Source of the DNA: Neorhizobium galegae
Lineage (GTDB): Bacteria > Pseudomonadota > Alphaproteobacteria > Rhizobiales > Rhizobiaceae
Length of the DNA: 64,000 nt
Assembly: GCF_017877055.1 (NCBI RefSeq)
Contig: NZ_JAGIPG010000001.1
Span: forward strand, 186,001-250,000
Reading direction: 5' to 3'
Shown here: positions 1 through 64,000 of the stretch, piece after piece
How the letters are laid out: every line of letters begins with the position of its first letter
Position numbering within the stretch: position 1 is the stretch's first letter
Translations under genes and position numbers: made by a program
Notes under the pieces: model-generated
Told to the model about the DNA's origin: nothing
Database searches by the model: none
Seen by the model: the letters and a program-made list of their open reading frames with translations, nothing else

Positions 1-591
1 TTCCTGGGCAAGGGCCGGATCGGCGACAAGGGCTTCGGCCGTGCCGAGGGATTTCTCCCCGCGCATTTCCGCCTCCAGACGGATGATGCGCGCTCGCAGT
101 TCCTGCAGGCGCTTTTCGGAGTGTTCGACTTCGCGTTTTACCACCACTGATCGGTCCTGATCGGCGGCCAGCAAGGGCATGCGATAAACGCCGCCGGCGA
201 CGCTGATGCCATGGAGGACGGTCATGTTGGCCCGATACGGATATTCACCCGGCTTATCGACCTCGCCGAGGACATAGATCAGCTGCGGATTCTGGGTGTT
301 GGGGCGCAGCATGATCGTGAGATTTGGGCTGTCCTTGAAATACGTCTTCAGCCGTCCCAGAAGTTGCGCTTCCAGTTCCGAAAGGGAAAGCCCCGCGCTC
401 TGAATATGGCCTGCAAGCGGGAACGACAGCCATCCATCGGGAGCTATGACGACCTCGCGGGTCAGCTCAGGCTCCTGGGCAATCCATACCTGCAGCGTAT
501 CCCCCGGTTGCAGGTGGTAGGTCGTCTGAGCAGCAACGTCCCCAAATGTCAGGCAGAGCAAAAGCCCCGCGAGACTCGTTATCCCACGCAT
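1..591 (-). CDS. Polysaccharide export protein (OPX/ExoF-like), partial
   Basis: This minus-strand reading frame is open from an ATG at 591 to the window edge (197 codons, C-terminus missing). The N-terminus is a clear signal peptide (MRGITSLAGLLLCLTFGDVAAQ). It is followed by the start of a polysaccharide export domain (YHLQPGDTLQVWIAQEPEL), then a SLBB-like segment (VYVLGEVDKPGEYPY type), then a charged helical stretch (KRLQELRARIIRLEAEMR). The same order is seen in exoF at 55783-57039 in this window, so the two are paralogues. Proteins of this family act in the periplasm or outer membrane in exporting polysaccharide. A run of G lies about 8 nt upstream of the ATG. It is transcribed away from the SGNH gene to its right and probably belongs to the island's own export system, which would continue to the left. 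Confidence 0.8.
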   Translation of the reverse strand, partial: MRGITSLAGLLLCLTFGDVAAQTTYHLQPGDTLQVWIAQEPELTREVVIAPDGWLSFPLAGHIQSAGLSLSELEAQLLGRLKTYFKDSPNLTIMLRPNTQNPQLIYVLGEVDKPGEYPYRANMTVLHGISVAGGVYRMPLLAADQDRSVVVKREVEHSEKRLQELRARIIRLEAEMRGEKSLGTAEALVADPALAQE

Positions 592-886
592 CGACAGACC
601 CCCAATGATCGGTAACCCCTTCCCGTCCAACCAGGACAAGACGGTTTATACTAAGGCGACCTTCGGCACCTGCAAACAGAGCACAAAGAGGTAAGCTTCC
701 GGCTCCAAATCCTCCATCTAACGGATGAGCCTGAAAGTACTAATCGACTTTAAGATGAGTGCGTCCCGAGCGGAGCAGCTTGCGAAACGTCGAGGCGACC
801 TTCAGCAATATCTCCTGGTTGCAAAGGTAGCTTCGGCCGACGGCACGCCATGCCCTATGCTCAACCGTCGTCGGAGGCCGTTTCAA
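592..886. other. Divergent intergenic region
   Basis: This gap separates the divergent export gene and the SGNH-hydrolase gene. A longer reading of the right-hand gene from 725 has no ribosome-binding site and precedes the hydrophobic leader by more than 50 residues, so the stretch is more likely a shared promoter region. No clear operator or terminator was seen. Confidence 0.4.
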
Positions 887-1936
887 ATGTGTTTTTCGAG
901 GATTTTGGCAGCCGCCTGCGCGACATCCACAGTCGGTGCGCTTGCCCTTGGTGCGGCCATGTTCAAGCCTGATCCAACTAGGGCAGAGCGTGATCTCGAC
1001 GCTCCATCTCGAGCCTTTTCGGCAAGCAACCAAGACCATATCCTGGTGTCCGGGCACAGCCTGACTGATCGTCCCTATCCTGATCATTTGGAGGGAATAG
1101 CCCGGCAGGAAGGGATCTCGGTGTCCTGGAGGTTGGAGAACGTGACCGGTTCTTCTATCCAGCAGCGAACCGTCGGCAGACTCGTCCCGTTGCCCGAGGA
1201 GCCTTACGACATTCTCATCATTACCGAACAACATCGTGTTCTGGATGCGTTGATGTGGAGCGAAACTGTTCGTTACCTCCATGCCTACCATCATGCGTTC
1301 GCTACAGCCAATCCAGCTGGGATCACATACTTCTACACACCGTGGATAAGCGTTTCGTCTTTGGAGGACCCCCATCCGTGGATCGAGTATGAGAGGCTGG
1401 CTCTGTCCGTCTGGCGCTGCGTCGTGAACCGGGTAAACGACAAGATCGGGGCCTCCGGCGGAAAAAGTTACATTCGTTTCATCCCGACGTCCCTAGCGCT
1501 TGCCGAGCTTGTCGCGCGCCTGGCGTCCGATCCAGCCTTTAGCGGATTCGAGGATTGGAATGTGACGGATCGCATGGAGGCGATCTTTTCCGACGAGGTT
1601 CATCTGACGGAACTTGGCTCCTACTATATGGCTGCCGTGAGCTTCGCGGCGATCTACGGAATCGATATCCGCAAGCAACGGCCGCCCGTCGCGCTCGATG
1701 CCCGGAAAGCCGACGCGCTCAGGCTATTTGCTGCCGACTTCATGCAACGCTATCGAGCAACTAGGTCGAATGAGGCGGGCGATTGCCGGGCACCGGTCCC
1801 ACTTGCCTTCGCATCCCACTACGTGAACTATGTGGCGCGCGCCTACCCCCGTGAAGGCAGCTATCTCGTCAGCCAATTGCTGCGCATCCGGAATATCGTC
1901 CGTTTTACCTGGCGCTTCAGCAAAGGCCTGGAGTGA
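887..1936 (+). CDS. SGNH/GDSL-like hydrolase, secreted or membrane-anchored
   Basis: The chosen ATG at 887 has GGAGG at 873-877 (9 nt spacing) and begins directly with a hydrophobic leader (residues about 4-26). Starts at 725 or 857 are open in frame but lack a ribosome site. The product is 349 aa. A SGHSL motif with Ser58 stands in the block I (GDSL) position. A DEVH motif (Asp236, His239) stands in the block V DxxH position of SGNH hydrolases. It is a paralogue of the protein at 27317-28429, sharing GHSL, the DExHL end and the spacing between them. Members of the superfamily remove or transfer acyl groups on sugars and lipids. Next to glycosyltransferases, a role in acyl editing of a surface polymer is an inference. 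Confidence 0.7.
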   Translation: MCFSRILAAACATSTVGALALGAAMFKPDPTRAERDLDAPSRAFSASNQDHILVSGHSLTDRPYPDHLEGIARQEGISVSWRLENVTGSSIQQRTVGRLVPLPEEPYDILIITEQHRVLDALMWSETVRYLHAYHHAFATANPAGITYFYTPWISVSSLEDPHPWIEYERLALSVWRCVVNRVNDKIGASGGKSYIRFIPTSLALAELVARLASDPAFSGFEDWNVTDRMEAIFSDEVHLTELGSYYMAAVSFAAIYGIDIRKQRPPVALDARKADALRLFAADFMQRYRATRSNEAGDCRAPVPLAFASHYVNYVARAYPREGSYLVSQLLRIRNIVRFTWRFSKGLE

Positions 1937-2177
1937 ACGGCTTGGACTGTCATCAAATGGGATGCCGGACACGGGAGGGCAGCGCGAGGTTCGTTATCTG
2001 ATCGGTGCATCACCAATGGCCTCGCTTCTGGAGGCTGGCGGAACCTACGTTGCCCGATACGCCGAAATGAGTAACCCGATAGCCCAAAGATTAGCGGCGA
2101 AACCATTGGCAGCTATGCGAATATCCTGGTCGGGATGCGGAGTTTCGCACAAGGGAACCTCCTCTGTCCGACGCTGA
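1937..2177. other. Gap upstream of GT61 gene
   Basis: No supported gene. A short frame at about 2072-2284 (SYANILVGMRSFAQGNLLCP) reads rather protein-like but has no good start and ends inside the GT61 gene in another frame. It may be chance or a decayed 5' extension of the downstream gene. Confidence 0.3.
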
Positions 2178-3248
2178 TTGCGCTTTGCGAGGATAGTCGA
2201 TTTGATATCTTTTTTGCCGATCGTGCATTCTCTGAGAAAAATTGCCGGGATGCCTTTCCCGGACATCGAAGCGGTTGCCGCTGATCGCTGGACGATTGCC
2301 CCGCAGACCCGGCGCTTCATTCGTCCCGCAAAGTTTCTCCCGCATCATCTCGATCGTATAAAGGGCACTCAGTTCGGCCCGATCGTCGAGGTCATCAGGG
2401 GGTTCAGGGGAAACTATGAAACTACCCAGGAGGCTACGGTTGGTTACCGGCTCAAGAATATCGATTTAATCGATGGCGTTCTCTACGCGCGGAAATGCTC
2501 AAGGAGCCTTAGACCCCGCAGCCGCCGGCTGCCTGTCTATGCGCCTCCCAGGCACTCGACCAGCGGTGCGCTCTTCGAAAGCTGGGTCGGCAATCGCTGG
2601 TTCGGCAACTGGCTTTCGGATGATTGCCTGACCTACCCTTTGGCGGACGAATTTGACACTCCGGTGACGACGCGACCGATCACATGGGAGCACGAGCCGC
2701 AATATGCCGCTAAACTCGACCTCAAGCCCATCCATGTCAGCGATGTCCATTTCGACGAGGTCGTCCTTTTCAGGGATAAGGGACAGAATGCGAGCAAGAA
2801 GAAACGCGCCGATCAGATCCGTCAAAAGCTTCTGGCATCGGCGCCGCCTTTTCCCGTTCATCCCGGCGTCTTCATCCTGCGGGGAAACAGGGGAGACAGC
2901 CGGCGGCTGTCGAACGAGACCGAGATCGCCGAACAGTTCGCATCGAAATATGGTTTTCGGATCATCGATCCGGTTGCTTCGTCGGTTGACGATATCATCC
3001 ACGCCTGTGCCGGCGCGCGCATCGTCGCCGGCGTTGAAGGCAGCCATCTGGTTCACGGACTGATGGTCATGCCGCCGGATTCGGCACTGTTCGTCATCCA
3101 GCCGGCAGATCGGGTAGTTTCAGCTCTCAAGGTCATCACCGATCGCCAGGGCCAAGGCTATGCTTTCGTCGTCGGCGAAGGGACCTGCGAAAACTTCCGC
3201 GTCGAATGGAGTGATATCGACCGCACATTGGAGATGGTGCTCGCATGA
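2178..3248 (+). CDS. Glycosyltransferase family 61 protein
   Basis: The longest frame starts at a TTG (2178, 356 aa). A TTG at 2202 with CGAGGA upstream, a GTG at 2223 and an ATG at 2250 are alternatives, so the start is uncertain. The C-terminal half has the GT61 (DUF563) pattern: FILRGNRGDSRRLSNE, then IVAGVEGSHLVHGLMVMPPD, which corresponds to the GxHGxGL...P region of the family, then a predicted nucleotide-sugar-binding tail. GT61 enzymes are common in capsule and exopolysaccharide clusters and add a sugar to a growing repeat unit in the cytoplasm. Its stop overlaps the next gene by ATGA, so the two are translationally coupled. Donor and acceptor sugars cannot be told from sequence. Confidence 0.75.
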   Translation: MRFARIVDLISFLPIVHSLRKIAGMPFPDIEAVAADRWTIAPQTRRFIRPAKFLPHHLDRIKGTQFGPIVEVIRGFRGNYETTQEATVGYRLKNIDLIDGVLYARKCSRSLRPRSRRLPVYAPPRHSTSGALFESWVGNRWFGNWLSDDCLTYPLADEFDTPVTTRPITWEHEPQYAAKLDLKPIHVSDVHFDEVVLFRDKGQNASKKKRADQIRQKLLASAPPFPVHPGVFILRGNRGDSRRLSNETEIAEQFASKYGFRIIDPVASSVDDIIHACAGARIVAGVEGSHLVHGLMVMPPDSALFVIQPADRVVSALKVITDRQGQGYAFVVGEGTCENFRVEWSDIDRTLEMVLA

Positions 3249-3874
3249 CGTCACGGCTTCGTTTTCTCTATCCTCAATCCGCGGCGATGCGCGACCATAG
3301 TAGCGGGGTATCCCCGCAGGCGCCTCCCGCCTCGTTTCGCGAACTGGTGCGGAAGGATTACGAGCGCCACGGCAGGACGATCCTCAATGCCGGCTTTATT
3401 TCGCTGCTGGTCTATCGCTTCGGCCGATGGGCGGGGAGCCGCCGAAGCCATATGGCCAGGCGACTCGCGCAGAAGATCTATGGCGCGATCAACATGGTCA
3501 TTTCGACACTCACGCGCGTGTGGATTCCGGCCGAGGTGACGCTCGGCGAGGGTTTTCACATCATCCACGTCGAGGGGTCGATCTCGATCCATCCGGATGC
3601 CGTGATCGGAAAACGATGCGGCATCATGCACAATGTCACGATCGGCACGAACATGAGCGCCGGCGCGCCCAGGATCGGCGATGACGTCTTTATCGGGGTG
3701 AACTCCACCATTCTTGGCGATATCCGCATCGGCGACCGGGTGCGGATAGGAGCCAATACAGCGGTCTCCACGGACGTGCCGTCGGATTCGATCGTCGTCG
3801 GTTCCCCGGCCAAGATCTATCCCCGCCTTGGCCCGTTTTCGAGCGAACACACCAAGACCGATGCCAGTCCCTGA
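3245..3874 (+). CDS. Serine O-acetyltransferase-like hexapeptide acyltransferase
   Basis: The ATG at 3245 overlaps the GT61 stop by 4 nt. The 209 aa protein has a helical N-terminal part (about residues 30-85) resembling CysE. A left-handed beta-helix of hexapeptide repeats follows (VTLGEGFHIIHVEGSISIHP, AVIGKRCGIMHNVTIG, PRIGDDVFIGVNSTILG, IRIGDRVRIGANTAVS) and ends in the usual SDSIVVGSPAKI loop. The conserved His of the IMHNVTIG segment is the likely catalytic base. The family transfers acetyl from acetyl-CoA to a hydroxyl. Given the operon, the acceptor is more likely a polymer sugar or its acyl group than free serine, but this is inference. Confidence 0.8.
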   Translation: MTSRLRFLYPQSAAMRDHSSGVSPQAPPASFRELVRKDYERHGRTILNAGFISLLVYRFGRWAGSRRSHMARRLAQKIYGAINMVISTLTRVWIPAEVTLGEGFHIIHVEGSISIHPDAVIGKRCGIMHNVTIGTNMSAGAPRIGDDVFIGVNSTILGDIRIGDRVRIGANTAVSTDVPSDSIVVGSPAKIYPRLGPFSSEHTKTDASP

Positions 3875-3899
3875 TCCACATCCGCTGGAGGAGTTTGCC

Positions 3900-5537
3900 A
3901 TGAACGCGTTGACCACCAACTTCTACCAGCTTCTGGCTGACAACCTCGGCGCCAGGCCGGGCAAGCCGGCGATCATCGACGGTCACCGCGCGGCGAGCTA
4001 TGCCGCGGTTGCGGCCGACGTTGATCGATTGGCGGGTTATCTGCAGAGCCGCAATATCCGGCCGGGCGACCGGGTGATCGTGCACCTGCGCAAGAGCCTC
4101 GCGGAGGTCACCGCCATGTTCGCCATCGCCAAGGTCGGTGGGGTGATCGTCAACGTCAACACGCAATGGACGGTCGAGCAGCTCGAATATGTCGCCAACG
4201 ACTGTGGTGCACGCCTGATGATCGTCGAGCCGAGGGTTGCCGAGGCTCTTGGCGCGCGTAAGCTACCTGACGCGGTCGACAGCGTTCTGGTCAAAGGCAA
4301 ATTGCCGGCCGAGACCATATTCGATGTCTGGGATCATCTTCCGGAAGATCTGTCAGGCGACGAGATCGCGCGCCTCGATACGGAACTTGCGATGATCATC
4401 TACACATCCGGTTCGACCGGCATGCCGAAGGGCGTGATGCTGACCCATCGCAACATCGTTGCCGGCGCCCGCTCCGTATCGCGCTATCTGGGCCTGAGGG
4501 AAGACGACCGGTTGCTCAGCGTCCTGCCCTACAGCTTCGACTATGGCCTGAACCAGTTGACGACCATGATGCTGATGGGCGGTACGGTCGTGCACCAGGC
4601 GGTACCGATGGCCACCGAAATCGTTCTGGCCATGCAGCGGCATCGGGTGACCGGCGTGGCCGCGGTGCCGCCGCTCTGGAGCCAGATCGTGCGGCTGCTG
4701 AAGGACAACCCCGTAGAGTTTCCCGCGCTTCGGCGGATCACCAATTCCGGCGGCAAGATTTCGCTCAACATCCTGGAGCAGATACCGCGGGTCTTCCCGG
4801 ATGCGGATGTCTATCTGATGTATGGGCTGACCGAGGCTTTCCGCTCGACTTACCTCTCGCCGCAGAAATTTACCCGCAAGATGGGAGCGATCGGCCAGGC
4901 GATCCCCGGCGCCGAAGTCTATGTCATCAAGCATGGCGAAGGCATCGCCCATCCCGGCGAACAGGGCGAACTCGTCCATCGCGGCCCGCTTGTCAGCCTT
5001 GGATATTGGGGCAAGCCGGAGGTGACGGAGCAGAAGATCCGGCCGTGTCCGGAACTCTGGCACCTGATCGGCGATGAACCGGTCGTCTATAGCGGCGATA
5101 TCGTCCGGATCGATGCCGATGGTGACCTCTGGTTTATCGGTCGCAATGACGCAATGATCAAGACCAGCGGCTTCCGCCTCAGTCCGGATGAGATCGAGGA
5201 TCTCGTCTGCCGCAGCGGCGTCGTGGCGGAGGCGGTTGCCTTCGGGGTAGACGACGAGGAACTCGGGCAAACCGTGCATGTAGCGATAACGCCGATCGGC
5301 GAGTTCGACGAAGAAGCCCTGCTGCGCTACTGCCGGCGGGCGATGCCGTCCTACATGGTGCCGCGGCAGTTCCACGTCTGGTCGGAAAGCATGCCGAGGA
5401 CGTCGAGCGGCAAGCTGGCACGGCCGGACGTGGTGCGCCTTTGTCGCGAATGGATGCAAGGCGGGGAAATTGCCCTAGGCGCGCCTCCGCCCGCAGCTCA
5501 GATCAAAGTGACCGAAACAAGGGAGAACCTGCAATGA
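3900..5537 (+). CDS. AMP-forming acyl-CoA/ACP ligase
   Basis: The ATG at 3900 follows a strong GGAGGAG (3886-3893 area); a longer frame upstream overlaps the previous gene without a ribosome site. The product is 545 aa. It shows the adenylate-forming motifs in order: A3 P-loop IIYTSGSTGMPKGV (about 163-176), LMYGLTEAFRS (A5), YSGDIVRIDADGDLWFIGR (A7), and RTSSGKLARPD with Lys505 (A10). Size and neighbours match the acyl-CoA ligase that in exosortase-A regions sits with an ACP and a PLP decarboxylase; no exosortase is visible here. It probably activates a carboxylic acid as the acyl-adenylate and loads it onto the ACP encoded immediately downstream (ATGA overlap). Confidence 0.88.
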   Translation: MNALTTNFYQLLADNLGARPGKPAIIDGHRAASYAAVAADVDRLAGYLQSRNIRPGDRVIVHLRKSLAEVTAMFAIAKVGGVIVNVNTQWTVEQLEYVANDCGARLMIVEPRVAEALGARKLPDAVDSVLVKGKLPAETIFDVWDHLPEDLSGDEIARLDTELAMIIYTSGSTGMPKGVMLTHRNIVAGARSVSRYLGLREDDRLLSVLPYSFDYGLNQLTTMMLMGGTVVHQAVPMATEIVLAMQRHRVTGVAAVPPLWSQIVRLLKDNPVEFPALRRITNSGGKISLNILEQIPRVFPDADVYLMYGLTEAFRSTYLSPQKFTRKMGAIGQAIPGAEVYVIKHGEGIAHPGEQGELVHRGPLVSLGYWGKPEVTEQKIRPCPELWHLIGDEPVVYSGDIVRIDADGDLWFIGRNDAMIKTSGFRLSPDEIEDLVCRSGVVAEAVAFGVDDEELGQTVHVAITPIGEFDEEALLRYCRRAMPSYMVPRQFHVWSESMPRTSSGKLARPDVVRLCREWMQGGEIALGAPPPAAQIKVTETRENLQ

Positions 5538-5767
5538 GCCTTACCCATGGAAAGTTGATTGGTTACCTGCAGGAATCCCTGAATATCGCCCATGCCGACA
5601 GCGAGAGCGAACTGTTCTCCTCTGGCTTGCTCGATTCCGTATCGATGGTGAACCTGCTGGCATTTATCGAACAAACGACGGGCCTTTCCATTCGCGCCGA
5701 AGACGTGACGCTCGAAAATTTCGATACGCCGGCGCGGATCATCCGTTTTGCCGAAGCCAGCGCGTGA
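5534..5767 (+). CDS. Acyl carrier protein
   Basis: A 77 aa acyl carrier protein whose ATG overlaps the ligase stop (ATGA). The motif GLLDSVSMVNLLAFIE carries the phosphopantetheine-accepting Ser35. The usual DSL is DSV here. The remaining sequence fits a four-helix carrier domain. It is presumably converted to holo form by the phosphopantetheinyl transferase at 11976-12626, charged by the ligase upstream, and acts with the decarboxylase downstream. As a discrete ACP in a three-gene coupled set, it probably carries a special acyl or aminoacyl unit rather than serving general fatty-acid synthesis. Confidence 0.88.
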   Translation: MSLTHGKLIGYLQESLNIAHADSESELFSSGLLDSVSMVNLLAFIEQTTGLSIRAEDVTLENFDTPARIIRFAEASA

Positions 5768-7005
5768 TGAACCACTATTCGGCGCTCGATGTCTGGCTGC
5801 AGAGTGCGGCCGCATTATTCGGAACCCCTTCCTATGTTTATCTGGCATCGGCGATCGAAAGCCGGGCGATGCTCCTGAGGCAGGCCTTCGAGGGGCGTTT
5901 TGCGCTGAGCTTTGCCGCAAAGAGCAACCCCAATCCGGCTTTGCTTTCCCTGATGAAGGGACAGGCGGAATATCTCGACGTCTCCTCCATCGGCGAGTTC
6001 AGGACGGCGATAACGGCGGGATGGGAGGCAGAGCGCATCAGCTTCACAGGCCCCGGAAAACGGCAGTTCGAAATCCGGGAGGCGATAGAATGCGGCATTG
6101 GCGAACTGATCCTGGAATCGGTGCGTGAGGCGGTGGTTGCGAACGCGATCGCCGCCGAGCTCGCACGTGTGCAGCGTGTCCTGGTGCGCATCGCGCCGAC
6201 CACGGTTCCCAAAGGGTTCGGCGACCAGATGGCCGGCCGGCCGTCGGCCTTCGGCATAGACTGGGAAGATATCGCAAGAGACATTCCCGACATTGCGGCT
6301 CTGCCCAATCTCAAGATCGTCGGACTGCACATCTATTCCGGTACGCAGTGCCTGAAGCCCGAGGCGATCTGCGAGAACTATCGCAACTTCATCGACATTT
6401 TCCGGGAGGTTTGCGAAGCTTACATTCCTCGGCCGGAGAAGCTGGTGTTTGGGTCAGGGCTCGGAATTCCCTATCACGACGGCGACCTGCCGCTCGACCT
6501 CTCCGCGGTCGTTGCCGGCATCGCACCGGATCTCGACGGCCTCAAGGCGTTGCCGCAATTTGCCGAGACCCGGCTGGTGCTCGAACTCGGGCGGTATCTC
6601 GTAGGCGAGGCCGGATATTTTCTGACGCGCGTCGTCTCGGTCAAGGAATCGCGCGGCGTGCGGATCGGCGTCTGCGATGGCGGCATGAACAACCATCTGC
6701 CGGCTTCCGGCCATTTCGGGATGGTGATGCATCGGAACTACACGATGCATAAGGTCGGCGGGCGGGGTGAGCCGGAGAAAGTCAATCTCGTCGGCCCTCT
6801 TTGCACCTCGATCGACCGGCTTGCCGTCGGGATGATGCTGCCGCGGATCGAAGAGGGTGATCTGGTCGCCGTGCATAACAGCGGCGCTTACGGACTGACG
6901 GCAAGCCCGATCCATTTCATCAGCCACGCGCCGCCCTGCGAGGTTCTCATCGAGGCCGCCGGGATGCGGGATGTCACCCACATCCCGGCGCCGCCATCGA
7001 TATAA
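5767..7005 (+). CDS. PLP-dependent decarboxylase (Orn/DAP/Arg decarboxylase 2 family)
   Basis: The ATG at 5767 overlaps the ACP stop (TGATG); a GTG at 5764 is also in frame. The product is 412 aa. It is a fold-III PLP enzyme: SFAAKSNPNPALL carries the PLP-binding Lys52, GLHIYSGTQ follows, then the glycine-rich VFGSGLGIPY phosphate loop, ELGRYLVGEAG, and GPLCTSIDRLA with the conserved Cys346 from the opposing subunit, ending in HNSGAYG. It is of the diaminopimelate/ornithine decarboxylase family and most like the decarboxylases linked with an acyl-CoA ligase and ACP in exosortase clusters. A plausible role is making an amine from an amino acid, possibly while it is tethered to the ACP. The substrate is not deducible. 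Confidence 0.85.
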   Translation: MNHYSALDVWLQSAAALFGTPSYVYLASAIESRAMLLRQAFEGRFALSFAAKSNPNPALLSLMKGQAEYLDVSSIGEFRTAITAGWEAERISFTGPGKRQFEIREAIECGIGELILESVREAVVANAIAAELARVQRVLVRIAPTTVPKGFGDQMAGRPSAFGIDWEDIARDIPDIAALPNLKIVGLHIYSGTQCLKPEAICENYRNFIDIFREVCEAYIPRPEKLVFGSGLGIPYHDGDLPLDLSAVVAGIAPDLDGLKALPQFAETRLVLELGRYLVGEAGYFLTRVVSVKESRGVRIGVCDGGMNNHLPASGHFGMVMHRNYTMHKVGGRGEPEKVNLVGPLCTSIDRLAVGMMLPRIEEGDLVAVHNSGAYGLTASPIHFISHAPPCEVLIEAAGMRDVTHIPAPPSI

Positions 7006-7027
7006 GCCCTGCCGATCCTGCAGTGAA

Positions 7028-8467
7028 TCAGTAGGCCTTGCCGAAATCGCAGATCTCGATCGCGGTGCGGACGACGATCTTCATATCCAGCCAGAACGAC
7101 CAGTTGTTGATGTACCAGAGGTCGTGGAATATCCGCTCTTCCATCTTCTCGATGTTCGGCGTCTCGCCGCGGCAATTGTTGACCTGGGCCCAACCGGTCA
7201 GGCCGGGTTTGACGTGCCGCCTGAAGGCGTATTTGGCGATCTGGGCGTCATAGAGTTCGTCATGGGCAAGCGCATGCGGGCGGGGGCCGACAATCGACAT
7301 CTCGCCTCGAAGGACGTTCCAGAATTGCGGCAATTCATCAATGCTCGACGCGCGGATGACGGCCCCCACCTTCGTGACTCGGGGATCGTTCCGGGTCGCC
7401 TGGCGAATGTCGCCCGAATCTTCCATGACGGTCATGCTGCGGAATTTCAGGATTCGAAACGAGCGGCCGCCATATCCTTTGCGGACCTGGCTGAACAGCA
7501 CGGGGCCTTTGGAATCACATTTGATGGCAATCGCCACTACGAGCAACAACGGAAACAGCGAGAGGATGGCCGTCAGCGAGAAGACGATGTCGAATGCGCG
7601 CTTGGTGCCGCGTTCATAGAGGTTCAACGGTGGCCGCTGCGTCTGGAAAGCGGTCATGCTGCCGATCCTGCGGGCCGGGGCGCTGGTCAGCCGGCCGACG
7701 ACGCCATCGAAGATGACATTGACCGGCAAGGCCGAGCGCCTGAGTTCTCCAAGGTAGAATTCAAGATTGGAGACGTTCGGGTCCCGCCAGATGATGAATA
7801 CTTCATCTATGCTATCGGTCTCGCTTTGCCTCAGTCTCTGCAGGGCGTTTGCGGGCAGCAGATTTTCATCCGTGAGGCGGATGACCTGTGCGAGGACCAT
7901 GCCGCTTGCAGCGGCCTCGTGCTGCCAATGTTCGGTCGAGAACTCGCCGTGGCAGATCAGCAGTACCCGCCTCATCTTGAATGAGGCCGCAGCTGCCGCC
8001 GACGGCAGATACCAGTGCCAGAACAGGCGGGTGCAGATCAGCCCGGACAGAGAGATGACTGCGGTCATCAAGATCGCCCCGCGCGAGAACGTCGTGCCGA
8101 TCTTCAGAAAGAAGATGACCGTCAGCAGAAAGGCAAGAGCGCTTGGGATAAGAATGCAGATCAGCCGGATTTGCGGCCTCAGGAGCTGAATGCTCTCCGG
8201 GCTGTAGGCCTGGGCACTATGCATGGCGAGTACGAAGATCGTCGACAGGACAAGGCCGATGCCGATAAAAAGTGAAGGATCGGGCGCAGATCCGAAAACG
8301 ACATACTGATAGCCCGTGAAGCCGATACCGGTTGCTCCAAGAAGGTAGATGAAGTCCGTTGCGGCCGCCACATAGGCGATTACATGATATTCCGGTCCTC
8401 CCCGCGGAAGCTTGTGCTCATACGATATGTAGTCATTTCCGATGTTCGGCTCAAATGGTGTGACCAT
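7028..8467 (-). CDS. Polyprenyl-phosphate sugar phosphotransferase (WcaJ/ExoY-like, long form)
   Basis: This 479 aa protein has a hydrophobic N-terminal half with about four to five membrane segments (about 30-165) and a central CoA-binding-like region. It ends in a bacterial sugar transferase domain preceded by a further membrane segment (FDIVFSLTAILSLFPLLLVV). Key motifs are ILKFRSMTV, SSIDELPQFWNVLRGEMSIVGPRP and HVKPGLTGWAQVN. The family transfers a sugar-1-phosphate to undecaprenyl phosphate on the cytoplasmic face of the inner membrane, starting a polysaccharide repeat unit. It is a different protein from the short ExoY at 57146-57826, so this island has its own initiating enzyme and very likely makes a separate polymer. 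It is convergent with the decarboxylase gene (22 nt gap). Confidence 0.9.
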   Translation of the reverse strand: MVTPFEPNIGNDYISYEHKLPRGGPEYHVIAYVAAATDFIYLLGATGIGFTGYQYVVFGSAPDPSLFIGIGLVLSTIFVLAMHSAQAYSPESIQLLRPQIRLICILIPSALAFLLTVIFFLKIGTTFSRGAILMTAVISLSGLICTRLFWHWYLPSAAAAASFKMRRVLLICHGEFSTEHWQHEAAASGMVLAQVIRLTDENLLPANALQRLRQSETDSIDEVFIIWRDPNVSNLEFYLGELRRSALPVNVIFDGVVGRLTSAPARRIGSMTAFQTQRPPLNLYERGTKRAFDIVFSLTAILSLFPLLLVVAIAIKCDSKGPVLFSQVRKGYGGRSFRILKFRSMTVMEDSGDIRQATRNDPRVTKVGAVIRASSIDELPQFWNVLRGEMSIVGPRPHALAHDELYDAQIAKYAFRRHVKPGLTGWAQVNNCRGETPNIEKMEERIFHDLWYINNWSFWLDMKIVVRTAIEICDFGKAY

Positions 8468-8814
8468 CGTTAAAAAACCCCTACCAGCGATACGAGTATA
8501 GCCGAGGAGAGGGTGGGCACAATGTATCCTGCCTACCTCCTAAGAATGATCTCCCTATTACCTACTTTTGTTGCTGGGCCGATCGAATACAATCCTTAGG
8601 GTATAACGTTCAAATCGCATTCACATTTTTAGTAAACCTTTCGAAATGACTTAAAATTGGGCATGTGAATTTATTTTATATTTTAGATGGAAGGCGGATC
8701 TATCGCTTCGCCGAGAAAATGAACACTGGCAGCGATTTGAAATGCTGGGCTCTGCCTCCGAAGGAGCCTCGTCGGCTGAAGGCTTGATCGCCACGGCCCT
8801 TGTTTTGAGTTGGG
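8468..8814. promoter_or_regulatory. Divergent promoter region of sugar transferase and GMC genes
   Basis: This 347 bp noncoding gap lies between divergent genes. The segment 8570-8690 is markedly AT-rich (runs such as ttatttatatttta), which fits promoters and AT-preferring regulators. A loose inverted pair CCTAAG/CTTAGG lies about 50 bp apart near 8540 and 8597. No confident -35/-10 pair or operator could be named. Confidence 0.45.
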
Positions 8815-8820
8815 ATGGGG

Positions 8821-10410
8821 ATGGAGTTTGAATGGGACGTTGCCATCGTCGGCGCGGGAATGGGCGGGGCGGCAATGGGATACGCACTGGCCACCGCCGG
8901 CCACCGCGTAGTTTTCATAGAAAAGGGTCTGGCTCACTTTTCGCAGGATGAACGTGACGACCCCGATAGTCTGGACGAAGCGAAGCGCCTGAGAAATGGC
9001 CGGTGGCCGCAGCAGATTTCCGGCTCCGTGGACGCCCGTGCCGTACGTTTTTTTCCTGCACTCGGCTGCGGCGTCGGCGGTTCGACGCTTATCTATGCGG
9101 CAACGCTCGAACGGTTTTCCCCAGGCGACTTCAAAATCGTCGACAAATCCGGCAGGCCATCCTGGCCGATCGACTATGAAAACCTTGAACCCTTTTATCG
9201 CAAGGCGGAGCGCCTCCTGCATGTGCGCGGCAGCCAGGATCCGCTGCAGCCACAATCGGAGGTCATCGAACCTCCTGCCATGACGCGATGCGATCAGCAT
9301 TTTTTCGACTCCGCGCAATCAAATGGGATGCATCCCTATCGGATTCACACGGCCTGCCGATATATCGACGGGTGCGGCCAATGCGGCGGCTTCATCTGCC
9401 ATAGATCCTGCAAGCAGGATGCGCGGCGGGCATTCATCGAGCCGGCACTGGCGACCGGCAACGCCATGGTCATCGATCAATGCAACGTGGAAAAGGTCTC
9501 GGCCGACGACGAGGCGGTCACTCAATTGTCGTGCCGGAGGAACGGAGACGAGCTGGCAATCGTTGCGAAGTTCTATGTACTCGCGGCCGGCGCGCTTTCG
9601 ACACCTTTGCTTCTCCTCAACTCCACCAACGAATTCTGGCCGAACGGCCTTGCAAACACGTCGGATCTCGTGGGGCGCAACCTGATGTTCCACGCTTCCG
9701 ATTTCTTCGCTGTCTGGCCTCGGGGCAAAACCCGCGTTTCAGAGCCGGGAAAGTCGATCGGCCTTCGCGATTTCTATGAACATGAGGGTCTCAAGCTAGG
9801 CGTCATCCAGTCCACGGGCCTGACTGCGACCGCCAATAACGTGCTTCATTTCCTGAAATTACTGATCGACCAGAACGGCTGGATCTGGCTGAAGCCGCTC
9901 AAGCCCTTCATGCGCATTCCGGCGATGATCGGCGCTCTTATCTCCGGCAACGCAACGATATTCACCTCTATCCTCGAGGATCTGCCCTATCCCGAAAATC
10001 GCGTGAAGCCCGATCCGGAAGATCCCGCCAGCATCTATTTCGAATATACAATTCACAGCGAGTTGCGACAAAGAATGAATACCTTCCGCAAGTTATATCG
10101 AAAGGCATTCAAGCGGCACCGGATGATGATGTTCGGCTCCGAAGTCAACCTCAACTACGGCCATGCCTGTGGGACGTGCCGTTTTGGTCCGGATCCCGCG
10201 ACTGCGGTATTGGATGTCAACAACCGTGCGCACGACCTGGACAATCTCTATGTCGTTGATGCGTCGTTCTTCCCGACCAGCGGAGGGGCCAATCCAAGCC
10301 TGACGGTTGCCGCTAACGCCTTGCGTGTCGGAGAGCATATTGCTCAGAAATTGTCAGCGACAAAGCCGAACCGGATAGAGACCTGCATGGTTTCGGATAC
10401 CATGTCTTGA
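8821..10410 (+). CDS. GMC family FAD-dependent oxidoreductase
   Basis: The ATG at 8821 follows GGGATGGGG; an in-frame ATG at 8815 is the alternative. The product is about 529 aa. An N-terminal FAD Rossmann motif VAIVGAGMGGAAMG is followed by GCGVGGSTLIY and then a Cys-rich segment YIDGCGQCGGFICHRSC (about residue 185), which is unusual for the family. The GMC C-terminal domain follows: GHACGTCRFGPDP, then YVVDASFFPTSGGANPSLT with the catalytic-site Asn. GMC enzymes oxidise alcohols or sugars, passing electrons to oxygen or a carrier. No export signal is visible. Position between sugar-transfer genes and the NRPS/PKS suggests oxidation of a sugar or acyl alcohol on the product. A second GMC protein is at 52916. 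Confidence 0.82.
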   Translation: MEFEWDVAIVGAGMGGAAMGYALATAGHRVVFIEKGLAHFSQDERDDPDSLDEAKRLRNGRWPQQISGSVDARAVRFFPALGCGVGGSTLIYAATLERFSPGDFKIVDKSGRPSWPIDYENLEPFYRKAERLLHVRGSQDPLQPQSEVIEPPAMTRCDQHFFDSAQSNGMHPYRIHTACRYIDGCGQCGGFICHRSCKQDARRAFIEPALATGNAMVIDQCNVEKVSADDEAVTQLSCRRNGDELAIVAKFYVLAAGALSTPLLLLNSTNEFWPNGLANTSDLVGRNLMFHASDFFAVWPRGKTRVSEPGKSIGLRDFYEHEGLKLGVIQSTGLTATANNVLHFLKLLIDQNGWIWLKPLKPFMRIPAMIGALISGNATIFTSILEDLPYPENRVKPDPEDPASIYFEYTIHSELRQRMNTFRKLYRKAFKRHRMMMFGSEVNLNYGHACGTCRFGPDPATAVLDVNNRAHDLDNLYVVDASFFPTSGGANPSLTVAANALRVGEHIAQKLSATKPNRIETCMVSDTMS

Positions 10411-10447
10411 CCCGGTTTCGAAAGGTAATGCCGCCGGTCTATCCCGA

Positions 10448-11644
10448 TCAGTGATTTCTGTTTCGATCGGTTCTGATCCAGGCGGCCCCGCCAGCCTGAA
10501 GGATATGGCGCGGATAGAGCCTCAGTTTCCTGAACACGTATCCTGGAATGTCCGCCATGGCATGCATGGGAAGCGTGCGTCTGCCATGACGCCACCACGC
10601 CACCGACAGCGCGATATCGAATGCCAGGATGCTGATGATCGAGATCGCCAATGGCAAGACCGCAATTCCGGAAGTTGCGAGCGGGATTGCCGCAAGCAGC
10701 GAGAGCAAGAGAAGCGCTGCCAGCAATGTCAGCGGCGGTATGAGCGCATCGACGACGAGAGCCAGATAGGCCCGGCTCCGCAACGTGTTGACGTCAAACA
10801 GAGCTGCGCAAAGTTGTGCCGTCAGCGCGAAGCGGCCCGCGTTCCATCGGGAAGCCTGTGTTTCGAGGCCCTTCTTCGAATAGGGGAACCTGCTGTTCAC
10901 GGCTGCGGCATCGCAGAAAAGCGGAGCGTGGCCGGCCCGCGCAAGGTCCAGCCCAAGCTTCATGTCTTCGACCAGATTGCCGTTCGCAAGCGCGGCATCC
11001 CGCAGGGTGGCCCACGGGAATGCCATTCCCGAGCCTGTTAGCTGCGCGGGAAGCCCGAATTTCGCCAGCCCGAGAAGCCGGATCCGATTCTTCAGAAGGA
11101 ACGCAAATTCGGAGACCGCAAGGTTGATGCTTCCATCCTGCGGGGCGACCATCAGATAGCGCGACTGGACGGGCCTGCCGGTTGCCGCGGTCATATAGGC
11201 GAGATTGTCGAGCGCTCCCGGTTCGAGCCAGCAATCGGCGTCTATGATAACCACCACGTCCGGCGGAAGGAGGCCAAGATAGTTGACGCCAGCGTCGAGG
11301 GCGTATCCCTTGCCGCGGCGGATCGGGTCGAACCGTACGATGACATCCGCGCCCGCTTCGCGTGCCAGCGATGCGGTCAGGTCGTTGCAATTGTCAGCCA
11401 CGACGACCAGCCGATCGCCGTCGCGCATCTGGCTCTGGATGCTGTGCAGGGTATCGATGATCTGGAGCTCTTCGTTATGCGCCGGGACCAGGACCGCAAC
11501 TTTCGGCCGTCGGCCGTTCTGACGTGGCGGTTGGCTCCGCTCGCCGATACTTCCGGCAAGACATTCAATCGCGAAAAAGACAGTCGGAACCAGAACAACG
11601 AGGGACAATAGTAATGCCGCGACGATCAGTATGTTCTGTTGCAT
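10448..11644 (-). CDS. Membrane glycosyltransferase family 2 (processive-type, QxxRW)
   Basis: The ATG at 11644 follows GGAGGGGAG; a longer frame to 11683 lacks such a site. The 398 aa protein has one N-terminal membrane segment (about 5-28). A GT-A catalytic domain carries VAVLVPAHNEE, the metal-binding IDADCW and VEDMKLGLDLARAG. The ETQASRWNAGR segment provides the QxxRW motif typical of processive or cellulose-synthase-like GT2 enzymes. Two or more C-terminal membrane segments follow (about 305-355). It probably adds sugars at the inner membrane. The gene is convergent with the GMC gene (37 bp gap) and lies downstream of the PPTase/NRPS genes on the same strand, with a 331 bp gap between them. 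Confidence 0.85.
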   Translation of the reverse strand: MQQNILIVAALLLSLVVLVPTVFFAIECLAGSIGERSQPPRQNGRRPKVAVLVPAHNEELQIIDTLHSIQSQMRDGDRLVVVADNCNDLTASLAREAGADVIVRFDPIRRGKGYALDAGVNYLGLLPPDVVVIIDADCWLEPGALDNLAYMTAATGRPVQSRYLMVAPQDGSINLAVSEFAFLLKNRIRLLGLAKFGLPAQLTGSGMAFPWATLRDAALANGNLVEDMKLGLDLARAGHAPLFCDAAAVNSRFPYSKKGLETQASRWNAGRFALTAQLCAALFDVNTLRSRAYLALVVDALIPPLTLLAALLLLSLLAAIPLATSGIAVLPLAISIISILAFDIALSVAWWRHGRRTLPMHAMADIPGYVFRKLRLYPRHILQAGGAAWIRTDRNRNH

Positions 11645-11975
11645 GATCTCCCCTCCGGCGACGCGTTTCAAGCCGTCAATCATAGCGGGAGGGCCGAGGG
11701 TTCTAAGCTGACCACGCTACACCGTTCGAGTGTGCGCGGGCTCATCCTATTTCGGGGCAGGTGGAGCCACCTCGAACGGGTCTACGCCCATTTGATGGCT
11801 GCTGGATCAATTGAAGTTCGATCTTTGCGCCCAATGGTGCTATCCGATGCAATTCGTTGAGCGAAAGCAGTCGGTTACGTGAAAATATGGCAGCGGATCG
11901 CTGATCGTCTGCCTCGCGGTGAAACGGGCTGGACGTCGTTCCTGGCGGTAGGCGGTCTGGATACTGGCGGAGGCT
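11645..11975. other. Gap between GT2 and PPTase genes
   Basis: No supported gene in these 331 bp. Both flanking genes are on the minus strand, so the stretch should contain the GT2 promoter and possibly an end point for the NRPS/PPTase transcript. No strong hairpin with a T-run was seen. Confidence 0.35.
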
Positions 11976-12626
11976 TCAGCGGATAATCATGCCGGCGACG
12001 ACATACCCGTCGCGCAGCCTGATCTGACCCACCAGCCGGTCGTCCGTCTTGAAGGGCGGGACGTCGATCTCGAAATATGCGGCGAAATGCCCGTCCGCCA
12101 GGTTCAGTTCGATGCGGATGGCCTCGAAGCCGAACATCGTGCGCGTCAGGCCATACTGGCATTTGTAGGTGCATTCCTTGGCGCTGAAGATCGCTTTCAC
12201 CAATCGGCCGCGAATGCCCCATTGCTGCCGGTTGAGCCATTGTCGCTCGCGCGGGGTGCAGATTTCCTGTGCATAGGTGTCGTCGAGCGGTGTCGCTTCC
12301 TCAAGATCGAGGCCGAGAGCCTTGATGCCGTCCGAATGGCGGCCGATGGCCGCGACGCAGCGGGTCGTGGAATGGCTGATACTTCCGGCTATCCCGGCCG
12401 GCCAGATCGGCGCCCGGTCCGACCCCACGGGTATGGCCATTCCAGGCAGTCCCAGATGGCGCATGGCCTGCCTCGCGCAGATGCGGCCAGCGGTGAACTC
12501 CTGCTGTCGGCTTTTCGCGGCATTGGTGATCGCCGTTCTCTCTTCAGGATAGAGTTCCGAAACGTCACCAAGCAGGTCAGCTTCGGCGACCGACACGGAA
12601 GGGTCGAATATGCCCTCCAGCAGCAT
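11976..12626 (-). CDS. 4'-phosphopantetheinyl transferase (Sfp/EntD type)
   Basis: A 216 aa protein with the PPTase signatures in order: GSISHSTTRCVAAIG (CoA-binding His), ALGLDLEEATPLD (Mg-binding acidic pair) and FSAKECTYKCQYG (the [F/W]SxKEA motif, with Cys in place of Ala). The N-terminal segment with RQAMRHLG and P.GSDRAPIWPAG is EntD-like. It transfers phosphopantetheine from CoA to carrier-domain serines. Its start is 2 nt from the NRPS stop on the same strand, so expression is coupled to the NRPS. It should activate the NRPS PCP, the PKS ACP and perhaps the discrete ACP at 5534. Confidence 0.92.
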   Translation of the reverse strand: MLLEGIFDPSVSVAEADLLGDVSELYPEERTAITNAAKSRQQEFTAGRICARQAMRHLGLPGMAIPVGSDRAPIWPAGIAGSISHSTTRCVAAIGRHSDGIKALGLDLEEATPLDDTYAQEICTPRERQWLNRQQWGIRGRLVKAIFSAKECTYKCQYGLTRTMFGFEAIRIELNLADGHFAAYFEIDVPPFKTDDRLVGQIRLRDGYVVAGMIIR

Positions 12627-12628
12627 AG

Positions 12629-15600
12629 CTAGACCTTGGTCTCCACGTGGACCAGCGTCGGGCGCCGTTCCATCGCGTTGCGGCGCAATGCGGCCCGCTC
12701 GGACGCCCGGCTCAACTGTATATCGGCTTTCCCCTTGCCGGAGATATGGTCGGCCAGGAGAGCGACCGTCGGGAAACGGAAGAGGTCGGTGATCGTCAGG
12801 TCCGGCGCCAGCTTCGCTTTCATCTCGCGATGGACTTGGACCGCCAGGAGCGAATGCCCGCCAAGAGCGAAGAAGTTGTCGAATATGCCGACCTTCTCAA
12901 GCCCAAGTGCGCGACCGAACACCTCGCTGATATCCCGCTGCAGAGTGTTGGACGGTTCGATGAACGTGGCTGGCGGGGCCTGGACCTTTTCCGTCGGGGC
13001 CGGCAGCTTGTTGCGGTCCACCTTGGCGTTCGGGGTCAGGGGGAAGGCTTCCATCGTCACGAAATGCGAGGGTATCATCGCATCGGGCAGCGCCTCGGCG
13101 ATATAGGCCCGTAGTTCCTGCTCGTTGAGGGGAGTACCGGCTGTGCGAATGTAGGCAACGAGGCGCACGTCGCCGGGGCTGTCCTTACGGGCGACCACGA
13201 CCGCCTCGCGGATGCCGGCGAACGTGCCGATCCGGGCTTCGATCTCGCCGAGCTCGATGCGATGGCCGCGTATCTTCACCTGATGATCGGTGCGGCCAAG
13301 GAAATGCAGGACGCCGTTCCGGTCGAAGCGGGCAAGGTCGCCCGTCCGATAGATCCGGCCCTCCATGAACGGATTGGGCAGGAAGCGTTCGCGCGTCAGC
13401 TGTTCGCGGTTGTGATATCCGCGGGCAACGCCGTCGCCGCCGATATAAAGCTCGCCGACATCGCCGGGCGGAACCGGGTTATAGGCGTTGTCGAGCACAT
13501 AGAGCTGGGTGTTGGCGATCGGATGGCCGATCGGTACGACGCCCGTCGATGGTCCGGCCGTGAATGTCGAAGACCAGATCGTCGTTTCCGTCGGGCCGTA
13601 CATGTTTTCGATCGTCGCATCGGTGACGGTTCGCAAGGCGGCGAGAAGCGAGCCCTGCAGCGCCTCGCCGCCGAGGAAGAGATGGCGGACATCACTTAAG
13701 GCGGCGCGGTCCTCGTCGATCATCATGAACATGCGCGCCATCGAGGGCGTACATTGCAGATGAGTGACCCGATGTTTGCGGATCTCTTCCGCAAAACCGT
13801 CGCCGACCTCGTCGCTCACGGGATTCCTGCTCGTCTTGACGACTTCGGCCAATAAGGGAAGCCTTTCCAGGACGATATTGTCGGCCAGGCCGAAATCGAT
13901 GAGGCAGGCGATGTCGTCGACGCCGGCCGCCTTGACCTGATCCAGCCTTTCCAGCGCATCTTCGGGTGTACCGAACAGGCCGCTGTCCTCGAAATAACGC
14001 AGGAAGGCGAATTCCAGGATGGCATCCATCTCCTCGGGTGCCAGCGACTGGAGGTCGATATCCATCGGCTGGGCGATGCCCTGCGGCTTCTTGAATGCCG
14101 GAAATGCCCAGGCATACTGCTTGATGAGGGCGGCCGCGCTGCGCAGGTATTCCTTCATCGGGCCGCGCGCCAGATCCCGCACCTCGTCGCGATCTTCACC
14201 GAGGAGGGTGTGGAGCATCAGCGTGACTTTATAATCCGCCGGATCGCGGCCGGTCTCGGTCAGCGTCTGCCGGTAGATGCGGATCTTTTCCGCAAGCTCG
14301 TCAACCGACTGGCCGAGCAGGTGGGTCAGCACGTTGGCACCGAGCCGGGCCGCTTCCCGGTAGCTTTCCGGATTGCCGGCAGTGGTAAGCCAGACCGGGA
14401 GTTCCTTCTGGACCGGACGCGGCTGGGTCACGACCCCGACCGTGCCGGTGCCGAAATCGAAATCGACGCTCTCGCCGCGCCACAATTTGCGGACGACCTC
14501 GATATCGCGGGTCAGGCTCGCCTTGTTCTTCGGCGGCGCGTTTTCGGGCCGCAGGACGAAATCCTCGGGCATCCAGCCGGAGGCGAAGGCAAGTGCAACT
14601 CGCCCGTTGCTGAGATTGTCGATGACCGCCCATTCCTCGGCGACGCGCGCGGGATGATGAAGCGGCAGAACGCAGCTGCCGGCCCGGATCGAAAGGTTCC
14701 TGGTGACAGCCGCGACTGCGGCACCGGTGACCGCGGGGTTCGGATAAGGGCCGCCGAACGCGTGGAAATGGCGCTCCGGCGTCCAGACGGAATCGAAGCC
14801 GTTGGCATCGGCAAATTTGGCGCCTTCGATCAGCAGCCGATATTTGTCCGGCCCGGATCCGCCGTCATTGCCCCAGTAGAAGAGTCCGAAATCGAGATTC
14901 GTACCTCTTCCAGCGGAAGACGCGCCCTTTGCCTTGGCTTCGATGACTTCGGAGGAGTGGACAACGACCTTGAAGCCGCTGGCAAGTGTCCAGAAGAGTT
15001 CCAGAACGGAGATATCGAAAGAGAGGCTGGTGACGGCCAGCCAGACGTTGCGACGGTCCGTGTTGCGCGGCACCCGTTCGTCCATGCCGGCGAAAAAATT
15101 CACGACGTTGCGATGCTCCAGCATCACGCCTTTCGGCAGGCCGGTAGAGCCGGACGTATAGATGACGTAGGCGAGATTGCTCGAGGCGACGGCGGTTGCC
15201 GGACGATCCGCGATTGCCTGGTTTTTCAGGATATCCTCGACACACAGGAAATTGCTGCCATGAAGCGTCTCGGATTTCGCAAGGCGCCGCTCGGTCAGAA
15301 CCAGCTTGGCGCCGCTGTCCTTGATCATGAATGCCAGGCGATCGGCCGGAAAATGCGGGTCGAGCGGAATATAGGCGCCGCCTGCCTTCATGATAGCAAG
15401 CGCACCGACCACCAGATCAAGCGAACGCGGAAGATAAAGGCCGACGGTGACGTCCGGGCCGACGCCCTGGGCCACCAGCGCTTGCGCGATGCGGTTGGCC
15501 CGTTCGTCCATCTCGCGATAGGAAAGGGAACGGCCGTGGAATGCCAGAGCTTCGGCATCCGGCGTCCTATCGACCTGCCGTTCGATAAGCTGATGGACAC

Positions 15601-17248
15601 AGGCGGCATGGTCGTATTCGCGCTCCGTCCGGTTCCAGTCGAAGAGGACCATGTTCCTGTCGGCATTCGACATCAAAGGCAGGTCCTGCAGCAACGTCGC
15701 GCGGTCCTCGAACGCCGAGGCGAGGACCGCAAATGCCGTCGCGAGGTCCTGCGCCTGCCGCTCGTCGATGCGTGTCCGATCATAGAGCAGATCGGCTCTG
15801 GTCTCGCCGAGCCGGAAGGTCAGGGCGCAGCCCTCGATCTCGTCTGCGAGCGCCGGATTGGAGATGTCTGCGACGCCGATCGTCAGCTCCAGCGCTGCGA
15901 GGCCGGGATAACGGTCGACAAGATCGCGGCAATAACCCTTACGTTCGTCCAGCACCTTCAGCGAGCGATCGACATTCCCGAGCAGGTCCTCGACCGAGGC
16001 TTGCACCGTGGAGTCGATCCGCAGCGGGATGGATGTGGCGAAATAGCCGGGATGGCGGGCACCGAGGTCAATCAGCCTGTCGTTCGTGTAGGCGAGGTCG
16101 AATACCGACTGGCCGGAAACGCGGATCAGGAAGGCTGCCGTCAATGCGACCCGCTCCTGCCGCGAAAGCTGCCCGGAAAAGGCCAGAGGAATGATGCGGA
16201 TATCACGGGCCTGGCCGGCTTCCGATGCTTTTATGCAGGGAAGGGCGATATCGGTACCGGCTTCGAGTGCGCGGCGGAAGAAGCTCTCATGCGGTGCAAG
16301 AGCGGCAACCGCTTCCGACAGCGCGATCCTGCTCGCCTCGCTCGAAAGCGGCAGCCGATCGCCCGGACGTAGTACAGAAGAGAGCGTGATCTGCCTGGCG
16401 CCATCCTTGCGGGCGGCCTCGAGCAGAACCGGCATATCCGCGGTGCCGATCGTCGCACCATGGGCTCCGACGGACAGGACCAGACCGGGTTCCCCGTTCA
16501 GTTCGCCGTCAAGGATGCGAAGGTTCCTGACGGTGAAGACGTCGTTGCCGAAACGGACCTTGGGCGTTGCTAGCGGATTGAGATAGGTGGGGCCAAAATC
16601 CAGGCCGCGCACCAGACGGGAAAGCTCGCCTGCCGGGGCGGTGAAATCGAGCGCGCCGGCGGCCGAAGGACGCTTGAGCTGTCCGTAATAGGTGCGGGTT
16701 GCGAAATCCTGCCGGCGCGGGTTCAGAGTGCCGCGCTCGATATCGCCGAGCATCTCGGAGAAAGTCGCGATCCCGGCTTCGAAGCATTTCGTGTTCAGCG
16801 TCAGGGCGGTCTCGTCCGCGCTGATCTCGAAATGCTGCTGCACGTAGATATCGCCTTCGTCGATCCCTTCGGTCATCGCGTGCCAGGTGATCCCGTGTCG
16901 GTCATGGCCTTCGAGGATCGCCCAGGCGGGTGTATTGAGGCCTGCCATGTCCGGCAGCAGGCCGTCATGGAAATTGGCGGCGCCGATGCGCGCATGCCGC
17001 CAGACCGCATCGGGGACCATTTTCAGGTTGGCGATGCTGAACAGCCAGTCGTAGTCGTATTGGGTCAGCTGGGCGGCGTAATCGCCTTCCTGCGTTATGA
17101 CGGGAACGCCCTGGGACTGGGCCCAGTTTCTGACCGATCCGTTCGAGGTCGCTATGGCCTCGATCCTATGTCCGCGCCCCCGCAGAATTTCAGCGCATTG
17201 AACCAGCAATAAACCGCCACCGATCAAAACACACTTCAATTCGCCCAT
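12629..17248 (-). CDS. NRPS: formyltransferase, half C domain, A domain split by luciferase-like monooxygenase, PCP
   Basis: The ATG at 17248 has GGGGAC upstream (a GTG five codons earlier is also open). The product is 1539 aa. Residues 1-250 form a formyltransferase domain (NFHDGLLP with Asn92/His94, then GITWH...DEGDI), as in start modules that N-formylate an amino acid. Residues about 350-520 resemble only the C-terminal half of a condensation domain, without HHxxxDG. The adenylation domain runs 550-770 (YTSGSTGLPKGV; FDISV with Asp745) and 1140-1420 (MYGPTE; NAKVDRNKL with Lys1409). Between A4 and A5 sits a luciferase-like flavin monooxygenase (785-1125) of the MupA/Atu3671 kind. A PCP (GGHSL, Ser1466) ends the protein. 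It probably selects, oxidises and formylates an alpha-amino acid, then hands it to the divergently encoded PKS. The amino acid is unknown. Confidence 0.92.
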   Translation of the reverse strand: MGELKCVLIGGGLLLVQCAEILRGRGHRIEAIATSNGSVRNWAQSQGVPVITQEGDYAAQLTQYDYDWLFSIANLKMVPDAVWRHARIGAANFHDGLLPDMAGLNTPAWAILEGHDRHGITWHAMTEGIDEGDIYVQQHFEISADETALTLNTKCFEAGIATFSEMLGDIERGTLNPRRQDFATRTYYGQLKRPSAAGALDFTAPAGELSRLVRGLDFGPTYLNPLATPKVRFGNDVFTVRNLRILDGELNGEPGLVLSVGAHGATIGTADMPVLLEAARKDGARQITLSSVLRPGDRLPLSSEASRIALSEAVAALAPHESFFRRALEAGTDIALPCIKASEAGQARDIRIIPLAFSGQLSRQERVALTAAFLIRVSGQSVFDLAYTNDRLIDLGARHPGYFATSIPLRIDSTVQASVEDLLGNVDRSLKVLDERKGYCRDLVDRYPGLAALELTIGVADISNPALADEIEGCALTFRLGETRADLLYDRTRIDERQAQDLATAFAVLASAFEDRATLLQDLPLMSNADRNMVLFDWNRTEREYDHAACVHQLIERQVDRTPDAEALAFHGRSLSYREMDERANRIAQALVAQGVGPDVTVGLYLPRSLDLVVGALAIMKAGGAYIPLDPHFPADRLAFMIKDSGAKLVLTERRLAKSETLHGSNFLCVEDILKNQAIADRPATAVASSNLAYVIYTSGSTGLPKGVMLEHRNVVNFFAGMDERVPRNTDRRNVWLAVTSLSFDISVLELFWTLASGFKVVVHSSEVIEAKAKGASSAGRGTNLDFGLFYWGNDGGSGPDKYRLLIEGAKFADANGFDSVWTPERHFHAFGGPYPNPAVTGAAVAAVTRNLSIRAGSCVLPLHHPARVAEEWAVIDNLSNGRVALAFASGWMPEDFVLRPENAPPKNKASLTRDIEVVRKLWRGESVDFDFGTGTVGVVTQPRPVQKELPVWLTTAGNPESYREAARLGANVLTHLLGQSVDELAEKIRIYRQTLTETGRDPADYKVTLMLHTLLGEDRDEVRDLARGPMKEYLRSAAALIKQYAWAFPAFKKPQGIAQPMDIDLQSLAPEEMDAILEFAFLRYFEDSGLFGTPEDALERLDQVKAAGVDDIACLIDFGLADNIVLERLPLLAEVVKTSRNPVSDEVGDGFAEEIRKHRVTHLQCTPSMARMFMMIDEDRAALSDVRHLFLGGEALQGSLLAALRTVTDATIENMYGPTETTIWSSTFTAGPSTGVVPIGHPIANTQLYVLDNAYNPVPPGDVGELYIGGDGVARGYHNREQLTRERFLPNPFMEGRIYRTGDLARFDRNGVLHFLGRTDHQVKIRGHRIELGEIEARIGTFAGIREAVVVARKDSPGDVRLVAYIRTAGTPLNEQELRAYIAEALPDAMIPSHFVTMEAFPLTPNAKVDRNKLPAPTEKVQAPPATFIEPSNTLQRDISEVFGRALGLEKVGIFDNFFALGGHSLLAVQVHREMKAKLAPDLTITDLFRFPTVALLADHISGKGKADIQLSRASERAALRRNAMERRPTLVHVETKV

Positions 17249-17553
17249 AAAGCTTGTCCCCACTCGTTGCTGTTCCAGGCACTCCGATAGAAACGGGGTG
17301 CCGTCTAAAACTCAACATGCGCCGGACCAGCCATGCGGATGATCGCGCCTAAGCCTGAATTGCGGGCTGTACCCGCCTTTCCCCCATACGGATGATGACG
17401 GCTTCCAAAGGAGTAATTGCGATTGCGTCTTGGCTGGCAGCACATTGAGGCTGCGGGTTTGCGCTCGTGGATTTCAGCGGGAAGCGGAACGAGGCTCGTG
17501 GCATCATTGGGGTGATGTCATCAGGTTGGCCTCCGTGGATTAGGGCGGTGTCG
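17249..17553. promoter_or_regulatory. NRPS/PKS divergent promoter region
   Basis: About 305 bp separate the chosen starts of the divergent NRPS and PKS genes, so both assembly-line genes are probably controlled from here. In-frame upstream PKS starts at 17467 (GTG) and 17515 (ATG) would shorten it. No clear palindromic operator was seen. Confidence 0.45.
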
Positions 17554-20500
17554 ATGCTTGAGGGGTCAAACCAGGTCTGTGCCAGCGATATTGCAATCGT
17601 CGGCATGGCTTTGAGAGTGCCGGGTGCACGCAATGTTTCGGAATTCTGGCAGAACCTGCGAAACGGCGTAGAGTCGGTCCGGACGTTTTCGCCGGAGGAT
17701 CTGATCGCTGAAGGCGAAGACCCCGAGCGGATCCATCATCCCAACTATGTTCCTCGCGGCGCCGACCTTCCCGACATGGAAATGTTCGACGCGGAGTTCT
17801 TCGGCCTGAACCCGAAGGAAGCGGCGATCATGGATCCCCAGCACCGCCATTTCCTGGAATGCGCCTGGGAAGCCATGGAGGACGCCGGCCGGACGCCGAA
17901 CAATCAGCCTGGCCCGGTCGGTATTTTCGCCGGCTGCGGCATGGGCAGCTATTTCTATTTCAACGTCTGCAGCAATCGCAACTTGATCGACCAGGTAGGA
18001 ATGTTCCTGTTGCGCCATACGGGCAACGACAAGGATTTTCTGGCGACGCGAGCCTCGTTCACGTTCGACCTGCGCGGCCCGAGCGTCAATGTGCAGACCG
18101 CCTGCTCCACGTCGCTTGTGGCGGTGCATTATGCGTGCCAGAGCCTGATCTCCGGCGAATGCGACATGGCGCTTGCCGGCGGGGTGACGATCGAGTTTCC
18201 GCATCGCCGCGGATATACTTTCCAGGAAGGCGAGATCCTTTCGCCGGACGGGCACTGCCGGCCTTTCGATCATCGTGCCGCGGGGACCATTTTCGGCAGC
18301 GGCGTCGGGGTGGTCGTGCTTCGCCGGCTTTCGGATGCTCTGCGCGACGGCGATGTAATCCATGCCGTGATCAAGGGCACGGCCGTCAACAACGACGGCA
18401 GCAGCAAGGCCGGCTATCTGGCGCCGAGCGTCAGTGGGCAGGCGGAGGCGGTTCTGGAGGCTCAAGGGCTTGCAGGCGTCGATGCCGATACCATCCAATA
18501 TGTCGAGTGCCACGGCACCGGCACGTTCCTCGGCGATCCGATCGAGATCGAGGCACTGACGGCGGCCTTCAGGCAGAGCACCGACCGGACCGGCTTCTGC
18601 CATGTCGGATCGGTCAAATCGAATATCGGCCATCTCGACACAGCGGCCGGCGTCGTCGGTCTCATCAAGGCGACGCTGGCCGTAAACGAGGGCGAGATTC
18701 CGCCGACGCTCGGCTTCGAACGCCCCAACCCCTCGATCGATTTCGAGAAGAGCCCGTTCCGGGTCAACAACAAGCTGGTGAAGTGGCCGCATGCGCCAGG
18801 CCCCCGCCGGGCCGCCGTCAACTCGCTCGGCGTCGGCGGCACCAATGCGCATGCGATCATCGAGCAGGCGCCGACCCGTTACGTGGCCGACGCGGCCGGG
18901 GCCGATACGGAGGTCGGCGTCGATTCCGATCCCATGCTACTGTTTCTTTCGGCCCGTCAGCGCAAGACGATCGATCAGGCCGCCGAGCGGCTCGGCTCGG
19001 CGATGTCCGCTCAGCCCGGCCTTTCGCTCGATGACGTCAGCTATACGCTGCAGCACGGCCGCAAACATTTCGACCACCGCATGGTGGTCGCCGTCCGTGG
19101 CCGGGAGGACGCCATCGCGGTCCTTGCGAACCCCGGTAGCCGCGGTTTCGTTCATCAGCCCGTGCCGAACAATTCCGGCGCCATATTCCTCTTTCCGGGC
19201 GGCGGTGCTCAATATGTCGGCATGGCCAAGCGGCTCTACGAGGAGGATCCGACATTCCGGCGGACCGTCGAAGAGGGGCTTTCCCATCTGCCTATCGACG
19301 CAGCGAATGAGATTCGCACGGTGTGGCTCGGCGAGAACTCCGCAACGGCTGCGAAAACATTCCTTCGCCCCTCGCTTCAACTTCCCGCCATTCTGATCAC
19401 CGAGGTGGGGTTGTCCCGCCTGTGGATGGATTGGGGTGTGAAACCGAAGGCGCTGATCGGTCACTCCATGGGCGAGAACGCCGCGGCCTGTGTCGCCGGC
19501 GTGATGTCCTTCAAGGACGCCGTCAACCTGGTGCATCTGCGGGGCAAGCTGTTCGAGACTATTCGGCCTAGCGGCATGATGAGCGTACCGCTCGATCACG
19601 CCCGGCTTTCCGAACTCCTGCCGCCATCGCTCGACATCGCTTCGGTCAATGCGCCATCGCTTTGCGTCGTGTCAGGCCTCAACGAGGATCTCGACCGCTT
19701 CCGGGAATTTCTGGCGGGGCAGGGCATCGACGCGACGCGCGTGCCGATCGACATCGCCGCGCATTCGCGGCTGGTCACGCCCATTCTCAAAGCCTTCGAG
19801 GCTTTTCTGCGCGGTATTACTCTTCGGGCGCCGGCCATTCCGATCCTGTCGAATCGTACGGGCCTGCCGCTGAGCGCGGAAGAGGCGACCGATCCGATGT
19901 ACTGGGTCGATCATCTTCGCTCGACCGTTTATTTCGCGAACGGCATGGCAGCGCTGTCGGCGGAGCCGGGGCGCATCTATATCGAAGTAGGTCCCGGGCG
20001 GGTTCTGTCGTCGCTGACAAAGGCACAAGGGTCGATCCCGGCAAACCAGGTGATCAACAGCTTGCCGCATCCCGACGAGGCCGGCGACGATCGGCTCCAT
20101 TTCCTCTCCGCCGTGGGGCGGGCCTGGGCGACCGGGCTCGAGGTCGATATCGACCGCCTATGGCAAGGCTGCTCGCCGCGCCGGGTCAGGCTGCCGGCCT
20201 ATCCGTTCCAGCACAAGCGCTTTTTCATAGACCGCGCCGGAGCGAATGAGAGAGGCAAAAGCACCGAGCCCGTCCTTTCGAAGGAACCCGATATCGCGCG
20301 CTGGGGCTATCGCCCCTCCTGGAAGCAGACGCTAGCCGATTACGAACTGGGCGCCGAGAAGGAGGCCCAATCCTGGCTCTTTTTCCTCGACGAGGCGGGG
20401 GTCGGCCAGAAGCTGGTCGAAACGCTGAGGACGGCAGGCCACCGCGTCGTCACGGTGTCCCTGGGCGACGCTTTCATTCGTCGCAGCGCCGAGGACTATA

Positions 20501-23500
20501 TGCTCTGCCCGGAACTGGGCCGCGCCGGATATGATGCCCTCATTGCCGGACTTGCCGGTGATGGCGGCCTGCCGTCGCGTATCGTGCATATGTGGCTTCT
20601 GACCCAGGGGGAAACCTTCCGGCCCGGCTCGAACTTCTTCCATCGAAACCAGGAATGCGGTTTCGACAGCATGTTGCACCTCGCCCAGGCCCTGGGGGAC
20701 GCAGCCAGCGTTCCGGAAATACACTTCACTGTCATCACCAACGGCATGCAGCAGGTTTTGGGCGAGCCGCTGCCCTATCCCGAAAAGGCGACCGTCCTGG
20801 GGCCAAGCCTGGTCCTGCCGAAGGAGATGGCTGGCTCAACGGTTAGGGTGATCGATATCGACCTGCCGCCCAAGGCCGACCGGCAGGGCAAACGTTTCGC
20901 CTTCGCCGGTTTGGCGGGGAGGGCAGAGAAGAAGGAGGCCACCGACCCGGCGTTGATCGAGCAGCTCTGGGAAGATCTGCATGCCAAGCCGGGATCCGAA
21001 ATCGTTGCCCTGCGCAAAGGGCGGCGCTGGTCGCAGGTTCATCAGCGGCTGCCATTGAAAGACGTATCATCCGATCAGGCGACACTGCGCGAGGGCGGCG
21101 TCTACTTCTTCTCCGGCGGCTTGAGCGACGTCGCTTTGGCGCTTGCCGACGAGCTCGCCGGCCGGTTCCGGGCGCGGATCGTGCTAGTCGGCCGCACCGT
21201 TGTGCCGCCGAGGGAAAACTGGGAATTCTACGATCGCACCCACGGCCATGACGTCGTTCGGCGGGCGATTTCGGCAATCCGGAGGCTTGAGGAGAAGGGG
21301 TCGGAAGTTCTTTATCTGGTCGGTGATGTCGGCAATCCGGAGCAGATGAGCCAGGCGGTCGAGACGTCGCTCTCCCGGTTCGGGCAAATCAACGGTGTCT
21401 TCCATGCGGCCGGCACGGTTGATGACGGCCTGATGCAGACCAAGACGCGCGACAGCCTCGACAGGGTCCTGACCCCGAAAGTGCTCGGCACCACCGTGCT
21501 GGATGCGGCATTCGAAAACGTGGCACTCGATTTCTTCCTGATGTTCTCCTCCACCAGCACCGATGTGGTGCGGGCAGGGCAGGTCGACTATGTCGCCGCG
21601 AACGCCTATCTCAACGCCTTCGCGCAGAGCCGTACCCATCGCGCCGACCGCGCCACCGTGGCGCTGCATTGGGGCGTCTGGAATGAAGTCGGTCTTGCGG
21701 CCCGGGCGCTTGGCAGGTCTGAAGGTGGCGGGTGGATCAAGCCGGTTGCCGGGCCGGCTGGCGGTCCGTTCTTCCAGCACTGGAAAGAGGATGAGACAGG
21801 GTTGCCCTGGCTTGAGGCGCTGGTCAGCGCCGAGACGGAATGGATGCTCGACGAGCATCGGCTGCTTTCCGGCCAGGCGGTCATGCCGGGCACCGGCTAT
21901 CTGGAGTTGATTGCACAGGCGTCTCGGGAATACGGACTTCCGTTCGAAGCGGAAGTGGCGGACCTCGTATTCCTGAGACCGCTTGCATTCAACGACGGAG
22001 AGAAGAAGGCTGTTCGAGTGCGGTTGGAGCCGGCGGCGGAACATTTCCGCGTCGTGGTTCTGGCAGGCCCGGCTGACGGTGAGGATGCGTTGTTCGTCAA
22101 GCACGCCGAAGCCGTCCTCAAGCCGCATCCGCAACAGAGGCGCGCGACGATCGACATCGCCGCTGTCGCGTCTCAATGCGATGAGACACAGGTCTCCGGA
22201 GGCGGCAGCACGCTTCGCGCGGTTCAGGAGAAGCATATCCGCTTTGGCCCCCGCTGGGCCGTCCTGCGCTCCATGGCGATGGGAGGCGGCAAGGCCATTG
22301 CGGGATTGAAACTGGACCCGATCTTTGCCGATGATCTAGCGAAAGGCGTCCTGCTGCATCCGGGTCTGCTCGACATCGCGACCGGCTTTGCCATGCAGCT
22401 TGCCAAGGACTACGACGCCGAGACCTCGCTTTGGGCGCCGGCAACCTATGGCCGGGTGGCCCTTCACATGCCCCTGCCGGCCGAGATCGTCAGTGTCGTA
22501 GAACTCGCCGACAGCAGCGATTTCGGCGAGGGTTATGCGGCCTTCGACGTGACGATCACCGATCTTCACGGCAATATCGTCTTCGAAGCCGAAAAATTCG
22601 TCATGCGCAGGCTGGAGAACGATCTTGCGCTCGGTCTCGCATCCCAAGCGGATGCGCCGGCTGCCGTCAAAGCGAAGCCGGCCGCGCTTTCTCCGGCGAT
22701 GTTGAAGCTCGGTACCCAGGTGCGCAACGGTATCCTGCCGGCGGAGGGTTTCTCGGCTCTGCAACGCGCGCTCGGCACATCCGAACCTCAGCCGATCATC
22801 AGTTCGATCGATCTCGAAACCCTGCGCGAATGGATTGCCGCCTCTGCCGAAACCGCGACGCCGTCGGGCGACAATTTCGAGCGGCCGGACCTCGAAAGCG
22901 AGTTCGTCGAGCCGCGCAATCCGATCGAGGAGACGCTGGCCGGCTATTGGCGGGAGCTCCTCGGCATCGCCAAGGTCGGCATCCACGACAGTTTCTTCGA
23001 CATGGGCGGACATTCGCTGATCGCGGTTCGCCTGTTCCGGATGATCAAGAAACAATATGCGCTCGACCTGCCGATATCGACGCTGTTCGAGGCGCCGACC
23101 ATTGCCCAATGCGCCGAGCGGATTGCCGCGGAAGTGCCGGATGCAGGTGAGGCCGCGGGACCCGAGCTCACGGCGCGTCTGCCGACGACGGCAAAGCCGG
23201 TCCATCTGGTCCTGATGAACCCCGGTAGGAATGCAAAGGCAACCCCGCTGTTCATCTGTGCCGGCATGTTCGGCAATGTCCTGAACCTTCGCCATCTGGC
23301 AATGACCATGGGTGCTGACAGGCCCGTCTACGGATTGCAGGCCCGCGGACTTTACGGCGACCACGAGCCGCACGCGACGTTCGAAGAGATGGCGGCCGAC
23401 TACATCGCCGAAATCCGGACGGTGCAGCCCAACGGACCCTATCTTCTCGCCGGCTATTCAGGTGGCGGCATAACCGCCTTTGAAATGGCCCAGCAGCTTC

Positions 23501-24102
23501 AAGATGCGGGAGAAGAGGTTTCCCAGGTGATCATGCTGGACACGCCCATGCCGCGGCAGCCGGGGCTGGGTTTGCGTGACCGTATCAGCATGAAGTTGCA
23601 GGATATACGCCGGCATAAGATGGGATTTGTCGGCACGTATCTGAGGGATCGCCGTGCCTATCATGAGCAACAGCGGGCCAAGCTTGAGTTGGAGCATCAA
23701 GGTGAATCGCCGGAGTATTTCAACAATGTCCGGATAGAGATGGCGTTCAGGAGAGCGTTGCTCAGGTATGATGTCAGATCTTATTCCGGGAGCGTCACGT
23801 TGTTTCGTCCCAAGCCCGATATATTTTATAGCCTTGGTGGCGGCCGTCACCTGAAGCAGAACCGCGATGTATTGCTGCCGGACAATGGGTGGGCCGGGCA
23901 CGTGCCGCAATTGCGAGTGTCGGAAGTGCCGGGAGACCACGACAGCATGGTGCTCGATCCGTATGTTCGTGTGCTCTCCGAGCACATGCGTGCTGTCCTT
24001 GCAGCCTCCGCCGTCTCGGCTGCGCTCCCTCGGAAAGCCGATGTGGAGGCCAAAGTTCAAAGCGGGGCACCGCCCCGGGAACAGGTCGCCGAGATTGCTT
24101 AG
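17554..24102 (+). CDS. Type I polyketide synthase, KS-AT-KR-DH-ACP-TE
   Basis: The ATG at 17554 has AGGGCGG upstream; 17515 and 17467 are alternatives. The product is 2182 aa. The KS (9-441) has TACSTS (Cys184), ECHGTGT and KSNIGH. The AT (543-825) has GHSMGE (Ser638). The KR (1176-1391) has a VDD in the LDD position of B-type enzymes and VDYVAANAY (Tyr1346), but its cofactor loop reads SGGLSDVA instead of TGGxGxxG. The DH (1405-1690) has DEHRLLSGQAVMPG (His1435) and HPGLLD (Asp1607). The ACP has GGHSL (Ser1821). A thioesterase has GYSGG (Ser1969) and GDHDS (His2129). KR before DH is not the usual order. One elongation, reduction and dehydration followed by hydrolysis or transfer is predicted; with the NRPS this would give a formyl-aminoacyl enoate. 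The extender unit (AT motif AAHS) is uncertain. Confidence 0.93.
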   Translation: MLEGSNQVCASDIAIVGMALRVPGARNVSEFWQNLRNGVESVRTFSPEDLIAEGEDPERIHHPNYVPRGADLPDMEMFDAEFFGLNPKEAAIMDPQHRHFLECAWEAMEDAGRTPNNQPGPVGIFAGCGMGSYFYFNVCSNRNLIDQVGMFLLRHTGNDKDFLATRASFTFDLRGPSVNVQTACSTSLVAVHYACQSLISGECDMALAGGVTIEFPHRRGYTFQEGEILSPDGHCRPFDHRAAGTIFGSGVGVVVLRRLSDALRDGDVIHAVIKGTAVNNDGSSKAGYLAPSVSGQAEAVLEAQGLAGVDADTIQYVECHGTGTFLGDPIEIEALTAAFRQSTDRTGFCHVGSVKSNIGHLDTAAGVVGLIKATLAVNEGEIPPTLGFERPNPSIDFEKSPFRVNNKLVKWPHAPGPRRAAVNSLGVGGTNAHAIIEQAPTRYVADAAGADTEVGVDSDPMLLFLSARQRKTIDQAAERLGSAMSAQPGLSLDDVSYTLQHGRKHFDHRMVVAVRGREDAIAVLANPGSRGFVHQPVPNNSGAIFLFPGGGAQYVGMAKRLYEEDPTFRRTVEEGLSHLPIDAANEIRTVWLGENSATAAKTFLRPSLQLPAILITEVGLSRLWMDWGVKPKALIGHSMGENAAACVAGVMSFKDAVNLVHLRGKLFETIRPSGMMSVPLDHARLSELLPPSLDIASVNAPSLCVVSGLNEDLDRFREFLAGQGIDATRVPIDIAAHSRLVTPILKAFEAFLRGITLRAPAIPILSNRTGLPLSAEEATDPMYWVDHLRSTVYFANGMAALSAEPGRIYIEVGPGRVLSSLTKAQGSIPANQVINSLPHPDEAGDDRLHFLSAVGRAWATGLEVDIDRLWQGCSPRRVRLPAYPFQHKRFFIDRAGANERGKSTEPVLSKEPDIARWGYRPSWKQTLADYELGAEKEAQSWLFFLDEAGVGQKLVETLRTAGHRVVTVSLGDAFIRRSAEDYMLCPELGRAGYDALIAGLAGDGGLPSRIVHMWLLTQGETFRPGSNFFHRNQECGFDSMLHLAQALGDAASVPEIHFTVITNGMQQVLGEPLPYPEKATVLGPSLVLPKEMAGSTVRVIDIDLPPKADRQGKRFAFAGLAGRAEKKEATDPALIEQLWEDLHAKPGSEIVALRKGRRWSQVHQRLPLKDVSSDQATLREGGVYFFSGGLSDVALALADELAGRFRARIVLVGRTVVPPRENWEFYDRTHGHDVVRRAISAIRRLEEKGSEVLYLVGDVGNPEQMSQAVETSLSRFGQINGVFHAAGTVDDGLMQTKTRDSLDRVLTPKVLGTTVLDAAFENVALDFFLMFSSTSTDVVRAGQVDYVAANAYLNAFAQSRTHRADRATVALHWGVWNEVGLAARALGRSEGGGWIKPVAGPAGGPFFQHWKEDETGLPWLEALVSAETEWMLDEHRLLSGQAVMPGTGYLELIAQASREYGLPFEAEVADLVFLRPLAFNDGEKKAVRVRLEPAAEHFRVVVLAGPADGEDALFVKHAEAVLKPHPQQRRATIDIAAVASQCDETQVSGGGSTLRAVQEKHIRFGPRWAVLRSMAMGGGKAIAGLKLDPIFADDLAKGVLLHPGLLDIATGFAMQLAKDYDAETSLWAPATYGRVALHMPLPAEIVSVVELADSSDFGEGYAAFDVTITDLHGNIVFEAEKFVMRRLENDLALGLASQADAPAAVKAKPAALSPAMLKLGTQVRNGILPAEGFSALQRALGTSEPQPIISSIDLETLREWIAASAETATPSGDNFERPDLESEFVEPRNPIEETLAGYWRELLGIAKVGIHDSFFDMGGHSLIAVRLFRMIKKQYALDLPISTLFEAPTIAQCAERIAAEVPDAGEAAGPELTARLPTTAKPVHLVLMNPGRNAKATPLFICAGMFGNVLNLRHLAMTMGADRPVYGLQARGLYGDHEPHATFEEMAADYIAEIRTVQPNGPYLLAGYSGGGITAFEMAQQLQDAGEEVSQVIMLDTPMPRQPGLGLRDRISMKLQDIRRHKMGFVGTYLRDRRAYHEQQRAKLELEHQGESPEYFNNVRIEMAFRRALLRYDVRSYSGSVTLFRPKPDIFYSLGGGRHLKQNRDVLLPDNGWAGHVPQLRVSEVPGDHDSMVLDPYVRVLSEHMRAVLAASAVSAALPRKADVEAKVQSGAPPREQVAEIA

Positions 24103-24227
24103 TCAATGGACGATGGCCGGATCCTGAAAATACCGATTTCGCAAATTGCCATGACGCGCTCAGGGCACGCCGTTTGTGTGCTTTCGCCAGCGAACTGGAA
24201 GTCTTCCTAAAGAACGAGGAGTATTCT

Positions 24228-25691
24228 GTGAGTGAAGCAATCATTCCCTCGGATTGGAAGCAGGTTTCTTCCCCACACGCCAGGGAGCGGTTGCCTCTGG
24301 ACTCTTCACCTGTGACGGTTCAGCCACCGAAACGGCGTCTTCGCACTACCATTATTCAGGCCGCGGGTTGGTCGATGATGGGTTATCTTCTCTCGCAGCT
24401 AATACGCATCGGAAGTAATCTGGTGCTGACAAGGCTGCTGATTCCGGAAATGTTCGGCATTATGGCGGTCGCCACCATGATCCAGGTGTCGGTCGCCATG
24501 CTGTCTGATCTCGGGCTCAGGCCCGCAGCCATACAGAGCCAATTTGGCGACGACCAATCCTATCTCGATACCGCGTGGACGCTGCAAATCATCCACGGCT
24601 GCTTGATCTGGTTTGCCTGCGTCCTGATAGCGATCGGGATCGGGCGTGCCGCCGAGTATGGCCTGTTTCCGGCCGGATCGGTCTACACGGTCACGTCGCT
24701 GCCAGCCATCATCATGGGAATGTCTTTCTGTACTGTGATTATGGGGCTGCAATCCACTAAATTGATCTCTGCGTTTCGGCACCTCGATCTTGGGCGCGTA
24801 ACTTTAATTGAGATAGTGGCTCAGGTTGTGAATTTGGCGGTGGCGATATCGCTTGCCTGGTACACCGGCTCGATTTGGTCGTTCGTCGCATCGACACTTT
24901 TAGCCGCATTGACGACCACCATTCTCACTCACATATGGTTGCCGGGTCAGCATAACAGCCTCTACTGGGAAGCTGCGGCGATAAAGGACCTTATTCGATT
25001 TGGCCGCTGGATCATGCTGTCGTCGATCCTTACGATGATAGCAGCCAATGGAGACCGCATCTTTCTCGCCGGATGGACCAGCCCCCTCATGCTTGGCTTC
25101 TATAGCCTGGCCTTCAATCTCATTTCGATGCTGGAAGGTGCCGGTGGCAGGCTATTTTCAAACGTGGCGATGCCAGCCTTAGGCGGGATCGCAAGGGAAC
25201 GCCCGGAGCAGCTCGGCTCCATGTTCTGGAAAATGCGATTGCCGCTGGATCTTGCCTTCATCGGAAGTGCGGGCGCAATCTATTCGAGCGGTGCGGCAAT
25301 CATCGAAGCGCTCTATGATGATCGCTATCGGGATGCCGCTCCAATTATCCAGATATTGTCGTTCAGCCTTCTCATCATGCGCTTCGGTCCGCTATCTGCG
25401 ATTTATCTTGCCGTTAACGAACCGCGTAATCAAACCGTCATGAATTTCATTCGCGCGGTTTCAAGCTTTATATGTCTACCCCTTGGTTATTACCTGTTCG
25501 GGTTCGAAGGTGCGGTATGGGCGGCCGCGCTTTACGGGCTGCCGGTATTTCCGGCAATTCTGTATTTTAATCACCGTCACGGCCTCAACAATTTCCTCTA
25601 TGAAGCGGGCGTGTTGTTGGCTTGGCCCGCGGGCTATTTGGCGGGAAGCCTTGCAACGGGCATTCTCGACAATGCTGGCCCGCTGTTTTAG
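24228..25691 (+). CDS. Oligosaccharide flippase (Wzx/MOP family)
   Basis: A GTG at 24228 is preceded by GAGGAG at 24216-24221 (6 nt). Earlier in-frame codons run into the PKS gene and are not needed. The 487 aa product has a short polar N-terminus and about twelve to fourteen hydrophobic segments. It starts with GWSMMGYLLSQLIRIGSNLVLTRLL, the typical first helix of polysaccharide biosynthesis flippases, followed by PEMFGIMAVATM. Such proteins move lipid-linked oligosaccharides across the inner membrane. It lies 125 bp downstream of the PKS on the same strand and ends the island's biosynthetic block. It may flip the island's own lipid-linked unit, and could in principle also serve succinoglycan because no exoT is present in the window. 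Confidence 0.88.
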   Translation: MSEAIIPSDWKQVSSPHARERLPLDSSPVTVQPPKRRLRTTIIQAAGWSMMGYLLSQLIRIGSNLVLTRLLIPEMFGIMAVATMIQVSVAMLSDLGLRPAAIQSQFGDDQSYLDTAWTLQIIHGCLIWFACVLIAIGIGRAAEYGLFPAGSVYTVTSLPAIIMGMSFCTVIMGLQSTKLISAFRHLDLGRVTLIEIVAQVVNLAVAISLAWYTGSIWSFVASTLLAALTTTILTHIWLPGQHNSLYWEAAAIKDLIRFGRWIMLSSILTMIAANGDRIFLAGWTSPLMLGFYSLAFNLISMLEGAGGRLFSNVAMPALGGIARERPEQLGSMFWKMRLPLDLAFIGSAGAIYSSGAAIIEALYDDRYRDAAPIIQILSFSLLIMRFGPLSAIYLAVNEPRNQTVMNFIRAVSSFICLPLGYYLFGFEGAVWAAALYGLPVFPAILYFNHRHGLNNFLYEAGVLLAWPAGYLAGSLATGILDNAGPLF

Positions 25692-25703
25692 CCAGGAGCC
25701 GCC

Positions 25704-25729
25704 CGAAACCTCCGGTTTCGCTATTTTTG
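25704..25729 (+). terminator. Rho-independent terminator-like hairpin after flippase
   Basis: A perfect 7 bp stem (cgaaacc / ggtttcg, loop tcc) lies 12 nt after the flippase stop and is followed by ctattttt. The stem is short with only moderate GC content, so strength is uncertain. Confidence 0.55.
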
Positions 25730-25950
25730 ATATGTCGGCCTGCAGAATTGTCACGCCGGAGTTGCCGGATGTCAGTGGCTTCCGCTCCGCAGTGATCGTT
25801 GTCCCGAAACGCAACTTTTTGCATCGCAACAGGTCAAGTGTCCGAGAGTTCAGGGGTGAGGTCGGGATTGAGCTTTATGGGAGCATTTTGACGCGCACGT
25901 TAACTATAAGCAGATATCCAATTCCTTATCGGAACTTAGCTCGCGGCTTT

Positions 25951-25966
25951 GATAAATATTTTTATC
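25951..25966. promoter_or_regulatory. AT-rich palindrome upstream of the LuxR gene
   Basis: GATAAA-TATT-TTTATC is a perfect inverted repeat about 150 bp upstream of the regulator start. It could bind a dimeric protein, perhaps the regulator itself. This is pattern only. Confidence 0.25.
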
Positions 25967-26117
25967 TAGCTGCTTACTTGCGGATAGACTAAATTACGTA
26001 TCTGCTGTATATTGGCGTTAATAAAAGGTTGAAAGGTGTAGAGACAGTCTGTTGGCGTACTTATAGTTGCGGTTCCTGAAGGGGACAATCATCCTAGACT
26101 TCAGGTAAGGGGGTAAG

Positions 26118-26903
26118 ATGAGTTCCACACCAAGCGGCTACAGCCGTTCTCCTGCTGTGGCAGAATCCTTTCGCATTATAAATGATATCCCAAAGCTCGC
26201 TGAAAGAGATGATCGAGGCAGTGAGGGAGTAAACCACGATGGATGCCTTGTGATCATCGACGCGAGAGCGCTTGATCGAGAATGCCTTGCCAAAGCCCTT
26301 ATCGGGCGTGGCCTCGAGATGGATGTCTGCGCTGTCGGCTCCATCGACGAATGGAAGTTGGAAAAAGATCTCTATCCGCCTGTCCAGGCTGTTCTGTTCA
26401 ATATAGGCAGCCGAAAGGCCGACGATCCCGCACTTGCGACTGACATCTCGAAATTGACGGCCGAGTTCAAGTCGCCGCCGATCATCGTGCTCTCCGACTC
26501 CGACGATCTCGCACAGGTCGTGAAAATGTTGGAATATGGGGCTCGAGGTTTCATTCCCTCCTGCGTCGGCATCGGCGTCTGCGTGGAAGCGATCAGCCTG
26601 GCCGTTGCCGGCGGGATTTTCGTTCCGGCAAGCAGCGTCCTCTCCATGCGCCACCTGGTCAGCGCTGCGACATCGGCGGCGGAGCACCGGCCACTCTCGG
26701 GAATGTTCACCCTGCGCCAGGAAGCGGTGGTCGAAGCTCTTCGCAAGGGCAAGGCCAACAAGATCATCGCCTACGAGCTCAATCTGCGGGAAAGCACGGT
26801 CAAGGTCCATATCCGCAACATCATGAAGAAGCTGAAAGCGACAAACCGTACCGAGGTCGCCTACAAACTCAATGACCTCTTCCCATACGGAGCGGCTAAC
26901 TAG
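26118..26903 (+). CDS. LuxR-family regulator with degenerate receiver domain
   Basis: The ATG at 26118 follows AAGGGGGTAAG. The product is 261 aa. Residues about 42-180 have the fold pattern of a response-regulator receiver (LVIIDARALDRECLAKAL, PPIIVLSDSDD, LEYGARGFIPS). The third strand ends in VLFNIGS, so the phospho-acceptor Asp is Asn, and the conserved Lys is also missing. The C-terminus is a GerE/LuxR helix-turn-helix (FTLRQEAVVEALRKGKANKIIAYELNLRESTVKVHIRNIMKKL). It therefore probably binds DNA without classical phosphorylation control. Position at the end of the island suggests it regulates the island or the neighbouring adhesin; neither is shown by sequence. Confidence 0.87.
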   Translation: MSSTPSGYSRSPAVAESFRIINDIPKLAERDDRGSEGVNHDGCLVIIDARALDRECLAKALIGRGLEMDVCAVGSIDEWKLEKDLYPPVQAVLFNIGSRKADDPALATDISKLTAEFKSPPIIVLSDSDDLAQVVKMLEYGARGFIPSCVGIGVCVEAISLAVAGGIFVPASSVLSMRHLVSAATSAAEHRPLSGMFTLRQEAVVEALRKGKANKIIAYELNLRESTVKVHIRNIMKKLKATNRTEVAYKLNDLFPYGAAN

Positions 26904-27316
26904 CCGTTCGTCGGTCGGTTGGCGGGCCGACCCGAGATATCACGGCTGCGAAGTCGAGCCTTCGCAGCTGCGTGAAGGGATACGATAGAAAACCACGTCA
27001 GCGCTGACAGGGGCGTTGCCGCGGCAATGCCTCCCGGTGCGACGAACTCCCGACATGGATGTTCGTCAGGCTGACGATCGTGCATATGCCATCGCATTTG
27101 GCAAAAGACATGAGAACGGCGCAGCGCGCAGGTTCTGAAACATTGATAATTTATCTGTTCATCTCCCATCTGACAGTCGAGTGACACCGGAAGGGGGGCC
27201 GGTGGGCCGCGACTGTGAGATCGATCCTTCGTGTCCGGCAAATCAGATTCGATCATCAAGCTCGGACAGACATTCCGATTGCGGGGATGTGCCGATTGTG
27301 GGGACGGGCGACGGCG
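26904..27316. other. Convergent gap after the LuxR gene
   Basis: 413 bp between convergent genes, with no supported coding sequence. A GGTCGG/CCGACC hairpin (26913-26932) sits 10 nt after the regulator stop and may help to end its transcript, but no T-run follows it. Confidence 0.4.
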
Positions 27317-28429
27317 CTAAGGCATCGGCTTTGGCAGAGCCTTCCAATTCGGGTCCGGCCAGATGAAGGGGTTGTCCCCGGGGTTCGGATGGGTTTCGGC
27401 AAAATAGCTCTGGCAGCGACCTACCTCGTTCGGTTCCCCGACATGCACCCAAAAGCTCCGGCAGACTTTTTCGACGATGACCCGCCGGCATTCTGCCATG
27501 CTCGGCGGGTGCGAGCTTTCCTGCTTCAGAAAATCGCGGGTTACCGTCCATGCAATCTTCTGCAACTGCCCGGCAAGATCCCGCGGCACGGTCGGCGGTG
27601 CTGCGGCGCCCTCGGGCGACTGGCGATAGATCGAGGCATAGTGGACCGCGGCTACAAAATAGATGCCCATATCGGTCAGATGGACCTCGTCGCGGAATAT
27701 CCGATCGAGCTTTTCCCTGGGGCTTCCGGCCAGGCCGACAACCTCTCCATCAAGTGCCTTTTTCACCAACTCCACGAGAGCCGTTCCGGCAGGCACGACG
27801 AAGAGATTGGCCGGGCGCTTTTCGGCCTGCAGTGTCAGCTTCACTTTCTCCGCTACGCATTGCCATGCGACCGATGCATTCGTCTCGTGTTCCAGCCAGG
27901 GCGACGGATTATCCTTGTCCACGCCAAGCCAGGTGTGGACATAAAGGGTCCGGCCCTTCGGGTTGCCGTCGAGAAGGCGGTCGTGAAAGTGGCGCAGATA
28001 GGCAATCGCGTTTTCCCACACGATCATGTTTAGCAAATGGTGGTTTTCCGCTGCGACGAGGGTGTCGTAAGGGCGCCCCGTAGTGATGCGTCGCGGGCGG
28101 AGCAGTTCCTCGACGACATCCATCTGATCGCCATTGCGGTTCTTCCCGTACCTATATCCGGCCCAGCTCAAATCCTGGTCGTTGTCACCCCGCGTCCTAT
28201 ACCGCAGCGGGGATCCAATGACGATCTGCTGCTCCCAGGCAATATTTTTGCCACGGCTTTTAGCGATCATCTCGACCCAGTTGGGCAGGGGATTATCGAT
28301 CAGGCTATGTCCGGTGAAAAAGATCTGCGCCGAGTTTGGTGGGGCATCGCCTGGTCTGATTTCCTGTGAAGACGCCACGTCTGACAATAGCCACGCCAAA
28401 GACAAGATGATGGTACGCATCGCTGTCAT
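27317..28429 (-). CDS. Secreted SGNH/GDSL-like hydrolase
   Basis: A 370 aa protein starting at ATG 28429 with AAGGATGGA upstream. The N-terminus MTAMRTIILSLAWLLSDVASS is a signal peptide, so the enzyme should be periplasmic or secreted. IFFTGHSLIDNPLP supplies the GDSL-position Ser. FRDEVHLTDMG supplies the Asp and His of block V. It is a paralogue of the protein at 887-1936: both have GHSL, a conserved YLHHFH-like helix region (NAIAYLRHFHDR here), HTWLG/TPWIS, a DEVHLT motif and a helical C-terminal part. This copy has a longer Cys-containing C-terminus. An esterase or acyltransferase acting on a surface glycan is likely by family; the substrate is unknown. Confidence 0.72.
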   Translation of the reverse strand: MTAMRTIILSLAWLLSDVASSQEIRPGDAPPNSAQIFFTGHSLIDNPLPNWVEMIAKSRGKNIAWEQQIVIGSPLRYRTRGDNDQDLSWAGYRYGKNRNGDQMDVVEELLRPRRITTGRPYDTLVAAENHHLLNMIVWENAIAYLRHFHDRLLDGNPKGRTLYVHTWLGVDKDNPSPWLEHETNASVAWQCVAEKVKLTLQAEKRPANLFVVPAGTALVELVKKALDGEVVGLAGSPREKLDRIFRDEVHLTDMGIYFVAAVHYASIYRQSPEGAAAPPTVPRDLAGQLQKIAWTVTRDFLKQESSHPPSMAECRRVIVEKVCRSFWVHVGEPNEVGRCQSYFAETHPNPGDNPFIWPDPNWKALPKPMP

Positions 28430-29135
28430 AAGAATTCCATCCTTATTGAGCGCGAGAGCAATTTTGGCAGACGAAGAAATACGACCTGGGAGAATAAACG
28501 CCGGAGATCCTGTCCAGCATCATGTACAAAAGGCGTAGCCCTTCGCGTCTCGGGGATATGGACCTGCCGAACGCATTGGCTATCTCACCCGTTGGCTCCT
28601 GACCAGATGACAGGGGTTTATCGGGAAGTCGGGAAAATTTTATTAAAATTATATAGTATAATTTGGCGAATTCCCCTGTGCTTTCCAATAATTTCTTGAG
28701 CAGCAAGATGTTCGTAAATTTCTCGCCCATCTTGCAGGCTTTCCAGAAGCAAATGTAGCTTTCCGGCTCCATTGAACCTTCGGCTATAGCCTACCCATCC
28801 TATTCCGACTGCGCCGCCGTCGTAGCCGGCGGGCAGACTCGGGAACCGAATCAGCTCCCTTTCACAGGCGAATCGATCGCCTGAGGCGTGAGGTCTTCAA
28901 TCAGGCCCATCGGCTGATCGTAACAACCACCTCAATTATCTCTTTGGAAACCATGTTTTGCGGCCGACAGGGCAAGATGTGTGGCTTTAATACGTCTTCC
29001 GCCGCCGCAGTTAACCTTCTGTGAATAATTCCGTTCCCCGCACATAACCGGCTATATCCCGAAGGTTAAGGAAGTCTTGCTTTATATTTGGGGGCGGAGT
29101 TGATTGCGGCACAGTTTTTATTGGGGGTTAGAGTC
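28430..29135. promoter_or_regulatory. Long noncoding region upstream of the giant adhesin
   Basis: About 706 bp between divergent genes without a convincing gene. A 109-codon minus-strand frame (28443-28772) has no ribosome site, no recognisable domain and overlaps the SGNH promoter. A very AT-rich patch at 28636-28668 includes TATAAT and could be a promoter or the target of an AT-preferring silencer. CAGGCGA-ATCGA-TCGCCTG at 28865-28883 is a perfect 7 bp inverted repeat. Long regulatory regions are common ahead of large adhesins. Confidence 0.45.
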
Positions 29136-32100
29136 ATGTCCGTTGAAGATCCGCGCCTGTCGAACATCTCGGAAGAAAATCTGACTGAGAATTTCTCGTC
29201 GGAAATCCAGGAGGAGATCGCAGCCTCTTCTACGCCTTCTCCGATTGAGCATGAGATCCAGGTGGCGCAGGCCGGTGATGGCCGCACCCCGACGACGAAC
29301 CGCATACCGACCGATCCGAATGCGCCGGCCGCTGCTCCAGCGGCCCCGGCTGCGGAAGTGACCCCGGACGCCAACAACATCGTTCACCTGGCGATGAGTG
29401 TATCGATCGACGATATCCGGGTCGATGGCGCCAACCTCATCCTGGTGCAGGCGGACGGAACCGAGATCGTCATCGTCAACGGCGCGGCCAAGATCCCGAC
29501 GATGCTGATCGGCGAGGTGGAGGTTCCCCAGCAGGTGCTCTTCGCGGCGCTGGAAGACAGCGGCATCAACGTCGCAGCCGGCCCGGACGGATCTTTCAGT
29601 GCAACCGGACGCCCTGACAGCTCCGGTGCTGAATTCGACGACTCGATCCAGGGAAGCCAGAACGACCCCATTCAGCTCGCCTCGCTGCTCGGCGATACGG
29701 AATTTGGCGATGGCGGAGGGCTTGACGACCGGACGGCGGCGGACGATCAGCCGGACGCCTTCGACATGGGTTCGCCGTTCATCTTCTCCGAATCGGTTCT
29801 GGCCGATGACGTTATCGGCAACGAGACGATCACGGGCACGCTCGGTTTCGACGGCGGTGACGATTTCGGCATTGTCTCCTCGGTGAACTACCAGAGCACT
29901 TCCGACATGGCGGAAGGGACCGGCAGCGGTATTGCTGCGCCGCTCACGTCCGGCGGTCAGGCCGTCACGGTGTCGACCTCGGCCGACGGCCTGACGGTCA
30001 CCGGCACGATCACCGTCGGCGAGACCACGGTGACCGTCTTCACGCTGACGGTCACCGACCCGATCACCGGCGCCTTCACCTACACGCAGTCGCAGCCGCT
30101 CGATCATCCGGATCTCGGCCAGATCGGCGCCGATGACGCCCTGCGACTGAACTTTACGTTCACAGTCACGGACAAGGACGGCGATTCCGATACCGGCTCG
30201 TTCTCGATCGAGATCGGGGATGACGGCCCGGTACAGCGCGAGGCGGGCAGCGCCTCGCTGAATGAAGATGATGTTTCGGCCTATCCTGCTACGGATGGCA
30301 GCGAGGCTGCCAAAAAAACCGGCGATATCTCGCTCGGCATTTCCTGGGGTGCGGATGCCGATACACGCAATGGCGAAGGCGACACCTTCGGCCGCTCGGT
30401 CGGTTTTGCAAACGCGGCAGGCGCGGTTCCGGCCAATGCCGAGGGCGTTTACACAAATGCCGCAGATGTCGGTCTCTCCGTCACTGGCGGGGCTCTGACC
30501 TCGGGTGGCAGTGAGCTTTATTACGTGATCACCGACCTTGGGAATGGTGGCCAGACGCTGACGGCGTATATCGATGGCTCGGAACCAGCAGCGAAGGTAT
30601 TCGAGATCTCGCTGAATCCGACCTCTGCAAATGGGTCTTACACGGTCGAGATCTTCCAGGAACTGGATCATAGCTCAGACTCGGATGCGTTGACGATCTC
30701 GTTCCAGTTCCAGGGTGTCGATGCCGACGGTGATGCCGCAGCGTCCGGCACGGCTTTGATCACCATCGCCGACGATGCGCCGGTGATCGGCGCAGCCGGC
30801 GAAGGCAATGTCGACGAAGGTGGCGGTAATACCGCTCAGGGTTCGCTCGGCATTTCCTGGGGGGCGGACGACGGCAATACGAGCGTCGACGGCGGCTACG
30901 ACGGCACCCAGGAGGCCGGAGACCGGTCCGTGGTCTTCACTCCGGGCGACATCTCCGACCTGCCGCCCGCAGACGGCGGTGACATGCCTGCGCCGAAGGT
31001 GGTCGATAGCTCGGCAGTTTCGACGGCTGCGGTTTCGGCATTCATGCGGGTGTGGAGCGGCGAGACCGAGATCGCGCTTGGGAACCTGACCTCAGGTGGC
31101 CAGCCGCTCGTCTACACGCTGTCGCCGGACGGCACGGTTCTGACGGCGGCCGACCAGGAGGGCGGACCGGTCTTCACCGTGACCCTCTCCGACACCGGCG
31201 CCGGCGGCTACACTTTCGAGCTTCAGGGCGTTCTCGACCATCCCGGCCACGGCGAAACCGGCAGCGAGACCGACATCCTGAGCTTCGAATTCACCTACAC
31301 CGTGCGTGACGGTGATGGCGACATCGCCGAGAGCACCTTCACGGTCGACATCAAGGACGACGTTCCGGTCGCCAACGGCAGCGCTGTCGAGGTAAGGTCC
31401 GATGAGGACGACATCTCCAATTTTCTTTCGTCGGGCAACCATCCAAACGACGGAGCCGCCGACGGTTCCGCCTCGGACTTCTCGTGGATCGGACTAGGCG
31501 ATGCGGCGACTGTGTCGGGTTCGATCGCCTCGGTCGTCGCCTTCGGCGCTGACGGCGCGGCAGCCGGCGGCGGTTTTGGTTTTGTCGCCGATGCAGCGGC
31601 CAAGATGCAGGCACTGGCCCTGACCTCGAAGGGCGGCACGCTCTCCTATGCGATGATCGGCGATGCCCTGGTGGCCTATGTGAATGTCGCCGGCGGGGCC
31701 GGCATCGATTGGGGCGACCGGCCGGTATTCTCCCTGACCCTCGATCATACCACCGGCGCATTTACCTACCAGCAGTACGACCAGCTCGACCACGTCGCCG
31801 GCAATGGCGAGAACACCGCCCTCAAGAGCGGATCGGGCTCGATCCCCGCCATCGACTTCGGCGCCGTGATCCAGGCGACCGACGGCGACGGCGACCATGT
31901 CGGCCTCGGCGGCAAGTTCTCGATCACCATCACCGACGACGTGCCGGAAATCGCGATCTTCACCGATGAGACGGTGACGATCGACGAAACGTCCGGCTTC
32001 CAGAACGACGACAGCGGCGCAGGCAGCATCGGCAGCCTGTTCGCCGGCGTTGGCAACCGCGGCGTGGACGCCGATCTCGGCGGGCCGATCTATGCCCGCG

Positions 32101-35100
32101 ACGATGTGATCGATATCTCGGTCGAGGGTGGTGCGGACGACAATGTCTCCACTGCACTGACCTTACGGGTCGACGGCGGAAACGGCATCGATTCCGGCTT
32201 GATGACCACCGACGGCGCTCACATCTATCTGTACCGGGAGGGAGAAGTCGTGGTCGGCCGCGTTGGCGGTGCCAACGGTTTGGCGGCCTTTGCGATCGCC
32301 ATCGACGGCGACGGCCGTGTTAGCGTGGCGGAATATCTGTCGCTGAAGCATCCGAGCAATGCCTCCCCGGATGAGGGCGTCAATCTCTCCGGGAAGATCT
32401 CGGCCGTTCTGACCGTCACCGACTACGACGGCGACGTTGTCACAAAGTCGGTTTCGATCGGCGACAAGCTCGCCTTCGAGGACGACGGCCCGCTGGCATC
32501 CGGTACAAAGGTATCGGTCACGGCCGACGAGGACGACATCTCCAACCTGCTGTCGTCCGGCAATCATCCGAACGACGGAACCGCCGACGGTTCCGCCTCG
32601 GACTTCTCGTTGCTCGGACTAGGCGATGCGGCGACCGTGTCGGGCTCGATCGCCTCGGTCGTCGCCTTCGGCGCTGACGGCGCGGCAGCCGGCGGCGGTT
32701 TTGGTTTTGTCGCCGATGCAGCGGCCAAGATGCAGGCACTGGCCCTGACCTCGAAGGGCGGCACGCTCTCCTATGCGATGATCGGCGATGCCCTGGTGGC
32801 CTATGTGAACGTCGCCGGCGGTGCCGGCATCGATTGGGGCGACCGGCCGGTCTTCTCCCTGACCCTCGATCACGCGACCGGCGCATTTACCTACCAGCAG
32901 TACGACCAGCTCGACCACGTCGCCGGCAATGGCGAGAACACCGCCCTCAAGAGCGGATCGGGCTCGATCCCCGCCATCGACTTCGGCGCGGTGATCCAGG
33001 CGACCGACGGCGACGGCGACCATGTCGGCCTCGGCGGCAAGTTCTCGATCACCATCACCGACGACGTGCCGGTTCCGTCGATCGCCACCACCGGGCTTTC
33101 GACGACGATCGACGAAACGGTCAACAATCAGTCCAACGATACCGACAACCAGGCGGTGAGATCGCTATTTACGGCGGTTGGCAATGTTGGCCACGATGCC
33201 GATATGGGCAACGCGGCGATCTTCGCGCGCAACAGCTTTGCGCTGGTCACCACGCTTTTTTCGGCGCCGGGCGCGGACGAGACGACCACGCAGGTTCTTT
33301 CCCTGGAAATTGCCAGCGCAGGGGTTGATTCCGGCCTGGCGACGACCGGCGGCAAGTCGATCTTCCTGTTCCAAGAGGGCGGGTTGATCGTCGGTCGCTT
33401 CGACTCAGACGGCAACGGAACCCCGGATACCGCGGCATTCGCGGTCGCCATCGACCAGACCGGTCGCGTCAGCGTTGCTCAATATGTGTCGCTGCATCAG
33501 GGCGATCCGACTACTTCCAACGAAACTGTCGATCTGGGCAACAAGATCTCGGCGGTCGTCACGGCCACCGATTACGACGGTGACGTCGTCAGGGACACGG
33601 TGTCGATCGGCAGCCATATCCGCTTTGCCGATGACGGTCCGCTGGCATCCGGCGCGAAGGTATCGGTCACGGCCGACGAGGACGACATCTCCAACCTGCT
33701 GTCGTCCGGCAATCATCCGGATGACGGAACCGCTGACGGTTCCGCCTCGGACTTCTCGTTGCTCGGACTAGGCGATGCGGCGACTGTGTCGGGCTCGATC
33801 GCCTCGGTCGTCGCCTTCGGCGCTGACGGCGCGGCAGCCGGCGGCGGGTTCAGCTTTGTCGCCGATGCAGCGGCCAAGATGCAGGCACTGGCCCTGACCT
33901 CGAAGGGCGGCACGCTCTCCTATGCGATGATCGGCGATGCCCTGGTGGCCTATGTGAATGTCGCTGGCGGTGCCGGCTTCGATTTGCTCACCGACCGGCC
34001 GGTCTTCTCCCTGACCCTCGATCAGGCCACCGGCGCATTTACCTACCAGCAGTACGACCAGCTCGACCACGTCGCCGGCAATGGCGAGAACACGGCCCTC
34101 AAGAGCGGATCGGGCTCGATCCCCGCCATCGACTTCGGCGCCGTGATCCAGGCGACCGACGGCGACGGCGACCATGTCGGCCTCGGCGGCAAGTTCTCGA
34201 TCACCATCACCGACGACGTGCCGGAAATCGCGATCTTCACCGATGAGACGGTGACGATCGACGAAACGTCCGGCTTCCAGAACGACGACGGCGGCGCGGG
34301 CAGCATCGGCAGCCTGTTCGCCGGCGTTGGCAACCGCGGCGTGGACGCCGATCTCGGCGGGCCGATCTATGCCCGCGACGACGTGATCGATATCTCGGTC
34401 GAGGGCGGTGCGGACGACAATGTCTCCACTGCACTGACCTTACGGGTCGACGGTGGAAACGGCATCGATTCCGGCTTGATGACCACCGACGGCGCTCACA
34501 TCTATCTGTACCGGGAGGGAGAAGTCGTGGTCGGCCGCGTTGGCGGTGCCAACGGTTTGGCGGCCTTTGCGATTGCCATCGACGGCGACGGCCGTGTTAG
34601 CGTGGCGGAATATCTGTCGCTGAAGCATCCGAGCAATGCCTCCCCGGATGAGGGCGTCAATCTCTCCGGGAAGATCTCGGCCGTTCTGACCGCCACCGAC
34701 TACGACGGCGACGTTGTCATCAAGTCAGTTTCGATCGGCGACAAGATCGCCTTCGAGGACGACGGCCCGAGCGTCGGCGCAAACAGCGCCGTATGGGTAG
34801 ACGACGACGATGTCGCAGGCGCCAATGGCAATGCCGGCGGCACGGGAGATCATTCCCTGGCAAACACCGCCGGCGTACTTTCCCACGACTTCGGCGCTGA
34901 CGGAGGGGCGATCGCCTGGAAGACGACAGGTGCGCCCATCGGCTTCAGCTACGTGCGTGACGGCGATGCCCTGCTGGTCAAGCAGGGTCTTACCACTGTC
35001 ATGACGATCACGCTCGATACGGCGACCGGCGCCTATACGGTTACCCAGAACGCCGCGATCGACCATCCGGTGGGTAACAACGAGAATGAGGTGTCGTTCA

Positions 35101-38100
35101 ACCTCACCTATACCGTGACCGACGGCGACGGCGATCATGTCGATGGTACGTTGACGATCAATGCCGACGACGACACGCCGGTTTCCACCGGTGTGATCGG
35201 CACCGGCGCGATCACCGAAAGCGCTGCAGGGGGTTCGATTGCAGGCGAGCTTTCCGCCTTGGTGTCGCCGGGCGCCGACGGCATCGGACGCTACTCTGTC
35301 GAAACCACCGGTTTGTCCTCCAGCCTGACTTCGCTGACTTCCGGCGGTGTCGCCCTTACCTATTCCATCGTGGGCAACGCCCTGGTGGCGAAAGCCGGCA
35401 CAGCCACGATCTTCACCTTCAACGTCGATCCCGCCACCGGCCATTATTCCTTTGCGCAGACTGGTCCGCTCGATCATGCAGACACCGTGGTCATCGGCGG
35501 CGTATCGATACCGGCTGCCGCTCTCGGTGCAGTTGGCAGTCATGCGGCTGTGCCCGACATCGGTGGCAACGACCTCGCCTTCGAGGGACGCATGCCGGAC
35601 GGCGACGTGATCATCCGCGTCAGCAATTCTGGCAATACCCCAGTCACCTGGACGCTGGACAACAATAACCCCGGTGGAACGGACTATGTTCTCAACATCC
35701 CGGCCCACACCACCTGGTATGTGAATGTCGGCAACGTCCCGAACCAGACGAAGTTCGATCTTGACGGTGACGGTTCGTCACAGAATACCGTTGTCAACGG
35801 TGGCCATTCGATCACCTTCGTCGATGGCGACAGCGCGCTGGCGCTGGATCTTTCCTCCGCGGTCACGGTGACCGACGGCGACGGCGACAGCGTGGCGCTC
35901 AACGGTCAGTTGATCGTGACCGTTACCGATGGCGTGCCGACGATCGGCGTCAACGCATCCGGAATGGTTGAAGAAGGTGGCACGGAAACCATCACGGCCG
36001 CCCTGACCGGCCTCAACTGGGGTGCGGATGCCGGCAGCGCGCGCACGCTTTCCTTCACGGGGAGTGTCGCGACAAAGGATCAAAACGGAGCTTCGGTGAC
36101 GACGCTCAGGTCGAATGGCAATCCGGTGACGATCGCCGTCATCGGTGGTGTGCTTACCGGGTTCACCGGTTCTGCCAACCCGCCGGCGCTGGACCATATC
36201 GTCTTTACAGCATTGCTCAATGCTGCGACCGGCGGCTACACCTTCTCGCTGCTTCAGCCGCTGGATCATACGGCTCCGAATGCGACGAGCCAGTATCTCG
36301 ATTTGGCCCTCGGCTTCACTGCAACCGACGCGGACGGCGACGCCGCCTCTTCGACGGTTACCGTCCGCGTCGATGCCGCTGGCTCGATCGGCTCGATCAA
36401 TTATTCCAATCTCTCCACCAGCGTGTTCGTCAACCTTGACGCTGCTGCGCATACCGTCCTCGGACAGACTGTTGCCGGTGACCGGGCAACCGACGGGTCT
36501 CTTGTCACCGACAAGATTATCGGCATCGACAATGTGACCGGCGTCAACGATGCGATGGGCGGCTCTGCCGACGACGTTCTCATCGGCGGCGACGAAGCCA
36601 ACAAGCTCATCGGCAATGGTGGCAGCGATTATCTGGATGGCGGCCTCGGCGCCGACATTCTCGACGGCGGCGAAGGTAACGACACCTTCATTCTCGGCGC
36701 GGATGTCACCGGTTCCGGTACCCGCGACATTCAGCTTGGCGATGGCAGCCTCCTGGCGGTCAATATCGCTGGTCTTGCCGGCACTGCCGACAAGGTCATC
36801 GGCGGTACGGGAATTGACACGATCGTCCTCGAGCGGGACGGCAAATCGGGCTTCGTGGCCGATTACAGCACGGCTCCGGATTATCTCTCCGGCGTCGAGA
36901 AGATCGTCGGTACCGATGGCAACGACGTCATTCTTCTGGCTGCCGGCTCCACTGCGGACGGCGGACCGATCACGATCGAAGGCGGCGAGGGCAATGACAC
37001 CCTCGGCGGTTCGAATTCGGCGGATATCATCAACGGCGGCACAGGCAACGACCTGATCTCCGGCCTTGGCGGTAACGACCTTCTCAAGGGTGGTGCCGGC
37101 AACGACAAGATCTGGGGCGGGGCGGGCGACGATACGATCGACGGCGGCGACAACACGGACAATATCACCGGCGGCCTCGGTAACGATGCGATCAATGGCG
37201 GAGCAGGTGGCGATACCTTCAACTATACCGTCGGCGACGGCACCGACACCATCAACGACGACAGCGGAATGGATCTTCTGATCGCCAATGGCAGCGCCAA
37301 CGGTGAGCAGGCAGTCCTTTCGGTAACAGCGACCGGTTTCACCGTGGACGTCGATGGCGATGGCACCGTGGACGTCACCACCAGCAACGTCGAATCGGTC
37401 ATCCTCAACCAGATGGGCGGTGCCGACAAGATCACCCTGCGCGCACTGGATAACGCCGAAACGATCACGATCGAGGGCAACGCCAATCTTCTGCAGATCC
37501 ATGGCAACGGCATTCCGTCGATTTCAGGGATCAGCACCTCCGAGGTGAAGATCGAAGCTAATGGCGGCAATGACGTCATCAACGCTAGTGCGCTCGACGC
37601 CTCGGTCTCCCTGACCGTGGACGGCGGTGAAGGCGACGACACCATTACGGGCTCGGCCGGTGCCGATACCATTTTCGGTGGTGCGGGCAACGACACGATC
37701 ATCTACAAGGTGGGCAGCGGTGCCGACGTCATCGACGGCGGTAAGGAAGCCGGCTCGACCTTCCCGAACTACGACGTCCTGAAGATCGACGGCGATGCCG
37801 AGAGCCGCACCTTCACGATCGGCAAGTCGAGCCTGGCGGATCCGCAAAATGTTGCGCCGGCCGACGATCGGCCGGACGTGCTGGTCACCTATAGCGGCAC
37901 CGGCGGAACGACCGTGCGGGCCGACGAAATCGAAGGCATCGAAATCACCCTGCATGCAGGCGGCGGCACGATCAATGTCGGCGATCTCTCCGGCACCGCC
38001 ATCGAACCTTCGACCATCGTCATCAATGGCGGCGCCGGCAACGACACCATCAACCTGACCAATCTCGCAGGAACCAAGGTGGTCGTCACCGATGAAGACG

Positions 38101-41100
38101 ACACCACCGGCGGCGACATAGATACGATGATCCTGGCCGGCAAGTGGGTCGACTACGACATCGTCCGGGCAACCGACGGCACCTTCACCTTCAGCCGCGG
38201 CGGCATCGTCGTGGCGACGGCGAAGAACATCGAGCAGTTCACCTTTGCTGGTGAGAACAACGGCAACGGCGGCACCGTGCAGGCCATCGAGCTCATCAAC
38301 GATGCGCCACACGCCATAGCCGACACCAATGCGGGCGATCCGGTGATCGAGGCTGGCGGCATTGCCAACGGCACGGACGGTGACGCTTCGGCAACCGGCA
38401 ATGTGCTGGCCAACGATAACGATGCCGATTTCTTCGACACCAAGATGGTGACGTCGATCCGGTTCGGGAACGGCGCGACGACGGCCGTCCCCGACAACAA
38501 TGGCGATGTCACGGTCGCCGGCACCTACGGCACGCTGACCATCCATGCGGACGGCAGCTATGCTTACGCGCTGGACAACAATGACGCCGACACCCAGGCC
38601 CTTGCCCAGAACGCCAGCGTCAACGAAGTCTTCACCTACGGCATGAAGGATGCCCATGGCCTGACCTCCACGGCCTCGCTGACGATCGCTATCACCGGCA
38701 CCGGCGATGCGACGGTCGTTGACCTGAACGGCGCTGCTGCCGGAAACGATACGGCGACCAATGCCGTGGAACAGATGCCGCAGCAATTCGCCTGGCAGGC
38801 AAGCCTTGCGGATGTCGACTCTTCGACGCTGCAGTCGATGACGGTGACGCTTGCCCATAACCTTGATGGAGCAAGCGAGACGCTCTTCCTCAACGCGACG
38901 GCAACCGCCGCCGCCGCGGGCTTGACCGTTGGCTACAATTCAGCCACCGGCGTGCTGTCGATCACCGGTGCGGCATCGATCGCCACCTATGAGACGATCC
39001 TCAAGAACATCGTCTACCAGGACAACAGCGACAACCCGGATACCTCGGTCGACCGCACCCTGACCGTCGTGGTCAACGATGGGGTTTCCGATAGTGCGCC
39101 GCAGGTCGCCACCATCCAGATGATCGCCATCAACGATGCGCCGGTATTGGCCGGCACGCTGAGTGCGGTCGTCGCCGAGGGTGGCAGCCACGTCCTCACT
39201 TTCGCCGAACTCGGTTATACCGATCCGGACGATATCGATGGCGGCGTGGTCTTCCAGGTCTCCGGCGTGACGCACGGGGTCATCACCAATGGCGGAGCCC
39301 CGGCAACGTCGTTCACCGCCGCCGAACTCAAGGCCGGCTTGATCAGCTACACCCACGACGGTTCGGAGGGTCCGACCGCGTCCTTCTCGGTCAAGGTCGA
39401 GGATGGCAACGAGGACAACTCGGTACCCGGCACCGGCACATTCAACTTCACCGTGACGCCGGTCAATGATGCCCCGGTGGCGCACAACGACATCTATTTC
39501 ATCGACGAGGATACTACCCTCTCGGGCGTCAACGTATTGACGAATGACACGGATGCGGATGGCGATACCCTCATCAGGGTTGGCAATATCACGGTTGGGG
39601 GGCAACCCGCTGCATCCGCATCGCTGGAGACAGGCGGCGCCTTTACCTATCATGCGGGGGCAAACGAGAGCGGTTATTCGGTCATCGGCTACACCGTTTC
39701 CGACGGCAATCTCACGAGCCAGGCAACGATCACCGTCAATATCCGTCCGATCGCGGACGCCGCTACCATCTCTGGCTCCGGCTCCGGCAGCGAAGGTAGT
39801 GCGGCCGCCATCGGGCTCAACATCGCCCTTGGCGACGCTGACGGTTCCGAAAAGGTCACGAAGATCGCACTGTCCGGCTTCCCGGAGGGCGCGACCTTCA
39901 GCCAGGGTTCGCTGGTGAACGGGATCTGGGTCATCGAGGATGCCGCCGGGGTCGATACCAGCGGCCTGACGATGAGCGCGCCGCATGATTTCGCCGGTAA
40001 CTTCAACCTGGGTGTTACGGCAACGATTGTCGACAGCGCCATGCTGACCAATGGCCTGACCACGAATACCGGGTTTTCGACCGGTTCGATCGGGGGCACC
40101 ATCACGGCGGTGAACGATGGCCAGGCGACGGTCTCGATTTCCGACAGCACTCCGGCGACCCCGCCGACGGTCGGCGACACTCTGCACGCCACGCTGGGTT
40201 CCGACCCGGACGGCGCGGCGAGCAACGTCGTCCACACTTGGCTGCGTGACGGCACTGCTTTCGGTGCAACCACGGCGGATTACACGCTTACGGCCGCCGA
40301 TGTCGGGCACCAGATATCGGTCCGGACCACCTATGTTGACGGTCAGAACTTCAGCGAGACGGTCACCAGCGGTGCAACCGCAGCCGTAATCACCAACAAC
40401 CATGCGCCGGTTGCCGTAAACGATACGCTGTCGTTCGGCGGCGGAGCGACCCCGGCTCCAAGTGGCACGGGCTGGTCGCTCAACGCGGATAACGGCCACT
40501 ACTACAAGGTCGTCAATTCGCAGGTAAGCTGGTCGACGGCCGCGAATAACGCGGAAAGTGCCGGTGGCTATCTGGCGACGGTTACCAGTGCCGGAGAGAA
40601 CGCCTTTATTCAGTCGCTGATGGGAGCCAACAAATTTTACTGGCTTGGCGCGTCTGACGCCGGGACTGAAGGCGTTTGGAAATGGGTCACCGGTCCGGAA
40701 GCCGGCACGACCTTCTGGACGACCACGAATGTCAACGCCAATGGGGTTCAAGGTACGGCTTCAGGCTTCAACTCCTGGCCACTCGCCGCTACTCCCGGTT
40801 ATGTTTATGAGCCAAACGACAATTGGGGCATAGGCGAAGACTATCTTCTCGCCCGCAAGGACGGCTGGTGGAACGATGGCACTAGCTCGAGCAGCGGTTC
40901 CAACGGCTATGTCATCGAAGTTGGCGGCGCCATCACCAATGGTGGCATATCCGAGGACGTTACCAAGACATTCGCTGCCACGCTGCTAACCGCCAACGAC
41001 ACTGATGCCGATGGCGACTCCCTGACGGTGACTTCCGTTACCAACAGTGCCGCCGGTGCCACCGTCACCTTGAATAACGACGGGACAGTTAGCTTCAATG

Positions 41101-42980
41101 CGTCTTCCTCCGGCACGCTGCAGGCGCTGGCTGCCGGCCAAACAGCGACTGATACCTTCTCCTATACGATCAGCGATGGTCATGGCGGCACCTCGACGGC
41201 AACGGCGACGATCACGATAAACGGTGTCAACGACGCAGCGGTGATCAGCGGCGTGAGTGTAGGGTCGGTTACCGAAGCCGTCACCGGCGGCTCGGCAGGC
41301 ATGCCGACCTTCACCGGCGATCTGAATTCGACGGACGTCGATGGGGTCGCAGATAGCTGGACCGTCGTGAATACCGCGACGGCTACATCTAACGGTTACG
41401 GCACCTATACGATCGATGCGACCGGGCATTGGACCTATTCGTTGGACAATGCCAACTCGACCGTCAACGCGCTGAATGCAGGCGGTCAGCTGACTGATAC
41501 GTTCACCGTCACGACGGCGGACGGGACAGCAAAACTGGTAACGGTGACGATCAATGGAGCAACGGATCCGGTGCTTCCGGCGACGGCAAATGTCTACAAT
41601 ATTGGTACAGGTGGTGCAGGGAACGCTGCCGGCTCGGCCTATGTCCTGAATGGCACCGGAGCCACGACCGCCTTCGTCAAATCGAATGATCCCGACATCA
41701 CAGACGCGTCGCACAACCCGTCGATCACCATCAAAGCGGAGGCGTCGCCCGGCCAGGTGGACTATTACAAGTTCGTCGTCACTCAAAGTGGAACCGTCGT
41801 CACCTTCGACATCGATCACACCGGCATGGACACCTGGATACGTATCCGCAATTCTGCGAACAACACCACCATTGCTGAAAATGACCAGGGCAACCCGGTC
41901 GATGGCGGCAGCAGCTCGGACAACGAATCCTACCTGTCAGCGACTTTGAATGCAGGAACTTACTATCTTCAGGTAGGAAAAGCTGTGTATGTCGGCGGCG
42001 GAAACTATGTTTTTGGCAACTTTGACACTTCTGCGCAATCCTACGAACTTCAGGCCTCCATCAAGGCGCCTGGTCAGGATCCCATCATCCTCGACCTCGA
42101 CCACAACGGCTTCACCTTCACCTCGGTCGAAGACGGCGTGAAGTTCGATATCGATGCCGATGGCCACAAGGATCAGGTTGCCTGGACCAAGACCGACGGC
42201 ATCCTTGCCTTTGACGTCGACGGCAACGGCAAGATCGACAACGGTTCGGAAATCTTCACCCCGAACTTTGCCGGTGGCGCTCATGCCGGCGGTGTGGCCG
42301 CGCTTTCGACGCTTGACGTCAATCATGACGGCAAGATCGATGCGTCCGATACCGGCTTCGACAAGCTGCTGGTCTGGCAGGACGCCAATGGCAACGGCAT
42401 CAGCGATGCCGGCGAGCTCAAGGGCCTCCACGACTACGGCATCACCGGCATCTCGCTCGATGCCGACAGCGCGGAAGGTTATATCGACGGCCAGGCGCTG
42501 TTTGCTGAGGGCTCGTTCACCTATGCCGACGGTTCGACCGGTTCCTTCGTCGAGGTCGGGTTCGACACTCTGTTCAGCGATGCGCCTGACCACGTGCTGG
42601 TCGGGACTGACGGTGACGATATCCTCGCCGCCATGCCGGGTCTGACGCAGATGACCGGCGGTGCCGGCGCGGATACGTTCGTGCTCGATCCTTCGGCGCT
42701 GCACGAACTCGACATGGCCGACATCATCACCGACTACAAGTCGAGCGAAGGCGATGCGGTCGATGTCTCGAAGCTTCTCGACACCCTGCTTGGCCATCAG
42801 GCAAGCGGTGAAGAGGCTGCTGCGAATGTTCGCACCACGATCGCCGGTAATGACACGACCGTCAGCGTCCAGGTCGCGACCGACAGCTGGAAGGACGTCG
42901 CCGTGCTTCAGAACCACACAGAAGCCGTCAAGATCCTCTTCGACGACGACAAGCACTCGGCGAACATTTCGCACGTATAA
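29136..42980 (+). CDS. Giant RTX/VCBS-type repeat adhesin, type I secreted
   Basis: The ATG at 29136 has GGGGG upstream; a TTG at 29088 is less likely. The product is about 4614 aa. Residues 1-80 are polar; 80-147 form a small beta domain ending in A147-A148-G149. From about 230 to 2450 run T1SS-143/VCBS-like beta-sandwich repeats (D-x-DGD-x-D signatures). RTX glycine/aspartate nonapeptides (GGxGxDxLx) form three blocks at about 2475-2520, 2615-2700 and 2822-2875. Cadherin/VCBS-like repeats follow (3048-3540), then a C-type-lectin-like domain (about 3765-3931; YWLGASD, W-D-G pattern), a PPC-like domain (about 4181-4310), an EF-hand-like Asp-rich part and a C-terminal type I secretion target (from about 4485). 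No Sec signal is present. It is probably a calcium-stiffened cell-surface biofilm adhesin exported by the transporter encoded next to it. Confidence 0.93.
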   Translation: MSVEDPRLSNISEENLTENFSSEIQEEIAASSTPSPIEHEIQVAQAGDGRTPTTNRIPTDPNAPAAAPAAPAAEVTPDANNIVHLAMSVSIDDIRVDGANLILVQADGTEIVIVNGAAKIPTMLIGEVEVPQQVLFAALEDSGINVAAGPDGSFSATGRPDSSGAEFDDSIQGSQNDPIQLASLLGDTEFGDGGGLDDRTAADDQPDAFDMGSPFIFSESVLADDVIGNETITGTLGFDGGDDFGIVSSVNYQSTSDMAEGTGSGIAAPLTSGGQAVTVSTSADGLTVTGTITVGETTVTVFTLTVTDPITGAFTYTQSQPLDHPDLGQIGADDALRLNFTFTVTDKDGDSDTGSFSIEIGDDGPVQREAGSASLNEDDVSAYPATDGSEAAKKTGDISLGISWGADADTRNGEGDTFGRSVGFANAAGAVPANAEGVYTNAADVGLSVTGGALTSGGSELYYVITDLGNGGQTLTAYIDGSEPAAKVFEISLNPTSANGSYTVEIFQELDHSSDSDALTISFQFQGVDADGDAAASGTALITIADDAPVIGAAGEGNVDEGGGNTAQGSLGISWGADDGNTSVDGGYDGTQEAGDRSVVFTPGDISDLPPADGGDMPAPKVVDSSAVSTAAVSAFMRVWSGETEIALGNLTSGGQPLVYTLSPDGTVLTAADQEGGPVFTVTLSDTGAGGYTFELQGVLDHPGHGETGSETDILSFEFTYTVRDGDGDIAESTFTVDIKDDVPVANGSAVEVRSDEDDISNFLSSGNHPNDGAADGSASDFSWIGLGDAATVSGSIASVVAFGADGAAAGGGFGFVADAAAKMQALALTSKGGTLSYAMIGDALVAYVNVAGGAGIDWGDRPVFSLTLDHTTGAFTYQQYDQLDHVAGNGENTALKSGSGSIPAIDFGAVIQATDGDGDHVGLGGKFSITITDDVPEIAIFTDETVTIDETSGFQNDDSGAGSIGSLFAGVGNRGVDADLGGPIYARDDVIDISVEGGADDNVSTALTLRVDGGNGIDSGLMTTDGAHIYLYREGEVVVGRVGGANGLAAFAIAIDGDGRVSVAEYLSLKHPSNASPDEGVNLSGKISAVLTVTDYDGDVVTKSVSIGDKLAFEDDGPLASGTKVSVTADEDDISNLLSSGNHPNDGTADGSASDFSLLGLGDAATVSGSIASVVAFGADGAAAGGGFGFVADAAAKMQALALTSKGGTLSYAMIGDALVAYVNVAGGAGIDWGDRPVFSLTLDHATGAFTYQQYDQLDHVAGNGENTALKSGSGSIPAIDFGAVIQATDGDGDHVGLGGKFSITITDDVPVPSIATTGLSTTIDETVNNQSNDTDNQAVRSLFTAVGNVGHDADMGNAAIFARNSFALVTTLFSAPGADETTTQVLSLEIASAGVDSGLATTGGKSIFLFQEGGLIVGRFDSDGNGTPDTAAFAVAIDQTGRVSVAQYVSLHQGDPTTSNETVDLGNKISAVVTATDYDGDVVRDTVSIGSHIRFADDGPLASGAKVSVTADEDDISNLLSSGNHPDDGTADGSASDFSLLGLGDAATVSGSIASVVAFGADGAAAGGGFSFVADAAAKMQALALTSKGGTLSYAMIGDALVAYVNVAGGAGFDLLTDRPVFSLTLDQATGAFTYQQYDQLDHVAGNGENTALKSGSGSIPAIDFGAVIQATDGDGDHVGLGGKFSITITDDVPEIAIFTDETVTIDETSGFQNDDGGAGSIGSLFAGVGNRGVDADLGGPIYARDDVIDISVEGGADDNVSTALTLRVDGGNGIDSGLMTTDGAHIYLYREGEVVVGRVGGANGLAAFAIAIDGDGRVSVAEYLSLKHPSNASPDEGVNLSGKISAVLTATDYDGDVVIKSVSIGDKIAFEDDGPSVGANSAVWVDDDDVAGANGNAGGTGDHSLANTAGVLSHDFGADGGAIAWKTTGAPIGFSYVRDGDALLVKQGLTTVMTITLDTATGAYTVTQNAAIDHPVGNNENEVSFNLTYTVTDGDGDHVDGTLTINADDDTPVSTGVIGTGAITESAAGGSIAGELSALVSPGADGIGRYSVETTGLSSSLTSLTSGGVALTYSIVGNALVAKAGTATIFTFNVDPATGHYSFAQTGPLDHADTVVIGGVSIPAAALGAVGSHAAVPDIGGNDLAFEGRMPDGDVIIRVSNSGNTPVTWTLDNNNPGGTDYVLNIPAHTTWYVNVGNVPNQTKFDLDGDGSSQNTVVNGGHSITFVDGDSALALDLSSAVTVTDGDGDSVALNGQLIVTVTDGVPTIGVNASGMVEEGGTETITAALTGLNWGADAGSARTLSFTGSVATKDQNGASVTTLRSNGNPVTIAVIGGVLTGFTGSANPPALDHIVFTALLNAATGGYTFSLLQPLDHTAPNATSQYLDLALGFTATDADGDAASSTVTVRVDAAGSIGSINYSNLSTSVFVNLDAAAHTVLGQTVAGDRATDGSLVTDKIIGIDNVTGVNDAMGGSADDVLIGGDEANKLIGNGGSDYLDGGLGADILDGGEGNDTFILGADVTGSGTRDIQLGDGSLLAVNIAGLAGTADKVIGGTGIDTIVLERDGKSGFVADYSTAPDYLSGVEKIVGTDGNDVILLAAGSTADGGPITIEGGEGNDTLGGSNSADIINGGTGNDLISGLGGNDLLKGGAGNDKIWGGAGDDTIDGGDNTDNITGGLGNDAINGGAGGDTFNYTVGDGTDTINDDSGMDLLIANGSANGEQAVLSVTATGFTVDVDGDGTVDVTTSNVESVILNQMGGADKITLRALDNAETITIEGNANLLQIHGNGIPSISGISTSEVKIEANGGNDVINASALDASVSLTVDGGEGDDTITGSAGADTIFGGAGNDTIIYKVGSGADVIDGGKEAGSTFPNYDVLKIDGDAESRTFTIGKSSLADPQNVAPADDRPDVLVTYSGTGGTTVRADEIEGIEITLHAGGGTINVGDLSGTAIEPSTIVINGGAGNDTINLTNLAGTKVVVTDEDDTTGGDIDTMILAGKWVDYDIVRATDGTFTFSRGGIVVATAKNIEQFTFAGENNGNGGTVQAIELINDAPHAIADTNAGDPVIEAGGIANGTDGDASATGNVLANDNDADFFDTKMVTSIRFGNGATTAVPDNNGDVTVAGTYGTLTIHADGSYAYALDNNDADTQALAQNASVNEVFTYGMKDAHGLTSTASLTIAITGTGDATVVDLNGAAAGNDTATNAVEQMPQQFAWQASLADVDSSTLQSMTVTLAHNLDGASETLFLNATATAAAAGLTVGYNSATGVLSITGAASIATYETILKNIVYQDNSDNPDTSVDRTLTVVVNDGVSDSAPQVATIQMIAINDAPVLAGTLSAVVAEGGSHVLTFAELGYTDPDDIDGGVVFQVSGVTHGVITNGGAPATSFTAAELKAGLISYTHDGSEGPTASFSVKVEDGNEDNSVPGTGTFNFTVTPVNDAPVAHNDIYFIDEDTTLSGVNVLTNDTDADGDTLIRVGNITVGGQPAASASLETGGAFTYHAGANESGYSVIGYTVSDGNLTSQATITVNIRPIADAATISGSGSGSEGSAAAIGLNIALGDADGSEKVTKIALSGFPEGATFSQGSLVNGIWVIEDAAGVDTSGLTMSAPHDFAGNFNLGVTATIVDSAMLTNGLTTNTGFSTGSIGGTITAVNDGQATVSISDSTPATPPTVGDTLHATLGSDPDGAASNVVHTWLRDGTAFGATTADYTLTAADVGHQISVRTTYVDGQNFSETVTSGATAAVITNNHAPVAVNDTLSFGGGATPAPSGTGWSLNADNGHYYKVVNSQVSWSTAANNAESAGGYLATVTSAGENAFIQSLMGANKFYWLGASDAGTEGVWKWVTGPEAGTTFWTTTNVNANGVQGTASGFNSWPLAATPGYVYEPNDNWGIGEDYLLARKDGWWNDGTSSSSGSNGYVIEVGGAITNGGISEDVTKTFAATLLTANDTDADGDSLTVTSVTNSAAGATVTLNNDGTVSFNASSSGTLQALAAGQTATDTFSYTISDGHGGTSTATATITINGVNDAAVISGVSVGSVTEAVTGGSAGMPTFTGDLNSTDVDGVADSWTVVNTATATSNGYGTYTIDATGHWTYSLDNANSTVNALNAGGQLTDTFTVTTADGTAKLVTVTINGATDPVLPATANVYNIGTGGAGNAAGSAYVLNGTGATTAFVKSNDPDITDASHNPSITIKAEASPGQVDYYKFVVTQSGTVVTFDIDHTGMDTWIRIRNSANNTTIAENDQGNPVDGGSSSDNESYLSATLNAGTYYLQVGKAVYVGGGNYVFGNFDTSAQSYELQASIKAPGQDPIILDLDHNGFTFTSVEDGVKFDIDADGHKDQVAWTKTDGILAFDVDGNGKIDNGSEIFTPNFAGGAHAGGVAALSTLDVNHDGKIDASDTGFDKLLVWQDANGNGISDAGELKGLHDYGITGISLDADSAEGYIDGQALFAEGSFTYADGSTGSFVEVGFDTLFSDAPDHVLVGTDGDDILAAMPGLTQMTGGAGADTFVLDPSALHELDMADIITDYKSSEGDAVDVSKLLDTLLGHQASGEEAAANVRTTIAGNDTTVSVQVATDSWKDVAVLQNHTEAVKILFDDDKHSANISHV
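31368..32491 (+). repeat. Adhesin long tandem repeat, copy 1
   Basis: First of three consecutive units of about 1.12 kb (about 375 aa). Each begins near an SDEDDISN/ADEDDISN motif, contains FVADAAAKMQALALTSKGG and YQQYDQLDHVAGNGEN, and ends with a (E/A)DDGP motif. Copy 1 and copy 3 differ at only about twenty residues, and long stretches are identical at DNA level. Confidence 0.9.
32492..33641 (+). repeat. Adhesin long tandem repeat, copy 2 (chimeric)
   Basis: The first half is almost identical to copies 1 and 3. The second half, from about 33070 (IATTGLSTTIDETVNNQ), is clearly divergent while keeping the same fold pattern. This mosaic suggests partial gene conversion or recombination between units. 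Confidence 0.88.
33642..34769 (+). repeat. Adhesin long tandem repeat, copy 3
   Basis: Nearly identical to copy 1 over its full length. Small differences include the FDLLTD insertion variant near 33975 and scattered substitutions. Such repeats allow change in protein length by recombination and are a risk for misassembly. Confidence 0.9.
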
Positions 42981-43010
42981 AGTGAACGTTGTTGCAAGTC
43001 GAAACCAGAG

Positions 43011-43039
43011 AAAAGGCGCGGAAGCGCCTTTTCTTGTTT
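43011..43039 (+). terminator. Rho-independent terminator after the adhesin
   Basis: A perfect 9 bp stem aaaaggcgc / gcgcctttt with loop ggaa, 30 nt after the adhesin stop, followed by cttgttt. It separates the adhesin transcript from the transporter genes. Confidence 0.85.
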
Positions 43040-43409
43040 AAGTAATGTCTTGTAAAAGAATTTGAACCGGAGAGGACTGTTCTAGATTTATACAATTAGT
43101 GGGCGTGGAACGAGTGTATCCGTGCACAGGGAAGAGCGGTCTCCATGTGTCTCGGCGGCTACACAAGAGGTAAATGTATACGCCTGAGAAAGCGGAGGGG
43201 ATCATCTGCTTTTGCGTCCAATCAGTTGGTTTTATAAATTTTTTATTAAAAAACAAATGGATGCATGGTTTCCATTTGGTAATTAACCCTAGGATGATGA
43301 ATATCGGAAGCAGGCTTGGGTCACTGAATTAGAAATGATAATACTTCCCAACGAAATCGCCGCAGTATATGAATGCCGGGATGGGATTTAATCGGCGAGG
43401 GGCTTCCGA
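43040..43409. promoter_or_regulatory. Upstream region of the type I secretion operon
   Basis: About 370 bp without a gene, after the adhesin terminator, so the transporter operon should have its own promoter here. The part 43230-43300 is AT-rich and contains a perfect inverted repeat CAAATGG-N11-CCATTTG (43254-43278), a candidate operator. Confidence 0.5.
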
Positions 43410-44849
43410 TTGTTTAAGGGCACAAGAATTTTAACGACACTGCTGGCGACCGTAGCCTTGGGGGTTGTGTTTAACGCACCTGCCAACGCAATGACGCTCG
43501 ATGAGGCGGTGGCAAAGACTCTCAAGACCAACCCGCAAATCATGCAGGCGGTAGAAAACCGTGAAGCGGTCGAGTTCGAGCTGCGGCAGGCGCGAGGTCT
43601 TTATCTTCCTTCCATAGATTTGCAGGCAGGTGTAAGCCGACGTAGACTGTCAAACAGCAGTACTGGCACGCTGACCCGTGACTACGAAAACTTCAAAGGC
43701 TCCGATGCGAGCCTGACGATTACTCAAACGTTGTTTGATGGCGGCAGCCGCCGCTCTCAGGTCGAGCAGCAGGCATCGCGCGTAGACGGCGCTTCGTTCC
43801 GCGTCGTTGAGCGGTCCGAGTCGCTGGCTCTTCAGGTTACTCAAGATTATCTTGAGTATATCCTGCAGTCCAAGATTGTCGGTATCGCCCAGCAGAACGT
43901 CGCTATCCACAGCCAGATTCTCGGCGATATCGGCGCCAGCATCCAGGGTGGTGCGCTGACCGACGCCGACCGTCTGCAGGGCCGTGAGCGCCTCGAGGCG
44001 GCACGTGCCCGGTTGCGCGAAGCCCAGGAAGAGCTGGAACTCACGAAGATTCGCTTCCTGAAGACGGTCGGGGAGCCGATCGGTCCGGTCAAGGTGCCGG
44101 TATCGCTCGCGAAGTTCATTCCGAAGACGCTCAACGACGCGATCTTCATCGCCAAGAAGAATAGCCCGCAGATTCACGCGGCCGATGCCGACGTCGATGC
44201 GGCGGACGCAGGCGTTCGCGGTTCGCGCGCCAACTATCTCCCGAAGGTCGACCTTCAGGGTAGCGCGCGTGTCGGCAACGACATCGATGGCAACCAGGGC
44301 AATACCAACGATGTTCAGGTTGGTGTGACCGCCCGCTGGAACCTCTATCGCGGCGGTATCGACCAGGCTCGCGAGCAGGAGCAGATCCGTCGCGCCAGCG
44401 AGCAGCGTTACGGTCTGGCGCAGGCCCATCGCGAGGTTGAGGAATCCATCCGCTCCGCATGGAACGAGCGCAGCGGCCGCGGCGAACTGTCGACGATCCT
44501 GGCGCGCCAATCCTCGACGAACGGCAGCCTCGTTTCCTCGTATCGCGAGCAGTTCAAGGTCAACCAACGTTCGCTTCTCGACGTGCTGGATGCCCAGAAC
44601 ACCCGTTTCAACACCAGCATTCTTGCGGAAACCGCACGATTTGCTTCGCTTTTCGCCGAATACAAGATCTTGGCCGCATCGGGCAGCCTGCTTCAGTCGA
44701 TGAAGCTGAAGCCCGTTGGTCAGGCTGAGGCGTATGCCCGGAATGAGTTTGCTGTCCCGGGTGGCGTCACGAATCCTGGCTATGTCGAAGTTGACTCCCG
44801 TCAAAAGGCTGGCATGCCCATGGATCTCCTGGCGCCGATCCGACAGTAA
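43410..44849 (+). CDS. TolC-family outer membrane channel of type I secretion
   Basis: The start is a TTG at 43410 with GAGGGG upstream, placing the signal peptide first (cleavage after ANA, about residue 27). The product is 479 aa. Two outer-membrane-efflux repeats are visible: MTLDEAVAKTLKTNPQI ... LYLPSIDLQAG, and TLNDAIFIAKKNSPQI ... NYLPKVDLQG. The GLVS-like VNQRSLLDVLDAQNTRF motif near the C-terminus is typical of the family. It should form the trimeric channel through which the adhesin leaves the cell, partnering the ABC transporter and the HlyD protein encoded directly downstream. Confidence 0.93.
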   Translation: MFKGTRILTTLLATVALGVVFNAPANAMTLDEAVAKTLKTNPQIMQAVENREAVEFELRQARGLYLPSIDLQAGVSRRRLSNSSTGTLTRDYENFKGSDASLTITQTLFDGGSRRSQVEQQASRVDGASFRVVERSESLALQVTQDYLEYILQSKIVGIAQQNVAIHSQILGDIGASIQGGALTDADRLQGRERLEAARARLREAQEELELTKIRFLKTVGEPIGPVKVPVSLAKFIPKTLNDAIFIAKKNSPQIHAADADVDAADAGVRGSRANYLPKVDLQGSARVGNDIDGNQGNTNDVQVGVTARWNLYRGGIDQAREQEQIRRASEQRYGLAQAHREVEESIRSAWNERSGRGELSTILARQSSTNGSLVSSYREQFKVNQRSLLDVLDAQNTRFNTSILAETARFASLFAEYKILAASGSLLQSMKLKPVGQAEAYARNEFAVPGGVTNPGYVEVDSRQKAGMPMDLLAPIRQ

Positions 44850-44867
44850 CGGATTGGCAAGGACCAA

Positions 44868-47024
44868 ATGCTCAACGTAAAGCTCGACCACGCAGACACT
44901 ACGCCGTTTCGGACATTTAAAACTGCATTCAGGTCTGTTGCGAGTTTTTACGGGCGTCCAACGTCAGACATCGTCCTGTTCTCCGGATTGCCGGACGAGA
45001 TTTCCGAATCTCTTGAACTGGACGATGTCGAGCATCTTGCCCAGCGCATCGGACTGGAAGTCATCCGTCACGGCGAACGCGAGTGTCGCGAGGGCAATTT
45101 CGACTGTCCCGCCATCATCGTCTTCGAGAACGGCGGTGTGCTGCCGCTGCTGGAAGCCGATGTCGATGGAAACTACGTCACAGACCTGGTTCCGGCGTCG
45201 GGAAATCCCGTCAAGCTGACGCGTCAGGAGCTCGTGGCGCTAAAGCCGAGCTTCGGCTTTGCCTTCACGCTTTATTATCAGAACGCGTCCGACAATGCCT
45301 CGGTCGGCGAGGCCGGGGAAATCGAGCGCCGCCACTGGTTGTTACGAGCGCTAGTTCCCTATTGGCGCACCTATATGCGCGTCATCATGGCAGCGCTGTT
45401 CATCAACCTGATCGCGCTCGGCTCGCCGCTGTTCACGATGAACGTCTACGACCGCGTGCTTCCCAACAAGGCGTTTCCGACGCTCTGGGTGCTCGCCATC
45501 GGCATCACGCTTGCCTACACGTTCGATTTCCTCCTGAAGACCGCCCGCGCGGCACTCATCGATCATGCCGGACGAAACGCGGATCTGCGCCTTTCCCAGA
45601 TGATCTTCGACAAGGTGCTGAATTCGACGCTCGCGTCGCGTCCGCTGTCGACGGGCGAATATGCCAACCGCGTCACGCAGTACGAATTCGTCCGCGAGTT
45701 CTTCACGTCCAACACGGTCGGCCTGCTGATCGACACGGCGTTCGTGTTCATTTTCCTGATCGTGATCTACATGCTGTCAGGCTGGCTTGTGGTGATCCCG
45801 GCCGTGGCGCTGGTGCTGTCCGTGCTGATCGGCCTGCATGCCCAGGCCAAGATCGGCCACCGCATGGCGGCCGCCACCAACGAAGCATCGCGCCGGCAGT
45901 CGCTGCTGGTCGAGACGATTTCGACGATCGAGACGGTGAAGAGCCTTCGCGCCGAAGCGGGCATGCTGCGTCGCTGGCAAGAGCTGATGAAGCTTTCGAG
46001 CCGCACCAGCGAGGAAATCAAGCATGTCTCCTCGAATGCCGTAAACCTCACCAATCTTGTCCAGCAGATGGTCAGCGTTCTGATCGTGATTGCCGGCACC
46101 TACGAGTTTTCCGAAGGTCATCTGGCAATGGGCGCGATCATCGCCACCGTCATGCTGGCAGGCCGCGCGGGGGCGCCGCTTGGCCAGATCGCCATGGCGC
46201 TTGCCCGTTTCCGGCAGGCGATGACGTCGCTCAAGATCCTCGATAAGATCATGGAGCAGCCGGAGGACCGTCCGTCCACGGTGGGTTTCGTGAATCGCGA
46301 GATCAAGCGGGGCGGCTTCAGCTTCCAGAACGTCTCCTTTCAGTATCCGGGATCTGACTACAAGGTCATCAATCAGCTCTCGCTGACCGTCGCTCCCGGC
46401 GAGCGGGTCGGGATCATCGGCCGCATCGGCTCGGGCAAGACGACGCTCGGCCGCCTTCTCGACGGCCTCTTCCTGCCGTCCGATGGTCGCCTGCTGATCG
46501 ATGGCGTCGATATCCGCCAGTATCACATGTCGGAAGTCCGCTCGGCGGTCGCGGTGGCCGGGCAATCTTCCGATCTGTTCTCGGGGACGGTGAAGGAAAA
46601 CCTGCTGATCGGCCGTGCCGATGCGTCGGACGAGGAATTGCTCCATGTGTCGCGCATGACCGGCGTCGACGAGTTCGTTTCCAACCATCCGCGCGGTTTC
46701 GACATGCCGGTCGGCGAACGCGGCAGCAATCTCTCAAGCGGCCAGAAACAGGCTCTGGCGATTGCCCGCCTGCTTCTGACCAAGCCCAAGATCGTATTCC
46801 TCGACGAGCCTTCGGGCGCCATGGATCTTGCAAGCGAGCGCCATCTCCTCGCCAAACTCTCGACCGCATTCAGCCGCGAGACGACGCTGCTGATCGCCAC
46901 GCACCGCTTCAGCATGCTGGAACTGTGCGACCGGCTGGTGGTGATCGACAAGGGCCGCATCGTTGCCGACGGCCCGAAGGCGGCCGTGCTCGAGGCGATG
47001 CAGCGCAAGGGAGCAAAGCCGTGA
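44868..47024 (+). CDS. Type I secretion ABC transporter permease/ATPase (LapB-like)
   Basis: A 718 aa protein 18 nt after the TolC gene. Residues 1-135 resemble a C39-peptidase-like domain but lack the catalytic Cys, as in exporters of RTX proteins that do not cleave a leader. Five to six membrane helices follow (about 155-430), then an ATPase domain: Walker A GRIGSGKTTLG, Q-loop region AGQSSDLFSG, signature NLSSGQKQAL, Walker B IVFLDEPSGAMD and H-loop ATHRFS. It powers export of the adhesin across the inner membrane. The next gene overlaps its stop by GTGA. Confidence 0.94.
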   Translation: MLNVKLDHADTTPFRTFKTAFRSVASFYGRPTSDIVLFSGLPDEISESLELDDVEHLAQRIGLEVIRHGERECREGNFDCPAIIVFENGGVLPLLEADVDGNYVTDLVPASGNPVKLTRQELVALKPSFGFAFTLYYQNASDNASVGEAGEIERRHWLLRALVPYWRTYMRVIMAALFINLIALGSPLFTMNVYDRVLPNKAFPTLWVLAIGITLAYTFDFLLKTARAALIDHAGRNADLRLSQMIFDKVLNSTLASRPLSTGEYANRVTQYEFVREFFTSNTVGLLIDTAFVFIFLIVIYMLSGWLVVIPAVALVLSVLIGLHAQAKIGHRMAAATNEASRRQSLLVETISTIETVKSLRAEAGMLRRWQELMKLSSRTSEEIKHVSSNAVNLTNLVQQMVSVLIVIAGTYEFSEGHLAMGAIIATVMLAGRAGAPLGQIAMALARFRQAMTSLKILDKIMEQPEDRPSTVGFVNREIKRGGFSFQNVSFQYPGSDYKVINQLSLTVAPGERVGIIGRIGSGKTTLGRLLDGLFLPSDGRLLIDGVDIRQYHMSEVRSAVAVAGQSSDLFSGTVKENLLIGRADASDEELLHVSRMTGVDEFVSNHPRGFDMPVGERGSNLSSGQKQALAIARLLLTKPKIVFLDEPSGAMDLASERHLLAKLSTAFSRETTLLIATHRFSMLELCDRLVVIDKGRIVADGPKAAVLEAMQRKGAKP

Positions 47025-48313
47025 GCAGAGGCGTTCACGACAATCCCCCGTTCTTCGCCCGCATGCTGGTCGGCCTGGTGGCGGCCTGCATGGCGACGTT
47101 CCTCGCCTGGGCAGCGCTTGCGGAAATCGACGAGATCGCCCGCGGCGAAGGCAAGGTCATTCCCGTTTCCAAAACGCAGATCATCCAGTCGTCTGAAGCC
47201 GGCGTCGTCCAGGAGATAGCCGTCCAGGTCGGCCAGATTGTCCGCAAGGGCGATCTGATCGTTCAGCTGAACAATACGACGACCGAATCCACGCTCGGCG
47301 AATCTGTTGCCAAGGCGAGGGCGCTCGGCGCCAAGATTGCACGCCTGCAGATGGAAGAAAAAGGCGAATACGACCAGCCGTTCGTATGTCCGGCGGATGT
47401 CCTGGCGGTCGCCAAGAACGTCTGCGACAACGAAGATCGGCTGTTCCAGGCCAACAAGGCCAGCTACAAGAACAAGTTCGATGTGCTTCAGGAGCGCATG
47501 AAGCAGCGGCAGAACGAACTCAGCGAAGCCAATGCCAATATCGATCGGCTTGAACAGAATATCGCCTCGTCGATGCGGCAGCGCGATCTTTACGGACCTC
47601 TGGCAAAAAAAGGACTGGTCTCGCAGACGCAGCTTCTGACGATCGAAAGCCAGCTTACGGACCAGCAAGGCCAGCTCAGGGTCTATCAGGAAAGCCTGAT
47701 ACGCCTTCGTGGTGCCGTCGAAGAAGCAAAGCTCCAGGTCGGGGAAATTTCGTTGGCTATCCGCCAGCAGGCCCTGACCGACAAGGCACAGGCCCTCGCG
47801 GAGCTCTCCGTCATCGACGAAACGATCCGCGGTGCTTCGGACCGCGTCAAGCGCACCGATATTCGCTCTCCGGTCGATGGCATCGTCAATACCCTGGAAG
47901 TCAATACGATCGGCGCCTATGTGGATCCGGGCCGTGTGGTTGCCGGCATCGTTCCGACGGCCGACACGCTGCTGATCGAAGCCCGCATATCACCCCGCGA
48001 TGTCGCATTCGTCCGCCGCGGGCAGCCGGCCATCGTCAAGATCACGGCCTATGATTTCGCGATCTTCGGCGGGCTTGACGGCGAAGTGACCAACGTTTCA
48101 GCCGACAGTATCGTTGAGAAGGAAAAGGGCGAGACCTACTACCTCGTCCAGGTCAAGACCAACAAGTCCGAGCTGGAACGCAACGGCAAGTCCTATCCGA
48201 TCATTCCTGGCATGATTGCGTCCGCCGAAATCATGACGGGCCGCAAGACAGTCCTCAGCTATCTCATGAAGCCTATCAATCGGGCGCGTTCCGATGCGCT
48301 TACCGAACGGTAG
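47021..48313 (+). CDS. HlyD-family membrane fusion protein of type I secretion
   Basis: The GTG start at 47021 overlaps the ATPase stop by 4 nt. The product is 430 aa. One N-terminal membrane anchor (about 12-32) is followed by a lipoyl-like half (VIQSSEAGVVQEIAVQVGQIVRKGDLI type), a long coiled coil (about 85-265, many Lys/Glu/Gln heptads), the second lipoyl half (DIRSPVDGIVNTLEVNTIGAYV) and a beta-barrel ending in LMKPINRA. The order matches periplasmic adaptors such as HlyD/LapC/PrtE. It bridges the inner-membrane ATPase and TolC-family channel. Confidence 0.93.
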   Translation: MSRGVHDNPPFFARMLVGLVAACMATFLAWAALAEIDEIARGEGKVIPVSKTQIIQSSEAGVVQEIAVQVGQIVRKGDLIVQLNNTTTESTLGESVAKARALGAKIARLQMEEKGEYDQPFVCPADVLAVAKNVCDNEDRLFQANKASYKNKFDVLQERMKQRQNELSEANANIDRLEQNIASSMRQRDLYGPLAKKGLVSQTQLLTIESQLTDQQGQLRVYQESLIRLRGAVEEAKLQVGEISLAIRQQALTDKAQALAELSVIDETIRGASDRVKRTDIRSPVDGIVNTLEVNTIGAYVDPGRVVAGIVPTADTLLIEARISPRDVAFVRRGQPAIVKITAYDFAIFGGLDGEVTNVSADSIVEKEKGETYYLVQVKTNKSELERNGKSYPIIPGMIASAEIMTGRKTVLSYLMKPINRARSDALTER

Positions 48314-48322
48314 AGCCCTCCA

Positions 48323-48973
48323 ATGAAATCAGGTGCGCTTTCAATGTCCGGCATCGAACCTGCGGGCGATCCGCTGCCGATTATCGACAAGGAAGAAGTC
48401 GAGCCGCGTTTTCGCGCGGTTGTCGCGCGCAATGGCGAGCGCCGTGGTATCAGGCTTGAGAAGATCTATTGGGAAGGCCTCAGCCGCATGTCGGCGGCAG
48501 GCAAGATAACCACCGGCGACCTGGTTCAATACACTGCGGCTCAGATGCCGGAGGCGGGCAATCTCACCTCGCTGCTGCGCGTCCTCAGCCTCAAATGGGC
48601 GCTTGGACGGCTTGCGACGGTCGAGGATGTCTCGTCGCTCGAAAATCTCGGTGCGCTGGTTCAGGCATCGCCGTCCCCGACGGTCGTGCTGACACGTGAA
48701 AAGCGACTGCAGTTCTTCAACGAACCGTTTCTTGTCATGCTTCGGCAGCGGTTGGTGGGGGAGGATCCGTCGCAGCTGATGAAGACCCTGAAGTTCTCGA
48801 TCGACACGCAGATCGAAGACGCAATGGATACGCTGCAGATGAACCGCGGCAAGACCTTGAATACCGGTTTCACGATTTCCTGCGCCAGACAGGTCATCAA
48901 GGGGCAGATCAACCTGGCCCTTGCCCCGGCACACGAAAAGCCGATGCTGATCGGCTATATTTCCCGTTATTGA
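48323..48973 (+). CDS. Ribbon-helix-helix plus PAS-like domain protein
   Basis: A 216 aa protein 9 nt after the adaptor gene; an ATG at 48344 with AGGTG upstream is an alternative start. Residues about 28-95 (RNGERRGIRLEKIYWEGLSRMSAAGKITTGDLV) match the ribbon-helix-helix-4 pattern of putative DNA-binding proteins of alphaproteobacteria. Residues about 112-215 look like a small PAS domain (LVQASPSPTVVLTREKRLQFFNEPFL). There is no output enzyme domain. As the last gene of the transporter operon, it may be a signal-responsive transcription factor for adhesin or transporter expression. The combination is not one I can assign to a studied protein. Confidence 0.65.
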   Translation: MKSGALSMSGIEPAGDPLPIIDKEEVEPRFRAVVARNGERRGIRLEKIYWEGLSRMSAAGKITTGDLVQYTAAQMPEAGNLTSLLRVLSLKWALGRLATVEDVSSLENLGALVQASPSPTVVLTREKRLQFFNEPFLVMLRQRLVGEDPSQLMKTLKFSIDTQIEDAMDTLQMNRGKTLNTGFTISCARQVIKGQINLALAPAHEKPMLIGYISRY

Positions 48974-48981
48974 CGTCCAGA

Positions 48982-49004
48982 GCCGGAACGCATCGCATTC
49001 CGGC
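48982..49004. terminator. Hairpin between convergent genes
   Basis: A 7 bp perfect stem GCCGGAA / TTCCGGC with a 9 nt loop lies in the 40 bp between the RHH/PAS gene and the convergent proteinase gene. There is no T-run; it may act weakly in both directions. Confidence 0.4.
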
Positions 49005-49013
49005 CCGGAAAGC

Positions 49014-49991
49014 TCAGAAATTTACACCTTCGCCTGGCGCAATCTTTTCCAGCGGCGTTGCCATCGCGACGTTCTGGTCCTTGCGGCGGGAGCCGTGCAG
49101 GAAACCCTTGCCGCCCTTGATCGAATAGAGCGGCATGTAGTCGGGAAGCTGCGTATCCAGGAGAACCTGGTTGCGCATGTTGTCGAGGATGAAGAACTTG
49201 CCGCCGGCTTCGACCGAAAGGACGGCGTGGTAGAAGTGCCGCTTCTGGTCGAACAGGACGACGATCGACATCTGGTCGGGGTCGACGCCTTCCGCGCGAA
49301 GTGCTGCCATTTTCAGGATCGCGAAATCTTCGCAATCGCCCTGCTGCTGGCTCAGCGTTTCCCGGGGCGTGCTCCAACGGTCGGTAACCTTGTAGGCGTC
49401 CTGGTCGGTGCGGTAGCGGATGGACTGGTTCACCGCGGCATTGACGGCGTTGAGCTTGTCGCGGATCGATGATTGCGACGTGTTCAGACCGACGAGCTGG
49501 ATGGCGGCGAAGGCCGGGCTGCAGCCTTTGCCGTTGCATTTCACCGCGGTGCCGCTGTCCATTTCTTCGAGGGCGGGCGCGAGCTTCTTCAAGGCGGCAA
49601 GGCGCTTGAAGGGGATGGCGATCGTATCGAACACGGCGCCATTGGGCGCCGTCGGCTCTACGCGCTTGGATGATGACATGTCGGCCGGCTTGATTGCGAC
49701 CTCGACTACGTTCGCAGGCCTCGCCGCGGGCAGAGCGATCGTCGAGCCGAGCTGGCTGAATGTCTGAAATGCTGCGGCAACCTGTACGTTCCGGAACGCA
49801 AGCGAAGCCATGATGGAGAGCGGTGTCGGAAGATATTCCAGGACGTGGCTTCCGATAACTGCTACGCCGGCTCCAGTATTGACCGAAGGCGTTTCGCTTG
49901 TAATCGGAGCGGAGATTGCCACGGAAGCAATGAATGGTAATGTGAGAGCTGTAGCGATTGCGACTTTCAGGGTATTCTTCTTGTTCGCCAT
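49014..49991 (-). CDS. LapG-like transglutaminase-like cysteine proteinase (BTLCP)
   Basis: The ATG at 49991 has AAAGGGAGA upstream. The product is 325 aa with a signal peptide (residues 1-28), so it is periplasmic. The catalytic triad is visible: QQGDCEDFAILK (Cys220), HFYHAVLSV (His255) and FFILDNMRN (Asp270), with spacing close to LapG, the protease that cuts LapA-type adhesins at an Ala-Ala site. Residues 30-165 are an extra N-terminal part compared with short family members. Placement directly beside the adhesin and its transporter supports a role in releasing or processing the adhesin. No LapD-type c-di-GMP receptor gene is present in the window, so control of the protease is open. Confidence 0.85.
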   Translation of the reverse strand: MANKKNTLKVAIATALTLPFIASVAISAPITSETPSVNTGAGVAVIGSHVLEYLPTPLSIMASLAFRNVQVAAAFQTFSQLGSTIALPAARPANVVEVAIKPADMSSSKRVEPTAPNGAVFDTIAIPFKRLAALKKLAPALEEMDSGTAVKCNGKGCSPAFAAIQLVGLNTSQSSIRDKLNAVNAAVNQSIRYRTDQDAYKVTDRWSTPRETLSQQQGDCEDFAILKMAALRAEGVDPDQMSIVVLFDQKRHFYHAVLSVEAGGKFFILDNMRNQVLLDTQLPDYMPLYSIKGGKGFLHGSRRKDQNVAMATPLEKIAPGEGVNF

Positions 49992-50253
49992 TTTTTATCT
50001 CCCTTTATGGAGAGATACTAACAAGCGCTGCTGAATTTCTGGTTTTTGAAGATAGATAATCTATAAATAAGTTATTTGAGAGAAAACGTATAAAATTTTA
50101 TATTTCCGCGTGGGTGCTTGTTAATGATTTTTGTCTGGGATAGCATGCCATTGCCACAACCAAGAAGGCCGCAGAGTGGTCCAGGAAATGCCCCAAGGAC
50201 GTTCGTTTTTTTCCCCTTCAGATCTCGCCGACGTTACTCATAAGGCCTTCCGA
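49992..50253. promoter_or_regulatory. Divergent promoter region, proteinase / lipoprotein genes
   Basis: 262 bp between divergent genes. The first 110 bp are strongly AT-rich (for example the segment around 50050-50105) and should hold the proteinase promoter. No recognised operator. Confidence 0.4.
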
Positions 50254-51408
50254 ATGACGACGCGCCTGCGTCCGATACGCATGTCGCTGCTGGGTTTGTT
50301 GGCTGCCGCCATGCTGTCCGGCTGCGAGTCCTCGTCCGTTGCCGACAAGGTTCTCGACGACAAGGCGCTGAAGCCGCCGCCATCCGTGGTTGAGGAAACA
50401 TTCGGGCGTGGTTCGACGGAAGTCACCGTGCTTCTAACCAAGTCGCCGAATGGCCTCTATGAGGGTGCGGCGCGCGACATACGCGATGGTGCGGCGCTTG
50501 CCATCGGCGAACTTGACGATGCCGGCGTCATGAAGATCAAGGTGATCGACGTGGCGGAGGGACCGGCTGCCGTGGCCCCGGCGCTCGCGGCGGCCAGGAC
50601 CCGAAATTCCGGCCTGCTGATCAGTTACGCGCCGCAGGCGACGACGGCGGCGATTGCGGCCATTCCGGCCGATCAGCGGCCGCCGCTGATCAATCTTTCA
50701 AGCCCTGTGACCGGCGCGAAAGTCTTCAATTTCGGGTTCGACGAGGTGGCGAGTGTTGCACGGGGCGTGCGCGCGGTCATTTCCTCCGGCCATAAGAGAG
50801 TTGTCGTCCTGGCGCCCAATAGCATGGCCGGTGTCGACGAGGAGCGCCTGAGATTTGCGGTCGGCCAGGCCGGCGGTGCGCTGATCGGCGTGGTCCGTTA
50901 TGATCCGGCCGCGCCGCCTGGTGACCTCCTTACCCGCAACAAGGCCCTGCTCGATGATGCAGGTGCCCTGGTGCTGATGGGGGACTCGCCGGCGGTCGGA
51001 ACCGTCCTCAAGGGTGTCAGGGCCTCTTTCGCCAAGCTGGCCGTGGTCGGAACCAGTCATTGGCCAATAGAGCTTTATGCCGATCCGGCTGCCTCCAATG
51101 TCATCATCGCGGCGGTCGATCCCGACGCCTCCCTGTTGATCGGCGAGCGATATCGCCGCTTCAACAAGCGTTCGCTCTCGGTCTATGCCGCGGAGGGTTA
51201 CGACAGTATCGCGGTCGCTGCCGGCATCGTCAGAGGCAAGGGCGCAACGGCGTTGACGCCGGAAGCGCTGACGACGAAGACGGGATTTCGAGGTGTTACG
51301 GGCCTGTTCCGGTTCACGCCGAGCGGAATGGCGGAGCGCAAGATCGGGCTCTACAAGATCGATGGCGGCCGGTTGGTAGCCATCGAGCCGAAGGCGGTCA
51401 GCTTTTAA
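50254..51408 (+). CDS. Lipoprotein with periplasmic-binding (LpoA/Leu-binding-like) fold
   Basis: The ATG at 50254 (or 50281) places the leader first; a longer frame from 50131 adds 41 residues with no signal. The product is 384 aa. The leader SLLGLLAAAMLSGCES contains a lipobox with Cys at about residue 24, so it should be lipid-anchored. The rest reads as a type I periplasmic-binding fold (VTVLLTKSPNGLYEGAARDIRDGAALAIGEL, VVVLAPNSMAGVDEERLR, YAAEGYDSIAVAAGIVRG), like ABC-transporter binding proteins and the penicillin-binding-protein activator LpoA family. No permease gene is adjacent, which favours an activator-like role, but this is not certain. Confidence 0.75.
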   Translation: MTTRLRPIRMSLLGLLAAAMLSGCESSSVADKVLDDKALKPPPSVVEETFGRGSTEVTVLLTKSPNGLYEGAARDIRDGAALAIGELDDAGVMKIKVIDVAEGPAAVAPALAAARTRNSGLLISYAPQATTAAIAAIPADQRPPLINLSSPVTGAKVFNFGFDEVASVARGVRAVISSGHKRVVVLAPNSMAGVDEERLRFAVGQAGGALIGVVRYDPAAPPGDLLTRNKALLDDAGALVLMGDSPAVGTVLKGVRASFAKLAVVGTSHWPIELYADPAASNVIIAAVDPDASLLIGERYRRFNKRSLSVYAAEGYDSIAVAAGIVRGKGATALTPEALTTKTGFRGVTGLFRFTPSGMAERKIGLYKIDGGRLVAIEPKAVSF

Positions 51409-51680
51409 AAGAACGAACCGTCGCCAATGATGGAGATCCTGCTGTAGCCGACAGGTGGAGCTTGGACGGCGCAGCGTATCGACGGGGCCCAGAGGCTTTG
51501 ACGCACCGGTACCGGCGCCAAATCTCGCCCATCCGGGAGCAAATCCTCGATCTGCCGGCCAAGGCGCAAAAGGAGTTCGGCTTCTCCTATCTTTTGGTGC
51601 GTGACGACCTTTCGGGCGTGCGCTATTTCCCGGACACTGCCAGCCGAATATTATCCAATGGAAATACCGGGAGATTTTAC

Positions 51681-52697
51681 ATGGTTGAGTATCGCTATCT
51701 GGGCCGCAGCGCCCTCAAAGTTTCGCCCCTGACACTGGGGGCCATGATGTTCGGCAACCAGACGCCGGACGACGTGGCGTTGCGCATCATCGACAAGGCG
51801 CGCGACCAGGGGATCAATTTTATCGATACCGCTGACGTTTACCACGACGGCAAGTCGGAGGAGGTCGTCGGGCGCGGCATCAAGGCTCATCGTGACGACT
51901 GGGTTGTGGCGACGAAGTTCGTCAATTTCCACAATAACAAACCCAACCAGGGCGGCCATTCGCGCAAATGGGTCTTCCAGACGGTCGAGAATTCGCTGCG
52001 CAATCTGGGCACCGATTATATCGACATCCTCTATTTCCATCGTTCCGTTTTCGATGCGCCTCTGGATGAACCGATGCGGGCCATCGCCGATCTGATCAAG
52101 GCCGGCAAGCTGCGTTACTTCGGCGTTTCGAATTTCCGCGGCTGGCGTATCGCAGAGGTTTCGCACCTCGCCGACCAGCTGGGAATCGACAGGCCAATCG
52201 CCAGCCAGCCGCTCTACAACATCGTCAATCGCACGGCGGAAGCCGAGCAGTTGCCGGCCGCTGCCGCTTATGGTCTCGGCGTGGTTTCCTACAGCCCGCT
52301 CGCGCGCGGCATTCTCACTGGCAAGTACAATATCGGGGAGGCGCCAGCCGCCGATACGCGTGCCGGGCGCGGGGACAAGCGCATGCACGACGTGGAGTTC
52401 CGCGAGGAATCGATCGCGATCGCCAAGCAGATCGCGGCGCATGCACGAGCGAAGGGGATTGCGGCTGCGGATTTTGCGCTCGCCTGGGTGCTCAACAACC
52501 AACTCGTCACATCGGCGATTGCCGGCCCGCGCACCGAGGAGCATTGGGACGGTTATGTCCGCGCGCTCGAGGTCAAGCTTGACGCGGAGGACGAGGCGCT
52601 GGTCGATCGCTTGGTCGCAACCGGCCATCCGTCGACACCGGGCTTCACCGATCCGGCTCACCCGGTCGAGGGTCGCGTTGCCCGTTCGGCAGGTTGA
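51681..52697 (+). CDS. Aldo/keto reductase
   Basis: The ATG at 51681 has GGGAG upstream (338 aa); the frame is open further upstream but overlaps the lipoprotein gene. It has an AKR barrel with YRYLGRSALKVSPLTLG at the start. FIDTADVYHDGKSEE carries the catalytic Asp and Tyr, VVATKFV the Lys and ILYFHRSVFDAP the His region (the usual H is in YFHR). RYFGVSNFRGWR and the C-terminal NADPH-binding SAIAGPRTEEHWD follow. It reduces aldehydes or ketones with NADPH in the cytoplasm; the physiological substrate is unknown. There is no obvious functional link to the exo genes. Confidence 0.9.
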   Translation: MVEYRYLGRSALKVSPLTLGAMMFGNQTPDDVALRIIDKARDQGINFIDTADVYHDGKSEEVVGRGIKAHRDDWVVATKFVNFHNNKPNQGGHSRKWVFQTVENSLRNLGTDYIDILYFHRSVFDAPLDEPMRAIADLIKAGKLRYFGVSNFRGWRIAEVSHLADQLGIDRPIASQPLYNIVNRTAEAEQLPAAAAYGLGVVSYSPLARGILTGKYNIGEAPAADTRAGRGDKRMHDVEFREESIAIAKQIAAHARAKGIAAADFALAWVLNNQLVTSAIAGPRTEEHWDGYVRALEVKLDAEDEALVDRLVATGHPSTPGFTDPAHPVEGRVARSAG

Positions 52698-52915
52698 TCG
52701 GCGTCGGTCGCTCCGCTCACGTGCTCGCAACGCGTCGCCTAGCCGACACGAGGGATCGGGAACCTGGGTTTGGCGCTCCATAGCTCAAAGAGCAACAGGA
52801 GCAGCGCTCGATATCGGAAGCCGGGAATTCCCCAAGCCTAATCCGAATGGGCAGTTCCATTTCTGCAGGCCTGCTCTATCTGCTGCTGATCCGGGGTTCT
52901 CTCTCAAAGGCATAC

Positions 52916-54526
52916 ATGGCTTCAGCAGATTCTGAGACGGAAACGACGGATGTCTGCATCGTCGGCGCAGGCCCCGTCGGGTTGGCACTCGCTCTGAAGC
53001 TGGAGAAACTCGGGCTCACTGTAACCCTGCTCGAAATGGGTGCGGGCGGAGCGGCGGAAGACGCAGGTGCCGGCGATATCAAATTCACCAGCGGCCATCA
53101 TGCTCCTTCCATGGCGATGTCCCGCCCGGGCATCGGTGGTGCGTCGGCGCTCTGGGGTGGCCGATGCGTCACTTTCGACGAACTGGATTTCGAGGTGCGG
53201 GGCCATGTGCCGTTTTCCGGTTGGCCAATTTCCCACGAGGAGCTTCGCCGCCACTATCCGGAAGCGCTGACATTCCTCAACTGCAGTGCCGGCGAGCCTG
53301 CTTTTGAGCCGATCGGTGTCTCGGATAATGGGATCGACACCAATGCTCTGGAGCGATGGAGCCGTTTTCCGGATCTTGGGCCGATTTATGGAGAGAGGCT
53401 CAAGACTTCCACGCATATTCGCCTCGTGAACGCGACCGTCGCCGGCATCACGCTCGACGCGTCCGGCACGCGTGTCGAAAGTCTCACGGCCTACAGCGCC
53501 GAACAGGAAAGCCAGATCACGGCAAGAACTTTCGTCCTCGCCGGAGGAGGGCTGGAAAATGCCCGCCTGCTGCTCGCCCTGAGGGAGAGGCTGCCACAGG
53601 CACTGGGCGGCCTCGAGGGTCCGCTTGGCCGCTTCTACCAGGGGCACCTCACCGGCTACATTGCCGTGCTGCAATTCGACAAACCCAGGCTCGCAAGCCA
53701 CTTCGCCTTCAATATCGACGACGAAAACTACATCTTCCGTCGCAGGCTGCAGATCACGCCGGCGATCCAGGCGGAGGAAAAGCTTCTCAACTGTGTCTTC
53801 TGGATCGACGCGATTTCGGTTGCCGATCCCGTGCATGGCTCGGGCGCCCTGTCGCTCATCTATCTGTTCCTGAAGATGTTCGGTCTCTATCGCCGCCTCT
53901 CGAACGGCCTGGCGCCGACGGCGAGGGGGCCTGAGAATATCGACGGCCGACAGCATTGGCGGAATATCCGCACCGATCGCCGGTCGGCATTCGATCTGTT
54001 CGGATCGGTTCTCAACATGTTGGAGCGACGCATCGAGCCGTGGCGCACGCTTATCAATCCAAAAGGCCGCTATCTGCTTCGCTACCATGCCGAACAGGTG
54101 CCCAATCCGGAAAGCCGGGTCCAACTGCAACCTCAGGGCGGAGCAGGCACCCAGGCTGCTCTTGTCGTCGATTATCGCGTCACTGAACAGGACCTGAGTT
54201 CAGTCCTGAAATCGCACGAGATTCTGGATACGTGGCTGCGCCGAACCGGGCTCGGACGGCTGGAATATCTGCATGATACCCTCCACCGGCGGCAGGCGGT
54301 GCTGAGCCAGGCATTCGACGGCTATCACCAGATCGGCCTCAGCCGCATGTCCGGCAATCCTGACGATGGCGTGACCGATGCCGATTGCCGCGTGCATGGC
54401 ATTGGCAATCTTTATCTCGCCGGCAGCGGCCTGTTCCCGACAGGAGGCCATGCCAACCCGACATTGCCGGCCGTGGCGCTGGCGCTCCGGCTCGCCGAAC
54501 ATCTTTCTGAAAAGCTCAGGCGATGA
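52916..54526 (+). CDS. GMC-type FAD-dependent oxidoreductase
   Basis: The ATG at 52916 with AAAGG upstream is preferred over 52847. The product is 536 aa. VCIVGAGPVGLALALKLEKLG is the FAD-binding start, followed by PGIGGASALWGGRCVTFDELDFE and FVLAGGGLENARLLL. The C-terminal GMC segment is NLYLAGSGLFPTGGHANPTL, with His/Asn at the active site. It resembles sugar or alcohol dehydrogenases of the family. It is the second GMC enzyme of the window (the first is at 8821) and the two are only distantly alike. Its end overlaps the convergent exoQ gene by 11 nt, where S. meliloti carries exoZ and exoB beside exoQ. Confidence 0.82.
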   Translation: MASADSETETTDVCIVGAGPVGLALALKLEKLGLTVTLLEMGAGGAAEDAGAGDIKFTSGHHAPSMAMSRPGIGGASALWGGRCVTFDELDFEVRGHVPFSGWPISHEELRRHYPEALTFLNCSAGEPAFEPIGVSDNGIDTNALERWSRFPDLGPIYGERLKTSTHIRLVNATVAGITLDASGTRVESLTAYSAEQESQITARTFVLAGGGLENARLLLALRERLPQALGGLEGPLGRFYQGHLTGYIAVLQFDKPRLASHFAFNIDDENYIFRRRLQITPAIQAEEKLLNCVFWIDAISVADPVHGSGALSLIYLFLKMFGLYRRLSNGLAPTARGPENIDGRQHWRNIRTDRRSAFDLFGSVLNMLERRIEPWRTLINPKGRYLLRYHAEQVPNPESRVQLQPQGGAGTQAALVVDYRVTEQDLSSVLKSHEILDTWLRRTGLGRLEYLHDTLHRRQAVLSQAFDGYHQIGLSRMSGNPDDGVTDADCRVHGIGNLYLAGSGLFPTGGHANPTLPAVALALRLAEHLSEKLRR

Positions 54527-55775
54527 TGGTCCGCCGGGGTCTGGAGGGGTAGGTCATTGCGGCGGACTTCTGGCGAAGGGTCAGCCGGCCGGCGGCGTAG
54601 AACATCAGGAACGAGCCGATCTGGTAGGGGAAGAGCACGTCGACCTCCACGAAAGCCCGTATCAGCAACAGAACGCTCAGGGCGCATAATACCGTCGATC
54701 CGGGATCGCGGTTGCGGCTCAGCATAGCGCTCAGATGGCCGAAGACGTTTGTCAGCATGATCATGCACAGCAGGGCGAGCCCAACGAGGCCGGTCTCGAC
54801 GGTGACCTCGATGAACGTGTTGTGGAAATGGAAGCCGCTGCGGGCGGTGATGAAGAAGTCGTCCCACAGTCTCTCGGCATCGGCGAAGCCAGGAACCCAG
54901 TAACCCTGATAACCGGTGCCCAGGATCGGGTTTTCGCGTATCGCCTCGATCCCCTGCTGCCAGAGATAGGTCCGTCCCGTCAGCGTCGAATCCTTGCCGA
55001 ATATGCCGAGTACCGCGTCGACGGCGCCGATCTGGAGCGCCCCGACTATCGCGACCACTCCAATCACCACAAGTCCGGCGACCAGCAGCTTGCGGTGATT
55101 GGGGGAAAGATGGGCGACCGGCATATAACCGAGGCAGAGCGCCAGAACGCCGGCGGTGGTGATGGCGGAGGTCGCCGATTGCGAGGCGAGAAGGCAATAG
55201 GCGCTCAACAGGCCGACGCCGCCCGAAGCCATCAACCAGAGACCTTTCTGCCGCCAGATGAGCAGATAGGAGGCTGCGAAGAAAAGGCCGAGCGAGGCGT
55301 AGAAGCCGAGCTGGTTCTTGGAGGAGAAGGCGCCGACGAAACTGTAGCTGCCGTCGATCGCATCGTAGAGGTAGGTCCCGAACAGCATGGAAAACAGGAG
55401 CACGATCGCCGTGCCCACGATCGCGCCGCGGGTCAATGTCAGCACGCTGATCGTGCGCATGGCGATCAGCGCGCAGACCACATGGGTCAGGTATTGTATC
55501 GCGGTGCGCAGCGAGATGCCGAAGGCCGGCGACCAGAAGGCGGAAATGAAGCAGAATAGCGCAAAGCCGAATATCCAGAGATATTTGAGATAGTTGCCGA
55601 GAGCCTGCCGATAGTCGGCGAGCAGCAGCAGGAACCAGACGCCGTAATAAGCGAGGATCGAAATCTGCCCGAACCGGCTCGAATAGGCGAATACGAAGAA
55701 GGACAGCGCGACCGCGGCCACGCCATAGACTTCATTTCGAGCTGGGTCGATCAGTGCAGATTTCGCAATCCTCAT
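54516..55775 (-). CDS. exoQ: Exopolysaccharide polymerase ExoQ (Wzy-like)
   Basis: A 419 aa protein with about ten to eleven membrane segments. It has an O-antigen ligase/polymerase core: SSKNQLGFYASLGLFFAAS, then TGRTYLWQQGIEAIRENPILGTGYQGYW and FHFHNTFIEVTVETGLVG, the periplasmic loop typical of Wzy_C proteins. Its place directly after exoF and exoY matches exoQ of the succinoglycan cluster, where the protein polymerises lipid-linked octasaccharide units at the periplasmic side. The start at 55775 is 7 nt from the exoF stop. Confidence 0.88.
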   Translation of the reverse strand: MRIAKSALIDPARNEVYGVAAVALSFFVFAYSSRFGQISILAYYGVWFLLLLADYRQALGNYLKYLWIFGFALFCFISAFWSPAFGISLRTAIQYLTHVVCALIAMRTISVLTLTRGAIVGTAIVLLFSMLFGTYLYDAIDGSYSFVGAFSSKNQLGFYASLGLFFAASYLLIWRQKGLWLMASGGVGLLSAYCLLASQSATSAITTAGVLALCLGYMPVAHLSPNHRKLLVAGLVVIGVVAIVGALQIGAVDAVLGIFGKDSTLTGRTYLWQQGIEAIRENPILGTGYQGYWVPGFADAERLWDDFFITARSGFHFHNTFIEVTVETGLVGLALLCMIMLTNVFGHLSAMLSRNRDPGSTVLCALSVLLLIRAFVEVDVLFPYQIGSFLMFYAAGRLTLRQKSAAMTYPSRPRRTIIA

Positions 55776-55782
55776 GCGATCC

Positions 55783-57039
55783 TCATTGCATCAGGAGCTC
55801 GGCGGTGACCTTGACGACGTCGCCGGGCAGAAGCTTGTCGTTTTCGCCGACGACAACCTCTTTCGGCCCGCGGCCGTCGTCGCGCACCACGGTGTATTTG
55901 ATGGTGGCAGACTTGCCCGAAGGGTCGAATTTCAGCGCTTCGGCCGATTGAGCCACGGCTTCCGACATCAGTTCGCGGCTGGTGCCGAGCTGCAGACCGA
56001 GCTTATCGAGTTCGGCCTCGGTGTTCTGCAGCTCTTGGGCGCGCTGGGCCTCCCAGTCGTTGCGCAGGTTGATCTCGTCCTGGTTCGCCTTGTTGATATC
56101 TTGCTTGGCGCGAAGGGTGGCGGTGTCGATATCGAGGAGGTTCCCTTCGATGGTCGCGGCCCTTTCCTCGGCGGTGATGCGGCGGCTGGATGTCGCCAGT
56201 CCCTGTTCGGTCAGCTTCGCCATCTTTTCCCGGTCCTCGCTGACGAGCTGCAGCTGCCGCTTCTGGGTATCGGTCTTCTGGCTGAGCGACTGGACCTCGT
56301 TTTCGAGCAGCGTGCGCAGGTCGGTGAGCGCCTTCAACTGAAGTTCGTAGCGTTCGCGCCGCGATTTCATCAGCGAAGCTTCGCTGGCGATCAGTTTTTC
56401 GGCGTTGCTGACCTCCTTGAGTTCCGGGGGGACTTTCAAATCGGTGGCGCCGGCCACTTCCGCCAGCAGCCGTGCACGGCGAGCGATAAGCCGGCCGCGC
56501 TGGGAGTCGTAGACGGAGGCGTCGCCGCGGGCATTGATGAAATCACGGGCGAAACGCTGGCCCGAATCGGACCGCAGAAGTCCGCCGGCGAGGCTGATGG
56601 CCTTCAGCACGGTCAGGTTGGGAGTATAGGGATATTCGCCCGGCGTATGCACGTCGCCGGCCAGGAAAACCGGCCGGAACTGGGCGATTTCCACGGACGC
56701 CGACGGCAGGTTGCGCAACGCGAATTTGCCGCGCAATTCCTCGCCGATCGTCTTTGCCACCTCGCCCGCCGTCTTGCCGGCCGCCGGGAGGTCCCCGATG
56801 AAGGGAAGCGAGAGCGATCCGGTCGGCCCGATCGTATAGTCGCCGCTCACCGCATCCCAGTTGCGGATCGTACCGTCGGCCGGTTGCCACTCCGCGACGC
56901 GGATGCGCAGCTTGTCCATCACGCCGAGGCGATAGCCGGGCTCGTCTGCAGTCGCGCTACCGGCCAGAGCGATTGTGATCGCACCGGCCAGAAAACATAA
57001 AGCACGCAGGCCCCTTGCGGAGGCGGTTTGTATCTGCAT
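55783..57039 (-). CDS. exoF: Polysaccharide export protein ExoF
   Basis: The ATG at 57039 has AAGGA upstream (a TTG five codons earlier is open). The product is 418 aa. A signal peptide (about 1-31, ending SATA) is followed by a polysaccharide export domain (YRLGVMDKLRIRVAEW), a SLBB-like VFLAGDVHTPGEYPYTPNLTVLKAISLAGG, a long coiled-coil region (about 200-345) and a C-terminal VVVGENDKLLPGDVVKVT. This is the layout of rhizobial ExoF, which is needed early in succinoglycan synthesis and export. It lies between exoY and exoQ on one transcript. A hairpin just before its ribosome site is described separately. Confidence 0.9.
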   Translation of the reverse strand: MQIQTASARGLRALCFLAGAITIALAGSATADEPGYRLGVMDKLRIRVAEWQPADGTIRNWDAVSGDYTIGPTGSLSLPFIGDLPAAGKTAGEVAKTIGEELRGKFALRNLPSASVEIAQFRPVFLAGDVHTPGEYPYTPNLTVLKAISLAGGLLRSDSGQRFARDFINARGDASVYDSQRGRLIARRARLLAEVAGATDLKVPPELKEVSNAEKLIASEASLMKSRRERYELQLKALTDLRTLLENEVQSLSQKTDTQKRQLQLVSEDREKMAKLTEQGLATSSRRITAEERAATIEGNLLDIDTATLRAKQDINKANQDEINLRNDWEAQRAQELQNTEAELDKLGLQLGTSRELMSEAVAQSAEALKFDPSGKSATIKYTVVRDDGRGPKEVVVGENDKLLPGDVVKVTAELLMQ

Positions 57040-57057
57040 GGATTTTTCCTTCAAAAG

Positions 57058-57077
57058 GCGCGGAACCAGGTCCGCGC
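57058..57077 (-). promoter_or_regulatory. Hairpin in the exoY-exoF gap
   Basis: A perfect 7 bp stem (GCGCGGA / TCCGCGC, 6 nt loop). On the transcribed minus strand it is followed by CCTTTT and then the exoF ribosome site. It resembles a weak intrinsic terminator or RNA-processing hairpin that could set the ratio of exoY to exoF/exoQ expression. Confidence 0.45.
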
Positions 57078-57145
57078 TCGAAGCCCGCCAAAATCGCCGA
57101 TCCCGTCAGGGGCCGACGCCTCAGCAGAGGGTATGGATGATCTGA

Positions 57146-57826
57146 TCAGTAACTGCCGCGCGCCATGCAGACGGCGGGGATCGTTTTGACGATGATGGCG
57201 ACATCACCGATGAGCGACCAGTTCTGGACGTATTGGGTGTCGAATGCGATACGGCTGTCATAGGAAACGTCATTGCGGCCGCTGATCTGCCAAAGGCCGG
57301 TCAGGCCCGGGCGCGTGCTCAGGTAGTAGGCCGCAAAGCTGTCATAGAGGTTCAGTTCCTCGTCGACCACAGGGCGGGGGCCGACAACGCTCATGTCACC
57401 CCGCAGAATGTTGAGAAGCTGCGGGAGCTCGTCGAGGCTGAGCTTGCGCAGCACGGTGCCGACCACCGTCACGCGGGGGTCGGCCTTGAGTTTGCGCGTC
57501 GCTCGCCATTCCTCCGCGGCCTGCGGGTCGGCTTTCAGGTGGTTCCGCAGGACTTCGTCGCCATTCACGGCCATCGTGCGGAACTTGAGGCATTTGAAGG
57601 TGCGGCCGTTATGGCCGATCCGAGGATGGCCATAGAGAATAGGGCCATGGTCTGTAAACTTCACCAACGCCGCGATCATCAGGAAGATGGGACTGAACAG
57701 GATGAGGGCTAGGGCGGCGGCGGTGATATCGAAGCTGCGTTTTACCAAGCCCCCTGTTGGGAGGTTCATGCGGGCTTGGTCTGACGTTGAGAACGGCGAA
57801 CCTGCCGAACGTGTCGCTGACTTCAT
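57146..57826 (-). CDS. exoY: Sugar-1-phosphate transferase ExoY
   Basis: A 226 aa short-form bacterial sugar transferase with one N-terminal membrane segment (about 30-56: FDITAAALALILFSPIFLMIAALV). Its motifs are CLKFRTMAV, KLSLDELPQLLNILRGDMSVVGPRPV and STRPGLTGLWQISGRND. In rhizobia ExoY transfers galactose-1-phosphate to the lipid carrier, the committing step of succinoglycan synthesis. It heads the minus-strand exoY-exoF-exoQ operon. An FNR/FixK-type site lies about 90 bp upstream and the ExoX regulator gene is divergent, so the step appears both transcriptionally and post-translationally controlled. Confidence 0.92.
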   Translation of the reverse strand: MKSATRSAGSPFSTSDQARMNLPTGGLVKRSFDITAAALALILFSPIFLMIAALVKFTDHGPILYGHPRIGHNGRTFKCLKFRTMAVNGDEVLRNHLKADPQAAEEWRATRKLKADPRVTVVGTVLRKLSLDELPQLLNILRGDMSVVGPRPVVDEELNLYDSFAAYYLSTRPGLTGLWQISGRNDVSYDSRIAFDTQYVQNWSLIGDVAIIVKTIPAVCMARGSY

Positions 57827-57915
57827 AGAGTGAACTCCACTTAGGTTTTGCGATAGTCGGTGCCATTACGGCGCGTCATTGAGCGTTAATGTGATAATAA
57901 GTCTGTGTTCGCAAT

Positions 57916-57929
57916 TTGATGAAGATCAA
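57916..57929. promoter_or_regulatory. FNR/FixK-type anaerobox upstream of exoY
   Basis: TTGAT-GAAG-ATCAA is an exact match to the TTGAT-N4-ATCAA consensus of FNR/FixK-family oxygen-responsive regulators. It lies about 90 bp from the exoY start. Both arms are perfect, and the site is in an intergenic region. Confidence 0.65.
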
Positions 57930-58019
57930 ACTTTTCCGCCAACCGCACCGGGCAGGAGGCTGGGGCCTATTCCCAACCCGCGATTGGGCGGGAACAACTT
58001 GGGGGATATACGCCGAAAG

Positions 58020-58035
58020 TACAGTCAATACTGTA
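58020..58035. promoter_or_regulatory. Perfect 16 bp palindrome in the exoX-exoY gap
   Basis: TACAGT-CAAT-ACTGTA is a perfect inverted repeat. Its inner AGTCAATA recurs at 58060-58067, 37 bp away. It may be an operator for a dimeric regulator; the protein is unknown. Confidence 0.4.
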
Positions 58036-58555
58036 GAAGGCGTGTAAAATAGGCCATGTAGTCAATATTGGCATCTTGGTTGAAACTTATCCCCGCATAC
58101 TCTCCTGTAGGCCTGCTAGTCATAAATCGCGCAGCTGCTTGGCGAGGGGGACCAAAGTAGCTTCCGTCTGGGACCAAAGGCCCACTCCTGTTGCGTCGCA
58201 ATACAATGCTGCAGCGCAACAATGGTTGGCGGGTTCGCGTGAGCTTTGTAACAAAAGTTGATCGGGTTTGACGGGAGTTGAGAGAACTGGCCACGGATTT
58301 CGTTCCAACCCAGTCGAATCCCGGCGAAAATGTGGCAAAACCGAGGCTTGAGGGCTTGTGGTACTGAGATAAAGATCGATCCATTGCCTGCAGTATTTAT
58401 CGGGAACCTCGAGGACCTTACGAAAGTTTCACCAATAGCTGGCACTATCGGGATCGGAAAACTTGAATCCTCTCCGCCAGACTCATATGGTTGTTTTATC
58501 GGGAGAGGAGCCTGAAAAGCCTAGAGCGGAACATTTATGTTCGGGAGGAAGGATC

Positions 58556-58852
58556 ATGTACGCGCCGCGCGTCTTTATCAGCATGACAGGGACTCTGCTC
58601 GTGTTCGCGGTGGCTGCGTACTTTATCACCGGGTCGCTCTATACGGCATTTATACAGACCCTGATCTGTGCTGTTCTGATCCAGGCGGGATATTTCGTCG
58701 CCATCCTCTATCTGGTCCGCCGTGAAAAGCAGTTGCGGGATGCCGGGATAACTTCGGACGCCGCTGCGGCGGCCAAGAGCTCAAAGGACGGCAGCCGGCG
58801 TGACGGGCTGCGTGCCGATCCCGCCCCGCACCTCCCGGCCAGCGATACCTGA
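58556..58852 (+). CDS. exoX: Exopolysaccharide production repressor ExoX
   Basis: A 98 aa protein, the length I recall for S. meliloti ExoX, with a strong GGGAGGAAGG before its ATG at 58556. Two membrane helices fill residues about 5-55 (VFISMTGTLLVFAVAAYFITG and FIQTLICAVLIQAGYFVAILYLV), followed by a charged cytoplasmic tail. ExoX/SyrA-type proteins are small inner-membrane regulators that lower succinoglycan production; the ExoX to ExoY ratio is what matters in S. meliloti. It is encoded divergently from exoY and followed on the same strand by exoU. Confidence 0.88.
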   Translation: MYAPRVFISMTGTLLVFAVAAYFITGSLYTAFIQTLICAVLIQAGYFVAILYLVRREKQLRDAGITSDAAAAAKSSKDGSRRDGLRADPAPHLPASDT

Positions 58853-58939
58853 ACGAAATCGCGCTTTTTTCTGCCAGTTTCACACGAGGGCCATTTTCCT
58901 GAGCCCATAGTTGCGTGGCGATGCAACATGGAGTGGGCT

Positions 58940-59944
58940 ATGGCGGAAAACGCTTCTCAGACGATCTGCGTCATCATCGCGGTCAGGAATGGCGCGGAAA
59001 CCATTGGAATTGCGATCCAATCTGCCTTGAATGAGGAGCGCGTCAGCGAGGTCGTGGTTGTCGATGACGGATCGACCGACGGCACCGCCGATGTCGCGCG
59101 TGATGCCGATGACAGGTCGGGACGACTGACGGTTGTTTCGTTCGAAAAGAATCGCGGCCCCTCCGCAGCCCGCAATCACGCGATCGCCATATCGAACGCG
59201 CCGCTGATCGGTATCCTCGATGCCGACGACTTCTTCTTCCCCGGCCGGTTCGCGCCGATGCTGGAGGAGGAGGGCTGGGACCTCATCGCCGACAATATCG
59301 CCTTCATCTACGAACCGAGCGAATTCCTCCGTCCGGAACGCTTCGAGACCCGGGCGCGGACGATATCGCTTGAGGAATTCGTGGAAGGAAACATCTCCAA
59401 GCGCGGTATCAAACGCGGTGAGACGGGTTTCCTGAAGCCGGTGATGCGCCGGGCGTTCCTCGACGCCCACGGCCTTCGTTATAACGAGAACATGCGTTTC
59501 GGCGAGGATTACGATTTCTACGCCCGGGCGCTTGCCAAGGGCGCACGCTACAAGGTGATCGAGCATTGCGGTTATGGCGCGCTCGTGCGCCAGGATTCAC
59601 TGAGCGGCCGGCACCGTACCGACGACCTGCGCAAATTCTACGAGGCGGACGACGCGATGCTTGCCGATCCGGCGCTCAGCGAGGAGGAGAGGGCGGTGAT
59701 CGTCCGGCATCGCGACCATACGCGCGACCGCTACGAGCTGCGTGCCTTCCTCGACGTCAAGTCGCAGGCAGGGAATGGCGCGGCCATCCGACACCTGCTC
59801 TCCCGCCCGCAGGTCCTGCCGGCGGTTGCGACGGGCATCTTCCTCGACAAGCTCGATCTCCTGCGGGTGAGGTCGTCCAAGCCGCCGGCGCAGCCGGCCG
59901 GCATGCGCTATCTTCTGCCCGGCATACCCGCCGTTCAGAAATAA
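58940..59944 (+). CDS. exoU: Succinoglycan glucosyltransferase ExoU (GT2)
   Basis: The ATG at 58940 has GGAG 6 nt upstream; an ATG at 58928 is also in frame. The product is 334 aa. It has a GT-A fold of family 2: ICVIIAVRNGAETIGIAIQSAL, VVVVDDGSTDGT, GPSAARNHAI and GILDADDFFFPGRF (metal-binding DxD), with GEDYDFYARAL further on. Position between exoX and exoV matches exoU, whose product adds a late glucose of the succinoglycan side chain. Its end overlaps the convergent exoV gene by 10 nt. Confidence 0.87.
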   Translation: MAENASQTICVIIAVRNGAETIGIAIQSALNEERVSEVVVVDDGSTDGTADVARDADDRSGRLTVVSFEKNRGPSAARNHAIAISNAPLIGILDADDFFFPGRFAPMLEEEGWDLIADNIAFIYEPSEFLRPERFETRARTISLEEFVEGNISKRGIKRGETGFLKPVMRRAFLDAHGLRYNENMRFGEDYDFYARALAKGARYKVIEHCGYGALVRQDSLSGRHRTDDLRKFYEADDAMLADPALSEEERAVIVRHRDHTRDRYELRAFLDVKSQAGNGAAIRHLLSRPQVLPAVATGIFLDKLDLLRVRSSKPPAQPAGMRYLLPGIPAVQK

Positions 59945-60876
59945 TCGCTGCGTATTTCTTCCAGCATCGTCCGGAATCGCTCCTTGCGCTCGTCCAGAAC
60001 CTCGATCGGGCTGAGCCGCGGCTCCGCGCGGCTTGCCTGCCAGAGCGCCAGCACGGACGGAGCTGCAAGCAACTGCTTTGCCATGCCGCGAAGGCCTGTC
60101 CGCGAGGGCGTCCGGGTAATGACCTCGCCGCTGTGCGGCTCCGGCACCGCCTCATGCGCGGGTTGCTGGCCGTCGAAGCTGATGCCCCAGAAGCGCGAGC
60201 GCTTGGCCACCGCTTCTGCGCGGGTGGAGACCGGCACATAACGCGGTTCGTATGTCGTCCCCACCGATGCGGCCCAGTCGTTCCACTTGAAATTGTTGAT
60301 GGAACGGGAGCTGCTGACGGCGACCCACGGCACCCGGAAGGCATCCGCCAGGATTGCGCCATGCATCGATTCGGCGATGATCAGCTCCGACTGGGCGATA
60401 TGGCGAATGACCGATTTCGCCTCGCCGCGCGGATCGAGATAGGTAAGGCCGACGGGCTCGCAGACAGCGTTCCACATGCCGAACTCGGCCGATTCCCAAT
60501 GTGGAATGAAGGTCTTCCTGTGGATTTTCGGCAGGTTCCGAAATTCCGGCATGTCGGCGATCATCACCGCGGGGTCGGTGATCGCCTTGTCGGCCGAAAT
60601 GCCGAGCTTGGCGGCCGTCAGCGGCCCGCGGACCGCCCGCACGTCCCATTCCGCCGCGTCGGCGACATCAGGCGGCGTGCCATAACCGTAGCCGCTGCCG
60701 ATGACCAGCTTCTTCTGGCCTGCAGGCAGCAGGACCGGATTGAGGACCGTGCCGACGCCGACCAGCAGGACTTCAGGGTGGACATCGCGAAAACCGGGAA
60801 GCAGCGCGTCCCAAAGCCAGAGATTGAGGTCGTCGCCGAAATTGCCGTGATGCGATTCCCAGTAGTACGCTTTCAT
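59935..60876 (-). CDS. exoV: Succinoglycan pyruvyl transferase ExoV
   Basis: A 313 aa member of the polysaccharide pyruvyl transferase family. Its motifs include SHHGNFGDDLNLWLWDALLP, the glycine-rich LVIGSGYGYG, RGPLTAAKLG, TDPAVMI and IAQSELIIAESMHGAILADAFRVPW. In the succinoglycan pathway ExoV adds the ketal-linked pyruvate to the terminal glucose using phosphoenolpyruvate. It is downstream of exoW on the same strand (44 nt gap), corresponding to the exoTWV operon of S. meliloti but without exoT here. Confidence 0.92.
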   Translation of the reverse strand: MKAYYWESHHGNFGDDLNLWLWDALLPGFRDVHPEVLLVGVGTVLNPVLLPAGQKKLVIGSGYGYGTPPDVADAAEWDVRAVRGPLTAAKLGISADKAITDPAVMIADMPEFRNLPKIHRKTFIPHWESAEFGMWNAVCEPVGLTYLDPRGEAKSVIRHIAQSELIIAESMHGAILADAFRVPWVAVSSSRSINNFKWNDWAASVGTTYEPRYVPVSTRAEAVAKRSRFWGISFDGQQPAHEAVPEPHSGEVITRTPSRTGLRGMAKQLLAAPSVLALWQASRAEPRLSPIEVLDERKERFRTMLEEIRSDYF

Positions 60877-60920
60877 GCGGGCCTCCGTGGGATGATGAAT
60901 TTAAAAGGAAACGCAGCCAT

Positions 60921-61889
60921 TTAACGTGCGTTGCGGCCGAGTTTTCCGGCCCCGAGTTCGAATGCTGCCCGAATCAGCGCGGGATCGCGCATCACCCAGC
61001 GGGCGAGCAGGCCGAGGTCCGGCGCCTGGCGGCGTTTCACCCGTCCGGCCTGGCTCCAGAGTGCCTGCCGCCGGGCGGTGTCTTTGTAGGATGCGATCGA
61101 GGCGACGTCGCCGGGGCGCGAACGGAAACGTTCCTCCAGCGTATCGAGCGCCACCCAGGTGTTGAACTGCTGTCGCAGGAACTGCGGCGAGCGATTGTCG
61201 ATGCTGTGGAAGATGTTGAGGCCCATGCCGCGGACCGCCCCCTCTTCGTCGCACAGCAGGGTTCGCTTCGATTTCAGGATGCAGTCGACGAAGAACAGCA
61301 CGTCTTCGGCCGCCAGCCGTAGCGAGGGTTCGAAACGGACCGTTTCGAAGACCGGCCGGGCAATGACCATGCAGGAGAGATGCAGGAAGCTCCAGTTCTT
61401 CAGCATGACGCTTGCGAGATCCGGCATTTCGATCAGGAGCGGGCTTTCAGAAAGCCGCGTACCGCCTTCCGTCTGTTCGAGTTCGGCCATGCCGAAGTGG
61501 TAATAGAACTCGTCGCTCGCCTGCATCGAGGCCCAGTAGCACTCGGCATCAAAGCGGCTCATGCTCTCAAAGGCATTCTTCAGATGATCCGGCAGCCAGA
61601 CGTCGTCCGAATCGAGAAGCGCTGCGTAACGGGTGGCGGCGGGTATGTTGTCGAGGCCGGTATTGCGTGCGGCACCCGGCCCGCCGTTCTGCCGGCGGAT
61701 CATGCGGATGCGGGATCTCCAGGCATCTTCAATACCTTGAAGCTCCATATATGCGGATAGGGGTGACTCATCGTCGACAATGACGATATCGAAGTCCTGA
61801 TAGGTCTGATCGAAAATCGATTTCAGTGCGCGGCGGAGTATGCCGGCTTCCTTTTGGAAAAATGGGATAACAACCGTGAACGTCGCCAT
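60921..61889 (-). CDS. exoW: Succinoglycan glucosyltransferase ExoW (GT2)
   Basis: A 322 aa family-2 glycosyltransferase: FTVVIPFFQKEAGILRRALKSIFDQTYQDFDIVIVDDESP, NGGPGAARNTGLDNI and YAALLDSDDVWLPDHL (metal-binding DSDD). The C-terminal half is helical (LRLAAEDVLFFVDCI). Size, family and place before exoV match ExoW, which adds a glucose of the side chain. It is the first gene of the minus-strand exoW-exoV pair; exoT, which precedes it in S. meliloti, is missing. Confidence 0.87.
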   Translation of the reverse strand: MATFTVVIPFFQKEAGILRRALKSIFDQTYQDFDIVIVDDESPLSAYMELQGIEDAWRSRIRMIRRQNGGPGAARNTGLDNIPAATRYAALLDSDDVWLPDHLKNAFESMSRFDAECYWASMQASDEFYYHFGMAELEQTEGGTRLSESPLLIEMPDLASVMLKNWSFLHLSCMVIARPVFETVRFEPSLRLAAEDVLFFVDCILKSKRTLLCDEEGAVRGMGLNIFHSIDNRSPQFLRQQFNTWVALDTLEERFRSRPGDVASIASYKDTARRQALWSQAGRVKRRQAPDLGLLARWVMRDPALIRAAFELGAGKLGRNAR

Positions 61890-62727
61890 GTTTTAGCCCC
61901 TGCCTCTTCAAAGAATTACAAGCCTCTGACGTTTGTCGGGCTCCGGGTTGACGGCAGTTTGCTGCCGTATCGAACGACCTCCCGTAGCAGGATTTGACCA
62001 TATGGCTCCCGCCAAGGCGTGAAGGCGATCACAACCGACGTCGGTGGAGCGCGCTATCAAAGACCGTTACATTCGGGCCGAAATTTGTCACGGGCTTCAA
62101 TCTGGCAAGTCCGTCGGCCTCGGAAGATCCAGGATCGGTCCCCCTGGTGCCCACCCGGCGCTGTTTTCGGCGACGATCGACAGGTCGGCTTGCCTATCTT
62201 TGCGGCGCAGTTAACGAACCGTTATTCTCGAGGCAATAAGGGGCGGTGCAGCCGGGGCGATCCTTTCAACCGCCGCTTTTTTACTGATCGAGCGCGCGTT
62301 TCGCAGACGATCTTGGCGTTCGTCCATCGCCGGAGATGGGGACGACGCGACCGCTGTCGTTTTCGCCTGATCGTGTCGCATATTTGCCCAGATTCTGCCA
62401 CATTGTGTGCCGCCTACCAGCCATTGAGGTACATGGATACGAAAGGGCTAGCCGTTTCGGCCTATTGCAAAAAGATTTTTTTGTGCTGTTGCGGTGCAAC
62501 ATTCCGAGCCCTTCATTGAGGCCTGAGCCCTTGAAAACCATAAGTCCAGGGAGCCGTACCGGGTTCCCGGACAGGAGCCTCATCGAGCGCGAGTATTTTC
62601 GTGCAGGTTGCTTTTTTGCTGCGCCGCCACATTTTGTGCCAAACTCGGCCCGATCCTTTTTGCGTGACTGCGGGCTCAAGTCTGCTCTGATTGAAATGGT
62701 GGTGACGGGAGGCACCGCCCAAAAAGG
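61890..62727. other. Noncoding gap between exoW and exoH
   Basis: 838 bp with several long open frames on both strands, none with a recognisable domain, a good ribosome site or a plausible start. In S. meliloti exoT and exoI lie here; no trace of a flippase-like hydrophobic protein is seen. The stretch should contain divergent promoters for exoW and exoH. A terminator-like hairpin at 62242-62282 has no gene ahead of it on its strand. Confidence 0.5.
62242..62282 (+). terminator. Orphan terminator-like hairpin (possible small RNA end)
   Basis: GGCGGT pairs with ACCGCC across a 21 nt loop, followed by gcttttttac. On the plus strand no coding gene lies before it back to 61890, so it may end an untranslated RNA or a leader transcript. 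Confidence 0.4.
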
Positions 62728-63885
62728 GTGACTCGTTTGACTGTCGATCCAAACATATCCTCCCGTATCAATCTGATGCGTATCCTGCTGATCTCCGGCA
62801 TACTCTTCGTCCACGTGCCGCACGATCCCGCGACCAGCCCCTTCCTGGGGCTGAATGGTCTGTTCGATTGGCTCAGGGTTTTCCTCGGGGATAGCCTGTT
62901 TCGTATCGGCGTGCCGTGCCTCAGCGCGATTTCCGGCTACCTGCTGTTCCAGCGTGGCTGGGAGACGTTCGACTATGCCAAGACGCTTCGCTCCAAGGCG
63001 AGGACGGTCCTGGTGCCTTTCCTATTGTGGAACCTCGGCCTGCTTGGGGCCGTGCTCGTCGTCCAACCCATGGAAATTAGTATTGGGTATTTCCCTGATC
63101 TCTGGAACCTTTCGACGCGGGAACTCTTGAGCAATGCACTGGCCACGGAAGGGTTGCCGATCAATATTCCTCTCTACTTTCTGCGCGACCTGATCGTCTG
63201 CATCATCCTGTCGCCGATCCTTGCCATGTCGGTGCGGCGGTTTCCGGCAGCGACCCTTGGCGTGCTGTTCCTGCTGGCGATCACTCCGGGGTTGACGCTC
63301 GTCATCGTGCTGAAGAAATCGATCCTGTTCAGCTTCACCCTCGGCATCTTCCTGGCGCTCCACCGGGTGGACCTCAAGGTTGCGGACCGGTATGCGGGGT
63401 TGGGTACGGCAGCGATGCTCGCCGCCGCCGTACTGCTGTCCATCGGCCTCTACTGGACCGGCCCGGATTTCCCCTGGCCTCTCGACATGGCGCGCAGTGC
63501 GCTTTCGATTGTCGGCGCCGGCGGATTCTGGCTGATGTCGGCGATCGTCATCCGTTCCTGGGCCGGCCAGCGGCTTGCCGCCACCGGAAGCCTGAGCTTC
63601 TGGATGTTCTGCGCCCATTACCCGCTGCTCGTCCTGATGTGGATGGTGTGGAACCGGGTGGCAGGCGATGCCCTTTATCCCGTCTTCTACGTGGCCGCTG
63701 TCGTCGGAAGCTTCCTCATTCTTTTTATCAGCAACCGCCTCGTCTCGCGCAGAATGCGCGGTCTGTACGAAGTGTTGACGGGCAGCCGCGGTCGCAAGGC
63801 CAAGCTTTCGGCCGCCGCCAGGTCCCACTCACCCGCCGGGGCCAACCATCCCGGCGAACCCGTAATGACGCAACTGCATAGGTGA
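62728..63885 (+). CDS. exoH: Acyltransferase 3 family protein, succinoglycan succinyltransferase ExoH-like
   Basis: The longest frame starts at a GTG (62728, 385 aa); a TTG at 62737 has AAGGGTG upstream and may be the true start. The protein has about ten membrane helices and the acyltransferase-3 opening INLMRILLISGILFVHVPHD (catalytic His). This is followed by GVPCLSAISGYLLF, LVPFLLWNLGLLG and a late SFWMFCAHYPLLVL segment. Its place beside a secreted protein gene and the other exo genes matches exoH, which adds succinate to succinoglycan; ExoZ (acetyl) is the alternative. The polar tail after residue 345 is longer than a bare domain needs. Confidence 0.8.
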   Translation: MTRLTVDPNISSRINLMRILLISGILFVHVPHDPATSPFLGLNGLFDWLRVFLGDSLFRIGVPCLSAISGYLLFQRGWETFDYAKTLRSKARTVLVPFLLWNLGLLGAVLVVQPMEISIGYFPDLWNLSTRELLSNALATEGLPINIPLYFLRDLIVCIILSPILAMSVRRFPAATLGVLFLLAITPGLTLVIVLKKSILFSFTLGIFLALHRVDLKVADRYAGLGTAAMLAAAVLLSIGLYWTGPDFPWPLDMARSALSIVGAGGFWLMSAIVIRSWAGQRLAATGSLSFWMFCAHYPLLVLMWMVWNRVAGDALYPVFYVAAVVGSFLILFISNRLVSRRMRGLYEVLTGSRGRKAKLSAAARSHSPAGANHPGEPVMTQLHR

Positions 63886-63888
63886 AAC

Positions 63889-64000
63889 ATGACGGCCAAG
63901 GCCAGACAGATTCAACTAACCTGCCAGGTTATCATCGCTGCGGCGGTGTCTGGACTTCTCTCGCCCGCAGCATACGCCCAACAGGGTGCTGCGGGTCAGT
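63889..64000 (+). CDS. exoK: Secreted protein, probable succinoglycan glycanase ExoK, partial
   Basis: The ATG at 63889 is 3 nt after the exoH stop, and the frame stays open to the window end (37 codons). The visible part is a signal peptide (basic start MTAKARQIQ, hydrophobic core VIIAAAVSGLLSPAAYA, then QQGAAG). No catalytic part is in view. The exoK name rests on gene order: in S. meliloti exoK, a family-16 endo-glycanase, is next to exoH. Confidence 0.5.
   Translation, partial: MTAKARQIQLTCQVIIAAAVSGLLSPAAYAQQGAAGQ

Follow-up and report, generated by a model that had tools for sequence, protein, structure and literature searches.

In the window, by which we mean the whole 64,000-nucleotide stretch of Neorhizobium galegae DNA analysed here, an NRPS and a one-module PKS form a divergent pair amid exopolysaccharide genes of the Wzx/Wzy type:

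1-639, minus strand: polysaccharide export protein (Wza-like), truncated by the window edge and outside the interval 2178-26903
725-1936, plus strand: SGNH-like protein 1, without a Pfam match; its N-terminal stretch looks hydrophobic by eye
2178-3248, plus strand: GT61 glycosyltransferase
3245-3874, plus strand: hexapeptide-repeat (CysE-like) acyltransferase, candidate acyl transfer enzyme
about 3900-5537, plus strand: AMP-forming acyl ligase, nearest TIGR03098, below its cut-off
about 5534-5767, plus strand: free-standing ACP
5764-7005, plus strand: PLP decarboxylase, whose nearest solved structure is BtrK (L-glutamyl-ACP decarboxylase)
7028-8467, minus strand: polyprenyl-phosphate sugar-1-phosphate transferase, which starts the repeat unit (TIGR03025, above cut-off)
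8815-10410, plus strand: GMC oxidoreductase
10448-11683, minus strand: GT2 glycosyltransferase, co-occurring with the NRPS
11976-12626, minus strand: 4'-phosphopantetheinyl transferase (PPTase), which activates carrier domains
12629-17263, minus strand: NRPS, 1544 aa (formyltransferase, linker, split adenylation domain, carrier)
17467-24102, plus strand: PKS, 2211 aa (KS-AT-KR-DH-ACP-TE, one module)
24150-25691, plus strand: Wzx-type flippase, start not fixed
26118-26903, plus strand: LuxR-type response-regulator-like transcription factor
27317-28429, minus strand: SGNH-like protein 2, signal-peptide-like start (by eye), no Pfam match

All the genes named in the original prediction are present as open frames. 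Of the polymer gene set that it called complete-looking, the sugar transferase, the glycosyltransferases and the flippase stood, whereas the polymerase and chain-length genes lie outside the interval and are supplied by the neighbouring stretch L090; the export protein that it placed in the same block exists, but beyond the interval and truncated at the edge of the window, its full gene being found at 17338-18639 of L090 (Poly_export). On the left side, no more than about 8 kb away, L090 carries Wzy, three further glycosyltransferases, and a Wzz-like and a CpsD/ParA-like protein, both assigned by eye with no Pfam match. Window and L090 taken together thus hold the sugar transferase, Wzx, Wzy, Wzz-like protein and Wza of a Wzx/Wzy-dependent cluster, and Wzz matches are present in other loci as well. 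The locus also occurs in N. vignae and N. alkalisoli, besides N. galegae. Among 59 named loci, obtained by a single pattern scan using the window's NRPS and in part closely related to one another (two Ectorhizobium rows are identical), the LuxR-type regulator recurs in three closely related Neorhizobium loci (97-98%) and in a single one of Methylobacterium (42%), and the cluster of the GMC oxidoreductase is represented in 19 of 61 sources, window included. The SGNH-like proteins have invariant GHSL, G72, D247 and H250 (DxxH) in an alignment of 18 rows, in which E128 is also invariant and the block III Asn is absent; we take the SGNH hallmarks to be a block I Ser, a block II Gly, a block III Asn and a block V Asp-x-x-His. 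A search for repeats within the cluster found nothing notable. The window also holds a second polysaccharide locus, at 54-64 kb.

The NRPS is not a plain module, since a luciferase-like monooxygenase is inserted in its adenylation domain: the formyltransferase occupies residues ~1-310, the linker ~325-560, the monooxygenase 792-1141 and the carrier 1445-1507. The inserted domain scored 471.1 bits against TIGR04020 (MupA/Atu3671 luciferase-like; cut-off 244.45), and its region is at least 97% filled in 55 of 55 NRPS rows. All 55 likewise have, in the formyltransferase at the N terminus of the adenylation-carrier protein, the N, H and D that we take to be its catalytic Asn, His and Asp. The adenylation code of the window, DILQFGMIWK, differs at one position from DILQLGMIWK, to which 8 of the 55 rows are identical; 44 have one difference (35+5+4, at position 299 only), one has a single difference elsewhere (V330), one has two differences and one is cut at the last position. 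In PMC12283262, DILQLGMIWK is the code of a monooxygenase-containing glycine A domain, and since the window's code matches published glycine domains that bear a monooxygenase, the starter is predicted, with glycine read from the code, to be N-formyl(-hydroxy)glycine. N-formyl-hydroxyglycine may in turn decompose, yielding formamide plus a glyoxylyl thioester and so a different product. Moreover, Met-tRNA formyltransferase, ArnA and several amino-sugar formyltransferases score above LgrA against the formyltransferase, so that a sugar amine instead of glycine might be its substrate. No full condensation domain was matched by Pfam in the NRPS, and such a domain was set aside, just its last ~70 residues weakly matching the final part of the C domain of Txo1/Txo2; the linker (~325-560) possibly holds a remnant of a condensation-domain C lobe. 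The PPTase gene lies 2 bases downstream of the NRPS and its cluster is represented in 41 of 61 sources (window included). Copies spanning 80% or more of the NRPS occur in 14 plasmid records.

The PKS carries KS, AT and ACP in a single chain with their active-site residues, as expected of a cis-AT type I module, and its active-site motifs are intact across 41 rows. Its AT motif, AAHS, is unusual and is also found in the best solved AT relatives, ZmaA and 5yda, of which ZmaA is presumably a hydroxymalonyl-ACP transferase; genes to supply an extender of that type were not recognised. The DH motif is one residue longer than the spacing that we assume to be usual and use as a yardstick, and dehydration is therefore unsure. 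On these domains, the PKS is predicted to add one extender unit to the predicted starter, released as a small N-formyl amino acid. The ligase, ACP and decarboxylase form a set restricted to few loci, in which the decarboxylase matches BtrK at 1.7e-63, compared with 8.9e-43 for the best diaminopimelate decarboxylase, and is adjoined by the ACP, as in the butirosin type. The ligase scored 532.8 against TIGR03098 (cut-off 592.35) and the decarboxylase 359.8 against TIGR03099 (cut-off 478.45).

Glycan genes lie within 10 kb in 59 of the 68 NRPS loci scored (73 stretches, less L080, L083, L084, L087 and L089, dropped before scoring and tree building with their NRPS frames cut), and at least three such genes in 45 of 68. 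The 59 NRPS fall together on one side of a single branch (SH-aLRT 100) in a tree built by a quick method with no bootstrap, and this clade spans Rhizobiales, Rhodobacterales and one Novosphingobium bin. The other nine relatives have no sugar-polymer genes within 10 kb by a glycan score whose 14 queries, taken from the window locus, L034 and L057, miss remote relatives; one of these stretches, L081, scores 0, yet Pfam matches there include GT4, GT2, Wzy and Wzz. NRPS/PKS genes without glycan genes, the occurrence that the original prediction had set against the link, are absent from the 59-row clade but do exist outside it: pairs L101-L104 and L088 lack glycan genes in the stretches seen, which for L101-L104 end in or just past the PKS and leave its far side unseen, and one sister pair without glycan genes stands near transporter genes. 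Two Acidimicrobiales genomes have a related NRPS and no such PKS. The glycan link is thus a property of the clade, and not of the NRPS-PKS pair as such.

In the window's family (297 genomes, 'Rhizobiaceae' as judged from the window's named relatives), a flippase gene lies within 40 kb in 13 of the 15 genomes with the NRPS versus 0.95 expected by chance, and in 0 of 6 genomes with a sister-type NRPS, the split into 15 and 6 having been set by identity and coverage. Two of the six (G054 and G118, corresponding to L103 and L104) bring two of the pairs L101-L104 into the 40 kb test and fall outside the clade on the tree, which does not include the other four. At class level beyond the family, nine genomes matched and six were taken, leaving out G617 (contig start), G545 and G560 (partial matches). 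The neighbouring GT2 occurs in 13 of the 297 genomes and 11 of these carry the NRPS (Fisher p 3e-15, kinship not corrected); at E 1e-40 it is absent from 4 of the 15 NRPS-bearing genomes, and two genomes have it without the NRPS. Gene distances are correlated for NRPS and PKS (r 0.99, 40 loci) and for NRPS and GT2 (r 0.96, 34 loci), as co-inherited genes would be even without joint function. Furthermore, a GT2 gene sits between PKS and NRPS in Ruegeria, 2 bases from each, in Paracoccus, overlapping each by 4 bases, and likewise in L097-L100 and L108. Recurrent neighbours that Pfam identified, which do not cover every cluster, are almost all sugar-polymer genes; Wzy and Wzz-like genes adjoin many NRPS loci, and no small-molecule exporter is among these neighbours except an outer-membrane efflux (TolC-family) gene, found by the PKS in 6 loci. 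The hexapeptide transferase cluster reaches 12 of 61 sources and the SGNH-like cluster 21 of 61, so no transfer enzyme is conserved. Domains, intact motifs, conserved linkage and co-occurrence are all read directly from these sequences. That the NRPS-PKS pair, a small assembly line of antibiotic-making type, stays within a polymer gene set, embedded in genes for secreted sugar polymers across many soil and marine bacteria, suggests that it makes an unusual building block of the polymer and not a free compound.

We lean slightly towards the view that a Wzx/Wzy-dependent exopolysaccharide pathway contains its own dedicated assembly line, for which we infer the glycine (from its code), the order of reactions, all of the chemistry and the attachment to the polymer. 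The PPTase would load the carriers; the NRPS would activate glycine and formylate it, and the monooxygenase would hydroxylate the alpha carbon, so that the carrier would bear N-formyl-(hydroxy)glycine; the divergent PKS would accept this starter through its KS, one extender unit would be added, with reduction and probably dehydration, and the thioesterase would release or transfer a small N-formyl gamma-amino acid with a four-carbon backbone. This product is probably built into the polymer, the acyl group being transferred to the lipid-linked repeat unit ahead of flipping, polymerisation and export; alternatively, it would be a non-sugar residue glycosylated by the associated GT2. Neorhizobium would have a second supply, in which ligase, ACP and BtrK-like decarboxylase provide an aminoacyl-derived amine on their own ACP, and the hexapeptide transferase of that operon would be the likely transfer enzyme. 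The domain set agrees with the formyl-aminoacyl-polyketide of the original prediction, which can be narrowed to N-formyl(-hydroxy)glycine with a single extension; the amine group that it offered is consistent with the BtrK-like decarboxylase set. More tentatively, and with a little less than even confidence, we propose that widespread alphaproteobacterial exopolysaccharides carry N-formyl-(hydroxy)glycine and one ketide per repeat unit, made by a portable PKS-NRPS-PPTase-GT2 block, to which Neorhizobium would add a GABA-like aminoacyl group of butirosin type.

An exported free secondary metabolite, be it a signal, a metallophore or an antibiotic-like substance, whose genes sit here through shared regulation in biofilms or on a shared mobile island, appears unlikely to us. 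The terminal thioesterase would also suit a free acid, and the TolC-family gene by the PKS in 6 loci, the sister pairs whose visible stretches carry no glycan genes (transporter genes lie near one of them) and the plasmid copies of the NRPS all favour it; what argues against it is that the TolC-family gene is the sole small-molecule exporter among the identified recurrent neighbours, that a GT2 gene lies inside the PKS-NRPS run in the Rhodobacterales records, L097-L100 and L108, that the NRPS co-occurs with one GT2 subfamily, and that no TonB plug domain is nearby. Of 6 plug domains in the genome (E 0.001), the only one on the contig is ~820 kb off, in agreement with the original prediction, which saw no iron-uptake receptor, and with no TonB receptor in or by the locus a siderophore is unsupported.

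The same linkage evidence, together with the single GT2 of the core block, would also suit a glycolipid or a glycan cap, with one acyl per chain or lipid anchor instead of one per repeat; we regard this as improbable, since many loci have adjacent Wzy and Wzz-like genes, which point to a polymer of repeats, and one C4-C5 acyl unit would make a short lipid part. That the neighbourhood arose by chance in polysaccharide-rich genomes, which carry several such loci, as the second one in the window illustrates, is very improbable given the flippase counts (13 of 15 observed against 0.95 expected, and none of the sister type), the single clade of 59 and the GT2 co-occurrence, the p value of the last being uncorrected for kinship.

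Assembly lines of this kind are mined for free natural products. If the NRPS-PKS pair feeds a secreted polysaccharide, an entire clade of clusters is being misinterpreted in genome mining, and the surface sugars of some rhizobia, methylobacteria, Devosia, Aureimonas and marine Rhodobacterales would bear possibly overlooked acyl groups, which could matter for attachment and biofilms. In the open-access papers searched, among them PMC5466765 and PMC8739492, we found no description of a link between an NRPS-PKS pair and exopolysaccharide genes.

Among known systems, LgrA of linear gramicidin has the same order of formyltransferase, adenylation and carrier domains, and its catalytic N, H and D are present in the window NRPS, which differs in its extra linker and monooxygenase and in being followed by a PKS. 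In conglobatin-like routes, an oxazole is formed from formylglycine; no cyclodehydratase that would point to such a step was recognised here. The ligase set recalls BtrI/BtrJ/BtrK of butirosin in its free ACP and its PLP decarboxylase nearest BtrK; unlike butirosin, the ligase is of the AMP-forming superfamily, to which BtrJ presumably does not belong, and the acceptor would be a polysaccharide and not an aminoglycoside. BtrK converts glutamyl-BtrI to GABA-BtrI, according to PMC7857480. The ligase nearest TIGR03098 and the decarboxylase nearest TIGR03099 also recall exosortase-A exopolysaccharide loci, but both fall under the curated cut-offs and exosortase (PF09721) has no match in the window's genome, for which an exosortase-A/PEP-CTERM locus was rejected on these grounds. 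The Ruegeria locus has exosortase XrtD. The promonan cluster of Sphingomonas shares the sugar transferase, glycosyltransferases, Wzx, Wzy, Wzz, Wza and an acyltransferase, and what PMC11340318 says on promonan assigns its acyltransferase to the OafA family and mentions neither an NRPS nor a PKS. Closest to the adenylation domain are module 4 of SolF (solanimycin) and the myxothiazol and melithiazol modules, which, in the sections of PMC12283262 and PMC10204066 that describe them, have the common glycine-type code DILQ-G-M-WK and likewise carry an inserted flavin monooxygenase. The window NRPS differs from these as an initiation module: it has a formyltransferase, lacks a full condensation domain and is surrounded by polysaccharide genes.

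The NRPS and PKS genes lie at the centre of a single large sugar-polymer locus (window 1-28.4 kb), which confirms the original observation of an NRPS-PKS assembly line inside a surface-polymer gene set. The core genes are:

12629-17263, minus strand, NRPS, divergent from the PKS
17467-24102, plus strand, PKS, divergent from the NRPS
11976-12626, minus strand, PPTase, 2 bases downstream of the NRPS

Beyond the PPTase come a GT2, a GMC oxidoreductase and a sugar transferase, then a run of GT61, hexapeptide transferase, ligase, ACP and decarboxylase genes, and the PKS is followed by a flippase gene. The export protein at the left window edge runs on into L090, the stretch continuing that edge, which goes on to encode Wzz-like and CpsD/ParA-like proteins (both by eye), three glycosyltransferases and a Wzy. 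The host genome is Neorhizobium-like, and the nearest named NRPS relatives include N. tomejilense, N. vignae and N. galegae (93-94% identity). A second polysaccharide locus occupies 54516-63885 (Wzy_C, export protein, WbaP-like sugar transferase and glycosyltransferase-like frames, the frames by eye), with a membrane protein at 62728-63885 resembling acyltransferase-3 by eye. Between the two polysaccharide loci lie a 4630-residue repeat protein (29088-42980; DUF5801, cadherin-like, RTX and one C-type lectin domain) and, after it, type I secretion genes (43410-48313). The Rfam sRNA Atu_L1 maps to 58525-58685, minus strand.

The link of the NRPS-PKS pair to polymer genes is well supported. When places matching 14 glycan queries were scored within 10 kb of the NRPS in 68 NRPS loci, 59 had at least one, 45 had three or more and nine had none. 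In the NRPS tree the 59 glycan-linked loci form one side of one branch (SH-aLRT 100), and none of 500 shuffles matched this, a result that speaks to clustering only and is favoured by near-copies. This clade spans Rhizobiaceae, Phyllobacteriaceae, Devosiaceae, Aurantimonadaceae, Methylobacteriaceae, Xanthobacteraceae, Stappiaceae, Rhodobacterales and a Novosphingobium bin. In the window's family 15 genomes carry the main-type NRPS; within 40 kb of it, 13 have a Polysacc_synt_3 flippase (0.95 expected), 10 a Bac_transf gene (0.93 expected) and 12 a Poly_export gene (0.88 expected), whereas none of six genomes with the sister type had any of the three within that reach. No flippase lies in this range in G150 and G174, whose assemblies are fragmented (930 and 420 contigs). 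Relatives of the GT2 at 10448-11683 were found at E 1e-40 in 13/297 genomes, 11 of them with the main-type NRPS, which gives 11/15 with the NRPS against 2/282 without (Fisher p 3e-15, uncorrected for genome kinship). In L105 and L106 (genomes G057 and G265) this GT2 occurs without the NRPS and adjoins a WecG/TagA-type gene. Distances correlate at 0.99 for NRPS-PKS and 0.96 for NRPS-GT2, as expected of a jointly inherited block. A chance neighbourhood was rejected. A siderophore locus, judged less likely from the outset, was also rejected, by the gene content of the window's locus, and an exosortase-A locus was ruled out for the window's genome.

Pfam scans of 19 distinct recurrent neighbour clusters from L090 and other loci gave matches to glycosyltransferases, Wzy, Wzz, an export protein, WecG, GH9, ATPases, a GMC oxidoreductase and a TolC-family protein; c19, c25 and c28 of L090 had no Pfam match. 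The c25 protein (L090:7971-9545) is glycoside-hydrolase-like by eye and recurs next to the locus in 5/61 sources and in L098 and L100. The NRPS is present in 21/297 genomes of the window's family, sister type and window's genome included (main type 15, by our own split), and in 10/385 of the class sample, again counting the window's genome.

Outside the clade, the sister pairs L101-L104 have both genes in a row (NRPS 40-43% and PKS 35-39% identical to the window's). The query test found no glycan genes beside them, the stretches covered ending within or close to the PKS; of 10 neighbour proteins scanned from the four loci, one (in L102) is a glycosyltransferase. None of three neighbours scanned in L075 and L088, which have short flanks, was a glycan gene, and the deep NRPS relative L081 has GT4, GT2, Wzy and Wzz. 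The association with glycan genes elsewhere held in all 59 clade loci and, within the stretches covered, failed by query test in these sister pairs. Since sister pairs appear without glycan genes in the stretches seen and L081 with them, the NRPS-PKS pair predates the polymer tie or the tie was lost in places; the tree leaves the root unfixed.

A PKS relative accompanies the NRPS in 65/68 rows: full length within the stretch in 52, cut by the stretch end in six (L048, L049, L052, L057, L069, L077), elsewhere in the genome in six (L053, L055, L056, L068, L071, L078; positions suggest the same contig for some), and, in L108, just its initial portion before the contig ends. No relative was found at E 1e-60 in the genomes of L050 and the Acidimicrobiales loci L085 and L086. 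In L085, L086 and L087, Acidimicrobiales relatives, the NRPS is followed by a 614-696 aa protein, which in L085 had no Pfam match. L057 and L077 are two identical NRPS rows from separate contigs of Ectorhizobium quercum, and G231 has two equal-scoring copies (contigs C11 and C16); both cases may reflect duplication or an assembly effect.

The NRPS formyltransferase keeps the catalytic Asn, His and Asp in 55/55 aligned relatives. Among solved structures its top scores are with Met-tRNA formyltransferases and ArnA, followed by several amino-sugar formyltransferases; LgrA scores lower. A linker of ~230 residues follows, whose end weakly resembles that of a condensation domain. A luciferase-like monooxygenase (MOX; residues 792-1141), present in 55/55 relatives and closest to PuwE (6ket, 1.6e-103), interrupts the adenylation domain after its FDIS motif (residue 749) and before its THLQC stretch (residue 1166). 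The ten code residues of the adenylation domain are DILQFGMIWK, as in 35 of 55 rows; eight have DILQLGMIWK, nine Y or M at position 299, two V at 330, and one is cut. According to a published survey, all four MOX-containing glycine domains in its set carry DILQLGMIWK (PMC12283262). The closeness of these codes, together with the formyltransferase and MOX domains, points to N-formylglycine, hydroxylated or not, as the predicted starter.

The PKS order is KS-AT-KR-DH-ACP-TE, and nearly all of the 41 rows aligned preserve the active-site motifs. Its AT has GHSMGE and, where HAFH or YASH is usual, AAHS, which ZmaA and 5yda share. Dehydration is unsure because the DH motif exceeds the usual HxxxGxxxxP by one residue.

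From domain families, the PPTase would activate the carriers and the NRPS would activate glycine, as its code suggests, which the intact domains may N-formylate and alpha-hydroxylate. The N-formyl starter would pass to the KS, be extended once, ketoreduced and dehydrated, and be released by the TE. Linkage suggests that the acyl group is attached to a lipid-linked sugar. This step could be carried out by the TE itself, by the hexapeptide transferase (12/61 sources) or by the SGNH-like proteins (21/61), or the GT2 could use the product as an aglycone. N-formyl-hydroxyglycine thioesters may decay, as happens in amide-forming MOX modules, into formamide plus a glyoxylyl thioester; in that case the group on the polymer would lack the formyl amide and be a 4-oxo acid.

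A second supply may come from the decarboxylase, which scores best with BtrK (1.7e-63), ahead of diaminopimelate decarboxylases (8.9e-43). BtrK, according to PMC7857480, decarboxylates glutamyl-BtrI to GABA-BtrI. In the window the decarboxylase gene lies beside an ACP and an AMP-forming ligase, and the hexapeptide transferase and GT61 genes precede them with the same orientation; in Devosia submarina (L094) decarboxylase and ACP are next to the PKS. Relatives of the decarboxylase at 1e-80 occur in 4/297 genomes, three of which belong to the window's genus and carry the NRPS, and in 14/59 named loci, so the set is an add-on rather than core.

Four annotated plasmids give named examples. In Ruegeria conchae (NZ_CP081104) sugar transferase, PKS, GT2, NRPS and PPTase form a single run, accompanied by rhamnose genes, flippase, GMC oxidoreductase and exosortase XrtD, and Paracoccus sp. 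Arc7-R13 (NZ_CP034811) has PKS, GT2 and NRPS in a single run, along with flippase, sugar transferase and GMC oxidoreductase. The Paracoccus cluster holds a second NRPS (C-A-PCP-TE, L111:668-4546), so a polymer could draw on two or more assembly lines. Aminobacter niigataensis (NZ_OX341518) carries a TolC-family gene, PKS, NRPS, PPTase, glycosyltransferases, GH9, O-antigen ligase family, export protein and flippase; Shinella zoogloeoides (NZ_CP132312) carries flippase, PKS, NRPS, PPTase, WecB/TagA, GT2, sugar transferase, export protein and O-antigen ligase family. A TolC-family gene adjoins the PKS in L042, L046, L051, L064, L074, L076 and at L110:11819-13162, in Aminobacter, Mesorhizobium, Devosia and a Novosphingobium bin. 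The NRPS in these plasmids is annotated as 'MupA/Atu3671 family FMN-dependent luciferase-like monooxygenase', a monooxygenase-only name that conceals the polymer link. The domains are all known; what seems new is their tie to a sugar polymer across a wide clade.
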